Notes under the pieces: model-generated
What the model was told of the DNA's origin: nothing
Seen by the model: only the letters and a program-made list of their open reading frames with translations
The model's database searches: none
Shown here: positions 1-64,000 of the stretch, piece by piece
Layout: each line of letters opens with the position of its first letter
How positions within the stretch are numbered: the stretch's first letter is position 1
From: Rudaea sp. 3F27F6
GTDB taxonomy: Bacteria > Pseudomonadota > Gammaproteobacteria > Xanthomonadales > Rhodanobacteraceae
DNA: 64,000 nt
Direction: 5' to 3'
NCBI RefSeq assembly: GCF_005503555.1
Contig: NZ_SCNG01000005.1
Coordinates: 62,001-126,000 of the forward strand
Position numbers and translations under genes: made by a program

Positions 1-2
1 CC

Positions 3-1127
3 AAGACATCCAAAACCTGCAGCGAGACGGCCGATCACGGCTACAGCCAATGCAGTCAGACCGCCGACGAGGGCTACAACAATTGCTCGTCGAGTTACTA
101 CAACGAATGCCATTGGTACAGCCCGTGGAATTGCATCGCCGGCTGGTTCTGCAGCGCGTGGACGTGGATATCGAACATCGTCTGCGTGGCGTGGACGTGG
201 ATATCTAATGTCGTCTGTGTCGCCTGGAACGTCATCACGACGTTCGTCTGCCTGGTCTGGGACGTGGTCACCGCGATCATCAATGCGGTCATCGTCACGA
301 TCGAAAGCCTGCTCGCGCCGATACTCAACGCCATTGCACTGATCGTTCAATTCATTTTTGCGATTCCGATTCTCGGCCGCTTCCTCAGTTGGGTGTGGAA
401 TATCGTCACGACGATTGTTTACGGAATCGCCAGCGTGGTCGATGCAATCGGATGGCTGATCGGGATCCGGCCGGAGAAGCGCTTGCTGCTGCTCGTGCTG
501 AATCAACTCGACGAACAACGCAAGCCTGTCGCCACCGAGGCCGACTTGATGGCATCGATCGCACGCATGATCCAGGTCTATCGCGACGAGGCCAATGTCC
601 GCGTGCTGCCGGTCAAGTTGTTCAACTATCGGACGCCGGCGTCGGACGATCAATCGGCATCGGACGACTATGTCGTTACGGTGTCGCAGACTGGCGTGCC
701 GCAGCGCCTCGACGTCAGCTGCGGTGGATCGAACGCCGCGTCGGATCTCGGTTTCGAAGGCGCGGATTTTCAAAATATCCTGATCCTGTCCGGTTTCTGG
801 ACCAACTGGCGCCGCCTGATCGGTTACGGCGCGCCGGTCTGTGCGTTTTCGGTACGGAGTTTTTCCGGATCCAGCGACGGCTGTTCCAACGGCCCGCTGG
901 ACGACTATGTGCTGGTGAACTTCTCGGGTGCGGCGCCGGATGCGAGGCTGCCCGACAATGCGACTCTCGGAAAGTCGACCATCCTGCCTCACGAAAGCGG
1001 CCACGCGTGCAATTTGTGGCACGTCGATCCGTCCAATCTGATGCAGCCCGACGATCCGCGCACGACCAATCTGTCCACATGGCAGGTCATGCTCGTGCGC
1101 GCTTCGCGCCATGTCACTTATTTCTGA
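3..1127 (+). CDS. Repeat-rich metzincin-like zinc metalloprotease (5' end outside window)
   Basis: The frame is open from the first bases of the window, so this is the C-terminal 374 residues of a longer protein. A GTG at 186 is possible but would cut a repeat array in two, so I do not take it as the start. Three parts are visible. First, Cys repeats of 11 residues (CSETADHGYSQ, CSQTADEGYNN). Second, Trp repeats of 11 residues (WTWISNIVCVA, WTWISNVVCVA, WNVITTFVCLV), grading into a hydrophobic stretch. Third, a soluble domain with HESGHACNLWH at 990-1022 and a Met 17 bases on (NLMQP). HExxHxxGxxH plus a Met-turn is the metzincin signature; here the usual Gly is Asn. I infer a secreted or membrane-associated zinc peptidase; its substrate is unknown. 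The protein looks unrelated to the fucose genes downstream. Confidence 0.7.
   Translation, partial: KTSKTCSETADHGYSQCSQTADEGYNNCSSSYYNECHWYSPWNCIAGWFCSAWTWISNIVCVAWTWISNVVCVAWNVITTFVCLVWDVVTAIINAVIVTIESLLAPILNAIALIVQFIFAIPILGRFLSWVWNIVTTIVYGIASVVDAIGWLIGIRPEKRLLLLVLNQLDEQRKPVATEADLMASIARMIQVYRDEANVRVLPVKLFNYRTPASDDQSASDDYVVTVSQTGVPQRLDVSCGGSNAASDLGFEGADFQNILILSGFWTNWRRLIGYGAPVCAFSVRSFSGSSDGCSNGPLDDYVLVNFSGAAPDARLPDNATLGKSTILPHESGHACNLWHVDPSNLMQPDDPRTTNLSTWQVMLVRASRHVTYF
18..290 (+). repeat. Tandem 33-bp coding repeats (11-residue units)
   Basis: Cys codons recur at 18, 51 and 84, and Trp codons at 159, 192, 225 and 258, always 33 bases apart. The DNA copies at 159 and 192 are nearly identical, while later copies have diverged in both codons and residues. 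This is an 11-residue (hendecad) period that first presents Cys/Gly/Tyr and then Trp plus beta-branched residues. Confidence 0.85.
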
Positions 1128-1508
1128 GGTGCCGCAACGGCGGTAACGCCTCTCGCCGCAATCGATGCGTCGCCCGCATCTTCCGCGACGGCGATGGCAG
1201 AGGCGCGGATGCCGCCGTTGTCGAAGCAGTCCGTGCTTCGAATACGCGTCTCGCGGCCTTGCCGGAACTGGAATTCGCGAGTCGCCGAATCATCGTGCGG
1301 CTTGACTGCACGCGCGCTTCGGGCGCGGGATATGGCGAACTCTTCTTTTCTCGCAGGCGTGTGAGGAACGGCCGCACACTACAGCCTGCTTGCAGTGTGA
1401 TGGAGTTCGCTTTATTTTCTGTTGTTTCGCATATACAACTTTTGTCCATATATGATATCTTGAACTCGAAATTCTTCCTGATCGAGTCTTTGGGCCGCGT
1501 TTTCATTC
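1128..1508. other. Intergenic region upstream of the fucose operon
   Basis: 381 bases without a convincing gene. The last 90 bases are AT-rich against a GC-rich background and carry the IclR-type site at 1425-1438. This is the expected promoter region of the fucose catabolic operon. I see no convincing terminator for the gene to the left. Confidence 0.5.
1425..1438 (-). promoter_or_regulatory. Putative IclR operator upstream of the fucose operon
   Basis: TTTCGCATATACAA; its reverse complement matches TTTCATATACGCAA at 10 of 14 positions. It ends 70 bases before the first gene of the operon. It is one of the weaker members of the motif set. Confidence 0.4.
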
Positions 1509-2516
1509 ATGCACTCCGCCTCCAACGCCAGGCTTGCATCACTCAGTACGCTGGGCTTCGGCGCCGCGCCGCTCGGCAATCTGTACACGCAGGTCGGTGA
1601 CGAGGACGCGCACGCGGCGTTGGCGGCGGCCTGGGAAAACGGCATCCGCTATTTCGATACCGCGCCGTATTACGGTCACGGTCTTTCCGAGCGTCGGCTC
1701 GGCGAGGCGTTTGCCGCATGGCCGCGCGAGAAGTTCGCTGTTTCGACCAAGGTCGGGCGCGTCATCGAGAAAGACGCCACGCGCAGCGCGCAGATCAACG
1801 ACGGATTCGCCGTCAGCGGCAGCAGCGCGGTTTTCGACTACAGCGCCGACGGCGTGCGCCGCTCGTTCGAAGCGAGTCTCAAGCGCCTGCGCCTGGAGCG
1901 CATCGATATCCTGTTGCTGCACGATATCGGCAGCCTGACCCACGGAGCGAAACACCAGGCGGTCCTGCGCCAGGCGCTCGACGAAGCGTTGCCGGCGATG
2001 GCGCGATTGCGCGAGGAAGGTCTGGTCGGCGCGATCGGGCTCGGCGTCAACGAGCAGGAAGTCTGCCTCGACGTGCTGCCGCATTTCGATCTCGACTGCA
2101 TCATGCTCGCCGGCCGTTACACCCTGCTCGAACAGGACCGCTCGCGCGAACTCATGCAGCTGGCGCTCGCGCGTCACGTGAAAATTCTCGTCGCCGGGCC
2201 GTACAACTCCGGGCTGCTCGCCTCGGCGAGCGCTCCCGGTGCGACGTACGACTACGCTCCGGTCGATGCGGCGACACTGGCGCGCGCACGCAGCATTTAC
2301 GATGCCTGCGCCGCGGAAGGTGTCGACGTCGGTGCCGCGGCGCTGCAGTTTCCGCTCGCGCATCCGGCGGTCGGCACGGTCGTGGCCGGGATGCGTTCGT
2401 CCGCGGAAGTGCTCAGTGCCGCGGCGCGCCGCGATGCGGCGATTCCTGCGACGCTGTGGCGGCGCCTGCAGGCGGCGGGTATGCTGCCTTCCGACGCGGC
2501 TTTGCCTGCCTCATGA
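1509..2516 (+). CDS. Aldo/keto reductase, probable L-fucose 1-dehydrogenase
   Basis: Predicted to oxidise L-fucose to L-fucono-1,5-lactone with NAD(P)+ in the cytoplasm, the first step of the non-phosphorylating fucose pathway. The 335-residue protein has the AKR fold markers: catalytic Asp50 and Tyr55 in YFDTAPYYGHG, Lys81 in STKVGR and His138 in LLLHD. Length and motifs fit the D-threo-aldose 1-dehydrogenase / pyridoxal 4-dehydrogenase branch of AKRs. The ATG at 1509 has no clear Shine-Dalgarno sequence, but no better in-frame start is visible. It is the first gene of a five-gene operon, and its stop overlaps the next start (ATGA). The substrate is inferred from the downstream pathway genes; the AKR family is sure. 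Confidence 0.85.
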   Translation: MHSASNARLASLSTLGFGAAPLGNLYTQVGDEDAHAALAAAWENGIRYFDTAPYYGHGLSERRLGEAFAAWPREKFAVSTKVGRVIEKDATRSAQINDGFAVSGSSAVFDYSADGVRRSFEASLKRLRLERIDILLLHDIGSLTHGAKHQAVLRQALDEALPAMARLREEGLVGAIGLGVNEQEVCLDVLPHFDLDCIMLAGRYTLLEQDRSRELMQLALARHVKILVAGPYNSGLLASASAPGATYDYAPVDAATLARARSIYDACAAEGVDVGAAALQFPLAHPAVGTVVAGMRSSAEVLSAAARRDAAIPATLWRRLQAAGMLPSDAALPAS

Positions 2517-3385
2517 TCATCGACGCGCACCAGCATTTCTGGCGTGTGGATCGCGGCGACTACGATTGGTTGACGCCCGCGGCGGGCGCTCTGTATCGCG
2601 ATTTCGCCGCGGCCGACCTGGCGCCGCTGCTCGCGCACACGAACGTACGCGGCACCTTGCTCGTGCAGGCGGCGGCGACCGAGGAAGAAACGCATTACCT
2701 GTTCGAGCTGGCGCACAAACATGCCTTCGTCAAAGGCGTGGTCGGCTGGACGGAATTCGCCGCGACGGATGCCGCCGATCGCATCGCTCAGCTGAAGAAT
2801 GCCGGCGCGGGCAAGCTCAAGGGCCTGCGCCCGATGATCCAGGACATCGCCGATCCCGACTGGGTGCAGGAGCCGCACCTCGATGCCGCGTTCGATGCCG
2901 TGATCGCGCACGATCTGGTGTTCGATGCGCTGGTCAGGCCGCGGCATTTCAATGCGCTGAAGAAGCGCCTGCAGCGTCATCCCAAATTACGCACGGTGAT
3001 CGACCACGGCGGCAAGCCCGATATCGCGCATGCCGGCTTCGATCTCTGGGCACTGCATCTGGAGCGCTTGGCGCAGGAGACCGAGGCCTACTGCAAGCTG
3101 TCCGGCCTGCTGACCGAGGCCGCGCCGGGCGCGACGATCGACGATCTCGCCCCGTACGTCGATCACATCTTTGCCTGCTTCGGCGCCGAACGCGTGATCT
3201 GGGGCAGCGACTGGCCCGTGGTCAATCTCGCCTCGAACTATTTTGCCTGGCTCGACATGGCGCGGGCGCTGGTCGCGCGCTGCGCGCCGAATGCGGACGC
3301 GGCCGTGTTCGGCGGCACGGCCGTGTCGGTCTATCGATTGGATTCCCCGCAACACGCAGAAATCGATTTCACGAGAACGCTATGA
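2513..3385 (+). CDS. Amidohydrolase, probable L-fucono-1,5-lactonase
   Basis: Predicted to hydrolyse L-fucono-1,5-lactone to L-fuconate. The 290-residue protein belongs to the amidohydrolase-2 / COG3618 group. It opens with the metal-binding MIIDAHQHFW (Asp4, His6, His8) and carries DHGGKP in the middle and GSDWPV near the end, as in related sugar lactonases. The start overlaps the stop of the preceding dehydrogenase (ATGA) and the stop overlaps the next start, which suggests translational coupling. The lactonase assignment rests on position between a sugar dehydrogenase and the acid-sugar enzymes; the fold alone would also allow other hydrolases such as a dicarboxylate lactonase. Confidence 0.82.
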   Translation: MIIDAHQHFWRVDRGDYDWLTPAAGALYRDFAAADLAPLLAHTNVRGTLLVQAAATEEETHYLFELAHKHAFVKGVVGWTEFAATDAADRIAQLKNAGAGKLKGLRPMIQDIADPDWVQEPHLDAAFDAVIAHDLVFDALVRPRHFNALKKRLQRHPKLRTVIDHGGKPDIAHAGFDLWALHLERLAQETEAYCKLSGLLTEAAPGATIDDLAPYVDHIFACFGAERVIWGSDWPVVNLASNYFAWLDMARALVARCAPNADAAVFGGTAVSVYRLDSPQHAEIDFTRTL

Positions 3386-4128
3386 GTGGAAGATTGCAAG
3401 GAAAACACTGCCTGATCACCGCCGCGGGCGCCGGCATCGGCCGCGCGAGCGCACTGGCCTGCGCGCGCGAAGGCGCGAGTGTGCTGGCGACCGACGTCGA
3501 CGCGGCGGCGCTCGCTGCGCTCGCCGGCGAGAACGCGTCGATCCGCACGGCGACGCTCGACGTCACCGACCCAGCGCAGATCGCCGCGCTCGTCGCGGCG
3601 AACCCGGTCGTCGACATGCTGTTCAACTGCGCGGGCTATGTGCATGCGGGCAGCATCCTCGACGCCGACGAGGCCGCTTGGCGGCGTTCGTTCACGATCA
3701 ATGTCGACGCGATGTACTACACCTGCAAAGCCGTGCTGCCGGGCATGCTCGAACGCGGCCGCGGCAGCATCATCAATATGTCCTCGGTCGCGTCGAGCAT
3801 CAAAGGCGTGCCGAACCGTTTTGCCTACGGCGCGACCAAGGCGGCGGTGATCGGTTTGTCCAAGGCGATCGCCGCGGACTACGTCGCCCGCGGCGTGCGC
3901 TGCAATGCGATCTGCCCGGGCACGGTGAAAACGCCTTCGCTCGGCCAGCGCGTGAAGGCGATGGGCGGCGACGAAGCCGCCGTCTGGAAGAGTTTCACCG
4001 ATCGTCAGCCGATGGGGCGCCTCGGCGAAGCGGACGAGATCGCCGCACTCGTCGTCTATCTGGCATCGGACGAGTCTTCGTTCACCACCGGCACCACACA
4101 CGTCATCGACGGCGGCTGGGCGAACTGA
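3382..4128 (+). CDS. SDR oxidoreductase, probable 2-keto-3-deoxy-L-fuconate dehydrogenase
   Basis: Predicted to oxidise 2-keto-3-deoxy-L-fuconate to 2,4-diketo-3-deoxy-L-fuconate with NAD+. The 248-residue classical short-chain dehydrogenase has the nucleotide-binding turn TAAGAGIGRA (residues 13-22), NCAG, the active-site Ser in NMSSVASS (near residue 135), Tyr149 and Lys153 in YGATK, and a C-terminal substrate loop ending in IDGGWAN. The ATG overlaps the stop of the lactonase gene. It belongs to the same SDR branch as BDH2-like enzymes found in fucose and rhamnose oxidative clusters. The family is certain; the substrate comes from context. Confidence 0.85.
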   Translation: MSGRLQGKHCLITAAGAGIGRASALACAREGASVLATDVDAAALAALAGENASIRTATLDVTDPAQIAALVAANPVVDMLFNCAGYVHAGSILDADEAAWRRSFTINVDAMYYTCKAVLPGMLERGRGSIINMSSVASSIKGVPNRFAYGATKAAVIGLSKAIAADYVARGVRCNAICPGTVKTPSLGQRVKAMGGDEAAVWKSFTDRQPMGRLGEADEIAALVVYLASDESSFTTGTTHVIDGGWAN

Positions 4129-4138
4129 GGAGCGCACG

Positions 4139-4987
4139 ATGAAATTGTTTCGATATGGCGAAGCCGGCAGCGAGAAGCCGGGAATGCTCGATGCGGACGG
4201 TGTCGCGCGCGACTTGTCGCAGGTCGTCGACGACATCGCGGGCGACGTGCTGACGGCAGCGGGGTTGGCGACATTGCGCGCGCTCGATCCGGCCGCGTTG
4301 CCGCGCATCGCCGGCAACCCGCGTTACGGCGCCGCGGTCGGGCGCGTCGGCAAGATGATCTGCGTCGGCCTCAATTATTCCGACCATGCGGCGGAAACCA
4401 ACGCGAAGGTGCCGGATCTGCCGATTCTCTTTATGAAGGCCACGACGGCAATCGTCGGGCCGAATGACAACGTCGTCATCCCGCGCGACTCGGTCAAGAC
4501 CGACTGGGAGGTCGAACTCGGCGTGGTCATCGGCAATGTCGCGCGCGACGTGTCGCGCGAACAGGCGCTCGATCACGTCGCCGGCTATCTCGTCGTCAAC
4601 GATATTTCCGAGCGCGAGTTCCAGCTCGAACACTGCGGGCAGTGGGTGAAGGGCAAGAGCTGCGATACCTTCGGCCCGCTCGGTCCGTATCTGGTTACGC
4701 GCGACGACGTGGCGGACCCGCAGAACCTTGCCATGTGGCTCGAAGTGAACGGCCACCGCTACCAGAACGGCAGCACGCGCACGATGGTGTTCGACGTGGC
4801 CTATCTGGTCAGCCACGTCAGCCGCTACATGACCCTGATGCCCGGCGACGTGATTTCGACCGGCACGCCGCCCGGCGTCGGTCTCGGCCAGAAGCCGCCG
4901 ATCTATCTGAAACCGGGGGACGTGATGGAACTGGAAATCGAAGGTTTGGGCAGGCAACGTCAACAGGTAATTGGATGGCAACGATGA
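4139..4987 (+). CDS. Fumarylacetoacetate-hydrolase family, probable 2,4-diketo-3-deoxy-L-fuconate hydrolase
   Basis: Predicted to cleave 2,4-diketo-3-deoxy-L-fuconate to pyruvate and L-lactate, the last step of the non-aldolase fucose route. The 282-residue protein has the FAH-family core from [11 protein letters not shown], with metal ligands Glu124 and Glu126 in [10 protein letters not shown] and a following Asp in VVNDISERE, then STGTPPGVG near the end. A GAGG sequence precedes the ATG by 7 bases. The stop overlaps the dehydratase start (ATGA). It matches the LRA6-type hydrolases of oxidative rhamnose and fucose pathways. If the C-C bond is cut as predicted, the L-lactate would feed the lactate dehydrogenase at 17254. 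Confidence 0.85.
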
Positions 4988-6333
4988 ATCGAGAAACGGA
5001 TATTTCCCTGCGCAACGCTGCGGAAAAGAAACATGCGGCAAGCATCGTCGCGATCGAGGCGTTCGACGTGCGTTTTCCGACCTCGCGGCAGCTCGACGGA
5101 TCGGACGCGATGAATCCGGATCCCGATTATTCGGCCGCGTACATCGTGTTGCGTACCGACAGCGCGGACGGTCTCGCCGGCTACGGCCTCGTCTTTACGA
5201 TCGGGCGCGGCAACGACGTGCAGACCGCGGCAATCACCGCGCTCTCGCATCTTGTCGTCGGTCGCTCGGTGGACGACGTGCTCGACGATCTCGGCGGCTT
5301 TGCGCGTAGCCTCACCGCGGATTCGCAACTGCGCTGGCTTGGCCCGGAGAAGGGCGTCATCCATATGGCGATCGGCGGCGTCATCAATGCCGCCTGGGAC
5401 ATGGCCGCGCGCCGCGCGCACAAGCCGTTGTGGCGCTTCATCGCCGAGATGAGCCCGGAACAGCTCGTCGCACAGATCGACTTCCGCTATCTCACCGATG
5501 CGCTGACGCCCGCCGAGGCGCTCGGCATCTTGCAGCGTGCCGAAAGCGGCAAGGCCGCACGCATCGCCGAGCTGATCGAGAAGGGCTATCCGGCCTACAC
5601 GACCTCGCCGGGCTGGCTCGGCTACGCCGACGAGAAGCTCGTGCGTCTGGCCAAGGAGGCGGTTGCCGACGGCTTCCGTACGATCAAGCTCAAGGTCGGC
5701 GCGAACGTCGAGGACGATGTGCGTCGCTGCGGTCTCGCGCGCGCGGCGGTCGGCAAGGACATCGCCATCGCGATCGACGCGAACCAGCGCTGGGACGTCG
5801 GCCCCGCGATCGACTGGCTGCGCCGGCTGGTCGAATTCGACATCGCCTGGATCGAAGAACCGACGAGTCCGGACGACGTGCTCGGCCATGCCGCAATCCG
5901 CAAGGGCGTGACGCCGATGCCGGTATCGACCGGCGAGCACACGCACAATCGCGTGATGTTCAAGCAACTGCTGCAGGCTGAAGCGGTGGATCTGATTCAG
6001 ATCGATGCGGCGCGCGTCGGCGGGGTCAACGAGAATTTGGCGATCCTGCTGCTCGCGGCGAAGTTCGGTGTGCGCGTGTTTCCGCACGCGGGCGGCGTCG
6101 GCCTGTGCGAACTGGTGCAGCATCTGGCGATGGCCGATTTCGTCGCGATCACGGGCAAGATGGAAGACCGCGCGATCGAGTTCGTCGATCACTTGCACGA
6201 ACACTTTGTCGATCCGGTGCGGATTCGCGACGGCCGTTACCTTGCGCCGGCCGTGCCGGGGTTTTCCGCGCAAATGAAGGAGGAGTCGATACGCGAGCAT
6301 CGCTTCCCGGACGGCGCGATCTGGGCGGAGTGA
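4984..6333 (+). CDS. fucD: L-fuconate dehydratase, enolase superfamily
   Basis: Dehydrates L-fuconate to 2-keto-3-deoxy-L-fuconate. The 449-residue protein shows the mandelate-racemase-type layout: IKLKVG with the catalytic Lys pair (235/237), metal ligands Asp265 in DANQRW and Glu291 in IEEPTSPDD, another in STGEHTHNR, and His368 in [12 protein letters not shown] as general acid. This arrangement is that of characterised L-fuconate dehydratases from Xanthomonas. The frame extends upstream, but ATG 4984 overlaps the hydrolase stop, fits the family length and continues the coupling pattern. It is the last gene of the operon, followed by 390 bases of non-coding DNA. Being enzymatically upstream of the SDR and hydrolase while encoded last is common for such operons. 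Confidence 0.93.
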
Positions 6334-6723
6334 TCGACGTCGGAATTTGTTTGGCAGATTTACGCAATCGGTGCGGCGAACGCCGCGCAAGAAATTCTGC
6401 GTAGTCTACGAAGACGCAGGAAGCCGTTCGGCAGGGATCGCTGCTGCGCTGTTTGGATGATGGGATAACCGTAGTGTCGGGAAGGCCGCTACGAGACGAA
6501 ATTGCCGCAGGAAGCCGGGTTTGATCGCGATGCGCTGACGCGCGGGAGGTTTGCGTGCTGGCGTTTCGATGGTGTGTCCCGCGTGCGGGCTGCGCGGGGA
6601 GGAAAGTTGTTGCGGCGCAGCTTTCTTTCTGATTGAAATTTAGTTTTATATACGCAACAAAATAGATATTCACATTCCAAGTTCCCGGTCCCACGGGAAC
6701 GCCTTTGAGGGAGGGTAGAGTTC
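6334..6723. other. Intergenic region upstream of TonB receptor 1
   Basis: 390 bases with no credible gene. From about 6630 it is AT-rich and carries an IclR-type site at 6644-6657. A strong GGGAGGGT ribosome-binding site lies just before the GTG start at 6724. No clear terminator for the fucose operon is seen. Confidence 0.55.
6644..6657 (+). promoter_or_regulatory. Putative IclR operator upstream of TonB receptor 1
   Basis: TTTTATATACGCAA differs at one position from the best site (18573). It ends 66 bases before the receptor start, inside the AT-rich promoter segment. Confidence 0.55.
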
Positions 6724-9642
6724 GTGAAACGATCTTTTCTGTCGGCGGCCATCGGCTTCGCTCTGATCGCCACCGCCCATGCGTCGGCACCTGCCGATGC
6801 CGAGCAGCAACAACCCAGTTCCGCTTCCGCGAATGCGCAGCCCGCGTCGAAATCGCAGGCCGGCGCGTCAACTTCAGATACTACATCGGCATCCGGGCAG
6901 CCGGTGGAGATGAGTGAGATTCAAGTCACCGGCGTGCGCGCGAGTCTGGCCGAATCGGTGTCGCTCAAGCGCGAGGCGGATACGGTCAGCGATTCGATCT
7001 CGTCCGAAGACGTCGGTAAATTCCCGGTGCGCAACATCGCCGACGCGCTGCAGCGCATTACCGGCGTACAGGTCAACCGTTCCTACGGCGAAGGCAGCAC
7101 GATCAACCTGCGCGGCCTGCCGCCCGACATGGTGATGAACACCTACAATGGCCGCGAATTGCCGTCGCCGCAGGGCTCGCGCAGCGTGGACTATTCGATC
7201 CTGCCGACCGACTTCATCCAGTCGCTGACGATCTACAAGTCGCCGACCGCCGACATGCCGCTGACCGGCCTCGCCGGCACCGTCAACATCGAGCCGATCA
7301 AGCCGCTGAGCCTGAAGGAGCGCTTGGTTTCGGTCAACGTGACCGGCATCTACGACTACAATTCGAAGAAGGGCAATCCCGAGATTTCCGCGTTCTTCGG
7401 CGACAAGTTTCTCGACAACACGCTCGGCATCGCCTTCGGCGGACAGTACAGCAAGCGCGCGATCGCCAAGGACTGGAGTTCGTCGTGGTACTTCGAGCCG
7501 CGCCAGGAAGTCGGGCCGGGCGTGAGCCCGCTCTACCCGAACGGTTTCGATGCGAACCACAACGGCGTCTACACCGACACGTACCGGCTCTGGCATTACA
7601 CCGACGATCGCGAAGAATTCGGCACGCGCGAACGCAAGAGTCTGACCGGCATGGTGCAATGGCATCCGAACGAGTCGTTCGAATTCCACGGCGATTATCT
7701 GTACTCCTGGCAGCGCAACAACATCACGCCTGCGGCGGTCGAGATTCGCAATACGAATGCGGCCGGGGCTTTCTCCAACACGGTGACCGACCCCAACAAC
7801 GACATCATCGCGATGAACGTCGCGAACAACCAGATTTTCGCCTCGGCTTTCACCGGGCGCGATCTGGTGTTGCTGCAATCGCTCGGCGCGGGCGGCACCT
7901 GGACGCCGAACGAAAAATGGACGATCGAGGCCGGAGCTTCCAAAGGTGAGGCTTCGGAAAAGAACAACGCCAATCAGTTGCTCGCCTACACGTACCAGGA
8001 CACGTGGTACGACATGCGTACCGACATGGGCGGCCTGCCGTCGTGGGGATTCAGCAATCCGAATTTCAACCTGCTCGATCCGAACAACTACTACATCAAC
8101 GGCATCCGCGGCAGCCTGACGCGCAACAAGAACGAACAGCACTCGGGCCACATCAACGTCACGTTCCAGAGTGACCTGGGCTGGCTCAAGTCGGTGCAGT
8201 TCGGCGCCAATCAGTCGTCGAACTATTTCGGGCAGAACGGCTACAGCGTCTATACGAACAACATCCCGGTCCTCGCGCAACTCGCCGGACAGCCGGTGGT
8301 GACCTGCCCCGTGGTCGGCGGCAATTGCATCAGTGCAGCGCCGTACATGCGCCTGGCGCCGACCGGCGGCAACTATCTCGACAGCTATTCCGGCGGTTCG
8401 AGATTCCCGAAGAATTTTCTTTACGCCGATCCGTACGGCTTCTTCAGCCGCTATTCGATCGCGCAACTGGTCGCGGCGATTCCCGGGTTCCTGCAGTACT
8501 CGCCCAGCGCGAACGTCAACGAGCGGGTTCTCGCCGAGTATCTGCGCCTGAACTTCGGCGATGCGGACGACCGCTGGTCGGCGACGCTCGGCATCCGCCA
8601 CGAGAGTACGGATACGAGCGTGCGCACCTATTCGGTGGTGATGGACAAAATCGTCTACGATCCGAATGCGGACCAATTCGCCTCCCAGGCCAATCCGACG
8701 ATGAAGGCTTCGGTGTTGTCCGAGACGAGTTCGAGCAAGGGGCAGTGGCTGCCGTCCTTCACCTTCAAGTATTCAATCAACGACGACTGGCTGCTGCGCC
8801 TGGCCGCGGCGAAGGAAATGACCCGGCCGAACTTGAACAATCTGAGCCAGAGCCAGTATCTCGAAATTTTGCAGACGCCGACCGGCGGCGGCTATCCGCT
8901 CGCGGACACGAGTTCGGGCAATCCGCACCTCGAGCCGTACCTGGCGAATTCCTTCGATGCCTCGATCGAGTGGTACTTCAGCAAGGAAGGCATGGCGTCG
9001 GCCACCTTCTTCTACAAGGATGTGTCGAACTGGGAGTTCTCCGCGCAGGAGCACAAGACCTATCCGATCCATCTGGTCGACGGCACGACGCGCGACATTC
9101 CGTTCCTGGTGTCGACGATCGCCAACGGCGGCGGCTTGAAGATCAAGGGCGTGGAGCTGTCTTACCAACAGCCGTTCACGTTCTTGCCGGCGCCGTGGGA
9201 TGGATTCGGCGTCGTCGCCAACTACACCTACGTCGACGCCGGCGATGTGACGAACAAGGCGACCGGCGTGACCACGCCGACCTTGGGCATCTCGAAGAAT
9301 TCGTACAACGTCAGTGTCTACTACGAAAAAGAGAGTTTCAACGTGCGCCTTGCCTACAACTACAAGGGCGGTTATCCGGGCGCTTACCAGATGGGGCCGG
9401 GCAGCCCGAGCGGTCCGCTCGACTACTGGGGTGTTGCGCCCGTATACACCAAAGGCTACGGCCAGCTCGATTTGTCGGGCGGCTACAGAGTCAACGAGTG
9501 GTGCGAGGTCAACTTCTCGGTCATGAACGTGCTCAACAAGCCGGACTATCAGGACTATGTGCAGATCGGCGGCCAGAAGTATCAGCATGCCTACTGGCAG
9601 GAAGGGCGCATCGCGCAGATCGGCGTGCATATGAAGTTTTAG
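6724..9642 (+). CDS. TonB-dependent receptor 1 (oligosaccharide-type)
   Basis: Outer-membrane beta-barrel that would import an oligosaccharide using TonB energy. The 972-residue protein has a signal peptide (MKRSFLSAAIGFALIATAHA), a Ser/Gln-rich linker, a plug starting near residue 60 (EIQVTGVRASLAES) with GKFPVRNIADALQRITGVQV, and a barrel ending in a terminal Phe (HMKF). The plug is of the Xanthomonas/Caulobacter type common for plant-polymer receptors. The start is a GTG with a strong GGAGGG site 7 bases upstream. It sits between the fucose operon and a GH29 fucosidase and has an IclR-type site upstream, so a fucosylated ligand is inferred. No SusD-like partner is present. Confidence 0.93.
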   Translation: MKRSFLSAAIGFALIATAHASAPADAEQQQPSSASANAQPASKSQAGASTSDTTSASGQPVEMSEIQVTGVRASLAESVSLKREADTVSDSISSEDVGKFPVRNIADALQRITGVQVNRSYGEGSTINLRGLPPDMVMNTYNGRELPSPQGSRSVDYSILPTDFIQSLTIYKSPTADMPLTGLAGTVNIEPIKPLSLKERLVSVNVTGIYDYNSKKGNPEISAFFGDKFLDNTLGIAFGGQYSKRAIAKDWSSSWYFEPRQEVGPGVSPLYPNGFDANHNGVYTDTYRLWHYTDDREEFGTRERKSLTGMVQWHPNESFEFHGDYLYSWQRNNITPAAVEIRNTNAAGAFSNTVTDPNNDIIAMNVANNQIFASAFTGRDLVLLQSLGAGGTWTPNEKWTIEAGASKGEASEKNNANQLLAYTYQDTWYDMRTDMGGLPSWGFSNPNFNLLDPNNYYINGIRGSLTRNKNEQHSGHINVTFQSDLGWLKSVQFGANQSSNYFGQNGYSVYTNNIPVLAQLAGQPVVTCPVVGGNCISAAPYMRLAPTGGNYLDSYSGGSRFPKNFLYADPYGFFSRYSIAQLVAAIPGFLQYSPSANVNERVLAEYLRLNFGDADDRWSATLGIRHESTDTSVRTYSVVMDKIVYDPNADQFASQANPTMKASVLSETSSSKGQWLPSFTFKYSINDDWLLRLAAAKEMTRPNLNNLSQSQYLEILQTPTGGGYPLADTSSGNPHLEPYLANSFDASIEWYFSKEGMASATFFYKDVSNWEFSAQEHKTYPIHLVDGTTRDIPFLVSTIANGGGLKIKGVELSYQQPFTFLPAPWDGFGVVANYTYVDAGDVTNKATGVTTPTLGISKNSYNVSVYYEKESFNVRLAYNYKGGYPGAYQMGPGSPSGPLDYWGVAPVYTKGYGQLDLSGGYRVNEWCEVNFSVMNVLNKPDYQDYVQIGGQKYQHAYWQEGRIAQIGVHMKF

Positions 9643-9761
9643 CGCAGCGGACCGTTGCCGGCGCGTGCGCAGCCGCGGCTGCCTGTTTGCAACGGTTCCA
9701 TTTGAAATCGGTACGAGTGGGTATGCCTCGTTTTCTTGTACGACTATTTTGGGAACCCGTC

Positions 9762-11201
9762 ATGAAAGTAAAACCGTCGCTGTTGTTCACATCTGTTCTG
9801 ACCTCGCTGCTGGCGGCCGCTGCGCCCGCGTTCGCCGCTGAAGCACAGACGGCCGCGCATCCCGTCGCGGCGATCCAGGACAAGGAGACGCCGGCGCAGC
9901 GCGATGCGCGCATGGCCTGGTGGCGCGAAGCGCGCTTCGGCATGTTCATCCATTGGGGCCTGTACGCGGTGCCCGCAGGCGTGTGGAACGGCAAGCCGAT
10001 CGACGGCGTCGGCGAGTGGATCATGAACGACGCGTCGATTCCGGTTGCCGACTACAAGAAGCTCGCGCCGCAGTTCAATCCGACTCAGTTCGATGCGCAC
10101 GCCTGGGTTGCGCTGGCCAAGGCGGCCGGCATGAAGTACATCGTGATCACGTCCAAGCATCACGACGGCTTCGCCATGTACGACTCCAAGGCCGATCCAT
10201 TCAATATCGTGCAGGCGACGCCGTTCAAGCGCGATCCGCTCAAGGAACTCGCGGCAGAAGCGCAGAAGCAGGGCCTCAAGTTCGGTTTCTATTACTCGCA
10301 GGACCAGGATTGGACTGCACCGGGCGGCGCCGCGTACAAGACCGGCAACCATGCGCCGCCGACCTTCCATTGGGACAAGGCGCAGGACGGCAACTTCGCC
10401 GAGTACCTGCACAAGAAGGCGCTGCCGCAGCTCAAGGAACTGCTGACGAACTACCAGCCCGCGCCGGCGGTGATCTGGTACGACACGCCGACCAAGGACA
10501 TGACGCCGGAGCTCGCGTCCGAGTTCGTCGCGCTGACCAATGCGCATCCGAACCTGATCTGGAACAACCGCCTCGGCGGCGGCTATCCGGGCGATACGGA
10601 AACGCCCGAACAGCATATCCCCGCGCAGGGCTTCCCCGGCAAAGACTGGGAAACCTGCATGACGATGAACGAGACTTGGGGCTACAAGTCGACCGACACG
10701 AATTTCAAATCGACCGAAGTGCTGATCCGCAACCTCGTCGACATCGCGAGCAAGGGCGGAAATTACCTGCTCAATGTCGGCCCCGACGCGACCGGCGTGA
10801 TTCCGGCAGCCGAAGCGGAGCGCCTGCGCGAAATCGGCAAGTGGCTCGACGTCAACGGTGAGTCGATCTATGCAAGCGGGCCGACCCCGTTTGCCGGCGA
10901 TCACGGCAGCTACTCGGCCACGGAAAAGACAGTCGGTGAGGGCAAGCCGAAGTGGGTGCCGAAGTGGGATTGGCGCGCGACGACGAAGAAAGGCAAGGTC
11001 TACGTGCATCTGTTCGAGTGGCCCGGCACCACGCTGAAACTCGACACGGGCAAGGTCAAGGCGAAGTCGGCCTATCTGCTCGCCGATCCGCAGCACGCGC
11101 CGCTCGCGCTCAAGCAGGACGGCAAATCGCTCGAAGTGAAATTGCCCGAGAAGCCGCTCGATCCGATCGATACGGTGCTCGTGCTCGAAACCGGGTCCTG
11201 A
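9762..11201 (+). CDS. GH29 alpha-L-fucosidase, exported
   Basis: Releases terminal L-fucose from glycans, probably in the periplasm. The 479-residue protein starts with a signal peptide (VKPSLLFTSVLTSLLAAAAPAFA). The GH29 catalytic barrel follows: WWREARFGMFIHWGLYAVPAG, YIVITSKHHDGFAMYDS, and the likely nucleophile Asp241 in IWYDTP, then ETWGYKSTD and GGNYLLNVGPDATG. A short C-terminal beta domain closes it. I chose the ATG at 9762 because it gives a clean signal peptide; an in-frame ATG at 9723 would add 13 residues. It follows TonB receptor 1 by 119 bases and is one base before the next gene, so a receptor-fucosidase-GH141 operon is likely. Confidence 0.93.
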   Translation: MKVKPSLLFTSVLTSLLAAAAPAFAAEAQTAAHPVAAIQDKETPAQRDARMAWWREARFGMFIHWGLYAVPAGVWNGKPIDGVGEWIMNDASIPVADYKKLAPQFNPTQFDAHAWVALAKAAGMKYIVITSKHHDGFAMYDSKADPFNIVQATPFKRDPLKELAAEAQKQGLKFGFYYSQDQDWTAPGGAAYKTGNHAPPTFHWDKAQDGNFAEYLHKKALPQLKELLTNYQPAPAVIWYDTPTKDMTPELASEFVALTNAHPNLIWNNRLGGGYPGDTETPEQHIPAQGFPGKDWETCMTMNETWGYKSTDTNFKSTEVLIRNLVDIASKGGNYLLNVGPDATGVIPAAEAERLREIGKWLDVNGESIYASGPTPFAGDHGSYSATEKTVGEGKPKWVPKWDWRATTKKGKVYVHLFEWPGTTLKLDTGKVKAKSAYLLADPQHAPLALKQDGKSLEVKLPEKPLDPIDTVLVLETGS

Positions 11202-11202
11202 A

Positions 11203-13632
11203 GTGGGTTCTGGCCGACGTAGCGGCGCAGCACGGTTGCGTAGCGTCTGCGCCGCGTTCGCGCTCGCGGCGGCGCCGATGCTGCTCGGCGCGTCGGTTGC
11301 GCAGGGCGTCACCGATCCTGCGCAGAAGTACCGCGAATTTTCCGTCACGGCGACGAGCGGAGCGGCGACGCTGCAAGCCACGCTGCGCGAAGCGGCTGCG
11401 TTTCGGCGCGAGCATGCCGCCGTGCCGATCCGTATTCGCATCGCCGCGGGCCATTACTATCTGGATGCGCCGCTCAGGATCGGACCTGAACTCTCCGGTA
11501 CACAGGCCGCGCCCACCGAGATCGTCGCCGCCGATGCGGACAAGCCGCCGCATATCTACGCGGGTCGTCGCCTCGACGTGCAGTGGAAGCCATACCGCGA
11601 CGGCATCTGGCAGGCGCGGGTTGCATCGCCCACCTTCGATCAAATCTATCTCGACGGCAAAGCGCAGGTGCGCGCGCGTTATCCAAACTTCGATGCGAAC
11701 GCGCAGGTGCTCGGCGGCTATTCCGCCGATGCCTTGTCGCCCGCACGCGTCGCACGTTGGAAAAATCCCGCAGGCGCCATCGTGCAGGCTCTGCACGGCA
11801 GCCGCTGGGGCGGCATGCAGATTCCGATCCTCGGCAAGAAAAGCGACGGCAGCCTGATCTTCGGTGCGGCCGTCGGCAACAATCGCCCGTCGCCGCCGCA
11901 TGCGATCTATCGCTACGTCGAGAACGTATTCGAAGAACTCGACGCGCCCGGCGAATGGTTCTACGACGCGGCGCGCTCGACGCTGTATTTCCTGCCGCCT
12001 GCGGGCGTCGATTTGAAGCGTGCGAAGGTCGAGGTCGCTGGCGCCACGCGGATCTTCGACCTGCGCGGCGGAACCAACGCGCCGCTATGCCATCTGCGCA
12101 TCGCCGGACTCGCGCTCGGGCATGCCGGTGCGTCGTTCCTGCGCAATACCGAGCCGTTGCTGCGCAGCGACTGGATGATCGCGCGCGAGGGCGCCGTGTT
12201 CCTCGAACGCACCGAGGACATACGCATCGAGGGCAACGAGATCGCCGATTCAGGCGGCAACGCCGTCTTCGTCAGCGGCTACAACCGCCGCGTCGCGATC
12301 GCCGGCAATCATATCCACGACATGGGCGGCGGCGGCATCGATTTCGTCGGCATGCCGGCGGCGGTGCGCTCGCCGAGTTTTCGCTACGAAGACTTCGTAC
12401 CGTTCGAGCAGCTCGATCTCAAGCCGGGCCCGAAGTCGAACGACTATCCGGCCGATTCGGCAGCCGAGGACAATCTGATCCATCGCATCGGCCGCATCGA
12501 GAAGCAGGTCGCCGGCGTCGACGTCGACATGGCGATGAACATCCGCGTCGCCCACAACAGCATCTACGAAGTGCCGCGCGCCGGCATCAATATCGGCAGC
12601 GGCACCTGGGGCGGCCATGTGGTCGAGTACAACGATGTGTTCGACACCGTACTCGAAACCGGTGACCACGGTGCCTTCAACAGCTGGGGACGCGACCGCT
12701 TCTGGCATCCGGACCGCAAGACCATGGACGCGCTCAACGCCGCGCATCCCGGTTTGTGGAAGCTCGACGTGCTTACGCCGATCACGTTGCGCCACAACCG
12801 TTTCCGCTGCGATCACGGTTGGGACATCGATCTCGACGACGGCTCGTCGAACTATCGCATCCACGACAACGTGCTGCTCAACGGCGGCCTCAAGTTCCGC
12901 GAAGGTTTCTCGCGCGAGGCCTGGAACAACGTTATCGTCAATAACAGCTTCCATCCGCATGTGTGGTTCGCGCAGTCGAACGACGCGTTCGAGCGCAATA
13001 TCGTGATAGCGCCGTATCAGCCCATCCTCGTGCAGCATTGGGACGCGAAGATCGACAACAACTTGTTCCCGACCGAACGCGCATTGGCGGCGGCGCGCAA
13101 GCTGGGCCTCGATGCGCACTCCGCATTCGGCGATCCGCAATTTCTCGATTCTGCGCGCGGCGACTACCGAGTTGCTGAGAAGAGCCGCGCACTCGCACTC
13201 GGCTTCACCAACTTCGCCACAAACGATTTTGGCGTGCAGCGTGCGAGGCTCAAGGCGCTCGCGCGGCAACCGGTCTTCCCCGAGCTTGCGTCGGCGGCGG
13301 AGAAAGCGCCGGATCAGCGGTTTCCGTTCTTCGGCGCCGAAGTGAAGAACGTTTCGACCCTCGGCGAGCAGTCGGCCGCGGGACTGGCCGAAATCGCCGG
13401 CGTGCTGGTGCTCGATGTACCGCCACAGAGTGCGGCTGCGCGCCAAGGCTTGCGCGCCGGCGATGTCGTTGTCGAAGCCTCGGCGGATGCCTTCGGCAAT
13501 CCGGCCGAACGGATCGACAATGTTGCCGATCTGCAGCGCCTGCTGACCGCGCGGGCGTGGCGCGGTGAAATCGCCGTCGTCATTGCCCGCGATCAAAAGC
13601 GGCACACGCTGACTTTGCGGATCGGCGAGTAG
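11203..13632 (+). CDS. Right-handed beta-helix protein (GH141-like) with C-terminal PDZ domain
   Basis: Probable exported glycosidase. The 809-residue protein has a basic n-region and hydrophobic core (VCAAFALAAAPMLLGASVAQG) as signal peptide, then a long beta-helix with recurring N-x-I-x-x-x-G-G units (IEGNEIADSGGNAVFV, IAGNHIHDMGGGGIDFVG), roughly to residue 680. From about residue 710 it has a PDZ-type module (PPQSAAARQGLRAGDVVVEA). GH141 enzymes are beta-helix proteins that include an alpha-L-fucosidase and a xylanase; the position one base after a GH29 gene supports fucosidase or related activity, but I cannot confirm the family by alignment. The start is GTG at 11203. The PDZ fusion is unusual for a glycosidase. 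Confidence 0.75.
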   Translation: MGSGRRSGAARLRSVCAAFALAAAPMLLGASVAQGVTDPAQKYREFSVTATSGAATLQATLREAAAFRREHAAVPIRIRIAAGHYYLDAPLRIGPELSGTQAAPTEIVAADADKPPHIYAGRRLDVQWKPYRDGIWQARVASPTFDQIYLDGKAQVRARYPNFDANAQVLGGYSADALSPARVARWKNPAGAIVQALHGSRWGGMQIPILGKKSDGSLIFGAAVGNNRPSPPHAIYRYVENVFEELDAPGEWFYDAARSTLYFLPPAGVDLKRAKVEVAGATRIFDLRGGTNAPLCHLRIAGLALGHAGASFLRNTEPLLRSDWMIAREGAVFLERTEDIRIEGNEIADSGGNAVFVSGYNRRVAIAGNHIHDMGGGGIDFVGMPAAVRSPSFRYEDFVPFEQLDLKPGPKSNDYPADSAAEDNLIHRIGRIEKQVAGVDVDMAMNIRVAHNSIYEVPRAGINIGSGTWGGHVVEYNDVFDTVLETGDHGAFNSWGRDRFWHPDRKTMDALNAAHPGLWKLDVLTPITLRHNRFRCDHGWDIDLDDGSSNYRIHDNVLLNGGLKFREGFSREAWNNVIVNNSFHPHVWFAQSNDAFERNIVIAPYQPILVQHWDAKIDNNLFPTERALAAARKLGLDAHSAFGDPQFLDSARGDYRVAEKSRALALGFTNFATNDFGVQRARLKALARQPVFPELASAAEKAPDQRFPFFGAEVKNVSTLGEQSAAGLAEIAGVLVLDVPPQSAAARQGLRAGDVVVEASADAFGNPAERIDNVADLQRLLTARAWRGEIAVVIARDQKRHTLTLRIGE

Positions 13633-14022
13633 CCGCGATTTCCTTCGCATCGAAGCGGCAGCCCAAATTGTGGGTCGCTGCGCGCATTGTCGATCTCGTA
13701 TCAGGCCGGCTGGCGTCGTTTTGACGCAGCGCTTCTCGAATCGAGGGCCGCTGCCGCATACATCCGCAAATCGCGAACATAGCGGCTTTTAGTCGAACCA
13801 GGACGCATGGGTTCCTGAAACCGGTCTTGCCGGTGCTGGGGCGCGGCGCATTCGGTTGCGATGACTGGTGCGGCCGACTTGCGGCGCTGCTGTGGACGTC
13901 TTTGCGGCAGAGAGGTCTTGGCGCGAAATCGGCGTTTGGGAACGCCGATTTGATTGCCGCATGTGGCAGTCGCCTCGGTTGAATCGTTGGTTGAATCGTT
14001 CTCGAAGCGGCCGAGAAGAAAA

Positions 14023-14071
14023 CGTTATGTTGATTGTTATATGAAATCGTGTTTTACTTTTGAACATAACG
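14023..14071. repeat. 9-bp perfect inverted repeat in the promoter of TonB receptor 2
   Basis: CGTTATGTT at 14023-14031 and AACATAACG at 14063-14071 are exact reverse complements, 31 bases apart, and they bracket the weak IclR-type site. It could be a paired operator for a looped or dimeric regulator, or a leader-RNA hairpin. Confidence 0.5.
14033..14046 (-). promoter_or_regulatory. Weak IclR-type site upstream of TonB receptor 2
   Basis: The reverse complement keeps TTTCATATA exactly, but the second half is degenerate (10 of 14 positions overall). It lies 79 bases before the receptor start. Confidence 0.35.
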
Positions 14072-14125
14072 ATAAGGGCGGGCCACGCAGCCACGCCTTC
14101 ATTCCATCAACTGGAGGGGAGAAAA

Positions 14126-16948
14126 ATGCGTAAGTCTCTATTGTCGTCGTCCATCTACGTGGTCCTGACTGCGGCGGCGCTCGCGAGTGCGGCGGCGAAG
14201 GCGGGCGATCCCGGCAGCGAATCCGCGCGCAGCGATGCGGATGCGCAAGCACAGTCCGCGCCGCCCGAGAAAAGCGATGCGGCCACCCAGCTCGGCGAAG
14301 TCCAGGTGTCCGGCTATGCGGGCAGCCTGGCGAAGTCGGTCTCCGACAAGCGCAACGCGGAAGTGATCAGCGACACGATCTCCGCCGAGGATATCGGCAA
14401 GTTTCCCGAAGAAAACATTGCCGAGTCCGTGCAGCGCATCACCGGCGTGCAGATCACGCGCAGCAATGGCGAGGGCCAGTCGGTCAGCATCCGCGGCCTC
14501 GATCCGAAGTTCACCGCGGTCACCTTGGACGGCCGCGTGATGCCGTCGCCGACCGGCTCGCGTGCGTTCGACATGACTATCCTGTCGGCCGACTTCGCCA
14601 ACGCGGTCGACGTGTTCAAGTCGCCGACGGCCGATATGAGCGAAGGCGGTCTCGGCGGTACGATGAATATCCGCACGGTCAGCCCGATCGCCTATGGCAA
14701 GCAGCGCTTCTCGGTCATCGCCGAAGGCAACTACAACGACCAGGCCAAGGGCACGGCAGAGCCGCATCTGGCGGCGTTGTATACCAACACCTGGGCCGAC
14801 AAGACGTGGGGCCTCGTCGTCGGCGTCGATTACAGCCAGCGTCGCTTGAACACGGAGGCCTACAACGCCTACGGCATGCAGCCGTTCACGCCGAAGTTCA
14901 ATGCCGACGGCACGCTGGCCGCGGGCAGCCCGCTCGATCTCAACGGCGGCAAACCGTACTACTTGCAGAACGCGACCTATCTCGACCAGAACATCGGCAC
15001 GCGTTCGCGCGGCAGCTTTATGTCGAAGCTGGAGTACAAGCCCAGCGAATCGCTCGAACTGCGTCTCGACGCACTCTATTCGAAGTTCAAGAACGACACG
15101 TATCTGCCGGCAAATGCGCAGCGCCAGGTCGATTCGCTCGGTCCGGCCGTGCCTGCCGGCGTCTACGTCGATCCGGCCACGAATTACGTGCTTGGCTACA
15201 GCGCCGACGGCGTCGATCTGCGCAATAACGCGCGCTCGAACTATCAGGTCGATACGCTGAAATCGTTCGGCTTCGGCGGCACATTGTCGTTCGGGGCGTG
15301 GACCGCGGACGGCGAGGTGTCGTATTCGCGTGCACAGCGCTTGTCCACCGATTTTTCTCTTGAGGTGCTGGCGCGGCCGAGCGGTTTCTACAACATGCGC
15401 ACCGATCTTTCCGGCATTCCGACCCTCGGTTTCAATCCCACCGGACCAGGTCGGCCGGACCCGATGAATCCGAACAGCTTTTACGCGATTGGCTTCAACG
15501 GCGATCTCGAAACGCCGACCAGCGACCAGATCCGCAACGCCAAGATCGATCTTTCGCGCGATCTCGCCTGGGGCTGGTTGTCCAAGCTGCGCTTCGGCGT
15601 CGATTACACCGACCGCAATTTCGCCACGGGCAGCAACCAGATCGCGATTTCGCCGAGCCAGATTTGCAGCGTGCTCGGCTGCCAGGTGTTCACGGCACCG
15701 GATAACAGTCCTGCCTTCAACGCCGCGCCATGGATGCAGATGTACGGCGGATCGAGTTTCATGTCCGATTACGGTGGCCGCTCCTCGTTCCCGAAGACCT
15801 GGCTTTCGGCGAATCCGTTCCTGTTCCTGCAGTCGCTGCCTTTATCGAAGATACTTGCGCTGTCGCCGCTGAAGCACGACTCCGGCAGCATCACTTCCAC
15901 GGAAGAAAAAGTATATTCGGCCTACGTGAAGCTGGATTTCGGCAGTGAAGACCAGCGCTGGAACGGCAATGTCGGCCTGCGCTTCGTGCGCACCGAGCAG
16001 GCTTCGACTGGCTTTGGGCCGGTATTCTCCGAAGGCATCACCTTCGATCAGGGTGGCGCGCGCACCGGCGCGAACAAGTATGCGTTCCAGACGGTGGGGA
16101 ACGACTACAACGAGGTCTTGCCGAGCCTCAATCTGAGCTACCGGATCAGCGACGACCTGATCGCGCGCTTCGCCGCGGCAAAAGTGATGCAGCGTCCCGA
16201 CCTCAGCCTGATCGCGCCGACCACCTCGGTCAATGCGAACGTGCAGAACATCAGCGGGGGCAACCCGAACCTCAAGCCGTATCTGTCCAATCAGTTCGAC
16301 CTGTCCCTGGAGTGGTATTTCAACGAACGCAGTCTGTTGTCGGCTGCGGTGTTCTACAAGGATGTGTCGAACTTCGTCGTGAATTCGACCTCCAGCGCGA
16401 CGTATCCGGTCACCTTCGTCAGTGAAGTGGGCAGTCCGACTCGGCCCGTCACGTTCTCCGTGTTCCAGCCGAAGAACGGCGGCGGCACCAAGATCAAAGG
16501 CATCGAAGTCGGCTACCAACAGCCGTTCACGTTCCTGCCGGGCGTCTTCAAAGACCTCGGCGCACAGGCGAACTACACCTACATCAAGGCCGATCCGATC
16601 GTCGTCACCGAGGGCCAGGCGCCGGTGCCGCTGTCGGGTGTGTCGAAGAACAGCTACAACGTCGGCGTCTACTACGAAAACCCGACTTTCGGCGTGCACG
16701 TGCTCTACAACTATCGCAGTGGCTTCGTCGCCGATCCGTCGAGTTACTTCGGTGACGGCGACTTCGGCAAGTCCTTCGGTACCGTCGATGTTTCTGCCAA
16801 CTACAACTTCAATCAGTGGGTCAGCGCGACGGCGTCGATTTCCAACCTGACGAACGAACCGCTGCGTAACGTCACCAAGTACGGCATCAGCCGCAACTAC
16901 GAGCTGGACGGGACGCGCTACACGCTCGGAGTGCGGGTTTCGTTCTGA
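14126..16948 (+). CDS. TonB-dependent receptor 2 (oligosaccharide-type)
   Basis: Second outer-membrane TonB receptor, 940 residues. It has a signal peptide (SIYVVLTAAALASAAAKA), a charged linker, a plug with EVQVSGYAGSLAKSVSDKR and GKFPEENIAESVQRITGVQI, a large barrel, and the usual terminal Phe (GVRVSF). It resembles receptor 1 in architecture and in plug motifs (the SPTADM loop is shared), so the two look like paralogues for related glycans. The ATG at 14126 follows a GGAGGGGAG ribosome site, and a rho-independent terminator follows the gene at 17049. It is apparently transcribed as a single gene. Ligand unknown; fucose-containing glycan inferred from its position. Confidence 0.92.
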   Translation: MRKSLLSSSIYVVLTAAALASAAAKAGDPGSESARSDADAQAQSAPPEKSDAATQLGEVQVSGYAGSLAKSVSDKRNAEVISDTISAEDIGKFPEENIAESVQRITGVQITRSNGEGQSVSIRGLDPKFTAVTLDGRVMPSPTGSRAFDMTILSADFANAVDVFKSPTADMSEGGLGGTMNIRTVSPIAYGKQRFSVIAEGNYNDQAKGTAEPHLAALYTNTWADKTWGLVVGVDYSQRRLNTEAYNAYGMQPFTPKFNADGTLAAGSPLDLNGGKPYYLQNATYLDQNIGTRSRGSFMSKLEYKPSESLELRLDALYSKFKNDTYLPANAQRQVDSLGPAVPAGVYVDPATNYVLGYSADGVDLRNNARSNYQVDTLKSFGFGGTLSFGAWTADGEVSYSRAQRLSTDFSLEVLARPSGFYNMRTDLSGIPTLGFNPTGPGRPDPMNPNSFYAIGFNGDLETPTSDQIRNAKIDLSRDLAWGWLSKLRFGVDYTDRNFATGSNQIAISPSQICSVLGCQVFTAPDNSPAFNAAPWMQMYGGSSFMSDYGGRSSFPKTWLSANPFLFLQSLPLSKILALSPLKHDSGSITSTEEKVYSAYVKLDFGSEDQRWNGNVGLRFVRTEQASTGFGPVFSEGITFDQGGARTGANKYAFQTVGNDYNEVLPSLNLSYRISDDLIARFAAAKVMQRPDLSLIAPTTSVNANVQNISGGNPNLKPYLSNQFDLSLEWYFNERSLLSAAVFYKDVSNFVVNSTSSATYPVTFVSEVGSPTRPVTFSVFQPKNGGGTKIKGIEVGYQQPFTFLPGVFKDLGAQANYTYIKADPIVVTEGQAPVPLSGVSKNSYNVGVYYENPTFGVHVLYNYRSGFVADPSSYFGDGDFGKSFGTVDVSANYNFNQWVSATASISNLTNEPLRNVTKYGISRNYELDGTRYTLGVRVSF

Positions 16949-17048
16949 TGGTGCGTCCGGCCGATCGCCGCAGCCGACCCTCGGCTGCGGCGGTCAACCC
17001 GACGCGGATGTTTATGGACGGGAGTGCAGGGTGCCTCCTTCCTCTCAG

Positions 17049-17087
17049 CCGGCAGCTTCTCTCCGACGGGCTGCCGGTTTTTTTTTT
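17049..17087 (+). terminator. Rho-independent terminator after TonB receptor 2
   Basis: An 8-bp stem (CCGGCAGC at 17049-17056, GCTGCCGG at 17070-17077) is followed at once by ten T residues. It lies about 100 bases after the receptor stop and isolates it from the lactate dehydrogenase gene. Confidence 0.88.
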
Positions 17088-17253
17088 GCAGGTCGCAGTG
17101 CAATTCCGCAAGGCATGTGGACCGGATTTGCAGTCGGTTGGATACCGGCTCGCGTGTACAACGCTAGACTGTCGCATCCGTTGAGCGCAATTGCGACGGT
17201 TTATCTGCACGCGCGCCCCGCTTGAAGACACAATCCGCTTTCTTCACTACGCC

Positions 17254-18402
17254 ATGCGCCTGACCGACTGCCACAACTTCCACGACTTCCGCAAAATGGC
17301 GCAGCGGCGGCTGCCCGGGCCGATCTTCAACTACATTGACGGTGCGGCCGACGACGAGGTGACGTATCGGCGCAATACCGCCAGCTTCGAGCGCTGCGAC
17401 CTGGTACCGAACGTGCTGCGCGGCGTCGAAGACGTCGATCTGTCGGCCAACGTGATGGGGCAGAAGCTCGCGCTGCCGGTGTACTGCTCACCGACGGCGC
17501 TGCAGCGCCTGTTCCATCACCGCGGCGAACGCGCCGTCGCCGCCGCGGCCGGAAAATTCGGCACGCTGTTCGGCGTGTCTTCGCTCGGCACGGTGAGCCT
17601 GGAGGAAGCGCGCGGCCTTTGCGGCGGCGGTCCGCAGTGCTATCAGTTTTATTTTCACAAGGACCGCGGCCTCAACCGCGCAATGCTCGAACGCGCGCGC
17701 GCCGCCGGCATCGAAGTGATGATGCTCACGGTCGACAGCATCACCGGCGGCAATCGCGAGCGCGACAAGCGCACGGGATTCTCGATTCCGTTCAAGCTGA
17801 CCTTGGCCGGCATGCTGCAGTTCGCCCGCAAGCCGGCGTGGGGCATCGACTACGTTACCCACGAAGCGTTCAAGCTGCCGCAGCTCGACGAGCACGTCGA
17901 CATGGGCGGCGGGGCGATGTCGATCAGCCGTTATTTCACCGAGATGCTCGATCCGTCGATGAATTGGGACGACGTTGCCGAGATGGTCAAGCTCTGGTCG
18001 GGCCGGTTCTGCCTGAAAGGCATCATGTCGGTGGCCGATGCGAAGCGCGCCGCGGACATCGGCTGTAGCGGCATCGTGTTGTCGAATCATGGCGGGCGGC
18101 AGCTCGACGGATCGCGCTCCGCGTTCGATCAGCTCGCCGAGATTGTCGACGCGGTCGGCGACCGCATCGACGTGCTTATGGACGGCGGCGTACAGCGCGG
18201 CACGCACGTACTCAAAGCGCTTTCGCTCGGAGCGAAGGCGGTCGGCCTCGGCCGCTACTATCTGTTCCCGCTTGCCGCCGCGGGCCAGGCCGGCGTCGAA
18301 CGCGCGCTGGAACTGATGCGCATCGAGATCGAACGCGGCATGAAGCTGATGGGCTGCACGTCGATCGATCAACTCTCGCGCGCGAATCTGCGCTTCCGCT
18401 AA
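17254..18402 (+). CDS. lldD: FMN-dependent L-lactate dehydrogenase / alpha-hydroxy-acid oxidase family
   Basis: Oxidises L-lactate to pyruvate, passing electrons to the quinone pool if it is the membrane-associated LldD type. The 382-residue protein has the family order: FNYIDGAADDE at the start, LALPVYCSPTALQRLFHHRGE, the active-site His279 in LSNHGGRQLDG, and the FMN phosphate site DGGVQRGTHVLKALSLGAKAVGLGR. It makes sense here because the fucose hydrolase product should include L-lactate. It stands alone behind a terminator, and no strong ribosome site precedes the ATG. Another alpha-hydroxy acid substrate (glycolate, mandelate) cannot be excluded by sequence alone. Confidence 0.87.
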   Translation: MRLTDCHNFHDFRKMAQRRLPGPIFNYIDGAADDEVTYRRNTASFERCDLVPNVLRGVEDVDLSANVMGQKLALPVYCSPTALQRLFHHRGERAVAAAAGKFGTLFGVSSLGTVSLEEARGLCGGGPQCYQFYFHKDRGLNRAMLERARAAGIEVMMLTVDSITGGNRERDKRTGFSIPFKLTLAGMLQFARKPAWGIDYVTHEAFKLPQLDEHVDMGGGAMSISRYFTEMLDPSMNWDDVAEMVKLWSGRFCLKGIMSVADAKRAADIGCSGIVLSNHGGRQLDGSRSAFDQLAEIVDAVGDRIDVLMDGGVQRGTHVLKALSLGAKAVGLGRYYLFPLAAAGQAGVERALELMRIEIERGMKLMGCTSIDQLSRANLRFR

Positions 18403-18572
18403 AGCTCTTCGGCTTTCCGCGGTGGTCGCGGAACGTCGGCATGCGCGCGGCAGCGTGCACCGCGCGCATATCCCCTGATCCGATCCGCGCATTCTCGGCG
18501 CGCGACTCGATTTCCACGCCTTTCGGCGAACGCGTTGCTGCGTCGCAACTTGATCTGCGCGCATGACCGATG

Positions 18573-18586
18573 TTTCATATACGCAA
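18573..18586 (+). promoter_or_regulatory. Putative IclR operator upstream of the GH29-like gene
   Basis: TTTCATATACGCAA is the sequence I use as the reference for the motif family. It ends 96 bases before the ATG at 18683 in an AT-rich segment. Confidence 0.55.
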
Positions 18587-18682
18587 GTAAATTTCATAAT
18601 TGAATAGACGTCGAATCGAACCCAAGGCTGTTCACGGCCGTTCGGCGCTCGCGACTCTCCAACCCACCACGCAGGAGAAGTT

Positions 18683-20917
18683 ATGAAAAAGTATACCGTT
18701 GCATTGTCTCTGGCCTTGCTCGGCTTCGCGCAGCTCGACGCTGTCGCGGCGGTTGTCGCGCAGGCCGGCCCGAATCCGATACCGATCGATCAAACCGCGA
18801 CGACCGACAATGTGCAGGTTCTGCTGGCGACGCTCGCGGAGCGCAACAGCAGCGCATCGGTCGCCAATCCGAGCGAAGGACGCAAAAACTTCTACATCCA
18901 GAATTTCAATACGACGTCCGACTATCTTGCCTGGACGATCTTGCTTCCCGCCGCGGCGAGCTATCAGCCGACGGTTATGCTCAGCGCGAGCAGCGGTCAG
19001 CAGTTCAGCCTCAGCGTGAACGGCAGCGTCGCGGCGACGTTCACCGCGACGGGCGGCTGGCAGCGCCAGGTCGCGCCGAATATCAGTCTTCCCGCGGGCA
19101 GTGTGGTGGTCAAACTTGCGCGCACGGGCACGCTGTCCGGCAGCGCGCAGATCAAGTCGCTGGAGCTGCTGCGTGCGTCGGACGTGAGTGCGTACACCAC
19201 GCGCGTCGCCGCTGCACGCGCGAACACAACCTGGCTCAGCCAGGCCAAGTACGGCCTGATGTTCCAGTACGGCTCGTGGGGTTTCCCGGCCGGCGGCGGT
19301 GCAGCGCTGCCGCTCGATCAGCAGGCGGCCAATTTCAACGTGGCCGACTTCGTCAACATGGTCAAGTCGACCGGCGCGTCCTACGTCATTTGGTCGATCA
19401 GTTGGTGGGGCTATCACATGGACGCGCCGCTGGTGACGCCGAACGACATCGTCACGGCCGCAGGTGGTCCGGCCAATCCGCATCTGACTGCATCGACGGA
19501 TCTGATCGGCAATGTGGCGACCGCGCTGCAGGCGCAAGGCATTCGCTTCGCGCTCTACTATCACACCGGCGACGAGGACTCCGCGTGGTGGCCGTATCAG
19601 TTTTATCCGACCAGTTTTTCGGCGAACGGCACCGGCGACCGCACGGCGTTTTTCAATAACTGGAAGAAGGTCGTTACGGAAATCGGCCAGCGTTACGGCA
19701 GCAGCTTGGACGGCTTTTTCTTTGACGACGGCTGCATCTATTATCCGGCGCCGTTCGAGGCGCTCCAGGCCGCGGCGCGCACGGGCAATCCGAACCGGCT
19801 GGTGTCGTGGAACGGTTCGGTGTTCGGCGACATTCCAGTCACCGACTTCCAGGACGTGCAGTTCGGCGAAGGCAGCCAAGGCCAGGCGACGACAGGCAGC
19901 GCGGCGGCGGGCGGCAACGGCCTTTATACGTCGGGGCCGAACAAGGGTTTGCTGCAGCATGGCATGTTCACCCTCGACAACGACTGGGGCGTGCACCAGC
20001 AGGGCCAGCAGATCGTCAGCAACAACACCTCGGCGGGTACGATGACGAGTTGGATTCAGGACGCCTCCTCGCGCGGCGTGCCGATCAGCCCGGACCTCAT
20101 GATGTACGAAGACGGTACCGTGTCGGCGACCGACCTCGCCATGCTGCAGCAGGTCAAACAGAACATCTACGGCGGCTCGGCGGCGACGGTAGTGAACGAC
20201 GGCGACAGCGGCATCGTCTATTCCGGCTCATTCTCGGTGAGCAGCAACCGCAACGTGGGCGACTATGCCAACGACGTGCACTACACGGCGACGAACGGCG
20301 ATTCCGCGACCTATACCTTCTTCGGCAAGGGCATCGATTTCCTTACCGAGAAATATTCGGACGAAGGACAGATCGACGTCGCCATCGACGGCAGCTACGT
20401 CACCACAGTCAATGCTGTGAACGGCACGCGTCTGGCGCAACAGGTGCTGTATTCGCAGACTTGGCCGACTTCCGCCACGCACACGATCAAGCTGACGAAG
20501 AAGAGCGGTACCTACATGTTGGTCGATGCGTTCCGTGTATACAACACCGCGCAAACGATGAACGACACCAACTCGAACATTGCCTACGCCGGCAGCTGGA
20601 CCTACAGCGGCAACCGCAACGCCGGCGATTTCGCCAATGACGTGCACTACACCCGAACTGTGGGCGACTCGGTATCGTTGAGCTTTTCAGGCAGCAAGAT
20701 CGAGGTATTGGCGCCGACCGACAGCGGCGGAGGAAATGCCGATGTCGCCGTTGACGGCGTATTTGTGAGAACGGTGAGCGAGAACGCCGCGTCAGGATAT
20801 AACCCGCAGCAAGTCATCTTCTCGCAGACCTTCGCGAACGGCGGGGCGCATACGATCAAACTGAGCTTGAAAAGCGGCTCTTACATACAGATCGACGCGT
20901 TCCGCGTGTACAACTGA
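18683..20917 (+). CDS. Divergent GH29-like secreted glycosidase with carbohydrate-binding modules
   Basis: Probable secreted fucosidase-like enzyme. The 744-residue protein has a signal peptide (KKYTVALSLALLGFAQLDAVA), an N-terminal beta-sandwich of about 150 residues (LSVNGSVAATF, VVKLARTGTLSGSAQI), a GH29-like barrel (TWLSQAKYGLMFQYGSWG, ASYVIWSISWWGYHMD, and a candidate nucleophile Asp348 in LDGFFFDDG), then two tandem modules of about 120 residues each (from about 503 and 625). Each module begins with a YSGSF/YAGSW-type strand and SxNRNxGDxANDVHYT, and ends HTIKL...DAFRVYN. Such repeated beta-sandwiches usually bind carbohydrate. The barrel lacks the standard KHHDGF motif of GH29, so specificity is uncertain. 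A strong GGAG site precedes the ATG. Confidence 0.75.
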   Translation: MKKYTVALSLALLGFAQLDAVAAVVAQAGPNPIPIDQTATTDNVQVLLATLAERNSSASVANPSEGRKNFYIQNFNTTSDYLAWTILLPAAASYQPTVMLSASSGQQFSLSVNGSVAATFTATGGWQRQVAPNISLPAGSVVVKLARTGTLSGSAQIKSLELLRASDVSAYTTRVAAARANTTWLSQAKYGLMFQYGSWGFPAGGGAALPLDQQAANFNVADFVNMVKSTGASYVIWSISWWGYHMDAPLVTPNDIVTAAGGPANPHLTASTDLIGNVATALQAQGIRFALYYHTGDEDSAWWPYQFYPTSFSANGTGDRTAFFNNWKKVVTEIGQRYGSSLDGFFFDDGCIYYPAPFEALQAAARTGNPNRLVSWNGSVFGDIPVTDFQDVQFGEGSQGQATTGSAAAGGNGLYTSGPNKGLLQHGMFTLDNDWGVHQQGQQIVSNNTSAGTMTSWIQDASSRGVPISPDLMMYEDGTVSATDLAMLQQVKQNIYGGSAATVVNDGDSGIVYSGSFSVSSNRNVGDYANDVHYTATNGDSATYTFFGKGIDFLTEKYSDEGQIDVAIDGSYVTTVNAVNGTRLAQQVLYSQTWPTSATHTIKLTKKSGTYMLVDAFRVYNTAQTMNDTNSNIAYAGSWTYSGNRNAGDFANDVHYTRTVGDSVSLSFSGSKIEVLAPTDSGGGNADVAVDGVFVRTVSENAASGYNPQQVIFSQTFANGGAHTIKLSLKSGSYIQIDAFRVYN

Positions 20918-20955
20918 TCCGCGTGATCAGCTATCGGTAGACATCGCAGATCCAA

Positions 20956-20983
20956 CGGTGACGGCGCGAAACCGCCGTCACCG
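20956..20983. terminator. Strong hairpin between convergent genes
   Basis: CGGTGACGGCG (20956-20966) and CGCCGTCACCG (20973-20983) form a perfect 11-bp stem with a six-base loop, between the convergent GH29-like gene and mutarotase gene. It overlaps the mutarotase stop codon. There is no T run on either side, so it is at best an atypical bidirectional terminator or an mRNA-end stabiliser. Confidence 0.5.
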
Positions 20984-21343
20984 ATTCCCGGACCGCTGCG
21001 CGAGCGCGTCGCGCAGCGAAAAGATCTGCCGCATCGGCAGCCATTTCTCGCCGGGCTTGGCGAACGGCAATGCCTGCTGGAACTGCCACATCAGCGCTTC
21101 CCATTCCTGCACGCGTGGATCCGCTGCGTCGCTCGCGGCCTTGAGTTCGGCGGAATAACTCTCGCCGACTTCCATCACGAGTACGAGTCGGTTGCCGGCG
21201 CGGAAGATGTCGAGATCGAGCACCCCGGCCGCGCGGATCGAATCGACGATCTCCGGCCAGACCGTGTCGGCGCGGTGCCAGCGTTCGTACTCGGCGATCA
21301 GCGCAGGATCGTCCTTGAGGTCGAGCGCGTAGTAGAGCCGCAC
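20978..21343 (-). CDS. L-rhamnose/L-fucose mutarotase-like protein (DUF718)
   Basis: Probably interconverts the anomers of L-fucose so that the right form reaches the dehydrogenase. The 121-residue protein belongs to the rhamnose mutarotase family: RLYYALDLKDDPALIAEYERWH with the characteristic H, then FRAGNRLVLVMEV and EALMWQFQQALP. The start is GTG at 21343, which places the gene 4 bases after the fucP stop; an upstream in-frame ATG would overlap fucP. Gene order fucP-mutarotase on one transcript strongly suggests L-fucose as the sugar, though the family name comes from rhamnose. Confidence 0.85.
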   Translation of the reverse strand: MRLYYALDLKDDPALIAEYERWHRADTVWPEIVDSIRAAGVLDLDIFRAGNRLVLVMEVGESYSAELKAASDAADPRVQEWEALMWQFQQALPFAKPGEKWLPMRQIFSLRDALAQRSGNR

Positions 21344-21347
21344 GGCG

Positions 21348-22637
21348 TCAGGCCGCCGCGAGCCTGCGCGTGCGCAGGGCATAGCCGAGGATCACGGCAA
21401 AGCAGATCGTCGGCACGGCCATCGCGCTGTGGATGCCGAAGCGGTCGGACACCGCGCCCATCAGCGCGGTCAGTACCGCACCGCCGATGATCGCCATGAC
21501 CAGGAACGACGAAGCGAGCTTGCGGTCGTCGTCGCCGAGGTTGCCGAGGCCGAGACTGAAGATCGTCGGGAACATCACCGACATGAAGAAACTCGCGGCG
21601 ACGAGCGCGTAGATGCCGAACTGGCCCGGGAAAAGGATCGCGTAGGCGGTCAGCGCGATATTGATCCCAGCGAACAAGGCGAGGATGCGTGCCGGTGCGA
21701 GTGCGCGCATCGCCGCGGTGCCGGCGAAGCGGCCGAGCATGAATACGATCAGCGACGCAGTCAGATAGTCGGCCGCGCTTTTCTCGGGCGTGCCGGGCAC
21801 GGTGCCCTGGACGTAGCGGATCAGATAGCTCCAGATGCCGACCTGGGCGCCGACATAGAAGAACTGGGCGATCACTGCGAGCAGGAAGTTCGCGTTGCGG
21901 AACAGTTTGCCGAGGTGCGTCGCGCCGCCGGCGCGGTCGGATTCCTGCACCGCCGTCGCCGGAAACTGCGTCAGCGCGATCAGCACCGCCCAGACCACGA
22001 CGACGAGCCCGATCACCAGGTAAGGCGTCTGCACCGCGGCCGATTCGGCGGCGTAGTAGGCCTGGCGCGCATCGGCCGTCATCGCGGCAAGCTCGGCCGG
22101 TGTATGCTCGATGCCGGAAAAAATGAAGTGCTGGCCGACGAGGACGCCGGTGATCGAGCCGAGCGGATTGAACGACTGGGCCAGGTTGAGCCGCCGCGTC
22201 GCGCTTTCGGCCGGGCCGAGCACGGTGACCAGGGGATTGGCCGAGGTTTCGAGAAAGGCAAGACCGCTCGCGATCACGAAGAGCGCGGCGAGGAACAGGC
22301 CGTAGGCGTGCTGCGCCGCGGCCGGGTAGAACAGGAACGCGCCCGCGGCGTACAGCGCCAGGCCGATCAGCAGCGCGCCCTTGTAACCGAAGCGGCGCAT
22401 GCAGATGCCGGCCGGGATAGCGAGCAGGAAATAGCCTAGATAGAACGCGCTTTGCACGAGGCCGGCCTGGAAATCGGACAGTTCGAAGGCCTTCTTGAAC
22501 TGTTTGATCAGGATATCGTTGAGGTTGTTCGCCATGCCCCATAGAAAGAACAGGCTGACGATGAGGGCGAAGGCGGCGAATGCCGTCCGTGCAATCTGCC
22601 CGCTGGACCGCGTCGTGCCGCTGTCGGCGTAATGCAT
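21348..22637 (-). CDS. fucP: L-fucose:proton symporter
   Basis: Inner-membrane MFS transporter that brings L-fucose into the cytoplasm with protons. The 429-residue protein has about 12 hydrophobic segments and the FucP-family signatures FLWGMANNLNDILIKQFKK in TM1, FYLGYFLLAIPAG and LAFLETSANPLV. In E. coli FucP, charged residues in TM1 and TM4 bind the sugar; here an Asp in NDIL and a Glu in LETSANP occupy the matching places. The ATG at 22637 is preceded by GAGGGAGG. It diverges from the IclR regulator, with an operator-like site between. Glucose/galactose permeases of the same family are the main alternative. Confidence 0.9.
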   Translation of the reverse strand: MHYADSGTTRSSGQIARTAFAAFALIVSLFFLWGMANNLNDILIKQFKKAFELSDFQAGLVQSAFYLGYFLLAIPAGICMRRFGYKGALLIGLALYAAGAFLFYPAAAQHAYGLFLAALFVIASGLAFLETSANPLVTVLGPAESATRRLNLAQSFNPLGSITGVLVGQHFIFSGIEHTPAELAAMTADARQAYYAAESAAVQTPYLVIGLVVVVWAVLIALTQFPATAVQESDRAGGATHLGKLFRNANFLLAVIAQFFYVGAQVGIWSYLIRYVQGTVPGTPEKSAADYLTASLIVFMLGRFAGTAAMRALAPARILALFAGINIALTAYAILFPGQFGIYALVAASFFMSVMFPTIFSLGLGNLGDDDRKLASSFLVMAIIGGAVLTALMGAVSDRFGIHSAMAVPTICFAVILGYALRTRRLAAA

Positions 22638-22727
22638 GATAGTTTCCTCCCTCTGCGCGCGGTGTTTGGTGGACCCGGTGCCGCGCGGATAGAATTTTGT
22701 TGAAGTCTATCAGCAATATCGAAATCG

Positions 22728-22741
22728 TTGCAAATATGAAA
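22728..22741 (-). promoter_or_regulatory. Putative IclR operator between fucP and iclR-family gene
   Basis: The reverse complement TTTCATATTTGCAA matches the reference at 12 of 14 positions. It lies 90 bases upstream of fucP and 73 upstream of the regulator, where an autoregulatory site shared by both genes would be expected. Confidence 0.55.
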
Positions 22742-22814
22742 CTTGGTTTTTGATATCGTGCCGCTGCAGGACGGCGCCGTCCGCGACCTGCCGCCTCCGA
22801 AGAAGGAATACCGA

Positions 22815-23567
22815 ATGACGAAAGCGACCAAATACCGCGCGCCTGCCCTCGACAAGGGCCTGGACATCCTCGAGCTGCTCGCGCGTACCTCGGGCTCGCT
22901 CAACATGACCGAGATCGCCCAGGGCGTCGGCTACTCGAAGAGCGAGATTTTCCGCATGCTGCAGGTGCTGGAGACGCGCGGCTATCTCGCGCGCGACGAG
23001 AACGACTCGTCGTACACGCTGACCAACCGGCTGTTCCTGCTCGGCATGGAGCGGCCGCCGATCAAGGATCTGTCGCGGGCGGCGCTGCCGGTGATGCACC
23101 GCCTCGCCGACCAGATCCAGAACGCGTGCCATCTCGTCGTTCCGTCGCAGGAGCAGATCGTCGTCATCGCCCGCGTCGACGCGCCGAGCGACCTCGGCTT
23201 CGTCGTGCGCGTCGGCCATCGCCGTCCGTTCGCGCACTCGACGTCGGGCCTGGTGTTGTTTGCGTTCCAGAGCGAAGAAACGCAGGAGCGCCTGCTCGCC
23301 ATGATGGAAGCCGGCGAGGACCGCTTCAAACGCAAGCAGTTCCTCGCCAACGCCACGCTGATTCGCGAACAGGGCTATGCGAACCTGCGCAGCGAAGCCG
23401 TCGACGCGGTCATCGATCTGTCCGCGCCGATCCTGCAGCGCGGCCATGCGGTCGGCACGTTGACCATTCCGTTTGTCGAGCGCCATCCGGTTTCGGTGCC
23501 GATCAAATCGGCGATCCAGCACCTGCGCGACGCGGCCGACGAAATTTCCTCGGCACTGCTGGCCTGA
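22815..23567 (+). CDS. IclR-family transcriptional regulator, probable fucose regulator
   Basis: DNA-binding regulator of 250 residues. The N-terminal winged helix (ALDKGLDILELLARTSGSLNMTEIA, SKSEIFRMLQVLETRGYLARD) is followed by an IclR effector domain (ACHLVVPSQEQIVVIARVDAPS, HSTSGLVLFAF, DLSAPILQRGHAVGTLTIPF). I chose ATG 22815, preceded by GAAGGA, over an in-frame start at 22743, because the leader before it resembles no IclR N-terminus. The adjacent divergent fucP and the spread of one motif over the fucose genes make a fucose or fucose-metabolite sensor likely. Whether it represses or activates is not visible. Confidence 0.88.
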   Translation: MTKATKYRAPALDKGLDILELLARTSGSLNMTEIAQGVGYSKSEIFRMLQVLETRGYLARDENDSSYTLTNRLFLLGMERPPIKDLSRAALPVMHRLADQIQNACHLVVPSQEQIVVIARVDAPSDLGFVVRVGHRRPFAHSTSGLVLFAFQSEETQERLLAMMEAGEDRFKRKQFLANATLIREQGYANLRSEAVDAVIDLSAPILQRGHAVGTLTIPFVERHPVSVPIKSAIQHLRDAADEISSALLA

Positions 23568-24032
23568 CGGAAAAAGTTTTCAAAACCAAGTCGATATTGT
23601 TCAGTTCGATCCGCTGCGCGATTGCCAGGGAAGTCGGATCGAACTCGCACGCTGTTGGTGCCACGGCTGCGAGTGCCGTGCAGTCGGGCACAGGCTGAAG
23701 CCAGCCGCCGCTATCTTGCCAAGCCGCGTGGGTCGGTCGGTAGCCGCATGCGCCATCTGAACGCACCGAACATAGTGCCCCGAGGTTGAGTCGAAGACCA
23801 GCCCGGTTCTCGAGCTGAACGCATCAGCGTGGACTACGTCGTCCTCGATGATGCTCGCGCACGCAAGAGTCGACTGCTTCGTCGAAACAGGAGTCGGCAT
23901 AGTTTCTGCGCCGAGTTGCGCAGATCGAGCGGCCGCATTCGCATCTCTGCAAAATTCAATGACGTTTGTTGCGACGGTGCGCACGCGTAGAACGTCTGAG
24001 GTCACGTTCTTCGTTACCTGCGCTCGTGGTTC
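23568..24032. other. Intergenic region, nothing recognised
   Basis: 465 bases between the IclR gene and the glycosyltransferase gene. I see no gene, terminator, operator or RNA in it. The short open frames present have no ribosome site or recognisable protein character. Confidence 0.4.
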
Positions 24033-25967
24033 ATGGATACGACCAAGTCCGTCAGATGGTTCGGCACGCCTTATGTTTTGATTACGCTGGCGGCCTGCGT
24101 TTTTGCTTTCGTCGGTTTGTCGGCGAGCAGTTTTTGGACCGATGAGCTGTTCACCCTGTACGTCATCCAGCATGCGGATGGACTCGGCGAGGTGCTGCGC
24201 CGCGCGCTGACCGACGTGCATCCGCCGCTCTACTACATGTTCCTGTACGAGTGGAGCCGCCTGGTCGGCTATTCGGAATGGATTCTGCGCCTGCCGACCG
24301 CGGTGTTTTTCGTCTCGGCCCTGGCATTGTTCTGGTTCGCTGCGTCGCGCGTCGTCGCCAATCGCGCAGCGGTCTGGTTCGCCTGCGCGCTCGCGAGTCT
24401 GTCGCCGTTCTGGTTCGAGCAGACACAGTACACGCGCAGCTATGGACTGGCAATGCTGCTCGCGGCGCTGCTCCTGCATCTGGCCATCGCCATGTCGCCT
24501 TCGCGCGCGCCGGCCGATCGATTTCCGTGGGCATGGTGGCTGACGTTCACCGTAGTCGGTGCGGCCGCGAGTTTCACCCACGCTTATCTGCTGCTCGCTT
24601 TCGGCATGGTCCTGCTGTACCTGCTTTTCACCGTGCCCAATCTGCGCCTGCGCATGGTCTTGGTGGCGAGCGGGGCGCTCGTGCTCGCCTGCAATGCAGG
24701 TTATTACTATCTGCTGACGAAGAGCACGCGGCTCGATTTCGATAATCTGTGGTTCCGCAACGATCTCGGCTTCTTCCTGCGCCAGTTCGGCCAGCTCTTG
24801 AAGCAGGCGCTCGGTCCTTCCTCGCTGGCCGCGGTCGTCGTGATCGGCATCGTCTGGTTGTGGAGATGGCGACGCTCGGTTGCGTCGGCGGCCGTGCCGG
24901 CGACGGCGCCCGTCACTCCCGATCGTCGCTGGGCGGAAGCACTGTGCATCACCGTGCTGGTTGGCATTGTTGTCGCCGGCATCGGCGTGTCGATCGCGAT
25001 CAAGCCGTCATTCTCCTACCGCAACGTGCTCGTCGCGGCGCCGTTCATCTGGCTGCTGTTCGCCTGCCTATACGATTCGATCGAAGCGACCCTGCTTGCC
25101 GGGCGCGGATTGCTCGTCTGGACGGCGCTCGTCGTGCTCGTCAGCCTCAATCTCGTCCGGCTCGGCGGACGCGTCTATCCGCGCACCGAAGAATGGCGGC
25201 AGTCCGCGCGCTTCGTCGAAGGCTTGCCGGGCTGCGCGAACGAACCTGTTCCGGCGGTCTTCCCGTATTCGTTCGCGGCGCCGACTCCGGCCATCCGCAA
25301 TCTGTTCTCCGAGTATTTCTACGGCCACTACTTCAGCGAACGCGAGCGTCTGCGCGTCTACGAGGCGACCGATTTTGTCTTCGCCGAAGGCTCGGGCGAA
25401 CTGAGTCCACTGCTCGTGAAGCGCGCGCGCGAGGCGTCGACCGCCGACGCCTGCCATTTGCTGGCGTGGAGCACCCATATGGTCGAACCCGACGTAATCC
25501 GCCTGGCCATGGACCTGGCACGCCAGCCGGCGTTTCAGTCGGCACGAGTGGAGATTCAGGAACTGCGCAACTGGGTGCCGAAGGGCGTCGGCTGGGGCTG
25601 GACGTCGAATGCGTACGTGCTGCTGGTCGCATCGCAGGACGCCGATCTGCAAGCGGAGTCGCTCTCTTATAGCGCGGCGCCGAACGTGGCCGATTCGCTC
25701 GGCGACCGCTGGTCGGTGCGCCACGTTTCCGGCGACGTCAGCGACCAGCGCACCGGGCAAGTGGTCGATACTTATTCGGTACAGCGCGTGAAGTATCGGC
25801 AGAGTGCGCCGTCCAACGAACTCGTCGCCGTGCCGCGCTACCTGTGCCGGCAGAAGCTGAGTCCGTCGAGCAAGAGCATCTGGCCCGGCCTCGGCGGCCG
25901 CGGCTGTTACGCGAGCCGCGGCCTGCCCGATCCGTCGTTGCGTTTCGGTGCGAGGATTCTTGAGTAG
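24033..25967 (+). CDS. GT-C membrane glycosyltransferase (GT39/ArnT-like)
   Basis: Polytopic inner-membrane protein of 644 residues that probably transfers a sugar from a polyprenyl-phosphate donor on the periplasmic side. The first loop after TM1 carries FWTDELFTLY, with the acidic Asp-Glu pair of GT-C enzymes, followed by DVHPPLYYMF, a hallmark of the PMT/ArnT group. About ten further hydrophobic segments run to residue 370, then a soluble periplasmic domain of about 270 residues. Acceptor unknown: protein O-mannosylation, lipid A or an exopolysaccharide are all possible. It is transcribed alone, has no good ribosome site, and no neighbouring polysaccharide genes explain it. It looks like an interruption in the fucose/mannose region. 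Confidence 0.75.
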   Translation: MDTTKSVRWFGTPYVLITLAACVFAFVGLSASSFWTDELFTLYVIQHADGLGEVLRRALTDVHPPLYYMFLYEWSRLVGYSEWILRLPTAVFFVSALALFWFAASRVVANRAAVWFACALASLSPFWFEQTQYTRSYGLAMLLAALLLHLAIAMSPSRAPADRFPWAWWLTFTVVGAAASFTHAYLLLAFGMVLLYLLFTVPNLRLRMVLVASGALVLACNAGYYYLLTKSTRLDFDNLWFRNDLGFFLRQFGQLLKQALGPSSLAAVVVIGIVWLWRWRRSVASAAVPATAPVTPDRRWAEALCITVLVGIVVAGIGVSIAIKPSFSYRNVLVAAPFIWLLFACLYDSIEATLLAGRGLLVWTALVVLVSLNLVRLGGRVYPRTEEWRQSARFVEGLPGCANEPVPAVFPYSFAAPTPAIRNLFSEYFYGHYFSERERLRVYEATDFVFAEGSGELSPLLVKRAREASTADACHLLAWSTHMVEPDVIRLAMDLARQPAFQSARVEIQELRNWVPKGVGWGWTSNAYVLLVASQDADLQAESLSYSAAPNVADSLGDRWSVRHVSGDVSDQRTGQVVDTYSVQRVKYRQSAPSNELVAVPRYLCRQKLSPSSKSIWPGLGGRGCYASRGLPDPSLRFGARILE

Positions 25968-25997
25968 GGGCGACGCGATCTAGAGAAGGCGGTTACT

Positions 25998-27374
25998 TCA
26001 ATCCTTCCACGTTTTGCGCAACGGATGCGCTTCGGTGTTGAAGGTGACCGCGTCGAAGTCGAGCGCATCGTCGGCGGCGAACAGCAGATAGTAGTACTTC
26101 AGCGTTTCGGCGTAGAGGAAGCTTTCCTGCGAGTCCTTCTTGCGCTTGTCGACCACGCTTTCGAGCGCGGCGAAGCCGGTGTCGGTGCGGCACCAGCGCT
26201 CGAAGTCCTCGAACATCTCGCGGCCTTCGTCGAGGTAGCGCGTGTCGCGGGTAAGCCGGCGCAGGTAATAGGCCGACTCGACGATCTCCGGGCGCAGCGC
26301 ATAGCCGGGACTCGTCACCTTCATCGCGCGGTAGTCGAGCGCTTCCGGTTCGATGCCGTGAAGGCGCCACATCTTCATCGACGAAGCCTGCAGCTTGCGC
26401 GCGCGCTCCAGATCGCCAGAGACCGCGAGCAGGGCGGGGAAGAACGCATCGAGTGCGCCGAACTCGCTCTTGCGTCTCGCACCGGTGTTCATATCGACGT
26501 GGCCGTACCAGAGTTCGCCGCGCACCTTGTCCGCGACGCGGGCGTTGAGCGCTTTGATGCTCGTCTCCCACATGGCCTTGCAATCGCCGTCGCCGAACAG
26601 GCGCCAGCATTTGTACAGATACTCGTAGTACGAATCGATACCGCCGGCGACCGAGCTGTCCGTGCTGGTCCAGTGGCCGCTGGCGACGTCGAACGTCGCG
26701 CCGACCAGATCGAGCTTCGAGCGGCGCTTGTAGGTTTCCACGAGTGCGCGCTTAGCTTTCTCGTAGTAGATCGGCTTGCCGGTCAGCTTCGCCAGCGTGC
26801 CGAATTCGAGCAGCAGGGTGCCCGATTCCGCCGGCCCGCTCTCGGTGCCGCGTGTCCTGCCGGTGCGCAGATTGACGTCGACATAGGGCAGACCGGTCGG
26901 CGAATCGAACGCAGGCAACAGGCGCGTGCCGAGATCGTCGGCGAGTTCGAGCAGGCGCTTGTCGCCGCTGAGCTGATAGGCGGACAGCAGGCCGCCGAGA
27001 TGGCGGATGGTGATCTCGAACGTTTTGACATAGATGTCTTGGTCGAACGATAGCTTGGTCTCGATCAACTCGCGCGCCTGCTTCGCTTCTGCGTCGAGGC
27101 CCATCAGGATCAAGGTGTCGAGCGCATCGACCGGCGTCATCAGCAGCGACTGCGCGTACCAATCGTGTGCGGTCTTGCTCAGCGGGCGGATCTCGTCGTG
27201 GCCGGCGGCGTACTGCATATAGCCCTGCCAAGCGCGCCGGGTTTCGGCTTTCACCTTCGCCGCGAGTTCGACGGATGGGTTCGCTGTCGCTTCACGTGCA
27301 TCCGCCGCGGAATTCGCGTTCGATGTCGAGCAGGCGAGAAGCAACAGAAAGGGCAGCAGGTTCTTCGATGTCAT
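25998..27374 (-). CDS. GH47 alpha-1,2-mannosidase, lipoprotein
   Basis: Predicted to remove alpha-1,2-linked mannose from high-mannose N-glycans by inversion with Ca2+. The 458-residue protein has the (alpha/alpha)7 barrel signatures of class I mannosidases: DALDTLILMGLD with acidic catalytic residues, GIDSYYEYLYK, ALRPEIVESAYYLRRLT with the catalytic Glu, ESFLYAETLKYYYLLF, and the calcium-binding Thr in FNTEAHP near the end. ATG 27374 gives a lipoprotein signal with an LLAC lipobox (PFLLLLACSTS), so it is probably anchored in the outer membrane or periplasm. It is last in the GH20-GH2-GH47 series, 69 bases after GH2. GH47 is mainly eukaryotic and uncommon in bacteria. Confidence 0.9.
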   Translation of the reverse strand: MTSKNLLPFLLLLACSTSNANSAADAREATANPSVELAAKVKAETRRAWQGYMQYAAGHDEIRPLSKTAHDWYAQSLLMTPVDALDTLILMGLDAEAKQARELIETKLSFDQDIYVKTFEITIRHLGGLLSAYQLSGDKRLLELADDLGTRLLPAFDSPTGLPYVDVNLRTGRTRGTESGPAESGTLLLEFGTLAKLTGKPIYYEKAKRALVETYKRRSKLDLVGATFDVASGHWTSTDSSVAGGIDSYYEYLYKCWRLFGDGDCKAMWETSIKALNARVADKVRGELWYGHVDMNTGARRKSEFGALDAFFPALLAVSGDLERARKLQASSMKMWRLHGIEPEALDYRAMKVTSPGYALRPEIVESAYYLRRLTRDTRYLDEGREMFEDFERWCRTDTGFAALESVVDKRKKDSQESFLYAETLKYYYLLFAADDALDFDAVTFNTEAHPLRKTWKD

Positions 27375-27443
27375 GTCGAGGCTCGTGGCGATAGTTTGTT
27401 GTTCGTCGCTCCCGCGCACTCAGCGGAAATGACGAATCGGGAG

Positions 27444-30239
27444 TCAATGGTTGCCGAGGCTGCGCAAACTTATGCTGCGCTTGAGGTCGGCCAAATCTGC
27501 CTTGCTCTGCAGGCGCATCGTGATCGATTCGCCCGGCAGCAAGGTCAGCGCGTTGTCGGACAGCTCGAGGTCGAGATTGCCGAAGTCGATCCATACGGCA
27601 CGCGCAAGTTTCTTGGCCGAAAGTGTCAGCCGATAACCGTCGCCGTCGGCGGCGATGTCGGCATGCAGACTGGGATCGCTCAGGGCTAGTTCTTTTGCCG
27701 CGGCGAAGTAGACGATATCGCGCGCGAGTGTCGCGCCGTTCACAAGCAGCTCGTATGCGACGACGGTGCGCTTGGGATCGGCGCCGCGCAGCAGATCGGC
27801 ATCGGCGAATTCGCCGAATCGCGTTGCGGCGGCCGCGGCGAGCGTCACCGGTTTGCTTTCCTCGCGCAGCAGCTTGCCGTCGAGATCGAGGACGCGCAGA
27901 CGCATTGTGGCCGCGGTGGGTTCTTGGCGGTCGTTGAGCAGACTGACGGTTGTGGTGCCATGCCGGCGTAGCGCGGCGACCGCGACCGGCGCGTAGAAGC
28001 GCTTCGCGTGAAACTGCAGCGCCTTCCAGCGCCCGTACCAGTCGATGCTCGACCACGAGGCGCCGGGCCAGACGTCGTTGAGCTGCCAGTACAGCGTGCC
28101 CATCGTGCGCGGCCGGCTCGCGCGATGATGCAGGGCGGCGAGTTCGATGCCTTCGGCCTGAGTGACCTGGCTCAAGTAGACGAAGTCGGCGAAGTCCTTG
28201 GGTTCGCCGTATTCCTCGCGCACGTATTTCAGCAGGCGCGTATTGCCGTCGCCGTAGAGAAATTTCTGGTGCGCGCGGATCACCGGCGAATCGACCTGCA
28301 TCTCGTCGGGCTTGGCAATCGTCGCGATCGTGCGCATCTCCGGCCACGCCTGCAGGCCGTACTCGGACATGAAGCGCGGCGTTTCGTCGAGATAGGCGGC
28401 CGCCGGTTTCGCCGGGCCGCCCCAGACTTCCCAGTAATGCTTGTCGCCGTTGTCGGAATCGTTGCTTGCGCCGTCGAGGTCGTTGCTCGGCGAGCTCGAC
28501 CAGTACGGCACGCCCGCGCCAAGTTCGGCGACCACGGCGCGCAGATCGCGGCCGAACAACTGCTCATAGCCCGCCCAGGCTTTCGCGGCGAGCGCCGGCG
28601 CCTCCTGGTCGAGCTTCTTCTTCCAGCCCCAATCCTTCCAGCCGGTTTCGACTTCGTTGTTGCCGCACCAAAGCGCGAGGCTGGGATGATCGCGCAGGCG
28701 CCGCACCTGTTCGCGCGCCTCGGCGAGCACATTGGCGCGGAAGCGCGGATCGTTGGCCGGAGTCGCACCGCCGCCGAACATAAAGTCCTGCCAGATCAGG
28801 ATGCCCATCTCGTCGGCGAGATCGAAGAATTCGTCGGACTCGTAGTAACCGCCGCCCCAGGAACGCAGCATGTTCATATGCGCATCGCGCGCCGACTGCA
28901 GCACGCGCAGTTGCTGCTCGCGCGTGACGCGAGTCGGGAACATGTCGAACGGAATCAGGTTTGCGCCCTTGGCGAAAACCGGCACGCTGTTGACCGCGAA
29001 GGCGAAGCCGCGGCCCTTGTCGTCGCGCTCGTGGCGCAGTTCGATGCGGCGCAGGCCGGTGCGCCGCTGCGCTTCGGCACGAGTGCCGTCTGCGGCGACG
29101 TCGAGCGAAAAGGTATACAAAGGCTGCGTGCCGTAGCCGACCGGATACCAGAGGCGTGGATGGGCGATGCGCAGCGGAATATCGATGCGGTTCGTTCCGC
29201 GTTTCAGCGTTGCAGTTTGTTTCGCGGTCTGCAAATCGGAAGATCCGGCGAGTCCATAGTGCAGTTCGAGTTCGGCTTTGCCCGCGCGATCGGCTTCGAT
29301 TTCGACCTGCGCAGTCACGCGTGCTTCGTCGCCATCGATGCGTTCCTGCGCGATATGTAGATCGGCGATGCGCAGCGTGTCCCAACTTTCCAGCCGCGCC
29401 GGCTTCCAGATACCCGCGGTGACGTAGCGCGGCCCCCAGTCCCAGCCATAGTGGTAGCCCGGCTTGCGCACGAAATTCTGCGTCAGCACACCCTTGGGTT
29501 CGTCACCGAATCCCCAATCGTAGTTGGCCGGCAGCTTGGCTGGCATCGCCTGCACTTGGGCGAGGACGTGCGCGATCGGTGAGTGAAACACGACGCGCAA
29601 CTCGTTCGCGCCGGCCTTGAGCGCGCCGCGCACCGGCATACGCCAGTTGCGGAACATATTGTCGGCCGAGGCGAGCTTGCACCCATTGAGATAGACATCG
29701 GCGTAGGTGTCGAGGCCGTCGAACACGAGGTCGTTATGCGTGTGCGCCAGCGTCGCCGAATCGACATCGAAGCGCGTGCGGTATTCCCAGTCGGCGAGGC
29801 CGATCCACTGCAGCGCTGCTTCATGCGCGCCGACGTAAGGGTCTTCGATCGCGCCGTTGGCGAGCAGGTCGGTATGCACATTGCCCGGCACGCTCGCATG
29901 CTGCCACGCCGCGGCCTTGGGATGTGCGCTCGCTGCCGGCCCCGGAACGGCACGCACCTGCCATTCGCTCTTACCGAGATCGATCGAACTCGGCGACGCG
30001 GCATACGCGATCGTCGCCGGCGTCACGAGCGCCGATACGGCCAAGAAGATCGTCGCGGAAGCGCGCTTGAATGCGGCGCCAAGGTAATCGCTCGTCATTC
30101 CTGCGAACGCAGGAATCCAGCTTTTCCTTTTGATGTTCCCGCGACAAAGCAAGATCAAAAATTGGATCCCCGCTCGACCAGCCCGTCCGCTGTCGAGAGC
30201 CGCGGAAACAACGAAAGACATGAAGCTCGGCATTTTCAT
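27444..30239 (-). CDS. GH2 beta-mannosidase, exported
   Basis: Would cleave the beta-1,4-mannose of the N-glycan core. It has the GH2 sandwich with sugar-binding loops (DTYADVYLNG, YDWGFGDEPKGVLTQN, YHYGWDWGPRYV), an immunoglobulin-like domain, and the barrel with acid/base Glu in WCGNNEVETGW and nucleophile Glu in MSEYGLQAWP. Two starts compete. ATG 30239 overlaps the GH20 stop (TGATG) behind a GAGGAG ribosome site, but gives a long odd leader containing a translated repeat. ATG 30098, at the edge of that repeat, starts directly before a signal peptide (FLAVSALVTPATIAYA). The 30239 start is shown; the mature protein is the same. The repeat probably inserted between the original start and the signal sequence. 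Confidence 0.88.
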   Translation of the reverse strand: MKMPSFMSFVVSAALDSGRAGRAGIQFLILLCRGNIKRKSWIPAFAGMTSDYLGAAFKRASATIFLAVSALVTPATIAYAASPSSIDLGKSEWQVRAVPGPAASAHPKAAAWQHASVPGNVHTDLLANGAIEDPYVGAHEAALQWIGLADWEYRTRFDVDSATLAHTHNDLVFDGLDTYADVYLNGCKLASADNMFRNWRMPVRGALKAGANELRVVFHSPIAHVLAQVQAMPAKLPANYDWGFGDEPKGVLTQNFVRKPGYHYGWDWGPRYVTAGIWKPARLESWDTLRIADLHIAQERIDGDEARVTAQVEIEADRAGKAELELHYGLAGSSDLQTAKQTATLKRGTNRIDIPLRIAHPRLWYPVGYGTQPLYTFSLDVAADGTRAEAQRRTGLRRIELRHERDDKGRGFAFAVNSVPVFAKGANLIPFDMFPTRVTREQQLRVLQSARDAHMNMLRSWGGGYYESDEFFDLADEMGILIWQDFMFGGGATPANDPRFRANVLAEAREQVRRLRDHPSLALWCGNNEVETGWKDWGWKKKLDQEAPALAAKAWAGYEQLFGRDLRAVVAELGAGVPYWSSSPSNDLDGASNDSDNGDKHYWEVWGGPAKPAAAYLDETPRFMSEYGLQAWPEMRTIATIAKPDEMQVDSPVIRAHQKFLYGDGNTRLLKYVREEYGEPKDFADFVYLSQVTQAEGIELAALHHRASRPRTMGTLYWQLNDVWPGASWSSIDWYGRWKALQFHAKRFYAPVAVAALRRHGTTTVSLLNDRQEPTAATMRLRVLDLDGKLLREESKPVTLAAAAATRFGEFADADLLRGADPKRTVVAYELLVNGATLARDIVYFAAAKELALSDPSLHADIAADGDGYRLTLSAKKLARAVWIDFGNLDLELSDNALTLLPGESITMRLQSKADLADLKRSISLRSLGNH
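30097..30116. repeat. Palindromic interspersed repeat at the 5' end of the GH2 gene
   Basis: ATTCCTGCG and CGCAGGAAT form a perfect 9-bp inverted repeat with a two-base centre. On the minus strand it is read as part of SWIPAFAGMT, a peptide that is the translated trace of a short palindromic repeat scattered in many proteobacterial genomes. Flanking sequence to about 30175 looks like further repeat material. Confidence 0.75.
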
Positions 30240-32542
30240 CAGTGCTTCAACTCCTCGGCTTTCAGTTCGCGCAAGCCACCGCCCGGCGGCGCCCATTGCA
30301 GATGCAGATCGGCACCGCCGCCGCGCTGCACATAACCGATACGCAGGCGATGCACGCCGTGTTGCAGCGGCACCAGGACCGAGCGCGGCTGTTCGTAGTC
30401 TTCGTTGCGCACCACGGTTTCGCCGTCGATGGCGAGAGACACGGCATCGTCGGCGCGCACGACAAAGCGATAGATACCGTCGCTCGCCGCAGTGAATTCG
30501 CCGTCGAAGTCGAGGCCGTATTCCTTTTTCCCAGCGAACTCCTTCAGATCGAACGCGCGGGTTTCGCCCTGCGCGCCCGGTTTGCGCTGCGTCACGGTGT
30601 TCTCGAACTCGAGCAGAGTGGGGAAGCGGCCCTCGTAGTACGCATAGGTCGCGCCCGCTGACTTGCCGGCCGCGGCAATGGCAGGCTTGAGTCCACGATT
30701 CCACAAAGAGGCATTGTATACACCGCTGCGGCGGCCGTCGGTTGCGACCACAAGGGTGCGCAGTTGGCGTTTCTGTTCGAGTGGCAGGTCGACATCGACC
30801 GGGCCGGCGTAACGCGGCGAATAGCGCGGATCGGGCAGGCTGCCGTCGAGCGTGTAGTAGATCGCGGCGCCGGGCATCGGCGCGGCAAGCTGCAGGCGGT
30901 AGTGCGGCTGGTCGATCTGCAGCACGTCGCCGAAGCCCTGCGGTTCGGGAATGCGATAGCGGATACCGGCACGGTCGAGGCGCGGATACTGGCTCGCCAG
31001 CCGCCGCTCGAAATCGGCATAGTCGCGCGAGCTTTGTTCGGACCAGCCGATTTCGGCGATCGCGAGTGCGCGCGGGAACACCGCGTACTCGGCCGTTTCC
31101 GCATTCGGCATATGCTCGCTCCAGGCGTTGCCCTGCACGCCGAGGATATGGCTGCGCTCACGAGCCGACAGCGCGGGCGGCAGCGGGTCGTAGGCGTAGA
31201 CGTTCTGCAGCGGCAGATAGCCGTTGAACGCGAAGGTCTCGCTTTCCACCGGCCCTTGCGCGTAGTCGAGATAGCAGTAGCCGGTCGGCGACATCACCAC
31301 GTCGTGGCCCTGCTTGGCCGCGGCGAAGCCGCCCTTTTCGCCGCGCCACGACATCACGGTCGCATCGGGCGCGAGGCCGCCTTCGAGAATCTCGTCCCAG
31401 CCGATGATGCGCTTGCCTTTGGCATGCGCGATTTTTTCCACGCGGCGGATAAACCAGCTTTGCAGCTCGTCCTCGTTCTTCAGTTTCTCGCGCCGGATCA
31501 GATCCTGCACGAAGGCGCTCTTCTTCCATGCGTCCTTCGGCGCCTCGTCGCCGCCGATATGGATGTACGGCGCGGGGAACAGCGCGGCGACCTCGCCGAG
31601 CACGTCGTCGAGAAAGGCGAAGGTTTCTTCTTTCGGGCAGAAGATATTTTCGCTGACGCCCCAGTTCGTCCACACCTCGAAAGGTCCCGGCGTGCAGGCG
31701 AACTGCGGATAGGCGGCGAGTGCGGCCTGCGCATGGCCCGGCAGTTCGATTTCGGGAATCACCGTGATGTGCCGCGCGGCGGCGTAGGCGACGATCTCGC
31801 GCACCTGATCCTGCGTGTAGTACAGCGGACCGTAGGCGATGCCATCGCCGACATAGGGATCGACCTTGTGCTCGACCACGGTCTCGCGGCGCTTGGCGCC
31901 AACTTCGGTGAGTCGCGGATATTTCTTGATCTCGATGCGCCAGCCCTGATCCTCGGTCAGATGCCAGTGGAAGGTGTTGAGCTTGTACTGCGCCATCAGG
32001 TCGAGATATTTCTTGACGAAGGCGATCGGGAAAAAATGCCGGCCAACGTCGAGATGCAGGCCGCGCCAGGCGAAGCGCGGCGCGTCGTCGATATCGATCG
32101 CGGCAACCGTGGGCGCGGCCTGCTTGGTCACAGGCAGCAGTTGCATCAGTGTCTGCATGCCGTAGAACAGGCCGGCGTCGGCACCGCTGATATGGATGCG
32201 GTCGGCATCGGCGACCAGGCGGTATGCTTCGGCGGCGATGCCGGGGCGCGCCTTCGTCGTCTCGAACCAGAGGACATTGCGTTGCGCGCGCTCCGGCTTG
32301 CCGTCGCGGATCGGCAAGTTCAAACCCTGCGTTTCACCGAGCCAGTCGGCAAACATCTGCGCCGTGGCGCGCGCGGATGCGTCGGCGGCGTAGATTTGCG
32401 TCGCGCCGTTCAGCGCGAACGCCCCGGTACTCGGTCGCACCGAGCGCGGTTGCGGCACGACCGCGGCCGCGTCGTTGCGGCCGTCGGCATAGGTCGAAGC
32501 GGAGGCGCAGAGCAGGAGGAAAAGACAGGCGATGCGGAGCAT
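30239..32542 (-). CDS. GH20 beta-N-acetylhexosaminidase, exported
   Basis: Removes terminal beta-GlcNAc/GalNAc by substrate-assisted catalysis, probably in the periplasm. The 767-residue protein has a signal peptide (LRIACLFLLLCASASTYA), an N-terminal alpha/beta domain, then the GH20 barrel: LDVGRHFFPIAFVKKYLD, NTFHWHLTEDQGWRIEIKKYP, PEIELPGHAQAALAAYP, catalytic Asp332-Glu333 in HIGGDEAPKDAW, and GVQGNAWSEHM. The C-terminal ~200 residues form a chitobiase-type tail plus a PA14-like beta domain (IYRFVVRADDAVSLAIDG). The start at 32542 has GAGG 10 bases upstream. The end overlaps the GH2 start. It follows TonB receptor 3 but a terminator stands between. Confidence 0.93.
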   Translation of the reverse strand: MLRIACLFLLLCASASTYADGRNDAAAVVPQPRSVRPSTGAFALNGATQIYAADASARATAQMFADWLGETQGLNLPIRDGKPERAQRNVLWFETTKARPGIAAEAYRLVADADRIHISGADAGLFYGMQTLMQLLPVTKQAAPTVAAIDIDDAPRFAWRGLHLDVGRHFFPIAFVKKYLDLMAQYKLNTFHWHLTEDQGWRIEIKKYPRLTEVGAKRRETVVEHKVDPYVGDGIAYGPLYYTQDQVREIVAYAAARHITVIPEIELPGHAQAALAAYPQFACTPGPFEVWTNWGVSENIFCPKEETFAFLDDVLGEVAALFPAPYIHIGGDEAPKDAWKKSAFVQDLIRREKLKNEDELQSWFIRRVEKIAHAKGKRIIGWDEILEGGLAPDATVMSWRGEKGGFAAAKQGHDVVMSPTGYCYLDYAQGPVESETFAFNGYLPLQNVYAYDPLPPALSARERSHILGVQGNAWSEHMPNAETAEYAVFPRALAIAEIGWSEQSSRDYADFERRLASQYPRLDRAGIRYRIPEPQGFGDVLQIDQPHYRLQLAAPMPGAAIYYTLDGSLPDPRYSPRYAGPVDVDLPLEQKRQLRTLVVATDGRRSGVYNASLWNRGLKPAIAAAGKSAGATYAYYEGRFPTLLEFENTVTQRKPGAQGETRAFDLKEFAGKKEYGLDFDGEFTAASDGIYRFVVRADDAVSLAIDGETVVRNEDYEQPRSVLVPLQHGVHRLRIGYVQRGGGADLHLQWAPPGGGLRELKAEELKH

Positions 32543-32631
32543 AGGCGACCTCGATGTTCGAAGGCGCCGCCTCTTCGCAGCGGCGGCGCGGGCATGCGGG
32601 CGATGGGCGCGACGATTGTAGCCAGCGGCGG

Positions 32632-32656
32632 AAAAAAAGCCCGGCCAGGCCGGGCT
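32632..32656 (-). terminator. Rho-independent terminator after TonB receptor 3
   Basis: On the minus strand, AGCCCGG/CCGGGCT with a five-base loop is followed by a run of seven T (plus-strand A run at 32632-32638). It lies 24 bases after the receptor stop and 90 before the GH20 start, so the hydrolases need readthrough or a promoter inside those 90 bases. Confidence 0.85.
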
Positions 32657-32679
32657 GGAGGGGAAACATCGCCGCACAG

Positions 32680-35565
32680 TCAGAATTTGTAGTTGAGCTT
32701 GATCGACAGTTCGCGGCCCACATAGTCGGCACCGGTCAGCGTGGAAATGAACTCGAAGCCGCCCGAGTATTCGGGGATGCTGCCGACGCGGTCGAAGATG
32801 TTGTTGACGAAGACGGTCAGCCTGGCGTGGTCGTTGAGGTCGTAGCCGACCGAGACGTTGTAGGTGATCCACGGCGCGATATTGGCGTAGAACAATTTGC
32901 AGTTCGCATCGCCGACGCTCGGCTGGGTGCCGTCCGGCAGGGTCACGCAGGCGCCCCAGCCGTTCGCGCGCACGCCGCCGATGCGCTGGCCGAACAGGGT
33001 CACGTCCCAGCCCGCGCGCTGCCAGTTCAGCGTCGCATTCATGCGGCTGCGTGGATTCATGTAGGCGTTGTTGAGCAGCGGGTCGGTCGGCAGCACGCGC
33101 TGCAGATACTTGATGTTCTGCGTGTAGTTGAGGCCGAACTTGAAATCGCCCCAGTTGTCGGTCGACAGCCGGTAATTGACCGCCGCGTCGACGCCGGAGA
33201 CGTAGAACTGGGCTTCGTTGATCGAGCTGATGTACGCGGCCGAGATATTGCCGCTGGCGTCGCGGCGGATGTCGTTGAGGATCATCTGGCAGTAGGCCGA
33301 TCCCTGCGCGTGCGCGGTGTACGGCGCGCCGCCGACCTGCAGGCCGGTGCGGCAACCGGCCTCGTCTTTGAGCGCGGTGGTCAGGTCGAGATTCTGGATC
33401 GCATTGTCGATGCCGGTGTGCCAGTAGTCGGCGCTGAGCGAGAGGCCGTCGATCCAATTCACGTCCCAGACCACGCCGGCCGACCAGCTATGGCCCTTCT
33501 CCGGCAGCAGGTTGGGGTTGCCGCCCGAGTACTGGGTGAAATAAGAGTTGTGGGTGACCTGCGGACACGAGGACTGGTGGCTCATGATGCACTGGTAATA
33601 GTCGGAATAGATGCCGACCTGCTGGGTCGATTCCGTCTGGTAGATGTCGATCATGTCCGGCGCGTGGAAGTTGGTGCCGTAGCTGCCGCGCAGCAGCACG
33701 CCGTCGACCGGGCGCCATTCGAGCGCGCCGCTCCAGGTGCGCGCCATGTTGGCGATGCTCGCGTCGTCGTACTTGTCGAGGCGCCCGGCCAGCGTCGCGG
33801 TCAGTCGCGAGAGCAGCGGAATGCGCAGCTCCAGTGCGCTCGAATAGCGCGTGCGTTCGCCGCCGCCGGTGTTGTAGTTCTGGAACGGATTGCCGTACGT
33901 CGTCGAGTTGCCGCGCGGATCGGGATAGAGCTGGAAACCCTGGTGATTCGCTTCGAGCACGCCGGCGACGCCGAGCGGCCCGGCCCAGAGGTCGAACAGA
34001 TCGCCGCTGACGGTCAACTGCGCCTGGTTCATCCACGAGATCGCATCGTTGCGCCCGCTCACACCGAAGCCCGCGTACTGCGTCGGCGAGATCGGATTCC
34101 AGAAGCGCGTCGGGTCGAGCTGGTAGACCGGATAGCTGGTGCCGCCGATCGTCGTCGTGCCTTGCTGCGGGCCGAAGTAGAAATCGAACATGCCTTGTTC
34201 GTTGAGGCCGGTGAACGACTCGTGCACCCAGTAGACCGAGCGCCCGACCGACGCGTCCCAATTGAACCGGTCATTGAAGATCGTGCCCTTGATGCCGGCG
34301 TGGACGTCCCAGTTCTGCTCGCGGTCGTAGGTGTTGCCCTGCGTGCCCATTTCGCGTGCGCTGAGCTGGCGCAGATAGTTCCAGCCGACGCCGTTCCAGT
34401 CCGAACCGCCGCCGATGAGCTGGCCCGTGGTCTTGTCGTAGAACGAGTTCGGCAGGCCGCCCATCGAATAGAGGAACGGCAATTGCGTATTCGAGATGCC
34501 GGTGGTGCGATAGATCGACGCGGCGCCGTAGGCGGTCATGCCGTTGCCGAAATCGTATTCGCCGTAGACGTAGCCGTCCGTGTCGTCACGTCCCGGCGTC
34601 AGCACCCAGTCCTTGAACAGCGCGTTCTGCGCGCAGTAGTAGCCGCTTGGGCTGTTCTGCAGGCGATAGGCGCCGGCGAAACCGGCCTGTGTGCACGCAC
34701 CGGCCGGCGGCGTGATGTAGCTGCCGTCGGCGGCCTGCAGCAGGATGCCGGGATAGGACTGGTAGCCGAACTTGCGCGCAGTCGGGCTCCAGGTGCCGTA
34801 GCCTGCGTCGGAGTCGGAATCGGTGTAGGGGCGGTCGTGTCCCCAGAGCGCACTGCGGTGCAGCTTCTCGAAGCTGTAGACGACGTGCCAGTCGTCGCCG
34901 CTCTTGCCGCCGACCCAGGTGAAATCGCCGAAGCGGCGGCCGCCGCGCTCGGCCTGGCCGGTCTGCACCGAAAATTCGTCGCCCTCGTAGCGGTGCTTGA
35001 GGATGATATTGATCACGCCCGCGACCGCGTCGGAACCGTAGATCGCCGACGCGCCGGTGTAGAGGATTTCGACGCGGTCGATCATGCCGGCCGGAATATT
35101 GTTGGCGTTCTGGAACGTGTAGCTGTTCGATCCGCCTTGCGAAGGCTGCGGATAGTCGCTGACGCGGCGGCCGTCGATGAGCAGCAGGGTGCGGTTGGCG
35201 CCGAGGCCGTGCAGATTGACCTGGCGTGCGTTGACCGTCGTGCTGCCCCAGCTCGGCGGCGTCTCCGCGCGGAACGACTGGGTCAGCGAGTTCATCACCT
35301 CGTAGACCGTGGTGAAGCCCTGCGCCTTGAGCGTCTCCGCGCTGATCACCGTGACCGGCGTCGGCCCTTCGATTTCGGCGCGGGCGATGCGCGAACCGGT
35401 GACGACGACTTTCTCCAGCTCGGCGGCTTTCTTGGTTTCTTTCTGTGCGTCGCCGTCCGCCGGCGCCGGATTTGCGTCCGCGTTTTCGGCGCGGGCGAAG
35501 GCAGGCGAGAGCAGGGCGACGGTCAAGGCAACGGCAAGCGTTCTACGCGCTGTATTTGTATACAT
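32680..35565 (-). CDS. TonB-dependent receptor 3
   Basis: Outer-membrane receptor of 961 residues with signal peptide (RTLAVALTVALLSPAFARA), TonB box region (LEKVVVTGSRI), plug (TPVTVISAETLKAQGFTTVYEVMNSL... DAVAGVINIIL) and a barrel ending in KLNYKF. The plug differs from receptors 1, 2 and 4: it is of the conventional type that includes iron and vitamin receptors, with 'LLLIDGRRV' and 'YGSDAVAGVINI'. Position next to GH20/GH2/GH47 suggests an oligosaccharide ligand. The ATG has GGGGAGGA upstream. Both a LacI-type and an IclR-type site precede it, so it may respond to two sugars. Confidence 0.92.
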   Translation of the reverse strand: MYTNTARRTLAVALTVALLSPAFARAENADANPAPADGDAQKETKKAAELEKVVVTGSRIARAEIEGPTPVTVISAETLKAQGFTTVYEVMNSLTQSFRAETPPSWGSTTVNARQVNLHGLGANRTLLLIDGRRVSDYPQPSQGGSNSYTFQNANNIPAGMIDRVEILYTGASAIYGSDAVAGVINIILKHRYEGDEFSVQTGQAERGGRRFGDFTWVGGKSGDDWHVVYSFEKLHRSALWGHDRPYTDSDSDAGYGTWSPTARKFGYQSYPGILLQAADGSYITPPAGACTQAGFAGAYRLQNSPSGYYCAQNALFKDWVLTPGRDDTDGYVYGEYDFGNGMTAYGAASIYRTTGISNTQLPFLYSMGGLPNSFYDKTTGQLIGGGSDWNGVGWNYLRQLSAREMGTQGNTYDREQNWDVHAGIKGTIFNDRFNWDASVGRSVYWVHESFTGLNEQGMFDFYFGPQQGTTTIGGTSYPVYQLDPTRFWNPISPTQYAGFGVSGRNDAISWMNQAQLTVSGDLFDLWAGPLGVAGVLEANHQGFQLYPDPRGNSTTYGNPFQNYNTGGGERTRYSSALELRIPLLSRLTATLAGRLDKYDDASIANMARTWSGALEWRPVDGVLLRGSYGTNFHAPDMIDIYQTESTQQVGIYSDYYQCIMSHQSSCPQVTHNSYFTQYSGGNPNLLPEKGHSWSAGVVWDVNWIDGLSLSADYWHTGIDNAIQNLDLTTALKDEAGCRTGLQVGGAPYTAHAQGSAYCQMILNDIRRDASGNISAAYISSINEAQFYVSGVDAAVNYRLSTDNWGDFKFGLNYTQNIKYLQRVLPTDPLLNNAYMNPRSRMNATLNWQRAGWDVTLFGQRIGGVRANGWGACVTLPDGTQPSVGDANCKLFYANIAPWITYNVSVGYDLNDHARLTVFVNNIFDRVGSIPEYSGGFEFISTLTGADYVGRELSIKLNYKF

Positions 35566-35607
35566 TTTCTCCTCCCCGATGAGTTGTGCGATTCCAATAT
35601 GGCAAAC

Positions 35608-35621
35608 TTGGATCGATCTAA
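35608..35621. promoter_or_regulatory. Putative LacI operator upstream of TonB receptor 3
   Basis: TTGGATCGATCTAA, a palindrome with a central CG as LacI-family proteins prefer, 42 bases upstream of the receptor start. It differs by one base from the perfect palindrome at 44899. Confidence 0.6.
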
Positions 35622-35645
35622 ATTTAGTTCAAATTAACAACTCGG

Positions 35646-35659
35646 TTTCATATATTCGC
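35646..35659 (+). promoter_or_regulatory. Weak IclR-type site upstream of TonB receptor 3
   Basis: TTTCATATATTCGC keeps the first nine bases of the reference motif exactly (10 of 14 overall), 80 bases upstream of the receptor start and 24 bases beyond the LacI-type site. Confidence 0.4.
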
Positions 35660-35745
35660 GCGTTGCAGCAAGGCTCATGTTGCGACCGCCGCCCCATGCG
35701 GCGGACGCGATGTGCAGGCGCAAAACTACAGGATCGAAACTGCGT

Positions 35746-36984
35746 TCATGGCGTGCCTCGCAGCCAGCGCAGGACTTCGTAGCACGCCCCCATGGTGTGA
35801 TAGTCGGTCTTGCCGGCCGGACTCTTCTCGTCGTCGTACTTGTGGTTGTCGGCGTCGAGAATGCGATACCACGCGCCGTAGCGGTGATCGACCATATGCT
35901 CCCACGAATAGGCCCAGAGCCGGTCGTACCACGTCCAGTACTTTTCCTCGTGCGTGCGGCTCGCGAGCAGCGCGGCGGTAGCGAGCGATTCGGCCTGGAC
36001 CCAGAAATATTTGTCGCTGTCGCAGACCGAGTAGTCGGGCGCGAAGCCGTAGCAGATACCGCCGCGCGCTTCGTCCCAAGCGTGTTCGAGCGCCTTGCCG
36101 AACAGATGCCTAGCGATCGGTACGAGCCAGTCGGCGGCGGCGCTGGGCGAAGTGGAATCGGGGCGCGCGGAGGCGGCGCCAAGATGTCGGTCGAGGATCA
36201 GCAGCAGCTTCGCCCACTCGGTCTGGTGTCCAGGCTGGAAGCCCCACGGGCGGAACAGATGCTTCGGGTCGTCCTTGTGATATTCCCAGTCCACGCGCCA
36301 CTGCGCATCGTAGTGTTCCCAGACGAGGCCGCCGGCCTGCTGCGCCTGACGCAAGGTCATGTGTTCGGCGAGCAGGAACGCGCGGTCGAGATAGCGCGTC
36401 TCGCGCGTCGCTTCGAACGCGGCGAGCATCGCCTCGCACATGTGCATGTTAGCGTTCTGGCCGCGATAGGCGGAGAACTGCCATTGCGCGTCGGCCTCGT
36501 CGCGGTAGAGGCCGAAGGCCGCGTCCCAGAAATATTTTTCGAGCAGGTCCCAGGTTTCGTTCATCCACGCGCGCGTCTCGGTGATGCCGGCTTTGTACGC
36601 GGTCGCGTAAGCGAGCAGGACGAAGGCGAGACCGTAGCAGTGGTTGGTCCGGTCCTCGGGTTTGCCGTCGCGCAAGGTCCAGGCGTAACCGCCCGTCGTC
36701 GGATCGCGATGCGCCTCGCGCAGATAGCGCAACCCGTGCAGCGCGGCGTCGCGGTACTCGGCATTGCCGAACTCGCGCAGCGCCATCGCGTAGTTGAAGA
36801 CGAAGCGCGTGCTCGAAACGAGATGGCGATGGCTGCGATCGTAGATCGTGCCGTCGTCCTTGAAGTAGTGGAAGAACCCGCCTTCGGCGTCGATACAGCG
36901 CGGATGGTAGAACGCCATCGTCTGCTGGATATGTTCGAGCAGGAAGGCTTCGCTGCGAAAATCGGGCAGGGTTTTTGCGTTCAT
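35746..36984 (-). CDS. AGE-family sugar isomerase, probable D-mannose isomerase or 2-epimerase
   Basis: Predicted to convert free D-mannose to D-fructose (or glucose). The 412-residue all-helical protein belongs to the N-acylglucosamine 2-epimerase superfamily. Recognisable parts are HRHLVSSTRFVFNYA, NHCYGLAFVLLAYATAY, NANMHMCEAMLAAFEAT, PGHQTEWAKLLLILDRHLG and DSDKYFWVQAESLATAALL, which supply the conserved His, Arg and Glu residues of the barrel. The start ATG overlaps the stop of the kinase gene (ATGA). Pairing with a fructokinase-type kinase favours mannose isomerase over GlcNAc epimerase, giving a mannose to fructose to fructose 6-phosphate route. Confidence 0.85.
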   Translation of the reverse strand: MNAKTLPDFRSEAFLLEHIQQTMAFYHPRCIDAEGGFFHYFKDDGTIYDRSHRHLVSSTRFVFNYAMALREFGNAEYRDAALHGLRYLREAHRDPTTGGYAWTLRDGKPEDRTNHCYGLAFVLLAYATAYKAGITETRAWMNETWDLLEKYFWDAAFGLYRDEADAQWQFSAYRGQNANMHMCEAMLAAFEATRETRYLDRAFLLAEHMTLRQAQQAGGLVWEHYDAQWRVDWEYHKDDPKHLFRPWGFQPGHQTEWAKLLLILDRHLGAASARPDSTSPSAAADWLVPIARHLFGKALEHAWDEARGGICYGFAPDYSVCDSDKYFWVQAESLATAALLASRTHEEKYWTWYDRLWAYSWEHMVDHRYGAWYRILDADNHKYDDEKSPAGKTDYHTMGACYEVLRWLRGTP

Positions 36985-38009
36985 CGATGGCCTCCTTTGC
37001 CGCCGATCAGGGACTGGACTTCGGCGAGATCGGGCATCGCCGCGAACGCGCCGTGGCGCGTGACTGCAAGCGCGCCGACCGCGGCGGCGAAACGCAGGGC
37101 GTGAGCGAGTGCGTCTTCGTCGCGCAGAAAATCGGCGAGGCCGCCGCGATCGACCGCGCGGTCGGCGAGCGCGTAGAGCAGGCCGCCGACGAAAGCGTCG
37201 CCGGCCGCGGTCGTGTCGATCGCGCGTACCGCGTAGCTGGCGACGTCGCCGCGCTGCGTGCGCGTGAACCAGCGCACCGGCGCGTCGCCGTCGGTGACGA
37301 TCACGATCTGCGCATGGCCTTGCCAGGCGCGGTCGAGCACGAGGCGAAGATCGTCGTCGTCGGCCTGCGCGGCCTCGCCGCGCAGGCCGTGGGCGAGAAA
37401 TTCGAGTTCGCTGCGCGCGAGCTTGATCAGGTCGGCTTCGTGCAGTGCGGCCCAGAGGCGCGGATGCGGATCGGTGTGGCGATCCCACAGCGCGGGCCGC
37501 CAGTTGAGATCGCAGCTGACGACCGCGCCGGCGGCGCGCGCACGCTGCATGCCGTAGACGGTCGTGTCGGCGATTGCGCTTTCGGTGAGGCTGTTGGAGC
37601 AGACGTGAAAACTCGCGAGGCCGTCGAAACAGGCATCGTCGAAGTGTTCGCGGCGGAACAGCAGGTCGGCTGCAGGCGGCCGGTAGAAATTGAAATGCCG
37701 TTCGCCGTCGTCGTCGAGTGCGACGAAGGCGAGTGCGGTGTTGGCCGCGTCGGTGCGCGCGGTCTGCACGGTGCCGACGCCGAGGCGCTGCAGGCTGTCG
37801 AGCAGGAAATCGCCGAACATGTCCTGGCCGAACATGCCGACGAACTGCGCGTCGCCGCCGAGGCGCGCGACCGCGACCGCGACGTTCGCCGGGGCGCCGC
37901 CGGCGAATTGGTGGAACGCGCGCGGCTCGCTGGCGTCGTGCGCGGGCTTGGCGAGGAAGTCGATGAGCGCTTCGCCGAAACAGGCGATGCGGGTGGTTCG
38001 ATTAGTCAT
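36981..38009 (-). CDS. PfkB-family carbohydrate kinase, probable fructokinase
   Basis: Phosphorylates a sugar with ATP, most likely fructose made from mannose. The 342-residue ribokinase-fold protein has IACFGEALIDFLA at the start, the sugar-binding FAGGAPANVAVAVARLGG, SCDLNWRPALW, and the catalytic anion-hole motif DTTAAGDAFVGGLL with the base Asp. The gene begins 3 bases after the LacI stop and overlaps the AGE gene, so LacI-kinase-isomerase form one transcript. Another hexose or 2-keto-3-deoxy sugar could be the substrate, but the AGE partner supports fructose. Confidence 0.87.
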   Translation of the reverse strand: MTNRTTRIACFGEALIDFLAKPAHDASEPRAFHQFAGGAPANVAVAVARLGGDAQFVGMFGQDMFGDFLLDSLQRLGVGTVQTARTDAANTALAFVALDDDGERHFNFYRPPAADLLFRREHFDDACFDGLASFHVCSNSLTESAIADTTVYGMQRARAAGAVVSCDLNWRPALWDRHTDPHPRLWAALHEADLIKLARSELEFLAHGLRGEAAQADDDDLRLVLDRAWQGHAQIVIVTDGDAPVRWFTRTQRGDVASYAVRAIDTTAAGDAFVGGLLYALADRAVDRGGLADFLRDEDALAHALRFAAAVGALAVTRHGAFAAMPDLAEVQSLIGGKGGHR

Positions 38010-38012
38010 GCG

Positions 38013-39056
38013 TCAGGCCGGCGGCGGCGTGCTGTCGCGCACTTGCAGTTGTGCGGGTGCGGTGGTCTGGCGCGGTTTGCCGCGCTGCTCGCCGAGCTGT
38101 TCGAGCAGCAGCTCGGCGGCCTGGCGTCCGCGTGCGCGCGGCTGCGCGGCGATCGTGGTCAGCGGCGGCGTCGCGAGCGCAGCCTCGGGAATATCGTCGA
38201 ACCCGGTCAGGGCGAAGTCGCGGCCGGGCTGCATGCCGCGCGCGGCCAGGCCGAGCATCAGGCCGAGCGCGACCGCGTCGTTGTAGCAGACCGCCGCGGT
38301 CGGCCGCTGCCTGCCCTTGAACAGGGCCGGCGTGTGTGCCGCCGAATCGATGCGGCTCGGTGCGGTCTCGATCATCCATTCCGCGCGCGTGCGCAGGCCG
38401 GCGTTGCTCATCGCCTGCTCGTAGCCGGCGCGGCGCTGGCGGCACGAGCTCGAGTCGGCATGGCCGCCGTAGAAGGCGATGCGCCGATGGCCGCGCTCGA
38501 TCAGATGCGCGGTCGCCATCTCGGCGCCGCGCGCGTTGTCGAGCGCGAGAAAATCCCAGTCGTCGCCTTCGAGCTTGCGGTTGAACACGAGTACCGGAAG
38601 ATGCGTGCCGAGCACCGCGCGCAGTTGCGCGGGGTCGCTGTGTTCGGCGGGCGAGAGAATCAGGCCGGCGGGAGTGTGCTCCATCAGCGAAGCGAGCACG
38701 GCCTGCTGGCGTTCGGGCGATTCGCCGGTATTGCCGAGCAGGGTGACGTAGCCTTTGTGGCCGAGCGCCTCGTCGACGCCCGCGGCGAATTCGGCGAAGA
38801 ACGGGTTGGACAGGTCATTGATCACGAGGGCGATCGCGCTCGACGTGCGCCGGCGCAGATTCGCCGCGGCGCGGTTGTACACATAGCGCTGCTTGGCGAG
38901 TTCGGCCTGCACGCGCGCGCGCGTGTTCGGATGCACGAGCGGGCTTTCGCGCAGCACGAGCGAAACGGTCGCGCGCGAGACGCCCGCACCGGCGGCGATG
39001 TCGCTGACCGTCGGTGCGTGGCGCTCGTTCTTGGCTGAGGCTGCGGTCTTCTTCAT
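38013..39056 (-). CDS. LacI-family transcriptional regulator, probable mannoside regulator
   Basis: DNA-binding repressor of 347 residues. The N-terminal helix-turn-helix (TVSDIAAGAGVSRATVSLVL) and hinge helix (YNRAAANLRRR) precede a periplasmic-binding-type effector domain (IALVINDLSNPFFAEFAAGVDEAL, GLILSPAEHSD, LDNARGAEMATAHLIERGHRRIAFYGG, FALTGFDDIPEA). The ATG has an AGGAAGAG ribosome site. It heads the kinase-isomerase operon. The LacI-type palindromes upstream of receptors 3 and 4 are its proposed targets; its effector may be mannose or a product of it. Confidence 0.92.
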   Translation of the reverse strand: MKKTAASAKNERHAPTVSDIAAGAGVSRATVSLVLRESPLVHPNTRARVQAELAKQRYVYNRAAANLRRRTSSAIALVINDLSNPFFAEFAAGVDEALGHKGYVTLLGNTGESPERQQAVLASLMEHTPAGLILSPAEHSDPAQLRAVLGTHLPVLVFNRKLEGDDWDFLALDNARGAEMATAHLIERGHRRIAFYGGHADSSSCRQRRAGYEQAMSNAGLRTRAEWMIETAPSRIDSAAHTPALFKGRQRPTAAVCYNDAVALGLMLGLAARGMQPGRDFALTGFDDIPEAALATPPLTTIAAQPRARGRQAAELLLEQLGEQRGKPRQTTAPAQLQVRDSTPPPA

Positions 39057-39098
39057 TCCAAACTCTTCCTTTTACCGAACCGGGTAAGCCAAGGATTG

Positions 39099-39182
39099 AA
39101 CCACGGAGAACGCGTAGAACACTGAGAACGCGCAGGCAGAAAACCCTCTATGTTGCAGCACTTCTCTGTGTTCTCCGTGGTT
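39099..39182. repeat. Inverted repeat between GH92 and lacI
   Basis: AACCACGGAGAAC (39099-39111) and GTTCTCCGTGGTT (39170-39182) are exact reverse complements; the inner sequence continues to pair imperfectly. It resembles the CCACGGAGAAC-type hairpin repeats found between genes in some proteobacteria. It may act as a transcription or mRNA-stability element between GH92 and the regulator. Confidence 0.65.
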
Positions 39183-39225
39183 GAGGCGGTCCGATTTCGT
39201 TGTGCAATTTCGACAGGCTGCCGCA

Positions 39226-41655
39226 CTACTTGGCCGCGGGATTCGGGCAGGCCGCCGGCGGCAGATCGGCCGCATGCGTGCCCCAGTCCGGCGCCTTGTC
39301 GGTCAGCACATAGCGGATCGTCGCGCCTCGACGCAGAGTATCCCAATCGGTGTAAACGCGGGATTGGGCGCGGCCGTCGATCTGTGCGCCGGCGACGTAC
39401 TGCAGCTTGGCGCCGTCGGCGCCGGGCGCGTCGATGGTCAGCGTCTTGCCGTCGGCGAGGTCGATCTCGGCATGCTCGAAGCGCGGCGTGTGCAGCAGCA
39501 AATGCCCCGTGCCCGGCATGCCCGGATACAGGCCGAGTGCGCTGAACAGGTACCACGCCGACATCGTGCCGAGATCGTCGTTGCCGGTGACGCCGCTCGG
39601 GCCGTCGGTGAACAAGGTCTGCGCCGCGCGCACGACCACGGCGGTTTTCCACGGCGCGCCGGTCAGCGTGTACATCCACGGGCTGTGCAGGTCGGGCTCG
39701 TTGTTCGGGTTGTAGCGGAACTGGTTGTAGTAGTCGTAGGCGCCCATCACCCATTCCTTGCGCGCGGCGTGCAGCGGGTCGGCGAGCAGCTTGTCGAGGG
39801 CGAAGAAGACGTCGAGGCGCTTTTGCGTCTCGGCGGCGCCGCCCATCGCCTTGACCAGCGCGGGCACGTCCTGCTGTTGCAGCCACTGATACTGCCACGC
39901 GGTGCCTTCGTGGAAGCCGTCCTCGCTGGTCGGCGAATAGGGTTTGTCCTTCGGCGAATACCAGTTGCCGTCGAGGGTCTTCGGTCGCGGGAAGCCCTTG
40001 AAGCCGCCGTGCTCGGCATCGACGACGGAGGCGTCCCAGAGGTTGCGCCAGTTGCCGCTGCGCGCCGCCCAGCGCTGCGCGTCGGCGTTCTCGTCGAGGC
40101 CGCGTGCCATCAGCGCCAGCGCGCAGTCGGCCTGGGCGTATTCGAACGTCGCCGAAGCCGCGTGGTTCTGATCGACGTCCATGGTTTTCTTCTGTCGATA
40201 ATCCTTGTCGTATTCGACGAAACCTTTCGCGATGTAGTTGCGGTTGCCGGCGCGGCCTTCCTCGCGCCACGACGCGGGCGGCACATGGTCGGCGTTTTGT
40301 TTGAGCGCGGCGTACGCGCGCCGTGCTTCGTCGTCGCGCAGCGCGCCGTATTTCCACAGGTCGGCGAGAAACGGCGTGACCGGATCGCCGGTCATCGTGT
40401 TCGTCTCGTAGTTCGCATAGCCCCAGCGCGGCAGCCAGCCGCCCTGTTCGGCGATCGTCACGACCGAGCGCGCGATGTCGCGCGCTCGGTCGGGGCGCAG
40501 CATCGCGATCATCTGGTTCTGCGCGCGGTAGATGTCCCAGAGCGAGAAGAACTCGTAATAGGTCCAGCCTTCGGCCTTGTGCGTCTTGCCGTCCCAGCCA
40601 CGGTAGCGGCCGTCGGCGTCGTTGCCGGTCAGCGGCTGCAACAGGGTGTGATAGAGCGAGGTGTAGAAGACGACGCGGTCTTCCGCCGTGCCGCCGCGCA
40701 CGCGCACGCCGCCCAGTTGCTTGCGCCAGACCTCCTGTGCGTTCTGCCGGATGCGGTCGAAGCCGAGCGGCTTGCCGTCGGCGTAGCCTCCGCTGCGCAG
40801 ATTGCCGCGCGCGCCGTCGGCATCGACGTGCGAGACCGCGCTGACGATGGTCACGCTGCGCGATTCCTTGGTGTCGAAAGTGAACCACGCGCCGTTCGGC
40901 GATTCGTCCGCGCTCGACTCGCGCGAACCGGGTGCGGCGCTGAGCTTGCTCCAGGTGCCGTGGGCCTTGAACGGGCGGTCGAATTCGAGGCGGAACCAAG
41001 TCGTATAGGTGCTGCCGCCGCAGAAGCTCAGGGTTTCGAGCGAGCCTTCGACGCTGTGATCGTCAATGATCTGGATATTCGAATGCAGCACGCGGTGGCG
41101 CGCGTTGGCCTGGCCGAGATTGACGAGCACGTTCGCCTGCGCGTTGCCCGCGTAGGTGTAGCGCTCGGCGCCGACGCGCGTTGCTGCGGTCGTCTCGGCG
41201 TCGATGCCGCCGTAATCGGTCAGCCGCACCTTGTAATAGCCCGGTTTGCCGATCTCGCCTTGATGATCGTAGGCCGAGGCATAGCGCATCTGGTCGAACG
41301 TCTCCACGCCGGTGGTGTCGAATGCGAACCGGTTGCCTGCGCCGATCTCGCCGGTCACCGGCAGAATCGAAATCAATCCGCCCTGTTCCCAGCAGCCTGC
41401 GCCGGAGAGAAAGAAATGGCCGAAGCCGCGGATCTTCTTGTCGTCGTATTGCCAGCCGGCGTAGTGCGAACCGATCGGGCCGACCTGGATCATGCCGAAC
41501 GGCGCCGACGCGCCCGGAAAGGTATTGCCTTCGTCCTTGGTGCCGATGAAGGTGTTGACGTCGTTGACCGGATCGCTCGCCGTTGCCGCGGCGGAAAGTC
41601 CGGTGACGACAAGCAGGGCAAGACCGCAAGTGAGGGATCGAATGCGCATAGTCAT
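39226..41655 (-). CDS. GH92 alpha-mannosidase, exported
   Basis: Ca2+-dependent exo-alpha-mannosidase acting on N-glycan branches. The 809-residue protein has a signal peptide (LTCGLALLVVTGLSAAATA), then the GH92 pattern from start to end: NTFIGTKDEGNTFPGASAPFGM, GYADGK, WDIYRAQNQMIAMLRPD, GGWLPRWGYANYETNTMTG, EGTAWQYQW with the general acid Glu, and the signature GNDDLGTMSAWYLFSALGLYP with the catalytic Asp pair. Two ATGs (41655, 41649) start it and neither has a clear ribosome site. A terminator ends only 10 bases upstream, which is odd (see findings). GH92 families cover alpha-1,2, -1,3, -1,4 and -1,6 linkages; I cannot choose. Confidence 0.93.
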   Translation of the reverse strand: MTMRIRSLTCGLALLVVTGLSAAATASDPVNDVNTFIGTKDEGNTFPGASAPFGMIQVGPIGSHYAGWQYDDKKIRGFGHFFLSGAGCWEQGGLISILPVTGEIGAGNRFAFDTTGVETFDQMRYASAYDHQGEIGKPGYYKVRLTDYGGIDAETTAATRVGAERYTYAGNAQANVLVNLGQANARHRVLHSNIQIIDDHSVEGSLETLSFCGGSTYTTWFRLEFDRPFKAHGTWSKLSAAPGSRESSADESPNGAWFTFDTKESRSVTIVSAVSHVDADGARGNLRSGGYADGKPLGFDRIRQNAQEVWRKQLGGVRVRGGTAEDRVVFYTSLYHTLLQPLTGNDADGRYRGWDGKTHKAEGWTYYEFFSLWDIYRAQNQMIAMLRPDRARDIARSVVTIAEQGGWLPRWGYANYETNTMTGDPVTPFLADLWKYGALRDDEARRAYAALKQNADHVPPASWREEGRAGNRNYIAKGFVEYDKDYRQKKTMDVDQNHAASATFEYAQADCALALMARGLDENADAQRWAARSGNWRNLWDASVVDAEHGGFKGFPRPKTLDGNWYSPKDKPYSPTSEDGFHEGTAWQYQWLQQQDVPALVKAMGGAAETQKRLDVFFALDKLLADPLHAARKEWVMGAYDYYNQFRYNPNNEPDLHSPWMYTLTGAPWKTAVVVRAAQTLFTDGPSGVTGNDDLGTMSAWYLFSALGLYPGMPGTGHLLLHTPRFEHAEIDLADGKTLTIDAPGADGAKLQYVAGAQIDGRAQSRVYTDWDTLRRGATIRYVLTDKAPDWGTHAADLPPAACPNPAAK

Positions 41656-41664
41656 ATAGGCGAA

Positions 41665-41697
41665 GAAAAAAAGACGCCCGGAACACTCTTCCGGGCG
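41665..41697 (-). terminator. Rho-independent terminator between TonB receptor 4 and GH92
   Basis: On the minus strand, CGCCCGGAA/TTCCGGGCG (9-bp stem, five-base loop) is followed by TCTTTTTTTC. It begins 54 bases after the receptor stop and its T run ends 9 bases before the GH92 ATG. Confidence 0.88.
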
Positions 41698-41750
41698 AGA
41701 GAGCAAACAGATATCACGAAATAGCTATCGCAACGAGCGAACGCGTCATC

Positions 41751-44669
41751 TCAGAATGTCAGGGTTCCGCCTACGGCCACGCGGCGCTCGTTGAGGGTGT
41801 AGGCGCTCGGATAAATCGCGCTGGGATTGGCGACGAACTGGATGGTTCGATTGATCGATGAATTGTCCAAGTTCTGCACATCGGCGAACACCGACAGATT
41901 TTGATTGATCTTGTAGGCGAGGTGCATATCCACCTGGTTGCGCCCCTGCACATAGGTATCCTGCGCGCCCGAGCCGTTCATGTCGCCCGCCGTCGAGACC
42001 AGATATCTGCTGCGGCGGTTGAACGTGATCACGCCGCTGAAGCCATACTTTTCGTAGAACACCGAGGCGTTGTAGGTGTTCTTCGACAAGCCGCTGAAAT
42101 CGGTGGCAAACGGCACGCCGTATTCCGGAGCGGCGGACTGCTGGCCCTTCGAATACGTTACGTTCATCTCGACGCCGAAGCCGGACCAGAACGAGGGCAG
42201 GAAACTGAAGAACTGCTTGTAGTCGGCCTCGACGCCGCGAACGTAGGCGTTATTGACGTTGAACGGCGTGTATATGGTCCAGGTGTAGCCGTTGATGGCT
42301 CTCTGGTAATCGCCTTGATGGATGAAGTTGTGTATTTGCTTGTCGTAGAGCGCGACCGAAAACACCGAGGTGGGCAGGAAGTACCACTCGTACGACAGGT
42401 CGTAGTTGTACGAAGTGAACGGCTTCAGGCTCGGATTGCCCATGGTGATATGCAGCTGCGTGATATCGACGTTGGGGGCGGGAATCTGGCTGCCCAAGGT
42501 CGCCAGCGAAATGGTCTTGCTGGCGGCAAAGCGCAGGTCCATCGTGTCGGTGAGATTAGCGATCAGGTTCAGGCTGGGCAGGAACTGGTGCATGCCGCCG
42601 CGAAAGCCGAACTGTGTTTCCGGCGCATGCGTCCATTGCGGCTGCGCACACTTGTCGGTGTAGCACTGGATCTGGATGGAATTGATGTCGTAGAACGAGG
42701 TCGTGAATTTTTCCGGATAGTTGATGTAGCGCACGCCGATGTTGCCGCTGATCGGTAGCGGGCTTTCGAACTTGAAGTTCGTCATGACGTAGGCGTCACG
42801 CGTGCGTTCCGTCTGCGACCAGATGGTGGAGCCCCAATTCTGCCCGAGCGGACTCGCGCGCATCGCTTCCATCGAACCGCCGAAATACTGGTTCAGCCAC
42901 AAATTCGGGTTGATGTAGAACATCGGGCTCGGCAGCCCGTTGGTCAGCGGCGACGGCGTGACGGCCGATTGCATCGGCGCAAGATAGCCCAGATTGTTGC
43001 CGTTCTGCGCATCGCCGTAGTTGTTGTCGAAGTTGTAGTGATAAGAATTCAGCCGGCGTATCTGCTGGCTGATCTTCGCGCCGAACTTTATCGAGGTGAT
43101 GAAGCCGTCGTCGAAATTGCGCGTGATGTCCGCCTTGAACGTGCGCAGGCGGTCCGCTCCGTACTGGTCGTAATTGATCAGCTTGTCGTTGCCCCAGGCG
43201 TTCGGGTCGGCCAGGTTGATATTCGAGCTGGCGGAAATGCTCGGAACCGGATTGCCGCCGTGGAAGCTGTAGCCGCCGTACATGTTCGGATAATTCGGCG
43301 GCGCATAGAGACTGGACGAGATTCCCAATTGCGGGCGCCACCAGAAGTAATCGTCGTGCGTGCCGTTGAACTGGATCGTCTCGCTGAATTGCCAGTTGTC
43401 GATCTGGGTGTCGAAATTGAGATTGATGTTCTTGTTGTTCGTGCTCTGGCGCGTGATCGGTTCGATGAAGATGAACCAGGCGTCCGGCGAGTTGATCGAA
43501 GTGATCACGTTGTTCTTGTCGGCGGTGAACGTGACCGGGCCGGAGGAGGTGATGCTGCCGTCGCTGTTCTTGATCGGATAGTCGGGAGTGTCCCAATGCT
43601 GGAACGGAACGACGCCCATTTCTATCGTCGTCGAGTTCAGCTTCTTCTTCGTGTACAGAGTGTCCAGCGTCACCGTGGTGGAGTCGGTCGGCCGCCACTG
43701 CGCCGACAGGAAGCCGGTTTTGGTGTCGACTTTGGAATAACTTTTGCCATACGTGGGGGCTTGCATGTAGTAGAACGGCCCCTGCTTGCCGTCGATCGAA
43801 CTGATCGTCGCATAACTTCCGTAATCGCCATCGGCGACGGTATTCGCGAAATAGCGCTTGTTCCAGTCGAAGCCGACCGTCAGGCCGAAGGTGCCGTCGG
43901 CGAAGATGTTGCTGTACAGCGCGGTGATATCCGGATAATTGCGGTTACCGGTTTTGCCTGGCGAGCCTTGCTCTTTCGCGCTGAGCAAAAATTTTTCTTT
44001 GCCGATGCCGAACGGCGTCACCGTGCGCAGATCGACGGTGGCGCCGATGCCGCCTTCATCCAGATCGGCGCGCGAGCCCTTGTAGACCTCCAGGCTGGAA
44101 AGAAAATCCGGCGAAATGACGTTGTAGTTGAAGGTGCGGTTTTGCTCGCCGTTCGCGCCGCCGTTCGCCAGGTCCACGGTGGGCATGGTCATGCCGTTGT
44201 AGGTGGCCAGGGTGAAGTCCGTGGGCAGGCCGCGCACGCTGACGTACTGGCCTTCGCCGTTGGAATCGCGCGTCATCTGCACGCCGGTGATGCGCTGCAG
44301 GGATTCGGCGAGATTGGTGTCCGGGAATTTGCCCACGTCTTCGGCGGATATCGCATCGACGATCGTCGTATTCGTGCGCTTGAGGTTGAGGGCGCGATCC
44401 AGACTGCCGACGATGCCGGTGACCTCGATGGTGCCGAGGGTTGCTTTTTCCTCGGCCGATTTGTCGACGGACTTTTGCATTGCGGAATCGGTTGCGGGTG
44501 CGTTGGCCTTGGCCGTTTCCTGCGGTTTGGGCTCGCTTGTCTGCATCGTGGATGGAGAGGCGGCATCCGCGGCGAACGCATACATGGGCGCCATGCACGC
44601 CATTCCGAGCCCGACGCCGATCGCTTTCACTATCGACTTCTGTTTGATTGACAAGCTACCTTGGTCCAT
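41751..44669 (-). CDS. TonB-dependent receptor 4 (oligosaccharide-type)
   Basis: Outer-membrane receptor of 972 residues. It has an extended signal sequence (KQKSIVKAIGVGLGMACMAPMYAFA), a Pro/Lys/Ala linker, a plug with TIEVTGIVGSLDRALNLKR and GKFPDTNLAESLQRITGVQM, and a barrel ending in GGTLTF. It has the same plug type as receptors 1 and 2. Two LacI-type palindromes precede it and GH92 follows, so a mannose-rich glycan is the likely ligand. I chose ATG 44669, with GAGGTG 8 bases upstream; the frame runs further but without signal-peptide character. CutC lies upstream on the same strand. Confidence 0.92.
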   Translation of the reverse strand: MDQGSLSIKQKSIVKAIGVGLGMACMAPMYAFAADAASPSTMQTSEPKPQETAKANAPATDSAMQKSVDKSAEEKATLGTIEVTGIVGSLDRALNLKRTNTTIVDAISAEDVGKFPDTNLAESLQRITGVQMTRDSNGEGQYVSVRGLPTDFTLATYNGMTMPTVDLANGGANGEQNRTFNYNVISPDFLSSLEVYKGSRADLDEGGIGATVDLRTVTPFGIGKEKFLLSAKEQGSPGKTGNRNYPDITALYSNIFADGTFGLTVGFDWNKRYFANTVADGDYGSYATISSIDGKQGPFYYMQAPTYGKSYSKVDTKTGFLSAQWRPTDSTTVTLDTLYTKKKLNSTTIEMGVVPFQHWDTPDYPIKNSDGSITSSGPVTFTADKNNVITSINSPDAWFIFIEPITRQSTNNKNINLNFDTQIDNWQFSETIQFNGTHDDYFWWRPQLGISSSLYAPPNYPNMYGGYSFHGGNPVPSISASSNINLADPNAWGNDKLINYDQYGADRLRTFKADITRNFDDGFITSIKFGAKISQQIRRLNSYHYNFDNNYGDAQNGNNLGYLAPMQSAVTPSPLTNGLPSPMFYINPNLWLNQYFGGSMEAMRASPLGQNWGSTIWSQTERTRDAYVMTNFKFESPLPISGNIGVRYINYPEKFTTSFYDINSIQIQCYTDKCAQPQWTHAPETQFGFRGGMHQFLPSLNLIANLTDTMDLRFAASKTISLATLGSQIPAPNVDITQLHITMGNPSLKPFTSYNYDLSYEWYFLPTSVFSVALYDKQIHNFIHQGDYQRAINGYTWTIYTPFNVNNAYVRGVEADYKQFFSFLPSFWSGFGVEMNVTYSKGQQSAAPEYGVPFATDFSGLSKNTYNASVFYEKYGFSGVITFNRRSRYLVSTAGDMNGSGAQDTYVQGRNQVDMHLAYKINQNLSVFADVQNLDNSSINRTIQFVANPSAIYPSAYTLNERRVAVGGTLTF

Positions 44670-44762
44670 TTTTTTGCACCTCTGATTTGAGAGAGCAGCG
44701 CATTGACAAGCCGAATCCGCGCGGTCGGACGCGGCATTCGGCACGAGATTCTTGCGGCAAAA

Positions 44763-44776
44763 TTAGATCGATCCAA
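44763..44776. promoter_or_regulatory. Putative LacI operator, proximal, TonB receptor 4
   Basis: TTAGATCGATCCAA, one mismatch from a perfect palindrome, 93 bases upstream of the receptor start. Confidence 0.6.
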
Positions 44777-44898
44777 TTTCGACGTGAACCCACGGCGTGC
44801 ATATCTCGGTCTGTAGACTACGGAAAACGTCGTCATTCGACGGAGTGTCGAGACGACGGTGCAGTACCGGCAGCGAGCTAGCCCAACTCCCCGTTGGT

Positions 44899-44912
44899 TT
44901 AGATCGATCTAA
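44899..44912. promoter_or_regulatory. Putative LacI operator, distal, TonB receptor 4
   Basis: TTAGATCGATCTAA is a perfect 14-base palindrome with a central CG. It lies 229 bases upstream of the receptor start and 63 bases downstream of the cutC stop. Confidence 0.62.
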
Positions 44913-44975
44913 CTATCCCGGCGCGTATTTACTACGATTCGTTTCCGGATGTAACGCCGCGCTGCACCATCCGGT

Positions 44976-45713
44976 CTACGCGTTCGCAGAACTTAGCGCC
45001 GCAACGAGCGCGCGCACGCGCGCGACATCGGTCTGCACGAAATCGGGTTCGAGTCCCGGCAGGTCGGTGCGGCGCAGTCGCATGAGCGAGCGGTGCTCGC
45101 CGCCGGCCGAGGCGTGGCATTCGTCGACGCCGCTGCGCGCGACGAGCTCGCCCACGTTGGCCGCGTTGACGCCGCCGCCGGCCATGATCGCGATGCGGCC
45201 GTTCGCCTGACGCACTATCTGCGCGAGTGCATCGGCGCCGAGCGCCGCGTTTGCCGCGCCGCCCGACGTGAGTACGCGCTTGCAGCCCAAGGCGACGATC
45301 GCTTCGAGCGCGGCTTCGCGATCGCGCGCCGCATCGAACGCACGATGGAAGGTGACGTCGAGCGCACCGGCTGCCGCGATCAGTTGGCGGCACACGCCGC
45401 TGTCGATATCGCCGTCGGCATCGAGCGCGCCGATCACGACGCCGTCGGCGCCGGCCTGCACGCAGGCGGCGATGTCGCGCAGCATGACCGCGGTTTCGGC
45501 GTCGTCGTAGAGAAAATCGCCGCCGCGCGGACGGACCAGCACGTGGATCGGTATGTGCAGCCGCTTGCGCGCTTCGACGAGCGTGCCGTACGACGGCGTC
45601 GTGCCGCCTTCGCGCAGATTGGCGCAGAGTTCGATGCGGCCGGCGCCACCTTCCTGGGCGGTAAGGGCGGAACCGATCGAGGCGGCGGCGATTTCGAGCA
45701 GGGTGGTCGACAA
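44976..45713 (-). CDS. cutC: CutC-family protein
   Basis: TIM-barrel protein of 245 residues. Family markers are LLEIAAASIGSALTAQEGGAGRIELCANLREGGTTPSYG at the N-terminus (split here: GAGRIELCANL), IHVLVRPRGGDFLY, GVVIGALDADG, LDVTFHRAFDAA, RVLTSGGAANA and IAIMAGGGVN. CutC was first linked to copper tolerance in E. coli, but its biochemical activity is not settled, and in glycan-degradation clusters it recurs beside mannosidases and hexosaminidases. Position upstream of receptor 4 on the same strand supports a sugar-related role here. It diverges from the GH29 operon at 45958. Confidence 0.85.
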   Translation of the reverse strand: MSTTLLEIAAASIGSALTAQEGGAGRIELCANLREGGTTPSYGTLVEARKRLHIPIHVLVRPRGGDFLYDDAETAVMLRDIAACVQAGADGVVIGALDADGDIDSGVCRQLIAAAGALDVTFHRAFDAARDREAALEAIVALGCKRVLTSGGAANAALGADALAQIVRQANGRIAIMAGGGVNAANVGELVARSGVDECHASAGGEHRSLMRLRRTDLPGLEPDFVQTDVARVRALVAALSSANA

Positions 45714-45872
45714 GTGGAAAGTACCTTGGTGGAAATGGCGGAAGATTCGGCGGCCCGGTGGCGGCGCGCGGCAAACTCTATCATTCTGCGCGAGCGATCG
45801 GACTCGTTGCCGCGGCGCCGCGCACGGCGCAGTGAAAGGCGCTCACTGCGAATTGAAAGATACCCTTGTTGC

Positions 45873-45886
45873 TTGAGTATATGAAT
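45873..45886 (-). promoter_or_regulatory. Putative IclR operator, distal, second fucosidase operon
   Basis: The reverse complement ATTCATATACTCAA matches the reference at 12 of 14 positions. It lies 71 bases upstream of the GH29 start and 19 bases (start to start) from a second copy. Confidence 0.5.
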
Positions 45887-45891
45887 CTTGC

Positions 45892-45905
45892 TTTTGTATA
45901 TGAAA
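45892..45905 (-). promoter_or_regulatory. Putative IclR operator, proximal, second fucosidase operon
   Basis: The reverse complement TTTCATATACAAAA matches at 12 of 14 positions, 52 bases upstream of the GH29 start. The spacing of 19 bases to the distal copy puts both on nearly the same DNA face, suiting cooperative binding. Confidence 0.52.
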
Positions 45906-45957
45906 CAAAATGATCATATAGTCGCGCAGAGAGTGCAATCGGGAGAGGGCAGAGAAA

Positions 45958-47439
45958 ATGAGCAAGTATGTCGTGACGATGTGGGCCGCCGCCATCGCAT
46001 TGCTGGCGGCGGGATCTGTTGCATCGGCGGCGGTGGAACAAGCCGCGCCGGCCGCTGCCGACGGCACCGCCGCGCCGTTGTCGCCGAAGCTGGAGGCTTG
46101 GCGCAAGCTCGGCTTCGGCATGTTCGTGCATTGGGGTCTGTATTCGGAACTCGGCGGCGTCTGGCAGGGCAAGCCGGTGACCAAGGGCTACTCCGAGCAG
46201 ATCCAGAGCTGGGCGAAGATTGCACACGCGGACTACGCGAAGGTCGCCGAGCGCTTCAGCGCGCAGAACTTCGATGCCGATGCGATCTGCGGCCTCGCCA
46301 AGGACGCCGGCGCGCGCTACATCGTCGTGACCAGCAAGCATCACGACGGCTTCGCCATGTTCGACACGAAGTCGACCGACTTCAACGTCGTCAAGCGCAC
46401 GCCGTTCGGCAAGGATCCGCTGAAACTACTGTCCGCCGCGTGCCGCAAGATCGGCCTCGGCTTCGGCGTGTATTTTTCCCTCGTCGACTGGCACGCGGGC
46501 CATGCCTTCGATCCGAACAACAACAATCCGATTCCGCCTTTGATGGAGCCGCTGATCGAAGAGCAACTGCGCGAACTGATGACCAACTACGGGCCGATCA
46601 CCGAAGTCTGGTTCGACATGTCCTCGCCGACGCCCGCGCAGAGCCGCAAGTTCGCCGCGATCGTGCGCGAACTGCAGCCGCAGGCGGCGATCAACGGCCG
46701 CATCTGGAACAACGTCGGCGACTTCGTCACGCTCGGCGACAACGAGGCTCCACCGCCGGGCCTGCAGCCGCCGTTCGAGGTACCCGCGTCGATCTATCAC
46801 GAAACCTGGGGCTATCGCAGTTGGCAGAAGCGCGAGGGCGCCGCCGAAAAAGTGCGCGAACTCGTGCATGGCCTGAGCGAGGCGCGTGCGCGCGGCGGCA
46901 ATTATCTGCTCAATATCGGCCCGAAGGGCGACGGTTCCATCGTACCGTTCGAGGCGGAGGTGCTGCGCGGCATCGGCGCATCGCTGCGCGAGCATCCGGC
47001 CGCGCTCGAAGTCGGCCGATCGGCGCCGCCGGTCAAGATCGTCGCCGCTGCGGCGGGCGGTTCCGTGCGTATCGCACGCGATCAATGGAGCGCCGGCACG
47101 AGCTTCGGTTTCCGCAACGGCTACGAGACTCAGTATCCGACCACGATCGTGCTGTCTGCCGCCGTGTCCTCGCCGAAGGCGCACGCGGCCATGCTGCGTT
47201 TCGACGGCGTGACTGCGCCGGCGAACGCGCGTTATCGCATCGCGGTCGGCGATCAGGTGCGCGAGCAGGATGCGCCGTCGCTTGCCGCGGGCATCGGTCC
47301 TTTCGCGTTGCCCGCGTCGGGGACGGTGCCGTTGAGCATCCGCCTGGCGACGCCTGCATTCCCGGCCGAAGACCTCGGCCTCAAATTCGACGCCGTGCAA
47401 CTGCTGCCGGTCGCTGCCGGCAAGGAATCCGCACCGTGA
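45958..47439 (+). CDS. GH29 alpha-L-fucosidase, exported
   Basis: Releases L-fucose from glycans in the periplasm. The 493-residue protein has a Sec signal (TMWAAAIALLAAGSVASA), then LEAWRKLGFGMFVHWGLYSELGG, YIVVTSKHHDGFAMFDT, the likely nucleophile Asp220 in EVWFDMSSP, HETWGYRSW and GGNYLLNIGPKGDG. The last 130 residues form a beta domain. An AGAGGGCAGAG ribosome site precedes the ATG. The stop overlaps the GTG of the next fucosidase gene. Two IclR-type sites lie directly upstream. The linkage (alpha-1,2, -1,3, -1,4 or -1,6) cannot be read from the sequence. Confidence 0.93.
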   Translation: MSKYVVTMWAAAIALLAAGSVASAAVEQAAPAAADGTAAPLSPKLEAWRKLGFGMFVHWGLYSELGGVWQGKPVTKGYSEQIQSWAKIAHADYAKVAERFSAQNFDADAICGLAKDAGARYIVVTSKHHDGFAMFDTKSTDFNVVKRTPFGKDPLKLLSAACRKIGLGFGVYFSLVDWHAGHAFDPNNNNPIPPLMEPLIEEQLRELMTNYGPITEVWFDMSSPTPAQSRKFAAIVRELQPQAAINGRIWNNVGDFVTLGDNEAPPPGLQPPFEVPASIYHETWGYRSWQKREGAAEKVRELVHGLSEARARGGNYLLNIGPKGDGSIVPFEAEVLRGIGASLREHPAALEVGRSAPPVKIVAAAAGGSVRIARDQWSAGTSFGFRNGYETQYPTTIVLSAAVSSPKAHAAMLRFDGVTAPANARYRIAVGDQVREQDAPSLAAGIGPFALPASGTVPLSIRLATPAFPAEDLGLKFDAVQLLPVAAGKESAP

Positions 47440-48806
47440 ACGTTTCGCGCCGCGATTTCCTTGCCGCTGCCGGCGCGGGCATCGCGGGCGGCATGTTGCC
47501 GTGGACGTACGCGCACGCCGTTGCGAGTGCTTCGCCGCCGCGGCCGACGCCGCAGCAATTGCTCTGGCAGCGCGACGAATTCGCGATCTTCGTCCACTTC
47601 GGCGTCAACACCTACACCGATCGCGAATGGGGCCTCGGCAACGAGGATCCGCAGATATTCGCTCCGGCGAACCTCGACGCGCGCCAGTGGGCGCGCAGTG
47701 CGCGCGAGGCCGGTGCACGCGCAATGATCCTCACCGCGAAGCATCACGACGGCTTCTGCCTGTTTCCGACCGCGACGACCAAGCATTCGGTCGAAAGCAG
47801 CCCGTGGCGCGGCGGCAAGGGCGACGTGGTGCGCGAGTTCGCCGATGCCTGCCGCGCGGAGAATCTGAGCGTCGGCCTGTACTGCTCGCCGTGGGACCGC
47901 AACGCGTCGGTCTACGGCAGCGACCGCTACAACGAGTTCTACTTCGCGCAACTGAGCGAACTGCTGACGCGTTACGGCGACATCCAGGAAATGTGGTTCG
48001 ACGGCGCCAACGGCGAAGGCCCGGGCGGCAGGCATCAGATCTACGACTGGCCGCGCACCTTCGCCCTCGTGCGCAAGCTGCAGCCGAACGCAGTGATCTT
48101 TTCCGACGCCGGGCCCGACGTGCGCTGGTGCGGCAACGAAAAGGGCATGGCGGGTTATCCGAACTGGGGCCAGGTCGATCCGTCCCAGGTGCCTTATCCG
48201 GGCGCGGACAGTCCCGCGGTCGCGAACGCGTTGCTGCATGGCGATCCGGCCGGCAATGTCTGGCGGCCGGCCGAAGCCGACGTGTCGATCCGGCCGGGCT
48301 GGTTCCATCACGCGGCCGAGGACGACAAAGTCAAAAGCGTCGAGGCGCTCAACGCAATCTGGTTCGCCTCGGTCGGACACAACGCCAAGCTGCTGCTCAA
48401 CGTGCCGCCGACGCGCGATGGCGTGTTCCACGCGAACGACGTGGCGCGCCTGCGCGAATGGCGACGCGCACGCGAGGCGCTGTTCGCGCACGATCTCGCC
48501 GCAGGCAAGGCGGTGTCATGGAAGCGCACCGGTGAGCGTTCCGCGCTGGCCGAGATCGATCTCGGCGCGGTCGAGCGCGTCGGCATCGTGCGTCTCGCCG
48601 AGCAGATCGAACAGGGCCAGCGCATCGCGCGCTACGTGGTGCACGGCACTGCCGACGGCGCGTGGCAGGAACTCGCGCAAGGCTCGACGATCGGCGCGTG
48701 CAAGCTCGATCGCATCGCGCCGCAGCCGTTGCGCCGGCTGCGCGTGACCGTTGCCGATGCAATCGCGCCGCCGTTGCCGCTGAGTATCTCGGCTTACGCG
48801 GGTTGA
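47436..48806 (+). CDS. GH29 alpha-L-fucosidase with Tat signal
   Basis: Second fucosidase of this operon, 456 residues. The N-terminus VNVSRRDFLAAAGAGIAGG is a twin-arginine signal (SRRDFL), so the enzyme is exported folded. The barrel shows QRDEFAIFVHFGVNTYTDREWG, ARAMILTAKHHDGFCLFPT, VGLYCSPWDR, and the likely nucleophile Asp189 in EMWFDGANGEG, followed by NAVIFSDAGPDVRWCGNE. This resembles the GH29-B group, which prefers branched alpha-1,3/1,4-fucosyl motifs; that subgroup call is an inference. The GTG start overlaps the previous stop (GTGA). It has a short C-terminal beta domain and ends 10 bases from the convergent neighbour. Confidence 0.88.
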   Translation: MNVSRRDFLAAAGAGIAGGMLPWTYAHAVASASPPRPTPQQLLWQRDEFAIFVHFGVNTYTDREWGLGNEDPQIFAPANLDARQWARSAREAGARAMILTAKHHDGFCLFPTATTKHSVESSPWRGGKGDVVREFADACRAENLSVGLYCSPWDRNASVYGSDRYNEFYFAQLSELLTRYGDIQEMWFDGANGEGPGGRHQIYDWPRTFALVRKLQPNAVIFSDAGPDVRWCGNEKGMAGYPNWGQVDPSQVPYPGADSPAVANALLHGDPAGNVWRPAEADVSIRPGWFHHAAEDDKVKSVEALNAIWFASVGHNAKLLLNVPPTRDGVFHANDVARLREWRRAREALFAHDLAAGKAVSWKRTGERSALAEIDLGAVERVGIVRLAEQIEQGQRIARYVVHGTADGAWQELAQGSTIGACKLDRIAPQPLRRLRVTVADAIAPPLPLSISAYAG

Positions 48807-48816
48807 CGATGCGGCA

Positions 48817-49584
48817 CTAGTCCGCCTTGCGCCGCGCTTCGTCGGCCACGTTGCCGGTTTCGCGCACGACGACGCGGTCGAACGTAGCGCCTTTCAGCTC
48901 GGAGAACTCGAAGCGCAGGTCGCGCTCCTTGGCGAAGAACTGGGTCGGCGCGAGCGGATAGATCGCGAGGACCAGCGAGCTTGCGGTCATTTTCAGATGC
49001 GTGTCCTCGACGCGGATATCGATGTCGCCGTGCTCTTTCGTCGCATAGCGACCGACGAATTTCGCCAGATCCGCAGGCGCCAGCGCGATTGCGGCCGGCG
49101 GCGTGTACGGCGGCGCGCCATGCGCGTAGCTGTAGACCCGGGTCATGCGCCAGCGGCCGTCTGTGTATTCCCACAGATGGTCGAACTTGGCCTGGCCGGA
49201 AGGGTATTCGTGCTTGCCCTTCTCGGTGATGAAGAAAAGATGGTCGCCGATCAGCAGGGCGCGGTTGCCCGCCATCGGGTAGAACTTCACCGACCCCGCT
49301 ACCGCTTCGCGGCGCAGATGCCAGTCCGGCTTGCTGCACAGGTTGTTTTTGATCGAGTCGACCAGGCTCGCTCGCGTTTTCGTCAGGCCGCCGTTGTCAT
49401 GGTAGAACTCGACGTCCTCGCTGAAGAAGTCGCCGATCGAGGCGGTGTCGCAACTGTTGTACGCACGCCAGAACGCCGCGTCGCCGGCGCGGACCGCCGC
49501 CTCGGCATCGGCTTTGGATATGTCGGCGGCATGCGAGCTCGTCGCGGCGCAGGCAAGCAGGAACAGGACGAGCATCGATTTCAT
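48817..49584 (-). CDS. Exported NTF2-like (SnoaL/DUF4440) protein
   Basis: 255-residue protein with a signal peptide (KSMLVLFLLACAATSSHA), an NTF2-like alpha+beta domain (EAAVRAGDAAFWRAYNSCD, FFSEDVEFYHDNGGLTK, DHLWEYTDGRWRMTRVYSYAH) and a C-terminal module of DUF3471 type (LAKFVGRYATKEHGDIDIRVED). NTF2-like domains bind small ligands or act as isomerases; no specific activity can be read here. The chosen start at 49584 follows an upstream ATG that gives no signal sequence. It diverges from the pseudouridine synthase gene and has no visible link to the glycan locus. Confidence 0.78.
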   Translation of the reverse strand: MKSMLVLFLLACAATSSHAADISKADAEAAVRAGDAAFWRAYNSCDTASIGDFFSEDVEFYHDNGGLTKTRASLVDSIKNNLCSKPDWHLRREAVAGSVKFYPMAGNRALLIGDHLFFITEKGKHEYPSGQAKFDHLWEYTDGRWRMTRVYSYAHGAPPYTPPAAIALAPADLAKFVGRYATKEHGDIDIRVEDTHLKMTASSLVLAIYPLAPTQFFAKERDLRFEFSELKGATFDRVVVRETGNVADEARRKAD

Positions 49585-49698
49585 CGCAACGAACTCCAGT
49601 GGAAGATACGAAGCGGACACGGCCACCAGGCGGCCGGTTGCACGGCCGGCTGCGGCGGCAGCCTATACTTCGCATCTGTATCACCACGTATTCGAGGT

Positions 49699-50457
49699 AT
49701 GAACTTGGAGGAACGGCAATCCCCGCCGCCCGCAGCGGAGGCGAAGCGCCTGAACAAATACATCGCCGAGAGCGGCTATTGCTCGCGGCGTGAGGCGGAT
49801 CGCCTGATCGCGGAACGGCGCGTCACCCTCAACGGCCGCCCGGGCGGCATCGGCAGCCAGGTCGGCGAAGGCGACGAAGTGCTGATCGACGGCCAGCCGC
49901 TGCTGCAGCGCCGTACCGACGCGCGCGGGCGCAAGCACGTCTACATTGCGCTGAACAAACCGGTCGGTATCACCTGCACGACCGAGCGCGAGGTCAAGGG
50001 TAATATCGTCGACTTCGTCGATCATCAGGAGCGCGTCTTCCCGATCGGCCGCCTCGACAAGGATTCCGAGGGGCTGATCCTGCTCACCAGCAACGGCGAC
50101 ATCGTCAACGAAATCCTGCGTTCGGAGAACAACCACGAAAAGGAATACCTGGTCGGTGTGAACAAGGCGGTGACGCCGGAGTTCCTCGCCGGCATGGCGC
50201 GCGGCGTGCGTGTGCACGGGCAGATGACCAAACCGTGCAAGACCTCGCGCATCGCCAAGTTCGGCTTTCGCATCGTGCTGACCCAGGGCCTCAACCGGCA
50301 GATCCGCCTGATGTCCGAAGCGTTCGGCTACCGCGTCACTCAACTGCGCCGCGTGCGCATCGTCAACGTCAAACTCGGCGCGCTCAAGCTCGGCCAGTGG
50401 CGCAATCTGACCGAACAGGAGCTGCGCGGGCTGTTGCCGCAGCGCACGGACTGGTAA
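49699..50457 (+). CDS. rluF: Ribosomal large-subunit pseudouridine synthase (RluF type)
   Basis: Converts a uridine of 23S rRNA to pseudouridine. The 252-residue protein has an N-terminal S4 RNA-binding domain (RLNKYIAESGYCSRREADRLI) and an RsuA/RluF catalytic domain with KPVGITCTTE, the catalytic Asp120 in GRLDKDSEGLILLTSNG, and KTSRIAKFGFRIVLTQGLNRQIRLM. The two-domain layout and FRIVLTQGLNRQIRRM-like motif match RluF (position 2604 in E. coli) better than RsuA or RluB. A housekeeping gene at the edge of the glycan region. Confidence 0.87.
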   Translation: MNLEERQSPPPAAEAKRLNKYIAESGYCSRREADRLIAERRVTLNGRPGGIGSQVGEGDEVLIDGQPLLQRRTDARGRKHVYIALNKPVGITCTTEREVKGNIVDFVDHQERVFPIGRLDKDSEGLILLTSNGDIVNEILRSENNHEKEYLVGVNKAVTPEFLAGMARGVRVHGQMTKPCKTSRIAKFGFRIVLTQGLNRQIRLMSEAFGYRVTQLRRVRIVNVKLGALKLGQWRNLTEQELRGLLPQRTDW

Positions 50458-50530
50458 AGGGAACGCGGGCCATCCGCTGCGGTCCATGGTGGCGGCCCGG
50501 CTCGCGGCCGCATGAACGGAGATCGGCATC

Positions 50531-51283
50531 GTGAATAGGCGTATCGGCAGCAAGCTGTTCGGATTGGCCCTGATCCTTTCTGCTCCAGTGGGGGCGACGA
50601 CGTGGGGGCCGCAGCAGGTCCCCGATCCGATCAAACCGGGCGGCGTCTGTCAGGTTTCGGTTCCGGCGAGCTACGGCTCGTACATCTACAATTGGCCGTC
50701 CAAATACGATCAAGTCTTTTGGCCGCTGACCGATACGCACGGCATCTGGTTCTGCGCTTCTTCGGGATTCGTCGCCTTTATCGGCGATTTCAAAGATATG
50801 ACGGACGCGGATCGCGCCAAGATCGCGGCGTACCTGGCGAAGAATCACAAGCCCGGCGCTGAACCCGAGCTGATGGACAAACTGCAGCGCATGGAAGACT
50901 TATATGCGCTGCGGACCAAGGACAAGACTTTCCAGATCACTCTCCTGCGTGCGCTGGCCTATCTGCACGAAGAGCATGGCGATCAGGCCGGCGCGACGCG
51001 CCTGCGGCACAAAGCGCTCGAGGAAATCCGTCGGGTGTTGACGGCGGAACCGGGAGAGCAACAGCGATTCGAATATCTTTTCGTGTCCGCCGCCTACGAA
51101 CGCAAATTCGGCAACGATAAGGCGTCCGACGAGGCGCTGAAGAAACTCGACACGGCTCTGGCCAACAACAAGAACGAAAAGCTCGCCGACTACGTGAAGT
51201 ATCTGACCGAGCTAAAGCAGGACGTGCCGCGAATCGCGCCCGGCGGGCGGCTCGCTCCCGAGCTGCTCGACAAGAAGCCCTGA
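50531..51283 (+). CDS. Hypothetical exported protein
   Basis: I do not recognise this 250-residue protein. It starts at a GTG (an alternative is not evident) with a signal peptide (KLFGLALILSAPVGATTWG). The N-terminal half contains aromatic-rich stretches (SYGSYIYNWPSKYDQVFWPL, GIWFCASSGFVAFIGDF) with two Cys residues that could pair in the periplasm. The C-terminal half is helical and TPR-like (TFQITLLRALAYLHEEHGDQAGATRLRHKALEEI). It stands between RluF and a convergent serine hydrolase with no shared transcription visible. Confidence 0.75.
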   Translation: MNRRIGSKLFGLALILSAPVGATTWGPQQVPDPIKPGGVCQVSVPASYGSYIYNWPSKYDQVFWPLTDTHGIWFCASSGFVAFIGDFKDMTDADRAKIAAYLAKNHKPGAEPELMDKLQRMEDLYALRTKDKTFQITLLRALAYLHEEHGDQAGATRLRHKALEEIRRVLTAEPGEQQRFEYLFVSAAYERKFGNDKASDEALKKLDTALANNKNEKLADYVKYLTELKQDVPRIAPGGRLAPELLDKKP

Positions 51284-51332
51284 GGCCGGCGCAATACCTA
51301 CATCATCGGCACTGCGCGCGGCAACCGTTGCA

Positions 51333-52454
51333 TCACAAGGTCGCGATGAACAGCGGATTGGGATAGAGCAGGCCGACGACCTTGCTGATCACTTCGCGGC
51401 CCTTGTCGCCGTTGGTCAGGATCACCGCGCCGACTTGTTTCTTCGGATCGAAGAACACCTGCGTGCGCACGCCCCAGTCGGACCCGCCGTGGTCGATGAC
51501 GGCGGTGCCGTTGAGGTCCATGATCTCCCAGCCGAGGCCCAAGCCGGCGGTGCCGCTGCAGGCGTCCGCTGCGAGGCCTGCCTTCGTGCAGACGTCGCGC
51601 AGTTCTTTATCGCTGACCGTGTTGCGCGTGCTGACCATCTGCTGGTCGGCGATTTCGCGCGTCAGCCCTTCGCGGCGCATGACGCTGATAAGGAATTTCG
51701 CGTAGTCGGCGGCCGTCGTGCGCACGAGGTCGGCCCCGGTCCATTGGTTGGATTCTTTCGGCGCGGTTTCACCCTTCGGCCCGTGCGGTTCGGCGAGGCG
51801 GCCGGCAAACCAGTCGCGTCTCGTGTACGCGGTTTCCTTCATGCCGATCGGATCGAACACGTACGTCTGCGCAAGTTCTTCGAATGGCTTGCCGATCCTT
51901 TTCTCGGCGAAACGGCCGACGTAGTCGTAGCCTTCGCCCGAGTAGCCGGTACGCGTGCCGGGTTCCCATTGGAAGGTCAGCACGCCCTTGGTCTGGCGGC
52001 GCCAGTTCTTGAAGCCGGTCTGATGCGTCAGGGCGAGGCGCGCAGTCAGCAGTTTCGCCCAGGGATTGTCCTTGACGTCGGGATCGACCCAGTACGGATA
52101 CATCGGCTCGTCGAGCGACAACTGGCCTTTCGATGCGAGGCGCAGAATCAGCTCGGCCGAGATCGGTTTGGTCAGCGAGGCGAGGTTGTACAGCGTCTTC
52201 TCGGTTGCCGGCACGCCGGGGCTTTGTTCGCCGTAGACGGCAGTCCAGGCGAGCTTGCCGTTCTCGATGTAGGCGACGGCGACGCTCGGCACGTCGGACT
52301 GCTGCAGCCATTGCGGTGCCTGCCGGTCCAGTTCGGCGCGTAGCGCTTTCGCCGCGGCGGAAGGCCGGGCCGATTCGTTCTTGATCGGAGTCGAAGCACA
52401 GGCTGCGACGAGGAGCATCGGCAGCAGGCAGGCGATGATGCGGTTTCGGATCAT
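51333..52454 (-). CDS. Serine beta-lactamase-like hydrolase, lipoprotein
   Basis: 373-residue member of the class C beta-lactamase / penicillin-binding serine hydrolase family. A lipoprotein signal with VAAC lipobox (LLPMLLVAACAST) suggests membrane anchoring. The catalytic Ser93 and Lys96 are in LASLTKPIS, the Tyr motif in RTGYSGEGYDYVG, and a late HGG (VIDHGGSDWG) takes the place of KTG. Such proteins are mostly esterases or D-amino-peptidases rather than antibiotic-hydrolysing enzymes. The start at 52454 was chosen for the signal peptide. It is 72 bases downstream of the amidohydrolase gene on the same strand. Confidence 0.87.
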   Translation of the reverse strand: MIRNRIIACLLPMLLVAACASTPIKNESARPSAAAKALRAELDRQAPQWLQQSDVPSVAVAYIENGKLAWTAVYGEQSPGVPATEKTLYNLASLTKPISAELILRLASKGQLSLDEPMYPYWVDPDVKDNPWAKLLTARLALTHQTGFKNWRRQTKGVLTFQWEPGTRTGYSGEGYDYVGRFAEKRIGKPFEELAQTYVFDPIGMKETAYTRRDWFAGRLAEPHGPKGETAPKESNQWTGADLVRTTAADYAKFLISVMRREGLTREIADQQMVSTRNTVSDKELRDVCTKAGLAADACSGTAGLGLGWEIMDLNGTAVIDHGGSDWGVRTQVFFDPKKQVGAVILTNGDKGREVISKVVGLLYPNPLFIATL

Positions 52455-52526
52455 GGATTTCCCTCGGCGGACGCAACGCCGGGTTGGATACAAAACCGCG
52501 GAAAAAGGTTGCAAGCGCGGCGCAGA

Positions 52527-54527
52527 TCATTTCATCGGCGCTATCCCGAGCGAATTCTCGATCGCGCGCGGATCGAAAACCTTGCCGCCCTTGATTACGG
52601 TGCTGATCTTCTTCAGGTCGTCGATATCGCGCGCGGGATCACCGTCGATCAGGATCATATCCGCGTACTTGCCGGCGGCGATCACGCCGAGGTCGCGCTC
52701 GACTCCCATGACCTGGGCCGAAGTGAGCGTCGCCATGCGCAGCACCTGCGCCGGTGCGATGCCGGCACGAACGTAAAGCGCGAGTTCGTGATGCAGCATG
52801 TAGCCGGCCAGCGCATCGGTTCCCGGCACGATGACGACGCCCGCATCGTAGAGCGCTTTGAGCAAACGCAGCATGGAAAGAATCGCCGCGCGGTAGGCTT
52901 CTTCGTGGCCCTTCGGCACTTCGTAGGCGCCGCCGATCAAGCTGCGGCGGACTTCCTGCGGGAAACGATAGGCGACGTTCTCGACGCCGGGCGTTATCTG
53001 TTTTGGGCTGCCTGCAAGCCGCGCTTCGAGCAAACCCATGGTCGGGTCGAGCACGGTGCGGTGACGCTTTAGAAATTCGATGAAGTCGCGCACGGCCGGT
53101 TTGTCGGGGGGGAAATCGCGTGCATGCTCGGCAACCTTGATGAAGCGTTCACTCAGTAGCGTGGTTTCTCTGACCCGTGGGTAGAGAAAATTCAATTCGA
53201 CGTAGTTGAAATGCTGGATCTCGTCGGCGCCGGCTTCGATGAACTGGCGCGCGGACATGAACGCCGGCACATGACCGCTGAGGCGCAGGCCGCGCGCGTG
53301 CGCACGGTCGGCGATCACCGGCACGAGCTGCGGCTTGAGCGACATGTAGACCTTGATCTGCACGTAACCGTGATCGGCATACCAGTCGACCGCGCGGATC
53401 GCTTCCTCCGCGCTGTCGGCGAACTTGCCGACCGGTACCGCGTTCGGCCCGGTACCGTCGATGATGCCCGCCTTGAGCACACGCGGACCGATTTCGCTGC
53501 CGTCATCGAATCGGGCCATACGCTTGAGGAACACGCCCGTGTCGTTGGCCAGATCGCGCGCGCTGGTCACGCCGTTGGCGATGTCGAGCATACCGTCGAC
53601 TTCATCGAAATGCTGATGGTTGTCCCATAGCCCGGGCATGAGGAAGCGCCCGTTCGCTTCGATGATTTCGGCGTCGGCGCGCGGCTGAAATTCTGCGTCC
53701 TGGGCGATGCGTACGATACGTTCGCCGCGGATCAGCACGCTGGTGTTTGCCGTCACGGACAGATCGCGCGGGTCGAACAAGCGCGCATTGCGGATGACGA
53801 GATCGCCTTTCGGTGCGTGCGTGAGCCGCGCCGCGGCGTGTGCAAACCAGATCCGGTTCGTATCGTCCTGGGCTTCGAGCAAATTCTCCACCTCGCGCTC
53901 GTGTCCCGGGGCGATGGTCGACAGCCACGTCGATGCGACCGCCGCGGTCGCGCCGCTTTCGTCGAGCCACACGGACCGCGGCATGAAACTCAGTCCGGTG
54001 ATTTGGTACTGAGTCCATTTCGCCGGCTTGCCGTTGTCGGTTGAGGCGATGCTGCCCTCGGTGGTGATGCTTGCCAAGCCTTCGGGCAACAGCGCGAGCC
54101 GATGGTCCGGCGCTTTCAACAATGCTCGTGCTAGCACGCCATAAAACTCGGGCGGCGGATTCGCCGGCATATAGAAAGCGGAAGCTGAGAGCGTGCGCTG
54201 CCCGCGCTCGCCGGTGTTCTCCCAGTTCGCGACGCCGTCGTGCAGCGAGAAATGTTCGGCGACGGGCGCTTTCATATAGTCGACGCCGCTGCTTTCGTAT
54301 TTCAGCGGAATCCCGGAGGAATCGAGCGACCAGGTCGCGGTGATGTGATCGCCGTGGCTGCGGTCGTTATACGTGTATTCGACGCGTGCATTGCCGTCGG
54401 CTTTCGAGCGCACTTCCTGCCAGCCGGCGCGGTGGGCCTGCATCAGGATGCTGTCACGTCGTACGGTCTCGCCGGCCGTGGCGTTACAGGCAAGCAGGGC
54501 GAGAAGAAGGAACCCGTCGGTACGCAT
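52527..54527 (-). CDS. Metal-dependent amidohydrolase, exported
   Basis: 666-residue protein with a signal that includes an LLAC lipobox (GFLLLALLACNATAG), a beta-rich domain of about 280 residues, then an imidazolonepropionase-like amidohydrolase domain. Metal ligands visible are HxH in GLWDNHQHFDEVDG, the Lys in VQIKVYMSL, His in RLSGHVPAFMS and QHFNYVELNF, and Asp in VIVPGTDALAG. Such enzymes hydrolyse cyclic amides or peptides; no substrate can be stated. It diverges from the class III aminotransferase gene across 133 bases holding two TGTACAACGTACA-type sites, which suggests joint TetR control. Confidence 0.82.
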   Translation of the reverse strand: MRTDGFLLLALLACNATAGETVRRDSILMQAHRAGWQEVRSKADGNARVEYTYNDRSHGDHITATWSLDSSGIPLKYESSGVDYMKAPVAEHFSLHDGVANWENTGERGQRTLSASAFYMPANPPPEFYGVLARALLKAPDHRLALLPEGLASITTEGSIASTDNGKPAKWTQYQITGLSFMPRSVWLDESGATAAVASTWLSTIAPGHEREVENLLEAQDDTNRIWFAHAAARLTHAPKGDLVIRNARLFDPRDLSVTANTSVLIRGERIVRIAQDAEFQPRADAEIIEANGRFLMPGLWDNHQHFDEVDGMLDIANGVTSARDLANDTGVFLKRMARFDDGSEIGPRVLKAGIIDGTGPNAVPVGKFADSAEEAIRAVDWYADHGYVQIKVYMSLKPQLVPVIADRAHARGLRLSGHVPAFMSARQFIEAGADEIQHFNYVELNFLYPRVRETTLLSERFIKVAEHARDFPPDKPAVRDFIEFLKRHRTVLDPTMGLLEARLAGSPKQITPGVENVAYRFPQEVRRSLIGGAYEVPKGHEEAYRAAILSMLRLLKALYDAGVVIVPGTDALAGYMLHHELALYVRAGIAPAQVLRMATLTSAQVMGVERDLGVIAAGKYADMILIDGDPARDIDDLKKISTVIKGGKVFDPRAIENSLGIAPMK

Positions 54528-54557
54528 GCGCTTTCTCTCAATATTGCCAATTTTCGT

Positions 54558-54570
54558 TGTACAACGTACA
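54558..54570. promoter_or_regulatory. Putative TetR operator, copy 1
   Basis: TGTACAACGTACA has inverted TGTAC/GTACA arms around three bases. It lies 31 bases upstream of the amidohydrolase start and 51 bases before the leader ORF. Confidence 0.5.
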
Positions 54571-54621
54571 GTGTTTTTGTTCAATGAGCAAATAAATAAG
54601 TATCTGAAAGAGGAGTTCATC

Positions 54622-54657
54622 ATGACATTCAGATATACAACGTACATTTTGGTGTGA
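54622..54657 (+). CDS. Eleven-codon upstream ORF before the aminotransferase gene
   Basis: ATG at 54622 follows a strong AAAGAGGAG ribosome site and encodes MTFRYTTYILV before TGA at 54655. The aminotransferase ATG is 3 bases later in the same frame and has only a poor ribosome site of its own. The peptide could be a leader for translational control, or the codons could be the true N-terminus interrupted by a stop. The second TetR-type site lies within it. Confidence 0.5.
   Translation: MTFRYTTYILV
54634..54646. promoter_or_regulatory. Putative TetR operator, copy 2
   Basis: TATACAACGTACA matches copy 1 at 12 of 13 positions, 76 bases on, inside the leader ORF and just upstream of the aminotransferase start. 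Confidence 0.45.
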
Positions 54658-54660
54658 AAT

Positions 54661-55986
54661 ATGACTGCCGTGCTGCAGCGCTCGTTATCCATCACTTCGC
54701 CGCTGGCGATCGCCGGAACGGGGGCATTTCTGCACCTCGACGACGGCACGGAGATTCTCGATGCCTGCGGCGGGGCTGCCGTTGCATGCATAGGCCATGG
54801 CAATCGCCGCGTGGCGGAGGCTGTTTCGCGACAGATGCGTTTGTTGAGCTACGCCCATACCGGCTTCTTCACTTCGGCGCCGGCGGAAAGCCTCGCGGAA
54901 ATTCTCGTCGGACACCGGCCTGGCGGCATGTCGCGCGCACTGTTTCTGTCGTCCGGCTCGGAAGCGGTAGATGCCGCGGTCAAGCTCGCGCGCCAATATT
55001 TCGTCGAATCGGGGCGGGGTGAACGCAGCCACATCATCGCGCGTCGGCAGAGCTACCACGGTGCGACTCTGGGCTCTCTCTCGATCGGCGGCCATTGCGC
55101 CAGGCGTGCGCCTTACCTGCCTCTGCTCTCGCCCTGGGTCAGCCATGTGGCGCCTTGTTTCGCGTTCCACCATCGCCTGCGGAACGAAGACGATGCCGCG
55201 TACGTCGCGCGGCTGGCGCATGAACTGGAGGCGGAATTCCAGCGCATCGAGCCCGGCAAGGTTCTCGCGTTCTGTGCGGAAACGGTCGTCGGCGCCACGA
55301 CAGGGTGCGTGTCTGCGGTGCCCGGATACTTCCGCGCAATGCGCCGGGTCTGCGATCGCCACGGTGCGCTGCTGATCCTAGACGAGATCATGTGCGGCAT
55401 GGGCCGCACGGGCCGCCTGCACGCATGGGAACTCGAAGATGTCGTTCCGGACATCCAGATCATCGGCAAGGGGCTCGGCGGCGGCTATCAGCCGATAGGC
55501 GCCGTGCTCGTTTCCGAGCGCATCGTGCAGGCGCTGTCGGCCGGCTCGAAGGGTTTTATGCACGGGCAGACTTACCAAGGCCATCCGGTGGCCTGCGCGG
55601 CGGCTTACGAGGTCCAGCGTATCATTGCCGAGGAAGGCTTGGTCGCGGCGGCGGACCGCAGCGGTGCCGTGTTCCTGCGTCATCTCATGCACGAACTCGG
55701 CGCGCATCCGCACGTTGGGGACATTCGCGGGCGCGGCTTGTTCGTCGGCATCGAATTTCTGCAGGATCGCGCGACGAAACGCGCGTTCCCCGCTGCGTCG
55801 TCCATTGCCGATCGAGTGCGGCAGGCCGCTTTCGATCACGGCTTGCTGGTCTATCCGGGAACGGGAACCGTGGACGGCGAAGTCGGCGATCACATACTGT
55901 TTGCGCCGCCGCTGAATTCGACGCCCGATCAGCTTGAACTGATCGTCGAGCGATTTCTGCGCGCGCTTGCCGCGGTGTTTGGCTGA
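54661..55986 (+). CDS. Class III PLP-dependent aminotransferase
   Basis: 441-residue cytoplasmic aminotransferase. Markers are LDACGGAAVACIGHGN, LSSGSEAVDAAVKLARQYF, RQSYHGATLGSLSIGG, the cofactor Asp in LILDEIMCGMGRTG, the Schiff-base Lys in IIGKGLGGGYQPIGAVL, and FMHGQTYQGHPVACAAA. Family members move amino groups between omega-amino acids or diamines and pyruvate or 2-oxoglutarate; the precise substrate is unknown. The TetR gene follows convergently, 7 bases after its stop. Divergence from an amidohydrolase suggests a small amide/amine catabolic unit. Confidence 0.87.
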   Translation: MTAVLQRSLSITSPLAIAGTGAFLHLDDGTEILDACGGAAVACIGHGNRRVAEAVSRQMRLLSYAHTGFFTSAPAESLAEILVGHRPGGMSRALFLSSGSEAVDAAVKLARQYFVESGRGERSHIIARRQSYHGATLGSLSIGGHCARRAPYLPLLSPWVSHVAPCFAFHHRLRNEDDAAYVARLAHELEAEFQRIEPGKVLAFCAETVVGATTGCVSAVPGYFRAMRRVCDRHGALLILDEIMCGMGRTGRLHAWELEDVVPDIQIIGKGLGGGYQPIGAVLVSERIVQALSAGSKGFMHGQTYQGHPVACAAAYEVQRIIAEEGLVAAADRSGAVFLRHLMHELGAHPHVGDIRGRGLFVGIEFLQDRATKRAFPAASSIADRVRQAAFDHGLLVYPGTGTVDGEVGDHILFAPPLNSTPDQLELIVERFLRALAAVFG

Positions 55987-55993
55987 GGCTTTT

Positions 55994-56731
55994 TCAGGCC
56001 CTGGCCACGGGCCGCTTTTCGTGTGTGGACAGCAACTCGATACCCGACAGCACCTGATCGATGAAGCTCTCGAAGCTGTCGTCCAGCGGCGCCTCGCCGC
56101 CGTTTTGCCAGCGCAGGATAAACGCCTTGTTGGCCAGCAACGGAAGATTCGCGGCGAGTACGGGATGTTTGGCGGGATCCACGTTCAACAGGCGTTTCTG
56201 CACCGCCGACTGCCACGTATCCTGTTCCGGTACGGGAGAGAACTCCTGGATGACGAAGCCGATCAGCGAGGCAATGATCGCGTTGTAACCGGCCGTCAGC
56301 CGGCTGCCGCTAAGACCGGCGTTTTGCAGCGCGCCGAGCACGCCCTCGACGAAATCGAAGTCGATGCTCAGGTTGCCGACCAGATGCGCGCCGACCAACG
56401 GCGCCACATTCGGATGACGACGTACCGAATCGCGATAGCGATGGAACATTTCACGCAAATAGCGGCGCCAGTTTTTGTCCTTGCGCGAGGGCGCCACGTT
56501 GCGGAAGACCGTGGCGACGACTTCGGCGAAGATGTGGTTCTTCGTCGGCACGTGCCAATAGATTGCCGTCGGATAGACGCCGAGGCGCTTGGCCAGATCG
56601 CGCAGATTGAATCCGTCTACGCCGCGCTCGTCGATTTCCTCAAGAGACGCTTCGATTACGCTTTGGCGCGACAGTTCCTGCCGGGTCGAAGCGGGCTTCT
56701 TGCGGAGTTGTTTTTTCGAAGCGGCGGTCAT
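55994..56731 (-). CDS. TetR/AcrR-family transcriptional regulator
   Basis: 245-residue regulator with a basic N-terminal tail (ASKKQLRKKPASTRQELSR), a TetR helix-turn-helix (VIEASLEEIDERGVDGFNLRDLAKRLGVYPTAIYWHVP; key part RDLAKRLGVYPTAIYWHV) and a helical ligand-binding domain. I used ATG 56731, where the basic tail begins, rather than the in-frame ATG at 56767. It is convergent with the aminotransferase gene, and its proposed operators are the two TGTACAACGTACA-like sites between that gene and the amidohydrolase. Its own promoter has no such copy that I could find. Confidence 0.85.
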   Translation of the reverse strand: MTAASKKQLRKKPASTRQELSRQSVIEASLEEIDERGVDGFNLRDLAKRLGVYPTAIYWHVPTKNHIFAEVVATVFRNVAPSRKDKNWRRYLREMFHRYRDSVRRHPNVAPLVGAHLVGNLSIDFDFVEGVLGALQNAGLSGSRLTAGYNAIIASLIGFVIQEFSPVPEQDTWQSAVQKRLLNVDPAKHPVLAANLPLLANKAFILRWQNGGEAPLDDSFESFIDQVLSGIELLSTHEKRPVARA

Positions 56732-56792
56732 CGCAGCATACTGCGTGAAGCGGCGTCTCCTGTCCACGAAGGAGACACAGCGAGAACGGCTT

Positions 56793-58181
56793 TCAGAATC
56801 TCGCGATGCGGAACTTGCGTCCCTTGATTCCGCTCGCGCGCAAGCGGTTCAGCGCCTTGTCGGCAAGGCCGCGCGCGATGGCGACGTAGGAGCGCGTCGG
56901 GAAGATGTCGATCTTGCCGATCGCATCGCCCTGGAGGCCGGCGTCGCCGGTCAGCGCGCCGAGGATGTCGCCGGCGCGCAGCTTGTCGGTCTTGCCGCCG
57001 TCGATGCGCAGCGTCGCCATCGTCGCAGGCAGGCCGTCGTGCGATTTCGCATTCGATGCGGGCAGTTTCAGCCAGCGCAAGGATGCGTCGGGATTCTTTT
57101 CGAGCTCGGCTTTTTCCAGGTCGTGTGCGCGATGCACTTCGCGCGGGGTGACCAGGTTCAGCGCCAGTCCCGTTTTGCCGGCGCGCGCGGTGCGGCCAAT
57201 GCGGTGGCGATAGATGTCGAGGTCGGGCGGCAGCTCGTAGTTGACCACCGCGGCGAGATCCTTGATGTCGAGCCCGCGCGCCGCGACGTCGCTCGCGACG
57301 AGTACGCGGCAGGAGCGGTTGGCGAAGCGCACGAGCACTTCGTCGCGGTCGCGTTGTTCGATGTCGCCGTGCAGGGCGAGCGCGGCTATGCCCTGGTCGC
57401 CGAGTGCCTCGACCACGTCGTCGACATCGCGGCGCGTATTGCAGAACACCACGCTCGACTCGGGCCGGTGATGCAGCAGCAGGGCGGCGAGCGCGGCCGG
57501 TTTGCGCGCGAGGTCGATCTCGAAGAACTGCTCGTCGATCTCGGGCCGCTCGGTTTCCGCGGCGACCGTCACTTCGAGCGGATCGCGCAGCGTGGCGCGT
57601 GCCATTTCGCGGATCGCGTCGGGGAACGTAGCCGAGAACAGCAAGCTCTGGCGCGACGACGGCGTCTTGCCGACGATCTCGCCGATCGCCTCGGCGAAAC
57701 CCATGTCGAGCATGCGGTCGGCTTCGTCGAGCACGAGCGTACGCAGCTTGGCCAGACTCAGGGCGTGCTTGCGCAGCATTTCCTGCACGCGGCCCGGCGT
57801 GCCGACGACGACGTGCGAGTCCTTGCGCAGGCTGGCGAGCTGCGGCCCGAGAGCGACACCGCCGGTCAGGGTCAGCACCTTGAGGTTCGGGATGTCGAAG
57901 GCGAGGCGGCGGATTTCCTTGGCGACCTGATCGGCCAGTTCGCGCGTCGGGCAGAGCACGAGCGCCTGCGGTTTCACCTGAGCCGGATCGAGGCGTTGCA
58001 GCAGGCCGAGGCCGAAGGCGATCGTCTTGCCGCTGCCGGTTGGTGCCTGCGCGATGAGGTCGCGGCCGGCGAGCATCGCCGGCAGGCTCTGCGCTTGCAC
58101 GGCGGTCATCTCGGTGAAGTTCAGTGTCGCCAGAGCCTTGAGCAGCGGCGCGGCGAGGGGGAGCGAGGAGAATTCGGACAT
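56793..58181 (-). CDS. dbpA: ATP-dependent RNA helicase DbpA
   Basis: DEAD-box helicase of 462 residues that acts in 50S ribosome assembly by binding 23S rRNA hairpin 92. It contains the Q motif region (FSSLPLAAPLLKALATLNF), Walker A AQAPTGSGKT, LDEADRM, LFSATFP, HGDIEQRDRDEVLVRF and HRIGRTARAGK, then a C-terminal RNA-binding domain of DbpA type (GDILGALTGDAGLQGDAIGKI; KALNRLRASGIKGRKFRIARF in part). The start at 58181 gives the usual family length; the frame upstream is not helicase-like. Confidence 0.92.
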   Translation of the reverse strand: MSEFSSLPLAAPLLKALATLNFTEMTAVQAQSLPAMLAGRDLIAQAPTGSGKTIAFGLGLLQRLDPAQVKPQALVLCPTRELADQVAKEIRRLAFDIPNLKVLTLTGGVALGPQLASLRKDSHVVVGTPGRVQEMLRKHALSLAKLRTLVLDEADRMLDMGFAEAIGEIVGKTPSSRQSLLFSATFPDAIREMARATLRDPLEVTVAAETERPEIDEQFFEIDLARKPAALAALLLHHRPESSVVFCNTRRDVDDVVEALGDQGIAALALHGDIEQRDRDEVLVRFANRSCRVLVASDVAARGLDIKDLAAVVNYELPPDLDIYRHRIGRTARAGKTGLALNLVTPREVHRAHDLEKAELEKNPDASLRWLKLPASNAKSHDGLPATMATLRIDGGKTDKLRAGDILGALTGDAGLQGDAIGKIDIFPTRSYVAIARGLADKALNRLRASGIKGRKFRIARF

Positions 58182-58239
58182 GCCGCCATGATCGCATGCG
58201 CGGGCAAAAAATGCGCCGCGCAGGCGATGGTGCGGCCGG

Positions 58240-60003
58240 CTAGAGCGTCGGCGAATCGTCGCCGAGCAGCGCGTGGCGCACGATCTTGATCGGCGCCGCA
58301 CCCTGCTGCATGAACTCGTCGTGGAATTGTTTCAGATTGAATGCGGCGCCGCGCTTCGCCGCGACGTCGGCGCGCAGCTTGAGGATTTCGAGCTTGCCGA
58401 GGGTGTAGTAGAGATAGGTCGGATCGCCTGTGCCGCGCTTGGTTTCGACCGTGCCGACCCCGCGCGACTGATAGCCTTCCTTGACGAAGAAATCCACCGC
58501 CTGGTCGAAGGTGAACTGGCCGGTGTGCAGTTTGATCCCGGCGATGAAGCGCGCGTTGCGCAACAGCGCGTCCTGGAGCTGACCGAGGCGCAGCAGTTTC
58601 TGCCGGCGCGCATCGGTCGGGAACAGCGCCTCAGCGAGGCCCTCGTCGAGCATCATTTGTTCGCAGTAATGCGCCCAGCCTTCGATATTGGTATTGGCGC
58701 CGAGCAGCTTGCGCACGCGGTCGTGGATCTGCTGCATCCAGAGGAACTGCACGTAGTGGCCCGGATAGGCCTCGTGCGCGGCGACGACGGTGATGACCGG
58801 ATAGCTGAACTGCGCCATGAATTCGTCGACGCGTTTTTTCTCCCAGCCGCTCTCGGGCAGGGTGACGTTGAAGTAGGCTTCCTTGGCCTGGGTTTCGTAG
58901 GCCCCCGGCGTGTCCATCGACGCAAACGTGGTCGCGCGCATGAACGGCGGCGTTTCTTCGAGGGTCGGCCGCACATCCGACGGAATCGCGATGATCTGCT
59001 TGGCGTCGATGAACTTGACCAGGCCGTCGAGCGTGCCGCGGAACGTGTCGAGCAGTTTCTTCGGATCGGGATGATCGGCGGCGAGATCGGCGAGCACCTG
59101 CTGCGGCGTTTTGTCCGGTTCGAGTTCCTTGGCGACCTTGGCGAACTGCGCCTGATTCGCGCGCAGGTTGGTCATGTCGATCTCGACGAGTTTGTCGAGC
59201 GGAATATCGACCATCTCGTCGTACTGCAGCTTCTTCGCGTAGGTGTCGGCGCCGAGTTTGAAATCGCCGTTCGACTTCGGCAGCAGGTCTTTCTTCAGCC
59301 ACGCGGCGTAGTCGCTCAGCGACTTGATCACCGCGGCGTTGGCTTCGGCGAACTGCTTCTTCGCCGTGGCGTCGTCGACGTCGGCGAAGGCGGCCGGCAC
59401 GTCGTTCTTGAAGAATTCGATCAGGCCGGGCACTTGTTCGAGCGCGATCTCGGTGAAGATCTTCGGCGGGTTTTTCAGGTTCGCGCGCGCGGCGGCGAGC
59501 GCCGCGGGCATCTGCTTTTCACGCGCGACGAGCAGGCGCAGGCGCTCTGCCGACGGCGCGAACTTGCGCTCCATGATGACGAATGCGCTGTTGGTGATGC
59601 CACTCGAATACGTGTCCGGGTTCTTTTCCCACGGCCGGATCGTTTCCAGCGTGAGCAGGGTGCTGCGGATATTGCCGAGCACGAGGTCGCGGTCGCCGCG
59701 CGCCATTTCGCTGAGCGGCAGCGGATCGAACGCGGCGAATCGCGCTTCGTATTTCTTCAGCTCGGCGATCTGCCGGTCGATCTGCGCACGCGAATAGTCT
59801 TCGAGCTTGTCGTCGTACTTGTGGATGCCGGTCTGGGTCGCCAGGGTCGGATTGTTCGGGAAGTAATAGTTGTCGAAAAATTCGTCGGCCATCGCCGCGA
59901 AGGCCATGTCGGGCGGCACGACCGGAGTGAGCGCGTGTACGGCGGGAACGAACGATGCGGCGAGCAGGACGCCAATCAGCAGCTTGTGCGGCAAAACAGG
60001 CAT
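58240..60003 (-). CDS. DUF885 family zinc metallopeptidase-like protein, exported
   Basis: 587-residue protein with a signal peptide (HKLLIGVLLAASFVPAVHA) and the DUF885 helical fold. The zinc motif is HEAYPGH (an HExxH-like variant), with a downstream Glu in EGWAHYCEQMMLDEG, as in distant M3/M32-like peptidases. Members are common in Xanthomonadales and are usually annotated as putative peptidases without a known substrate. The ATG at 60003 was chosen for its signal sequence. The neighbours dbpA and an SDR are on the same strand, 58 and 65 bases away, but the functions do not form a clear pathway. Confidence 0.88.
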   Translation of the reverse strand: MPVLPHKLLIGVLLAASFVPAVHALTPVVPPDMAFAAMADEFFDNYYFPNNPTLATQTGIHKYDDKLEDYSRAQIDRQIAELKKYEARFAAFDPLPLSEMARGDRDLVLGNIRSTLLTLETIRPWEKNPDTYSSGITNSAFVIMERKFAPSAERLRLLVAREKQMPAALAAARANLKNPPKIFTEIALEQVPGLIEFFKNDVPAAFADVDDATAKKQFAEANAAVIKSLSDYAAWLKKDLLPKSNGDFKLGADTYAKKLQYDEMVDIPLDKLVEIDMTNLRANQAQFAKVAKELEPDKTPQQVLADLAADHPDPKKLLDTFRGTLDGLVKFIDAKQIIAIPSDVRPTLEETPPFMRATTFASMDTPGAYETQAKEAYFNVTLPESGWEKKRVDEFMAQFSYPVITVVAAHEAYPGHYVQFLWMQQIHDRVRKLLGANTNIEGWAHYCEQMMLDEGLAEALFPTDARRQKLLRLGQLQDALLRNARFIAGIKLHTGQFTFDQAVDFFVKEGYQSRGVGTVETKRGTGDPTYLYYTLGKLEILKLRADVAAKRGAAFNLKQFHDEFMQQGAAPIKIVRHALLGDDSPTL

Positions 60004-60068
60004 GACGCGGAATCCTCGTACTGGATGGAAGCGGTGGATGCGGACGCGGCGCTGGCTGCGCCGCGCAG

Positions 60069-60920
60069 TCACTTCTTCTCTGCGCCGCCGGCGACGCGGA
60101 ACTTCTTGCCCTGGCGCGCGGACATGCGCGCGGCGAGGCGGTCGGGCAGCAACTTCAGCGCGCCCTTGATCGTACGGTTGAGGCGGCCTGGGATATACAC
60201 CGCTTCGCCGCGCTCGACTGCGGCGAGGCCTTCGCGCACCACGCGGTCGGCGTGCATCCACATCCATTTCGGCATCTTCGAAACGAGGTCGCGCGCGCCG
60301 TTGACGTCGTGGAATTCGGAATAGGTGAAACCGGGGCAGAGCGCGCTGACGTGCACGCCGCGGTCGAGGTTTTCGAGCGCGAGCGCCTGCGAGAACTTGA
60401 TCAGATAGGCCTTGCTCGCCGCGTACAGCGTGTGTCCGGCGGGCGCCGGCACGTGCCCCGCGAGCGAGGCGACGTTGACGATGCGGCCGTAGCCGCGCTC
60501 GCGCATGCCCGGCAGCAGGCGATAGGCGAGTTCGGTCGGCGCGGTGATCATCACCTGGATGAAATCGGCATGCACCTGCCACGGCTGCGAGAGCAGGCTA
60601 CCGACCACGCCATAGCCGGCATTGTTGACCAGCAAATCGATGCGCAGGCCGCGCTGCGCCAGCTCGGTGCAGAGCGCGACCGGCGCGTGCGCATCGGCAA
60701 GGTCGGCGGTGATGCAGTCGACCTCCACCCCATGCGCGGCCTTAAGCTCGGCGGCGAGTGCGGCGAGCCGGTCCGCGCGCCGCGCGGTCAGCACGAGTGC
60801 GTGGCCCGAGGCGGCAAGCTGGCGCGCGAATTCGGCGCCGATGCCGGCGGAAGCGCCCGTGACCAGGGCGCGGCGGACGTTCGCGTCCGATGTCGTTGCG
60901 GCGGATTTTGCGGCGGTCAT
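60069..60920 (-). CDS. Short-chain dehydrogenase/reductase
   Basis: 283-residue SDR with the Rossmann motif ALVTGASAGIGAEFARQLA, NNAGYGVVGS, the catalytic Ser in VNVASLAG, and Tyr and Lys in YAASKAYLIKFS. The following VSALCPGFTYSEF is typical of the classical/extended lipid-related SDRs. The C-terminal basic tail (GKKFRVAGGAEKK) may associate with membrane. Substrate unknown. The ATG has no strong ribosome site. Confidence 0.87.
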   Translation of the reverse strand: MTAAKSAATTSDANVRRALVTGASAGIGAEFARQLAASGHALVLTARRADRLAALAAELKAAHGVEVDCITADLADAHAPVALCTELAQRGLRIDLLVNNAGYGVVGSLLSQPWQVHADFIQVMITAPTELAYRLLPGMRERGYGRIVNVASLAGHVPAPAGHTLYAASKAYLIKFSQALALENLDRGVHVSALCPGFTYSEFHDVNGARDLVSKMPKWMWMHADRVVREGLAAVERGEAVYIPGRLNRTIKGALKLLPDRLAARMSARQGKKFRVAGGAEKK

Positions 60921-60973
60921 GCGCGCAGAATATCAGCAAGGCGGCCGCCGCGCCGAACGCGCAGGCGGGACGC

Positions 60974-63580
60974 TCAACGCGCCTGCAGTTTCGCCAGCGA
61001 TGCGCGTGCGCGTTCGGCGCCCGTACGCACGAGTTCGACGATGTCCTGGGTTTCCTCGTCGATCATTTCGGGAATCTGCGCAACCAGCTTGTTCGAGTTC
61101 TCGAACAGGACGATCGACTCGCGCTTGAGTGCGATGCGCTCGCTCGCCGGCAGATCGGTTTCCTCGCTGCGGCGCAGGCTGAATTCCGCCCTGAGGGCAT
61201 CGACCCACGCGCGCACCGCGATCATCTGGCGCTGACCGGAAAGATACTCGGGCAATTGCTGCACCATGCGCTCGACCACAGCGAGTTCTTCGAGCTGCAC
61301 GCGCGTCGCCGAGTTCGCGCGCAGTTCCATCTCCGCCTGCTGCAGGCGCATGCCGATACGGTTGATCTGCGCGGTGGGCTGGCCCGGATCCTGGCGCTGC
61401 ATTTGCTCGTCGTAAGTGCGCGCCTTGGCGTAGTAGGCGCGCGCGGTGGTGTAGTCGCCGCCCTGCGCCGCGATCGACGCGGCGATGCCCGATTCGAGCA
61501 CGAGATTGACGAGATTCTTGATGTTGTGCGGATCTCTGGCATAGAGACTTTCCTGCCGGCGGATCGCATCCTCGGCGTACGCGAGCGCCTTCGTCTGGCG
61601 CTGCGGATCGTCGTGGTCCTCGACCTGTACGCGCGCGCGGTAGAGCGAAGTCGTCGCGAGCGCGTTGCCGATATCGTCGCGGTCCTTGTCGTCGGTGGCG
61701 ACGCGCAATGCGGTCTCGTAGCCCGCGAACGCGTCAGCAAGCAGGACGAGGCGCCGCTGGTTGGTGATATCGATGCCCGGAGACTTGGCGAATTCGGCGA
61801 ACGCGTTCGCGCGCGCCTGGATCAACGCCGACGGCTCGCCGGCATCGGGCGTTTCGCGCGCGAGCGCGGCGGCCGTCTCGAAGTGCGCCTTCGCCGCGGC
61901 GAATTGCTGCGCGTCGGCTTCACTGCCGGCAAGCAGGGTCTGCGCCATCAGGCGAGGATATTTCGATTGCCTGTCGGCGGGTGCGAGCGCGTCGGCACGC
62001 TTGACCGCGTCGAGGGCGAGACTGGCGGCCTTGGCGCGCTGCGCCGGCGGCATCAGTGCGCGTTCCTGGATCTGCGCGAGCTTGATGTAGCCGATCGCGG
62101 TTTCGAGCAGCAGCGCACGGTTGTCGCCCGCGTCGGCGCCGAGCCGGCCGAGATACTCGACGCCGGTGTCGAGCAGAGTCTGCTGCGCCTTGCCGGTGCC
62201 GGGCACGTCGACGATCTGCAGGAACACGTCGCCGACGAAGCGGTTGGCGAGGTCGCGCACGCCGTTGAAGTGACGTTCGGCGCGCAGCGTTTCCGCGCGC
62301 GCGACACGTGCCTGGTGCAGGGCGAACGCGGACAGCGCGAGCAGGCCGGCGACGGCGAGCGAACCGAGGCCGACGCCGAGGCGATGACGCACGAGGAACT
62401 TGCGCGCGCGGTAGGCGAGCGCACCATCGCGTGCACGCACGGGCCGGTCGGCAAGATGGCGCCGCACGTCGTCGGCAAACTGTTCGACCGAGGCGTAGCG
62501 TTGCGCCGGTTCCTTGCGCAGCGCCATCAGCACGATCATGTCGAGGTCGCCGCGCAGCGCACGGCGCAGGCGTTCGGCGTCGAGCGTCGGCGTCGCCGCA
62601 ACGGCGTCGCGGCGGCCCGGCTCGGTGACCGTCGAGCTCGGCCGCGCCGGATCGGTGCTGACGATCTCGCGCACGAGCGCGTGCAACTGCGAATTGTCCG
62701 AGCGGTACGGGCTGCGCCCGGCGAGCAGGCGATAAAGCAAGACGCCCAGCGAGTAGACGTCGCTCGCCGTGGTGATCGCCTCGCCCTTGACCTGCTCGGG
62801 GCTTGCGTATTCCGGCGTGAACGCATGGATCGTGGTCGGCGCGCCGGCACCGTCGCCGCCGGCGTCGAGCAGGCGCGCGATGCCGAAGTCGAGCAGCTTC
62901 ACCGTTCCGTCGAGGTCGACGAGGATATTGCTCGGCTTCAGGTCGCGGTGCACGACCAAGCGCTGGTGGGCGAACTGCACCGCCGCGCAGACATCGCAGA
63001 ACAGCAGCAGGCGGTCGCGCACGCCGAGCGCGCGGCGTGCGCAGTAGCGGTCGATCGGCTCGCCGTCGACGTGATCCATGACCAGATAGGGCAGGCCTTC
63101 TTCGGTCGTGCCGCCGTCGATCAGGCGCGCGATGTTCGGATGTTCGAGACCGGCGAGGATTTGCCGTTCGATGCGGAAGCGCGCGGCGATCTGCTCGCCG
63201 CCAAGGTCCGGACGGATCAGCTTGACCGCGACGATCTTGCGGTACTCGTCGTCGTCGCGCACCGCCTTGAACACGCTGCCCATGCCGCCGCGCGCGATCT
63301 CGCCGACGATGCGGTACGGGCCGAGGCGCCGGCCGATCCAGTTCGGCGCGGGTGTCGCAGCGCTGCCTGCTGCGGATTCGAGCATACGCGTGTCGAGCTG
63401 CGGCGGCTGTTCGAGGAAGCGGTCGCCGCCGTCGGCGCTGGCGATCCACGCCAATGCCTCGCGGTACAGCGACTCGTCGCCGCCGCTGCGTGCATGCGCA
63501 TGTGCCTCGCGCCCGGCGGCGGGCAAGTCGAGACATTCGCCGACGATGTCGGTGAGTTTCTGCCAGCGATCCGAATTCAT
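60974..63580 (-). CDS. Hanks-type Ser/Thr protein kinase with C-terminal TPR-like sensor
   Basis: 868-residue membrane kinase. An N-terminal helical region (about 80 residues) precedes a complete kinase domain: glycine loop IARGGMGSVFKA, ATP-binding Lys120 in VAVKLIRP, catalytic HRDLKPSNILVD, DFGIARL, and SPEQVKGEAITTASDVYSLGVLLY. A transmembrane segment (LGVGLGSLAVAGLLALSAFAL, in part) follows, then about 400 residues of helical repeats likely to be periplasmic. All catalytic residues are present. The ATG at 63580 has AGGGG 3 bases upstream. It diverges from the Met-rich exported protein. Such kinases in this order often sit near an ECF sigma factor; none is seen here. Confidence 0.9.
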   Translation of the reverse strand: MNSDRWQKLTDIVGECLDLPAAGREAHAHARSGGDESLYREALAWIASADGGDRFLEQPPQLDTRMLESAAGSAATPAPNWIGRRLGPYRIVGEIARGGMGSVFKAVRDDDEYRKIVAVKLIRPDLGGEQIAARFRIERQILAGLEHPNIARLIDGGTTEEGLPYLVMDHVDGEPIDRYCARRALGVRDRLLLFCDVCAAVQFAHQRLVVHRDLKPSNILVDLDGTVKLLDFGIARLLDAGGDGAGAPTTIHAFTPEYASPEQVKGEAITTASDVYSLGVLLYRLLAGRSPYRSDNSQLHALVREIVSTDPARPSSTVTEPGRRDAVAATPTLDAERLRRALRGDLDMIVLMALRKEPAQRYASVEQFADDVRRHLADRPVRARDGALAYRARKFLVRHRLGVGLGSLAVAGLLALSAFALHQARVARAETLRAERHFNGVRDLANRFVGDVFLQIVDVPGTGKAQQTLLDTGVEYLGRLGADAGDNRALLLETAIGYIKLAQIQERALMPPAQRAKAASLALDAVKRADALAPADRQSKYPRLMAQTLLAGSEADAQQFAAAKAHFETAAALARETPDAGEPSALIQARANAFAEFAKSPGIDITNQRRLVLLADAFAGYETALRVATDDKDRDDIGNALATTSLYRARVQVEDHDDPQRQTKALAYAEDAIRRQESLYARDPHNIKNLVNLVLESGIAASIAAQGGDYTTARAYYAKARTYDEQMQRQDPGQPTAQINRIGMRLQQAEMELRANSATRVQLEELAVVERMVQQLPEYLSGQRQMIAVRAWVDALRAEFSLRRSEETDLPASERIALKRESIVLFENSNKLVAQIPEMIDEETQDIVELVRTGAERARASLAKLQAR

Positions 63581-63726
63581 AACCCCTAAAGCGAAGCGCG
63601 ACCTGAAACGGCTCATCCCGCGGGCGACCCCTCGCCGCGGACCCCGATGAGCCGCTTTTGCCGATTCTACGCTCAATGCAATGCAGGCGGCCTCGTCCGA
63701 GGTCGCAAATCGAAAAGGAAACCGCC

Positions 63727-64000
63727 ATGACCGATTGTTCGCACGTCGTCCCCGCCGCCCGCACCCCGGCGCTGCGTTTCTCCCTGCTCGCGGCCGCCGT
63801 GCTGACTTGCGCCGCGGCGGCAAATGCGGCCGAAGCGCCGAAGCCGGCCGCCGCGCGCGGCCCGATCGCGCAGTACTGGATGGACCTGGCCACCTACAAC
63901 CTCATGGGCATGGACGAGATGCCGCAGATGGACGGCATTGCCGGGCGCATGATGGGCAATATGATGGGCACGCGTGCCGCCCAGGGTCGCGACGGCCGCC
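63727..64000 (+). CDS. Exported Met-rich protein, start only (runs off window)
   Basis: ATG 63727 is preceded by AAAGGAAA. The first 91 codons give a signal peptide (RFSLLAAAVLTCAAAANAAEA) and then a Met- and Gly-rich segment (YNLMGMDEMPQMDG, GRMMGNMMGT). The frame is open to the end of the window. I do not recognise the family; Met-rich exported segments can bind copper(I), but this is only a possibility. Confidence 0.7.
   Translation, partial: MTDCSHVVPAARTPALRFSLLAAAVLTCAAAANAAEAPKPAAARGPIAQYWMDLATYNLMGMDEMPQMDGIAGRMMGNMMGTRAAQGRDGR

What the first reader, a model, noticed from the sequence alone, without database searches (positions are those of the whole stretch)
1425..45905. A shared operator motif links eight sites to a fucose IclR regulon
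Seen: sites close to TTTCATATACGCAA (or its complement) at 1425, 6644, 14033, 18573, 22728, 35646, 45873 and 45892. Agreement ranges from 10 to 14 of 14. All lie 50-100 bases upstream of a start: fucose operon, three TonB receptors, GH29-like gene, fucP/iclR and the second fucosidase operon. Known: IclR regulators bind short imperfect palindromes and often sit next to a target transporter gene. Inference: one IclR protein coordinates uptake, cleavage and catabolism of fucosides over 44 kb.
Basis: partly seen in the sequence, partly recalled or inferred. Interest (0 to 1): 0.72.

Follow-up and report, generated by a model that had tools for sequence, protein, structure and literature searches.

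The report
IclR-type fucose regulon with tandem operators
A bacterium related to Rudaea appears to use one fucose regulator of the IclR family, binding a paired DNA site, to switch on uptake, release and breakdown of the sugar L-fucose together, and the same paired site recurs beside the same genes in many related bacteria.

Summary
The real unit is not one 14-mer but two 16-bp palindromes (TGTTCATATATGAACA-like) with centres 19 bp apart, an arrangement known for IclR regulators. 400 kb of other contigs of the same genome give no pair as good. A genome-wide profile search reports four distinct places in 5.7 Mb, all in this window. In 197 family genomes the operator follows the IclR gene: 53 of 59 with it, 2 of 138 without. 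In 22 Xanthomonadaceae loci outside the training set it precedes iclR in 21 and the fucose operon in 21 of the 21 that show it. In relatives, 10 of 13 hits beyond those two promoters head or adjoin a TonB-receptor or fucosidase gene. Binding, ligand and the sign of control are untested; two window sites are weak. IclR-type fucose regulators and tandem IclR operators are known, so this is a new member of a known kind.

The parts
22815..23567 (+). IclR-family regulator (250 aa from ATG 22815; here called FucR)
   Evidence: HTH_IclR and IclR_C over Pfam cut-offs (on the longer ORF); orthologues at E<=1e-40 in 59 of 197 family genomes, own genome included
1424..1458 (.). Operator pair (16-mers 1424 and 1443) of the fucose catabolic operon
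   Evidence: pair score 30.6, rank 2 in window; genome-wide profile hit
6624..6658 (.). Operator at TonB receptor 1: strong 16-mer at 6643, weak partner at 6624
   Evidence: pair 21.6, single 15.8; genome-wide profile hit; but other spacings score a little higher
14032..14066 (.). Operator pair (14032, 14051) at TonB receptor 2
   Evidence: pair 27.3; profile hit in window, not reported genome-wide. In L051 an operator (31.8) also precedes the TonB-receptor gene behind the beta-helix gene, though that receptor matches window receptor 4 best, at 31%
18572..18606 (.). Operator pair (18572, 18591) at the distant GH29-like gene
   Evidence: pair 32.5, best in window; best genome-wide hit
22727..22742 (.). 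Operator between fucP and iclR: one strong 16-mer, no clear partner
   Evidence: single 16.9, pair 12.4; block conserved in all 30 iclR-upstream regions inspected
35626..35660 (.). Operator pair (35626, 35645) at TonB receptor 3 / N-glycan-type genes; the weakest pair
   Evidence: pair 18.9; not reported by the profile; operators precede receptor-3 relatives in other genomes
45872..45906 (.). Operator pair (45872, 45891) at the second fucosidase operon
   Evidence: pair 26.0; genome-wide profile hit
1509..6333 (+). Fucose catabolic operon: aldo/keto reductase, amidohydrolase-type lactonase (2585-3385), SDR (3390-4128), FAA hydrolase (4139-4987), enolase-superfamily dehydratase (4984-6333)
   Evidence: Pfam and NCBIfam; NCBIfam matches of these enzymes are below their cut-offs
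6724..9642 (+). TonB-dependent receptor 1
   Evidence: Pfam
9732..11201 (+). GH29 alpha-L-fucosidase
   Evidence: Pfam E 1e-93
11203..13632 (+). Right-handed beta-helix protein
   Evidence: Pfam
14126..16948 (+). TonB-dependent receptor 2 (ATG at 14126)
   Evidence: Pfam; start
17191..18402 (+). FMN-dependent alpha-hydroxyacid (L-lactate-type) dehydrogenase
   Evidence: Pfam; L-lactate dehydrogenase models below their cut-offs
18683..20917 (+). Distant GH29-like protein
   Evidence: Alpha_L_fucos E 6e-8
20978..21382 (-). Mutarotase (rhaM Pfam family)
   Evidence: Pfam
21348..22637 (-). fucP, L-fucose:H+ symporter
   Evidence: TIGR00885 446 bits, cut-off 280
25998..35565 (-). TonB receptor 3 (32680-35565), GH20, GH2 mannosidase-type and GH47 genes: candidate N-glycan operon
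   Evidence: Pfam; that they form one operon is inferred from order and strand
45958..48806 (+). Two GH29 genes (45958-47439, 47445-48806)
   Evidence: Pfam

Best explanation
The IclR-family protein at 22815-23567 (FucR) binds, probably as two dimers side by side, to paired 16-bp palindromes whose centres lie 19 bp (about two helical turns) apart, just upstream of seven promoter regions. Without L-fucose it most likely blocks them; L-fucose or a breakdown intermediate (such as L-fuconate or 2-keto-3-deoxy-L-fuconate) releases it. Release turns on TonB receptors, GH29 fucosidases, the FucP importer and mutarotase, the oxidative fucose pathway and an L-lactate-type dehydrogenase, and probably an N-glycan-type operon (TonB receptor 3, GH20, GH2, GH47). 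It also controls itself. Shown by sequence: the operator architecture, its conservation, its specificity and its coupling to the IclR gene. Inferred: binding, the tetramer, the ligand, and repression rather than activation (about 0.65).
For: A conserved block upstream of iclR in all 30 loci inspected. In 45 training promoters (29 iclR, 16 fucose operon; own genome left out) the spacing, free between 18 and 21, came out at 19 in 43 and 20 in 2. That matrix ranks six of the seven promoters first to sixth among the window's 19-bp pairs: 32.5, 30.6, 27.3, 26.0, 21.6, 18.9. In 400 kb of other contigs of the same genome the best pair is 16.9. The genome-wide profile search reported four distinct places at E<=10, all in the window (chance 1.6e-8). 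Co-occurrence: 53 of 59 against 2 of 138 genomes; without 21 training genomes 32 of 38 against 2 of 138. Xanthomonadaceae loci, none of them in training: 21 of 22 iclR-upstream, 21 of 21 fucose-operon upstream; 20 sphingomonad-type loci: 16 iclR-upstream (group counts read from its lists). In 19 relatives the profile gave 47 distinct places at E<=2: 34 at iclR or the fucose operon; of the other 13, 10 head or adjoin a TonB-receptor or GH29 gene, 1 lies about 440 bp from a PNGase-F-like gene, 1 between glucokinase and GH35 genes, 1 unresolved.
Against: No binding or expression data. In this window iclR/fucP lacks a good partner unit (pair 12.4), and TonB receptor 1 scores lower at 19 bp (21.6) than at 18, 24 or 16. 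The weakest pair, 35626 (18.9), lies below the highest of 40 simulated windows (20.9) and was not reported by the profile even at full sensitivity. The genome-wide search did not report 14032, 22727 or 35626; its filters lose weak matches. The two same-genus loci L051 and L052 stay below the threshold at iclR (13.8, 17.8; their best spacing there is 20). In sphingomonads only 1 of 15 akr genes has the element upstream. Two family genomes without the IclR gene have an operator-like hit (G006, G077). No promoter could be placed with confidence, so the sign of control is open.
Confidence: 0.9

Rival explanations
1. FucR is an activator of these promoters, recruiting polymerase from the paired sites when fucose or an intermediate is bound.
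For: The elements lie 50-89 bases from the start codons, which leaves room for a promoter downstream; IclR-family members act either way (passage of PMC12566272).
Against: C. jejuni FucR, an IclR-type fucose regulator, is a repressor (PMC12566272 Discussion). Several of the few promoter-like hexamer pairs found overlap the elements, which would favour repression, but all are poor (4 mismatches of 12).
Confidence: 0.3
2. Another regulator, such as the LacI protein at 38013-39056, binds these sites and the IclR gene is only a target.
For: A LacI gene lies inside the cluster, and an autoregulated gene is a target in any case.
Against: In 20-kb stretches around iclR from 19 relatives no match to this LacI was listed, and in 4 of 80 named loci only, yet the operator is there. 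The operator tracks the IclR gene. Half-site form and 19-bp tandem fit the IclR family (PMC8222616 passages).
Confidence: 0.05
3. The sites are chance AT-rich promoter sequence in a GC-rich genome.
For: They are short and AT-rich; single 16-mers of 14.2 or more also occur elsewhere (4 in 400 kb against 10 in the 64-kb window).
Against: No pair of 17 or more in 400 kb; top ranks with a matrix trained elsewhere; conservation across genera.
Confidence: 0.02
4. Core regulon only: FucR controls fucP/iclR, the catabolic operon and the strong fucosidase and receptor-2 sites, while the sites at TonB receptors 1 and 3 do not work.
For: 6624 and 35626 are the two lowest of the six pairs.
Against: 6643 is among the four genome-wide hits; receptor-3 relatives (47-48% identical) have strong operators in six other genomes.
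Confidence: 0.15

Closest known systems
FucR (Cj0480c) of Campylobacter jejuni, IclR-type repressor of fucose genes (PMC12566272; passages, Discussion read)
   Same: IclR-type regulator divergent from fucose transport and catabolic genes; fucose regulon; added fucose did not release it in gel shift, so an intermediate may be the ligand.
   Different: Its regulon is almost confined to one locus; the words palindrome, binding site and footprint do not occur in that paper. Here fucosidases and TonB receptors are included. I did not compare the protein sequences.
IclR-family tandem operators (Suvorova and Gelfand, PMC8222616; passages, part of the abstract included)
   Same: Half-sites TGTYCRY / RYGRACA; tandem palindromes with centres 18-22 nt apart in 94 orthologous groups; the inner boxes here resemble their group 2 form.
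   Different: Their group 1 spacer is W3-4 (17-18 bp); here the palindrome is 16 bp with two central bases. Their supplementary tables, which may list the Xanthomonas orthologue, could not be read.
KdgR and PcaR/PcaU/PobR (IclR family)
   Same: Nearest named profiles (97.5 and 102.9 bits); a KdgR is the best solved structure by sequence (E 9e-14).
   Different: Scores far below the curated cut-offs (275 and 284.75).
Oxidative L-fucose pathway of Xanthomonas campestris (Yew et al. 2006, as cited in PMC5507952 passages; paper itself not read)
   Same: Same enzyme classes and a FucP.
   Different: The passages seen do not describe this regulator; they mention a FucR with predicted sites in other bacteria without naming its family.
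nix N-glycan cluster of Xanthomonas (PMC5700972 passages)
   Same: TonB receptor with fucosidase and other N-glycan hydrolases.
   Different: Different gene set; control by a fucose regulator does not appear in the passages seen.

Membership tests
IclR-family transcription factor | N-terminal IclR winged helix and C-terminal IclR effector domain | tested here: met
   HTH_IclR 60.2 bits (cut-off 22), IclR_C 62.7 (cut-off 24)
IclR-family operator, group 1 (PMC8222616) | TGTYCRY...RYGRACA half-sites | tested here: met
   Consensus TGTTTATATATAAACA, C or T in the fifth position; symmetry centres 7.5 and 26.5 (sites were picked with a symmetric matrix, so partly circular)
IclR-family operator, group 1 (PMC8222616) | Spacer W3-4 between half-sites | tested here: not met
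   16-bp palindrome, spacer of two; width was set at 16 from inspection, other widths were not fitted
IclR-family tandem operator | Two palindromes with centres 18-22 nt apart | tested here: met
   19 in 43 of 45 training promoters; 19 is best among 10-30 for 5 of 7 window promoters, not 6643 and not 22727
IclR-type fucose regulator (functional class of C. jejuni FucR) | Linked to fucose transport and catabolic genes | tested here: met
   fucP divergent; fucose-pathway genes within the stretch around iclR in 18 of 19 relatives
IclR-type fucose regulator (functional class of C. jejuni FucR) | Binds promoter DNA and responds to fucose in the cell | not testable with these tools
   needs gel shift and expression
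IclR-type fucose regulator (functional class of C. jejuni FucR) | Orthology to Cj0480c | not tested
   sequences not compared
KdgR equivalog (NF011671) | Profile score over curated cut-off | tested here: not met
   97.5 bits, cut-off 275
PcaR/PcaU/PobR subfamily (TIGR02431) | Profile score over curated cut-off | tested here: not met
   102.9 bits, cut-off 284.75

The most novel reading that the evidence does not exclude
FucR makes fucose the inducing signal for N-glycan use: the sugar released from fucosylated glycans turns on TonB receptor 3, GH20, GH2 and GH47 here, and a PNGase-F-like gene in Rudaea cellulosilytica. The same promoters also read the cell's carbon-storage state through a PhaR-like box (YTGCNNYGCARC). 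That box lies near 38 of 139 operators (about 2 expected), mostly within 13 bp, and in the window 2 bp from operator 6624. All ten genomes tested encode a PhaR-type protein.
Probability: 0.25. Interest if true: 0.6.

Novelty: new member of a known kind. Interest (0 to 1): 0.48.

Why it matters
It gives a testable operator for fucose genes in Rudaea, Dyella, Rhodanobacter, Luteibacter, Luteimonas, Pseudoxanthomonas, Xanthomonas and sphingomonads, and it names TonB receptors and fucosidases likely to belong to fucose use, so that receptor specificity can be guessed from promoters. An IclR-type regulon joining fucose catabolism, fucosidases and TonB receptors was not found in the open-access papers searched. 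Most subscription papers, RegPrecise and the supplementary tables of PMC8222616 were not searched, so a prediction may already exist there.

Tried and rejected
Single 14-mer matching as the main test: it works, but is too weak for 1425, 14033 and 35646, so it was replaced by the paired 16-mer model. LacI as binder: see rivals. The IclR paralogue elsewhere in the genome (C9:252954, 46% identical): the best pair in the 18 kb around it scores 10.7, so it was not taken as the regulator; cross-binding is not excluded. A further window pair at 54626 (17.4), just before the aminotransferase gene at 54661: set aside, because it is just over the control maximum (16.9) and lies among ACAACGTACA repeats that suggest another regulator. 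A full-sensitivity profile hit at 28870 (4.8 bits, E 4.8) was taken as chance. Placing -35/-10 boxes to decide the sign of control gave nothing convincing. The first scan for named relatives with one protein found nothing; it was repeated with an alignment, which kept the best 80 of 579. Loose terms for the GC-rich box gave mostly noise, but one listed paper held the PhaR motif. That loose pattern alone is barely enriched in the own genome (44 matches, 33 for the reversed control). PMC10858194 held nothing on this regulator. Rows dropped: of 45 training elements, 11 were left out of the list typed (two with spacing 20 and nine from genera already represented); of the 34 typed, three more were left out of alignment A2, which holds 31 elements in both strands. 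No literature call searched for the operator sequence itself.
Full report
WHAT WAS CHECKED. The window is positions 62001-126000 of contig 12 of a 5.70-Mb genome. A relative marked 'same genus' (G008) has the contig length and IclR position of Rudaea cellulosilytica DSM 22992, so the source is most likely a Rudaea species (inference). The eight sites are present as described. Genome-wide with up to 2 mismatches there are 16 matches, 5 in the window, and 6 for the reversed control.

GENES. Pfam and NCBIfam give an oxidative fucose operon at 1509-6333 (aldo/keto reductase, amidohydrolase-type lactonase, SDR, FAA hydrolase, enolase-type dehydratase); TonB receptor 1 with a GH29 fucosidase behind it; TonB receptor 2 followed by an L-lactate-type dehydrogenase; a distant GH29 gene; mutarotase and FucP (TIGR00885 over cut-off) divergent from iclR; TonB receptor 3 followed by GH20, GH2 and GH47; and two adjacent GH29 genes. 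This pathway should end in pyruvate and L-lactate (recalled), which fits the lactate-type dehydrogenase.

AN INDEPENDENT MOTIF. All 30 loci inspected (29 from other genomes, ten genera) carry the same block, such as TTGCAAATATGAAAC or GTGCAAATATGAACT, at 10 to 15 of 15 matches. Upstream of the fucose operon in 16 relatives the best hit of a matrix made from the iclR blocks scores 10.1 to 23.2; the 95% point for random 350-bp pieces is 10.1. A two-unit model with spacing free between 18 and 21 settled at 19 in 43 of 45 promoters and at 20 in two. Each unit is a 16-bp palindrome: symmetry centres 7.5 and 26.5, whole element 17.0, over 94 distinct elements (these were picked with a symmetric matrix, so the check is partly circular, and other widths were not fitted).

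BACK TO THE WINDOW. The matrix never saw the own genome. iclR/fucP has one strong unit (22727, second-best single site, 16.9) but a poor pair (12.4). Forty simulated windows (first-order Markov) had maxima averaging 11.5, the highest 20.9. Twenty 20-kb stretches from four other contigs of the same genome gave no pair of 17 or more (best 16.9). So four pairs are strong, 6624 is just over the simulated maximum, and 35626 is weak by itself. Tested over spacings of 10 to 30, 19 is best for five of the seven promoters; 6643 prefers 18 by a little and 22727 has no clear partner.

GENOME-WIDE. A 35-position profile from 31 elements of other genomes, in both strands, reported four distinct places at E<=10 in the own genome: the window's 18573, 1425, 45878 and 6634. 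It scored 150 of 180 first-look candidates and its filters lose weak matches. The full-sensitivity search of the window alone also gave 14039 and 22728, plus two poor hits (28870, 6658), and did not give 35626.

COUPLING TO THE IclR GENE. Of 197 family genomes, 59 have the IclR orthologue at E<=1e-40 and 55 an operator hit at E<=0.5; 53 have both. Two have only the operator (G006 and G077, no IclR match even at 1e-20), six only the IclR gene. Leaving out the 21 genomes that supplied profile elements it is 32 of 38 against 2 of 138. Read directly, five of the six misses have a 19-bp pair of 20.7 to 23.1 upstream of iclR (three of these five were among the matrix's training promoters) and the sixth, an incomplete gene, has one at 20 bp. 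In G006 the element lies at a gene with an FAD_binding_3 domain, probably the site of another IclR-type protein.

OTHER GENOMES. The named scan kept the best 80 of 579 relatives. In 55 loci with IclR 54-82% identical, nearly all Lysobacterales by title and some of them training genomes, an element of 19 or more lies within 350 bp upstream of iclR in 52 and upstream of akr in 47 of the 49 that show akr; 5 others occur in 1.10 Mb, three of them before a TonB-receptor gene. The iclR misses are L051 and L052, both close to the window's genus, and L104. Of the 55, 22 are Xanthomonadaceae, and no contig among them matches a training contig in length: 21 of 22 at iclR, 21 of 21 at akr. Of 20 loci from mostly sphingomonads (IclR 41-49% identical) 16 have it upstream of iclR, often between iclR and a divergent TonB-receptor gene, but only 1 of 15 akr genes there has it. 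Three Burkholderia loci have none, one Mesorhizobium locus a weak one (20.2), and one further locus (L105, 47%) has 21.5.

RECEPTORS AND FUCOSIDASES. In 19 relatives the profile gave 47 distinct places at E<=2. By position 34 are iclR or fucose-operon promoters. Of the other 13, ten head or adjoin a TonB-receptor or GH29 gene; six different receptors there are 47-48% identical to receptor 3. One place lies about 440 bp upstream of a PNGase-F-like gene in G008 (Pfam just over cut-off), one between glucokinase and GH35 genes, and one (G046) was not resolved. Starts were called mechanically, so some distances are rough, and in G037 an unidentified reading frame lies between operator and GH29 gene. 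Training used only iclR and fucose-operon promoters, so this independently supports cleavage and uptake as part of the regulon.

MECHANISM. IclR-family proteins are reported to have tandem palindromes 18-22 nt apart, which the authors tie to tetramers with both dimers on one face of the DNA (PMC8222616, passages). That fits 19 bp; the spacer of two inside each palindrome differs from their three or four. C. jejuni FucR represses fucose genes and binds their promoter, and added fucose did not release it (PMC12566272 Discussion). By analogy I favour repression relieved by fucose or an intermediate, but promoters could not be mapped, so this step is inference.

AN EXTRA. A GC-rich palindrome, YTGCNNYGCARC, lies near 38 of 139 operators in 76 named loci, against about 2 expected, mostly within 13 bp; many of the 38 are Xanthomonas and not independent. 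In the window it occurs at six places, two of them beside operators (6610, 18538). It resembles the PhaR motif of Sinorhizobium meliloti, core YGCRNYGCRN (PMC12542648 passages), and all ten genomes tested have a PHB_acc_N protein over cut-off. Its meaning is open.

VERDICT. The kind of system is known; this regulon and its operator were not found in the literature that could be searched.

Noticed in passing
window 6610-6621 and 18538-18549; loci L051-L126: GC-rich palindrome YTGCNNYGCARC near 38 of 139 FucR-type operators, resembling the PhaR box; PhaR-type proteins in all ten genomes tested.
   Followed up: partly
window 54545-54660: Repeats of ACAACGTACA and a pair-like element just before the aminotransferase gene at 54661; likely the site of another regulator.
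   Followed up: no
window 25998-27419: A GH47 gene (E 2e-118) behind TonB receptor 3, GH20 and GH2; GH47 is, from recall, uncommon in bacteria.
   Followed up: no
L186 4469-5725 (Rudaea cellulosilytica, G008): PNGase-F-like gene (Pfam just over cut-off) with a FucR-type operator about 440 bp upstream.
   Followed up: partly
L191 6413-6447 (G006): Strong tandem element (34.0) at an FAD_binding_3 gene in a genome without the IclR orthologue: the same operator form for another regulator.
   Followed up: partly
L180 6168-6999 (G011): A second IclR copy (53% identical) with its own operator, beside GH29 and TonB-receptor genes.
   Followed up: no
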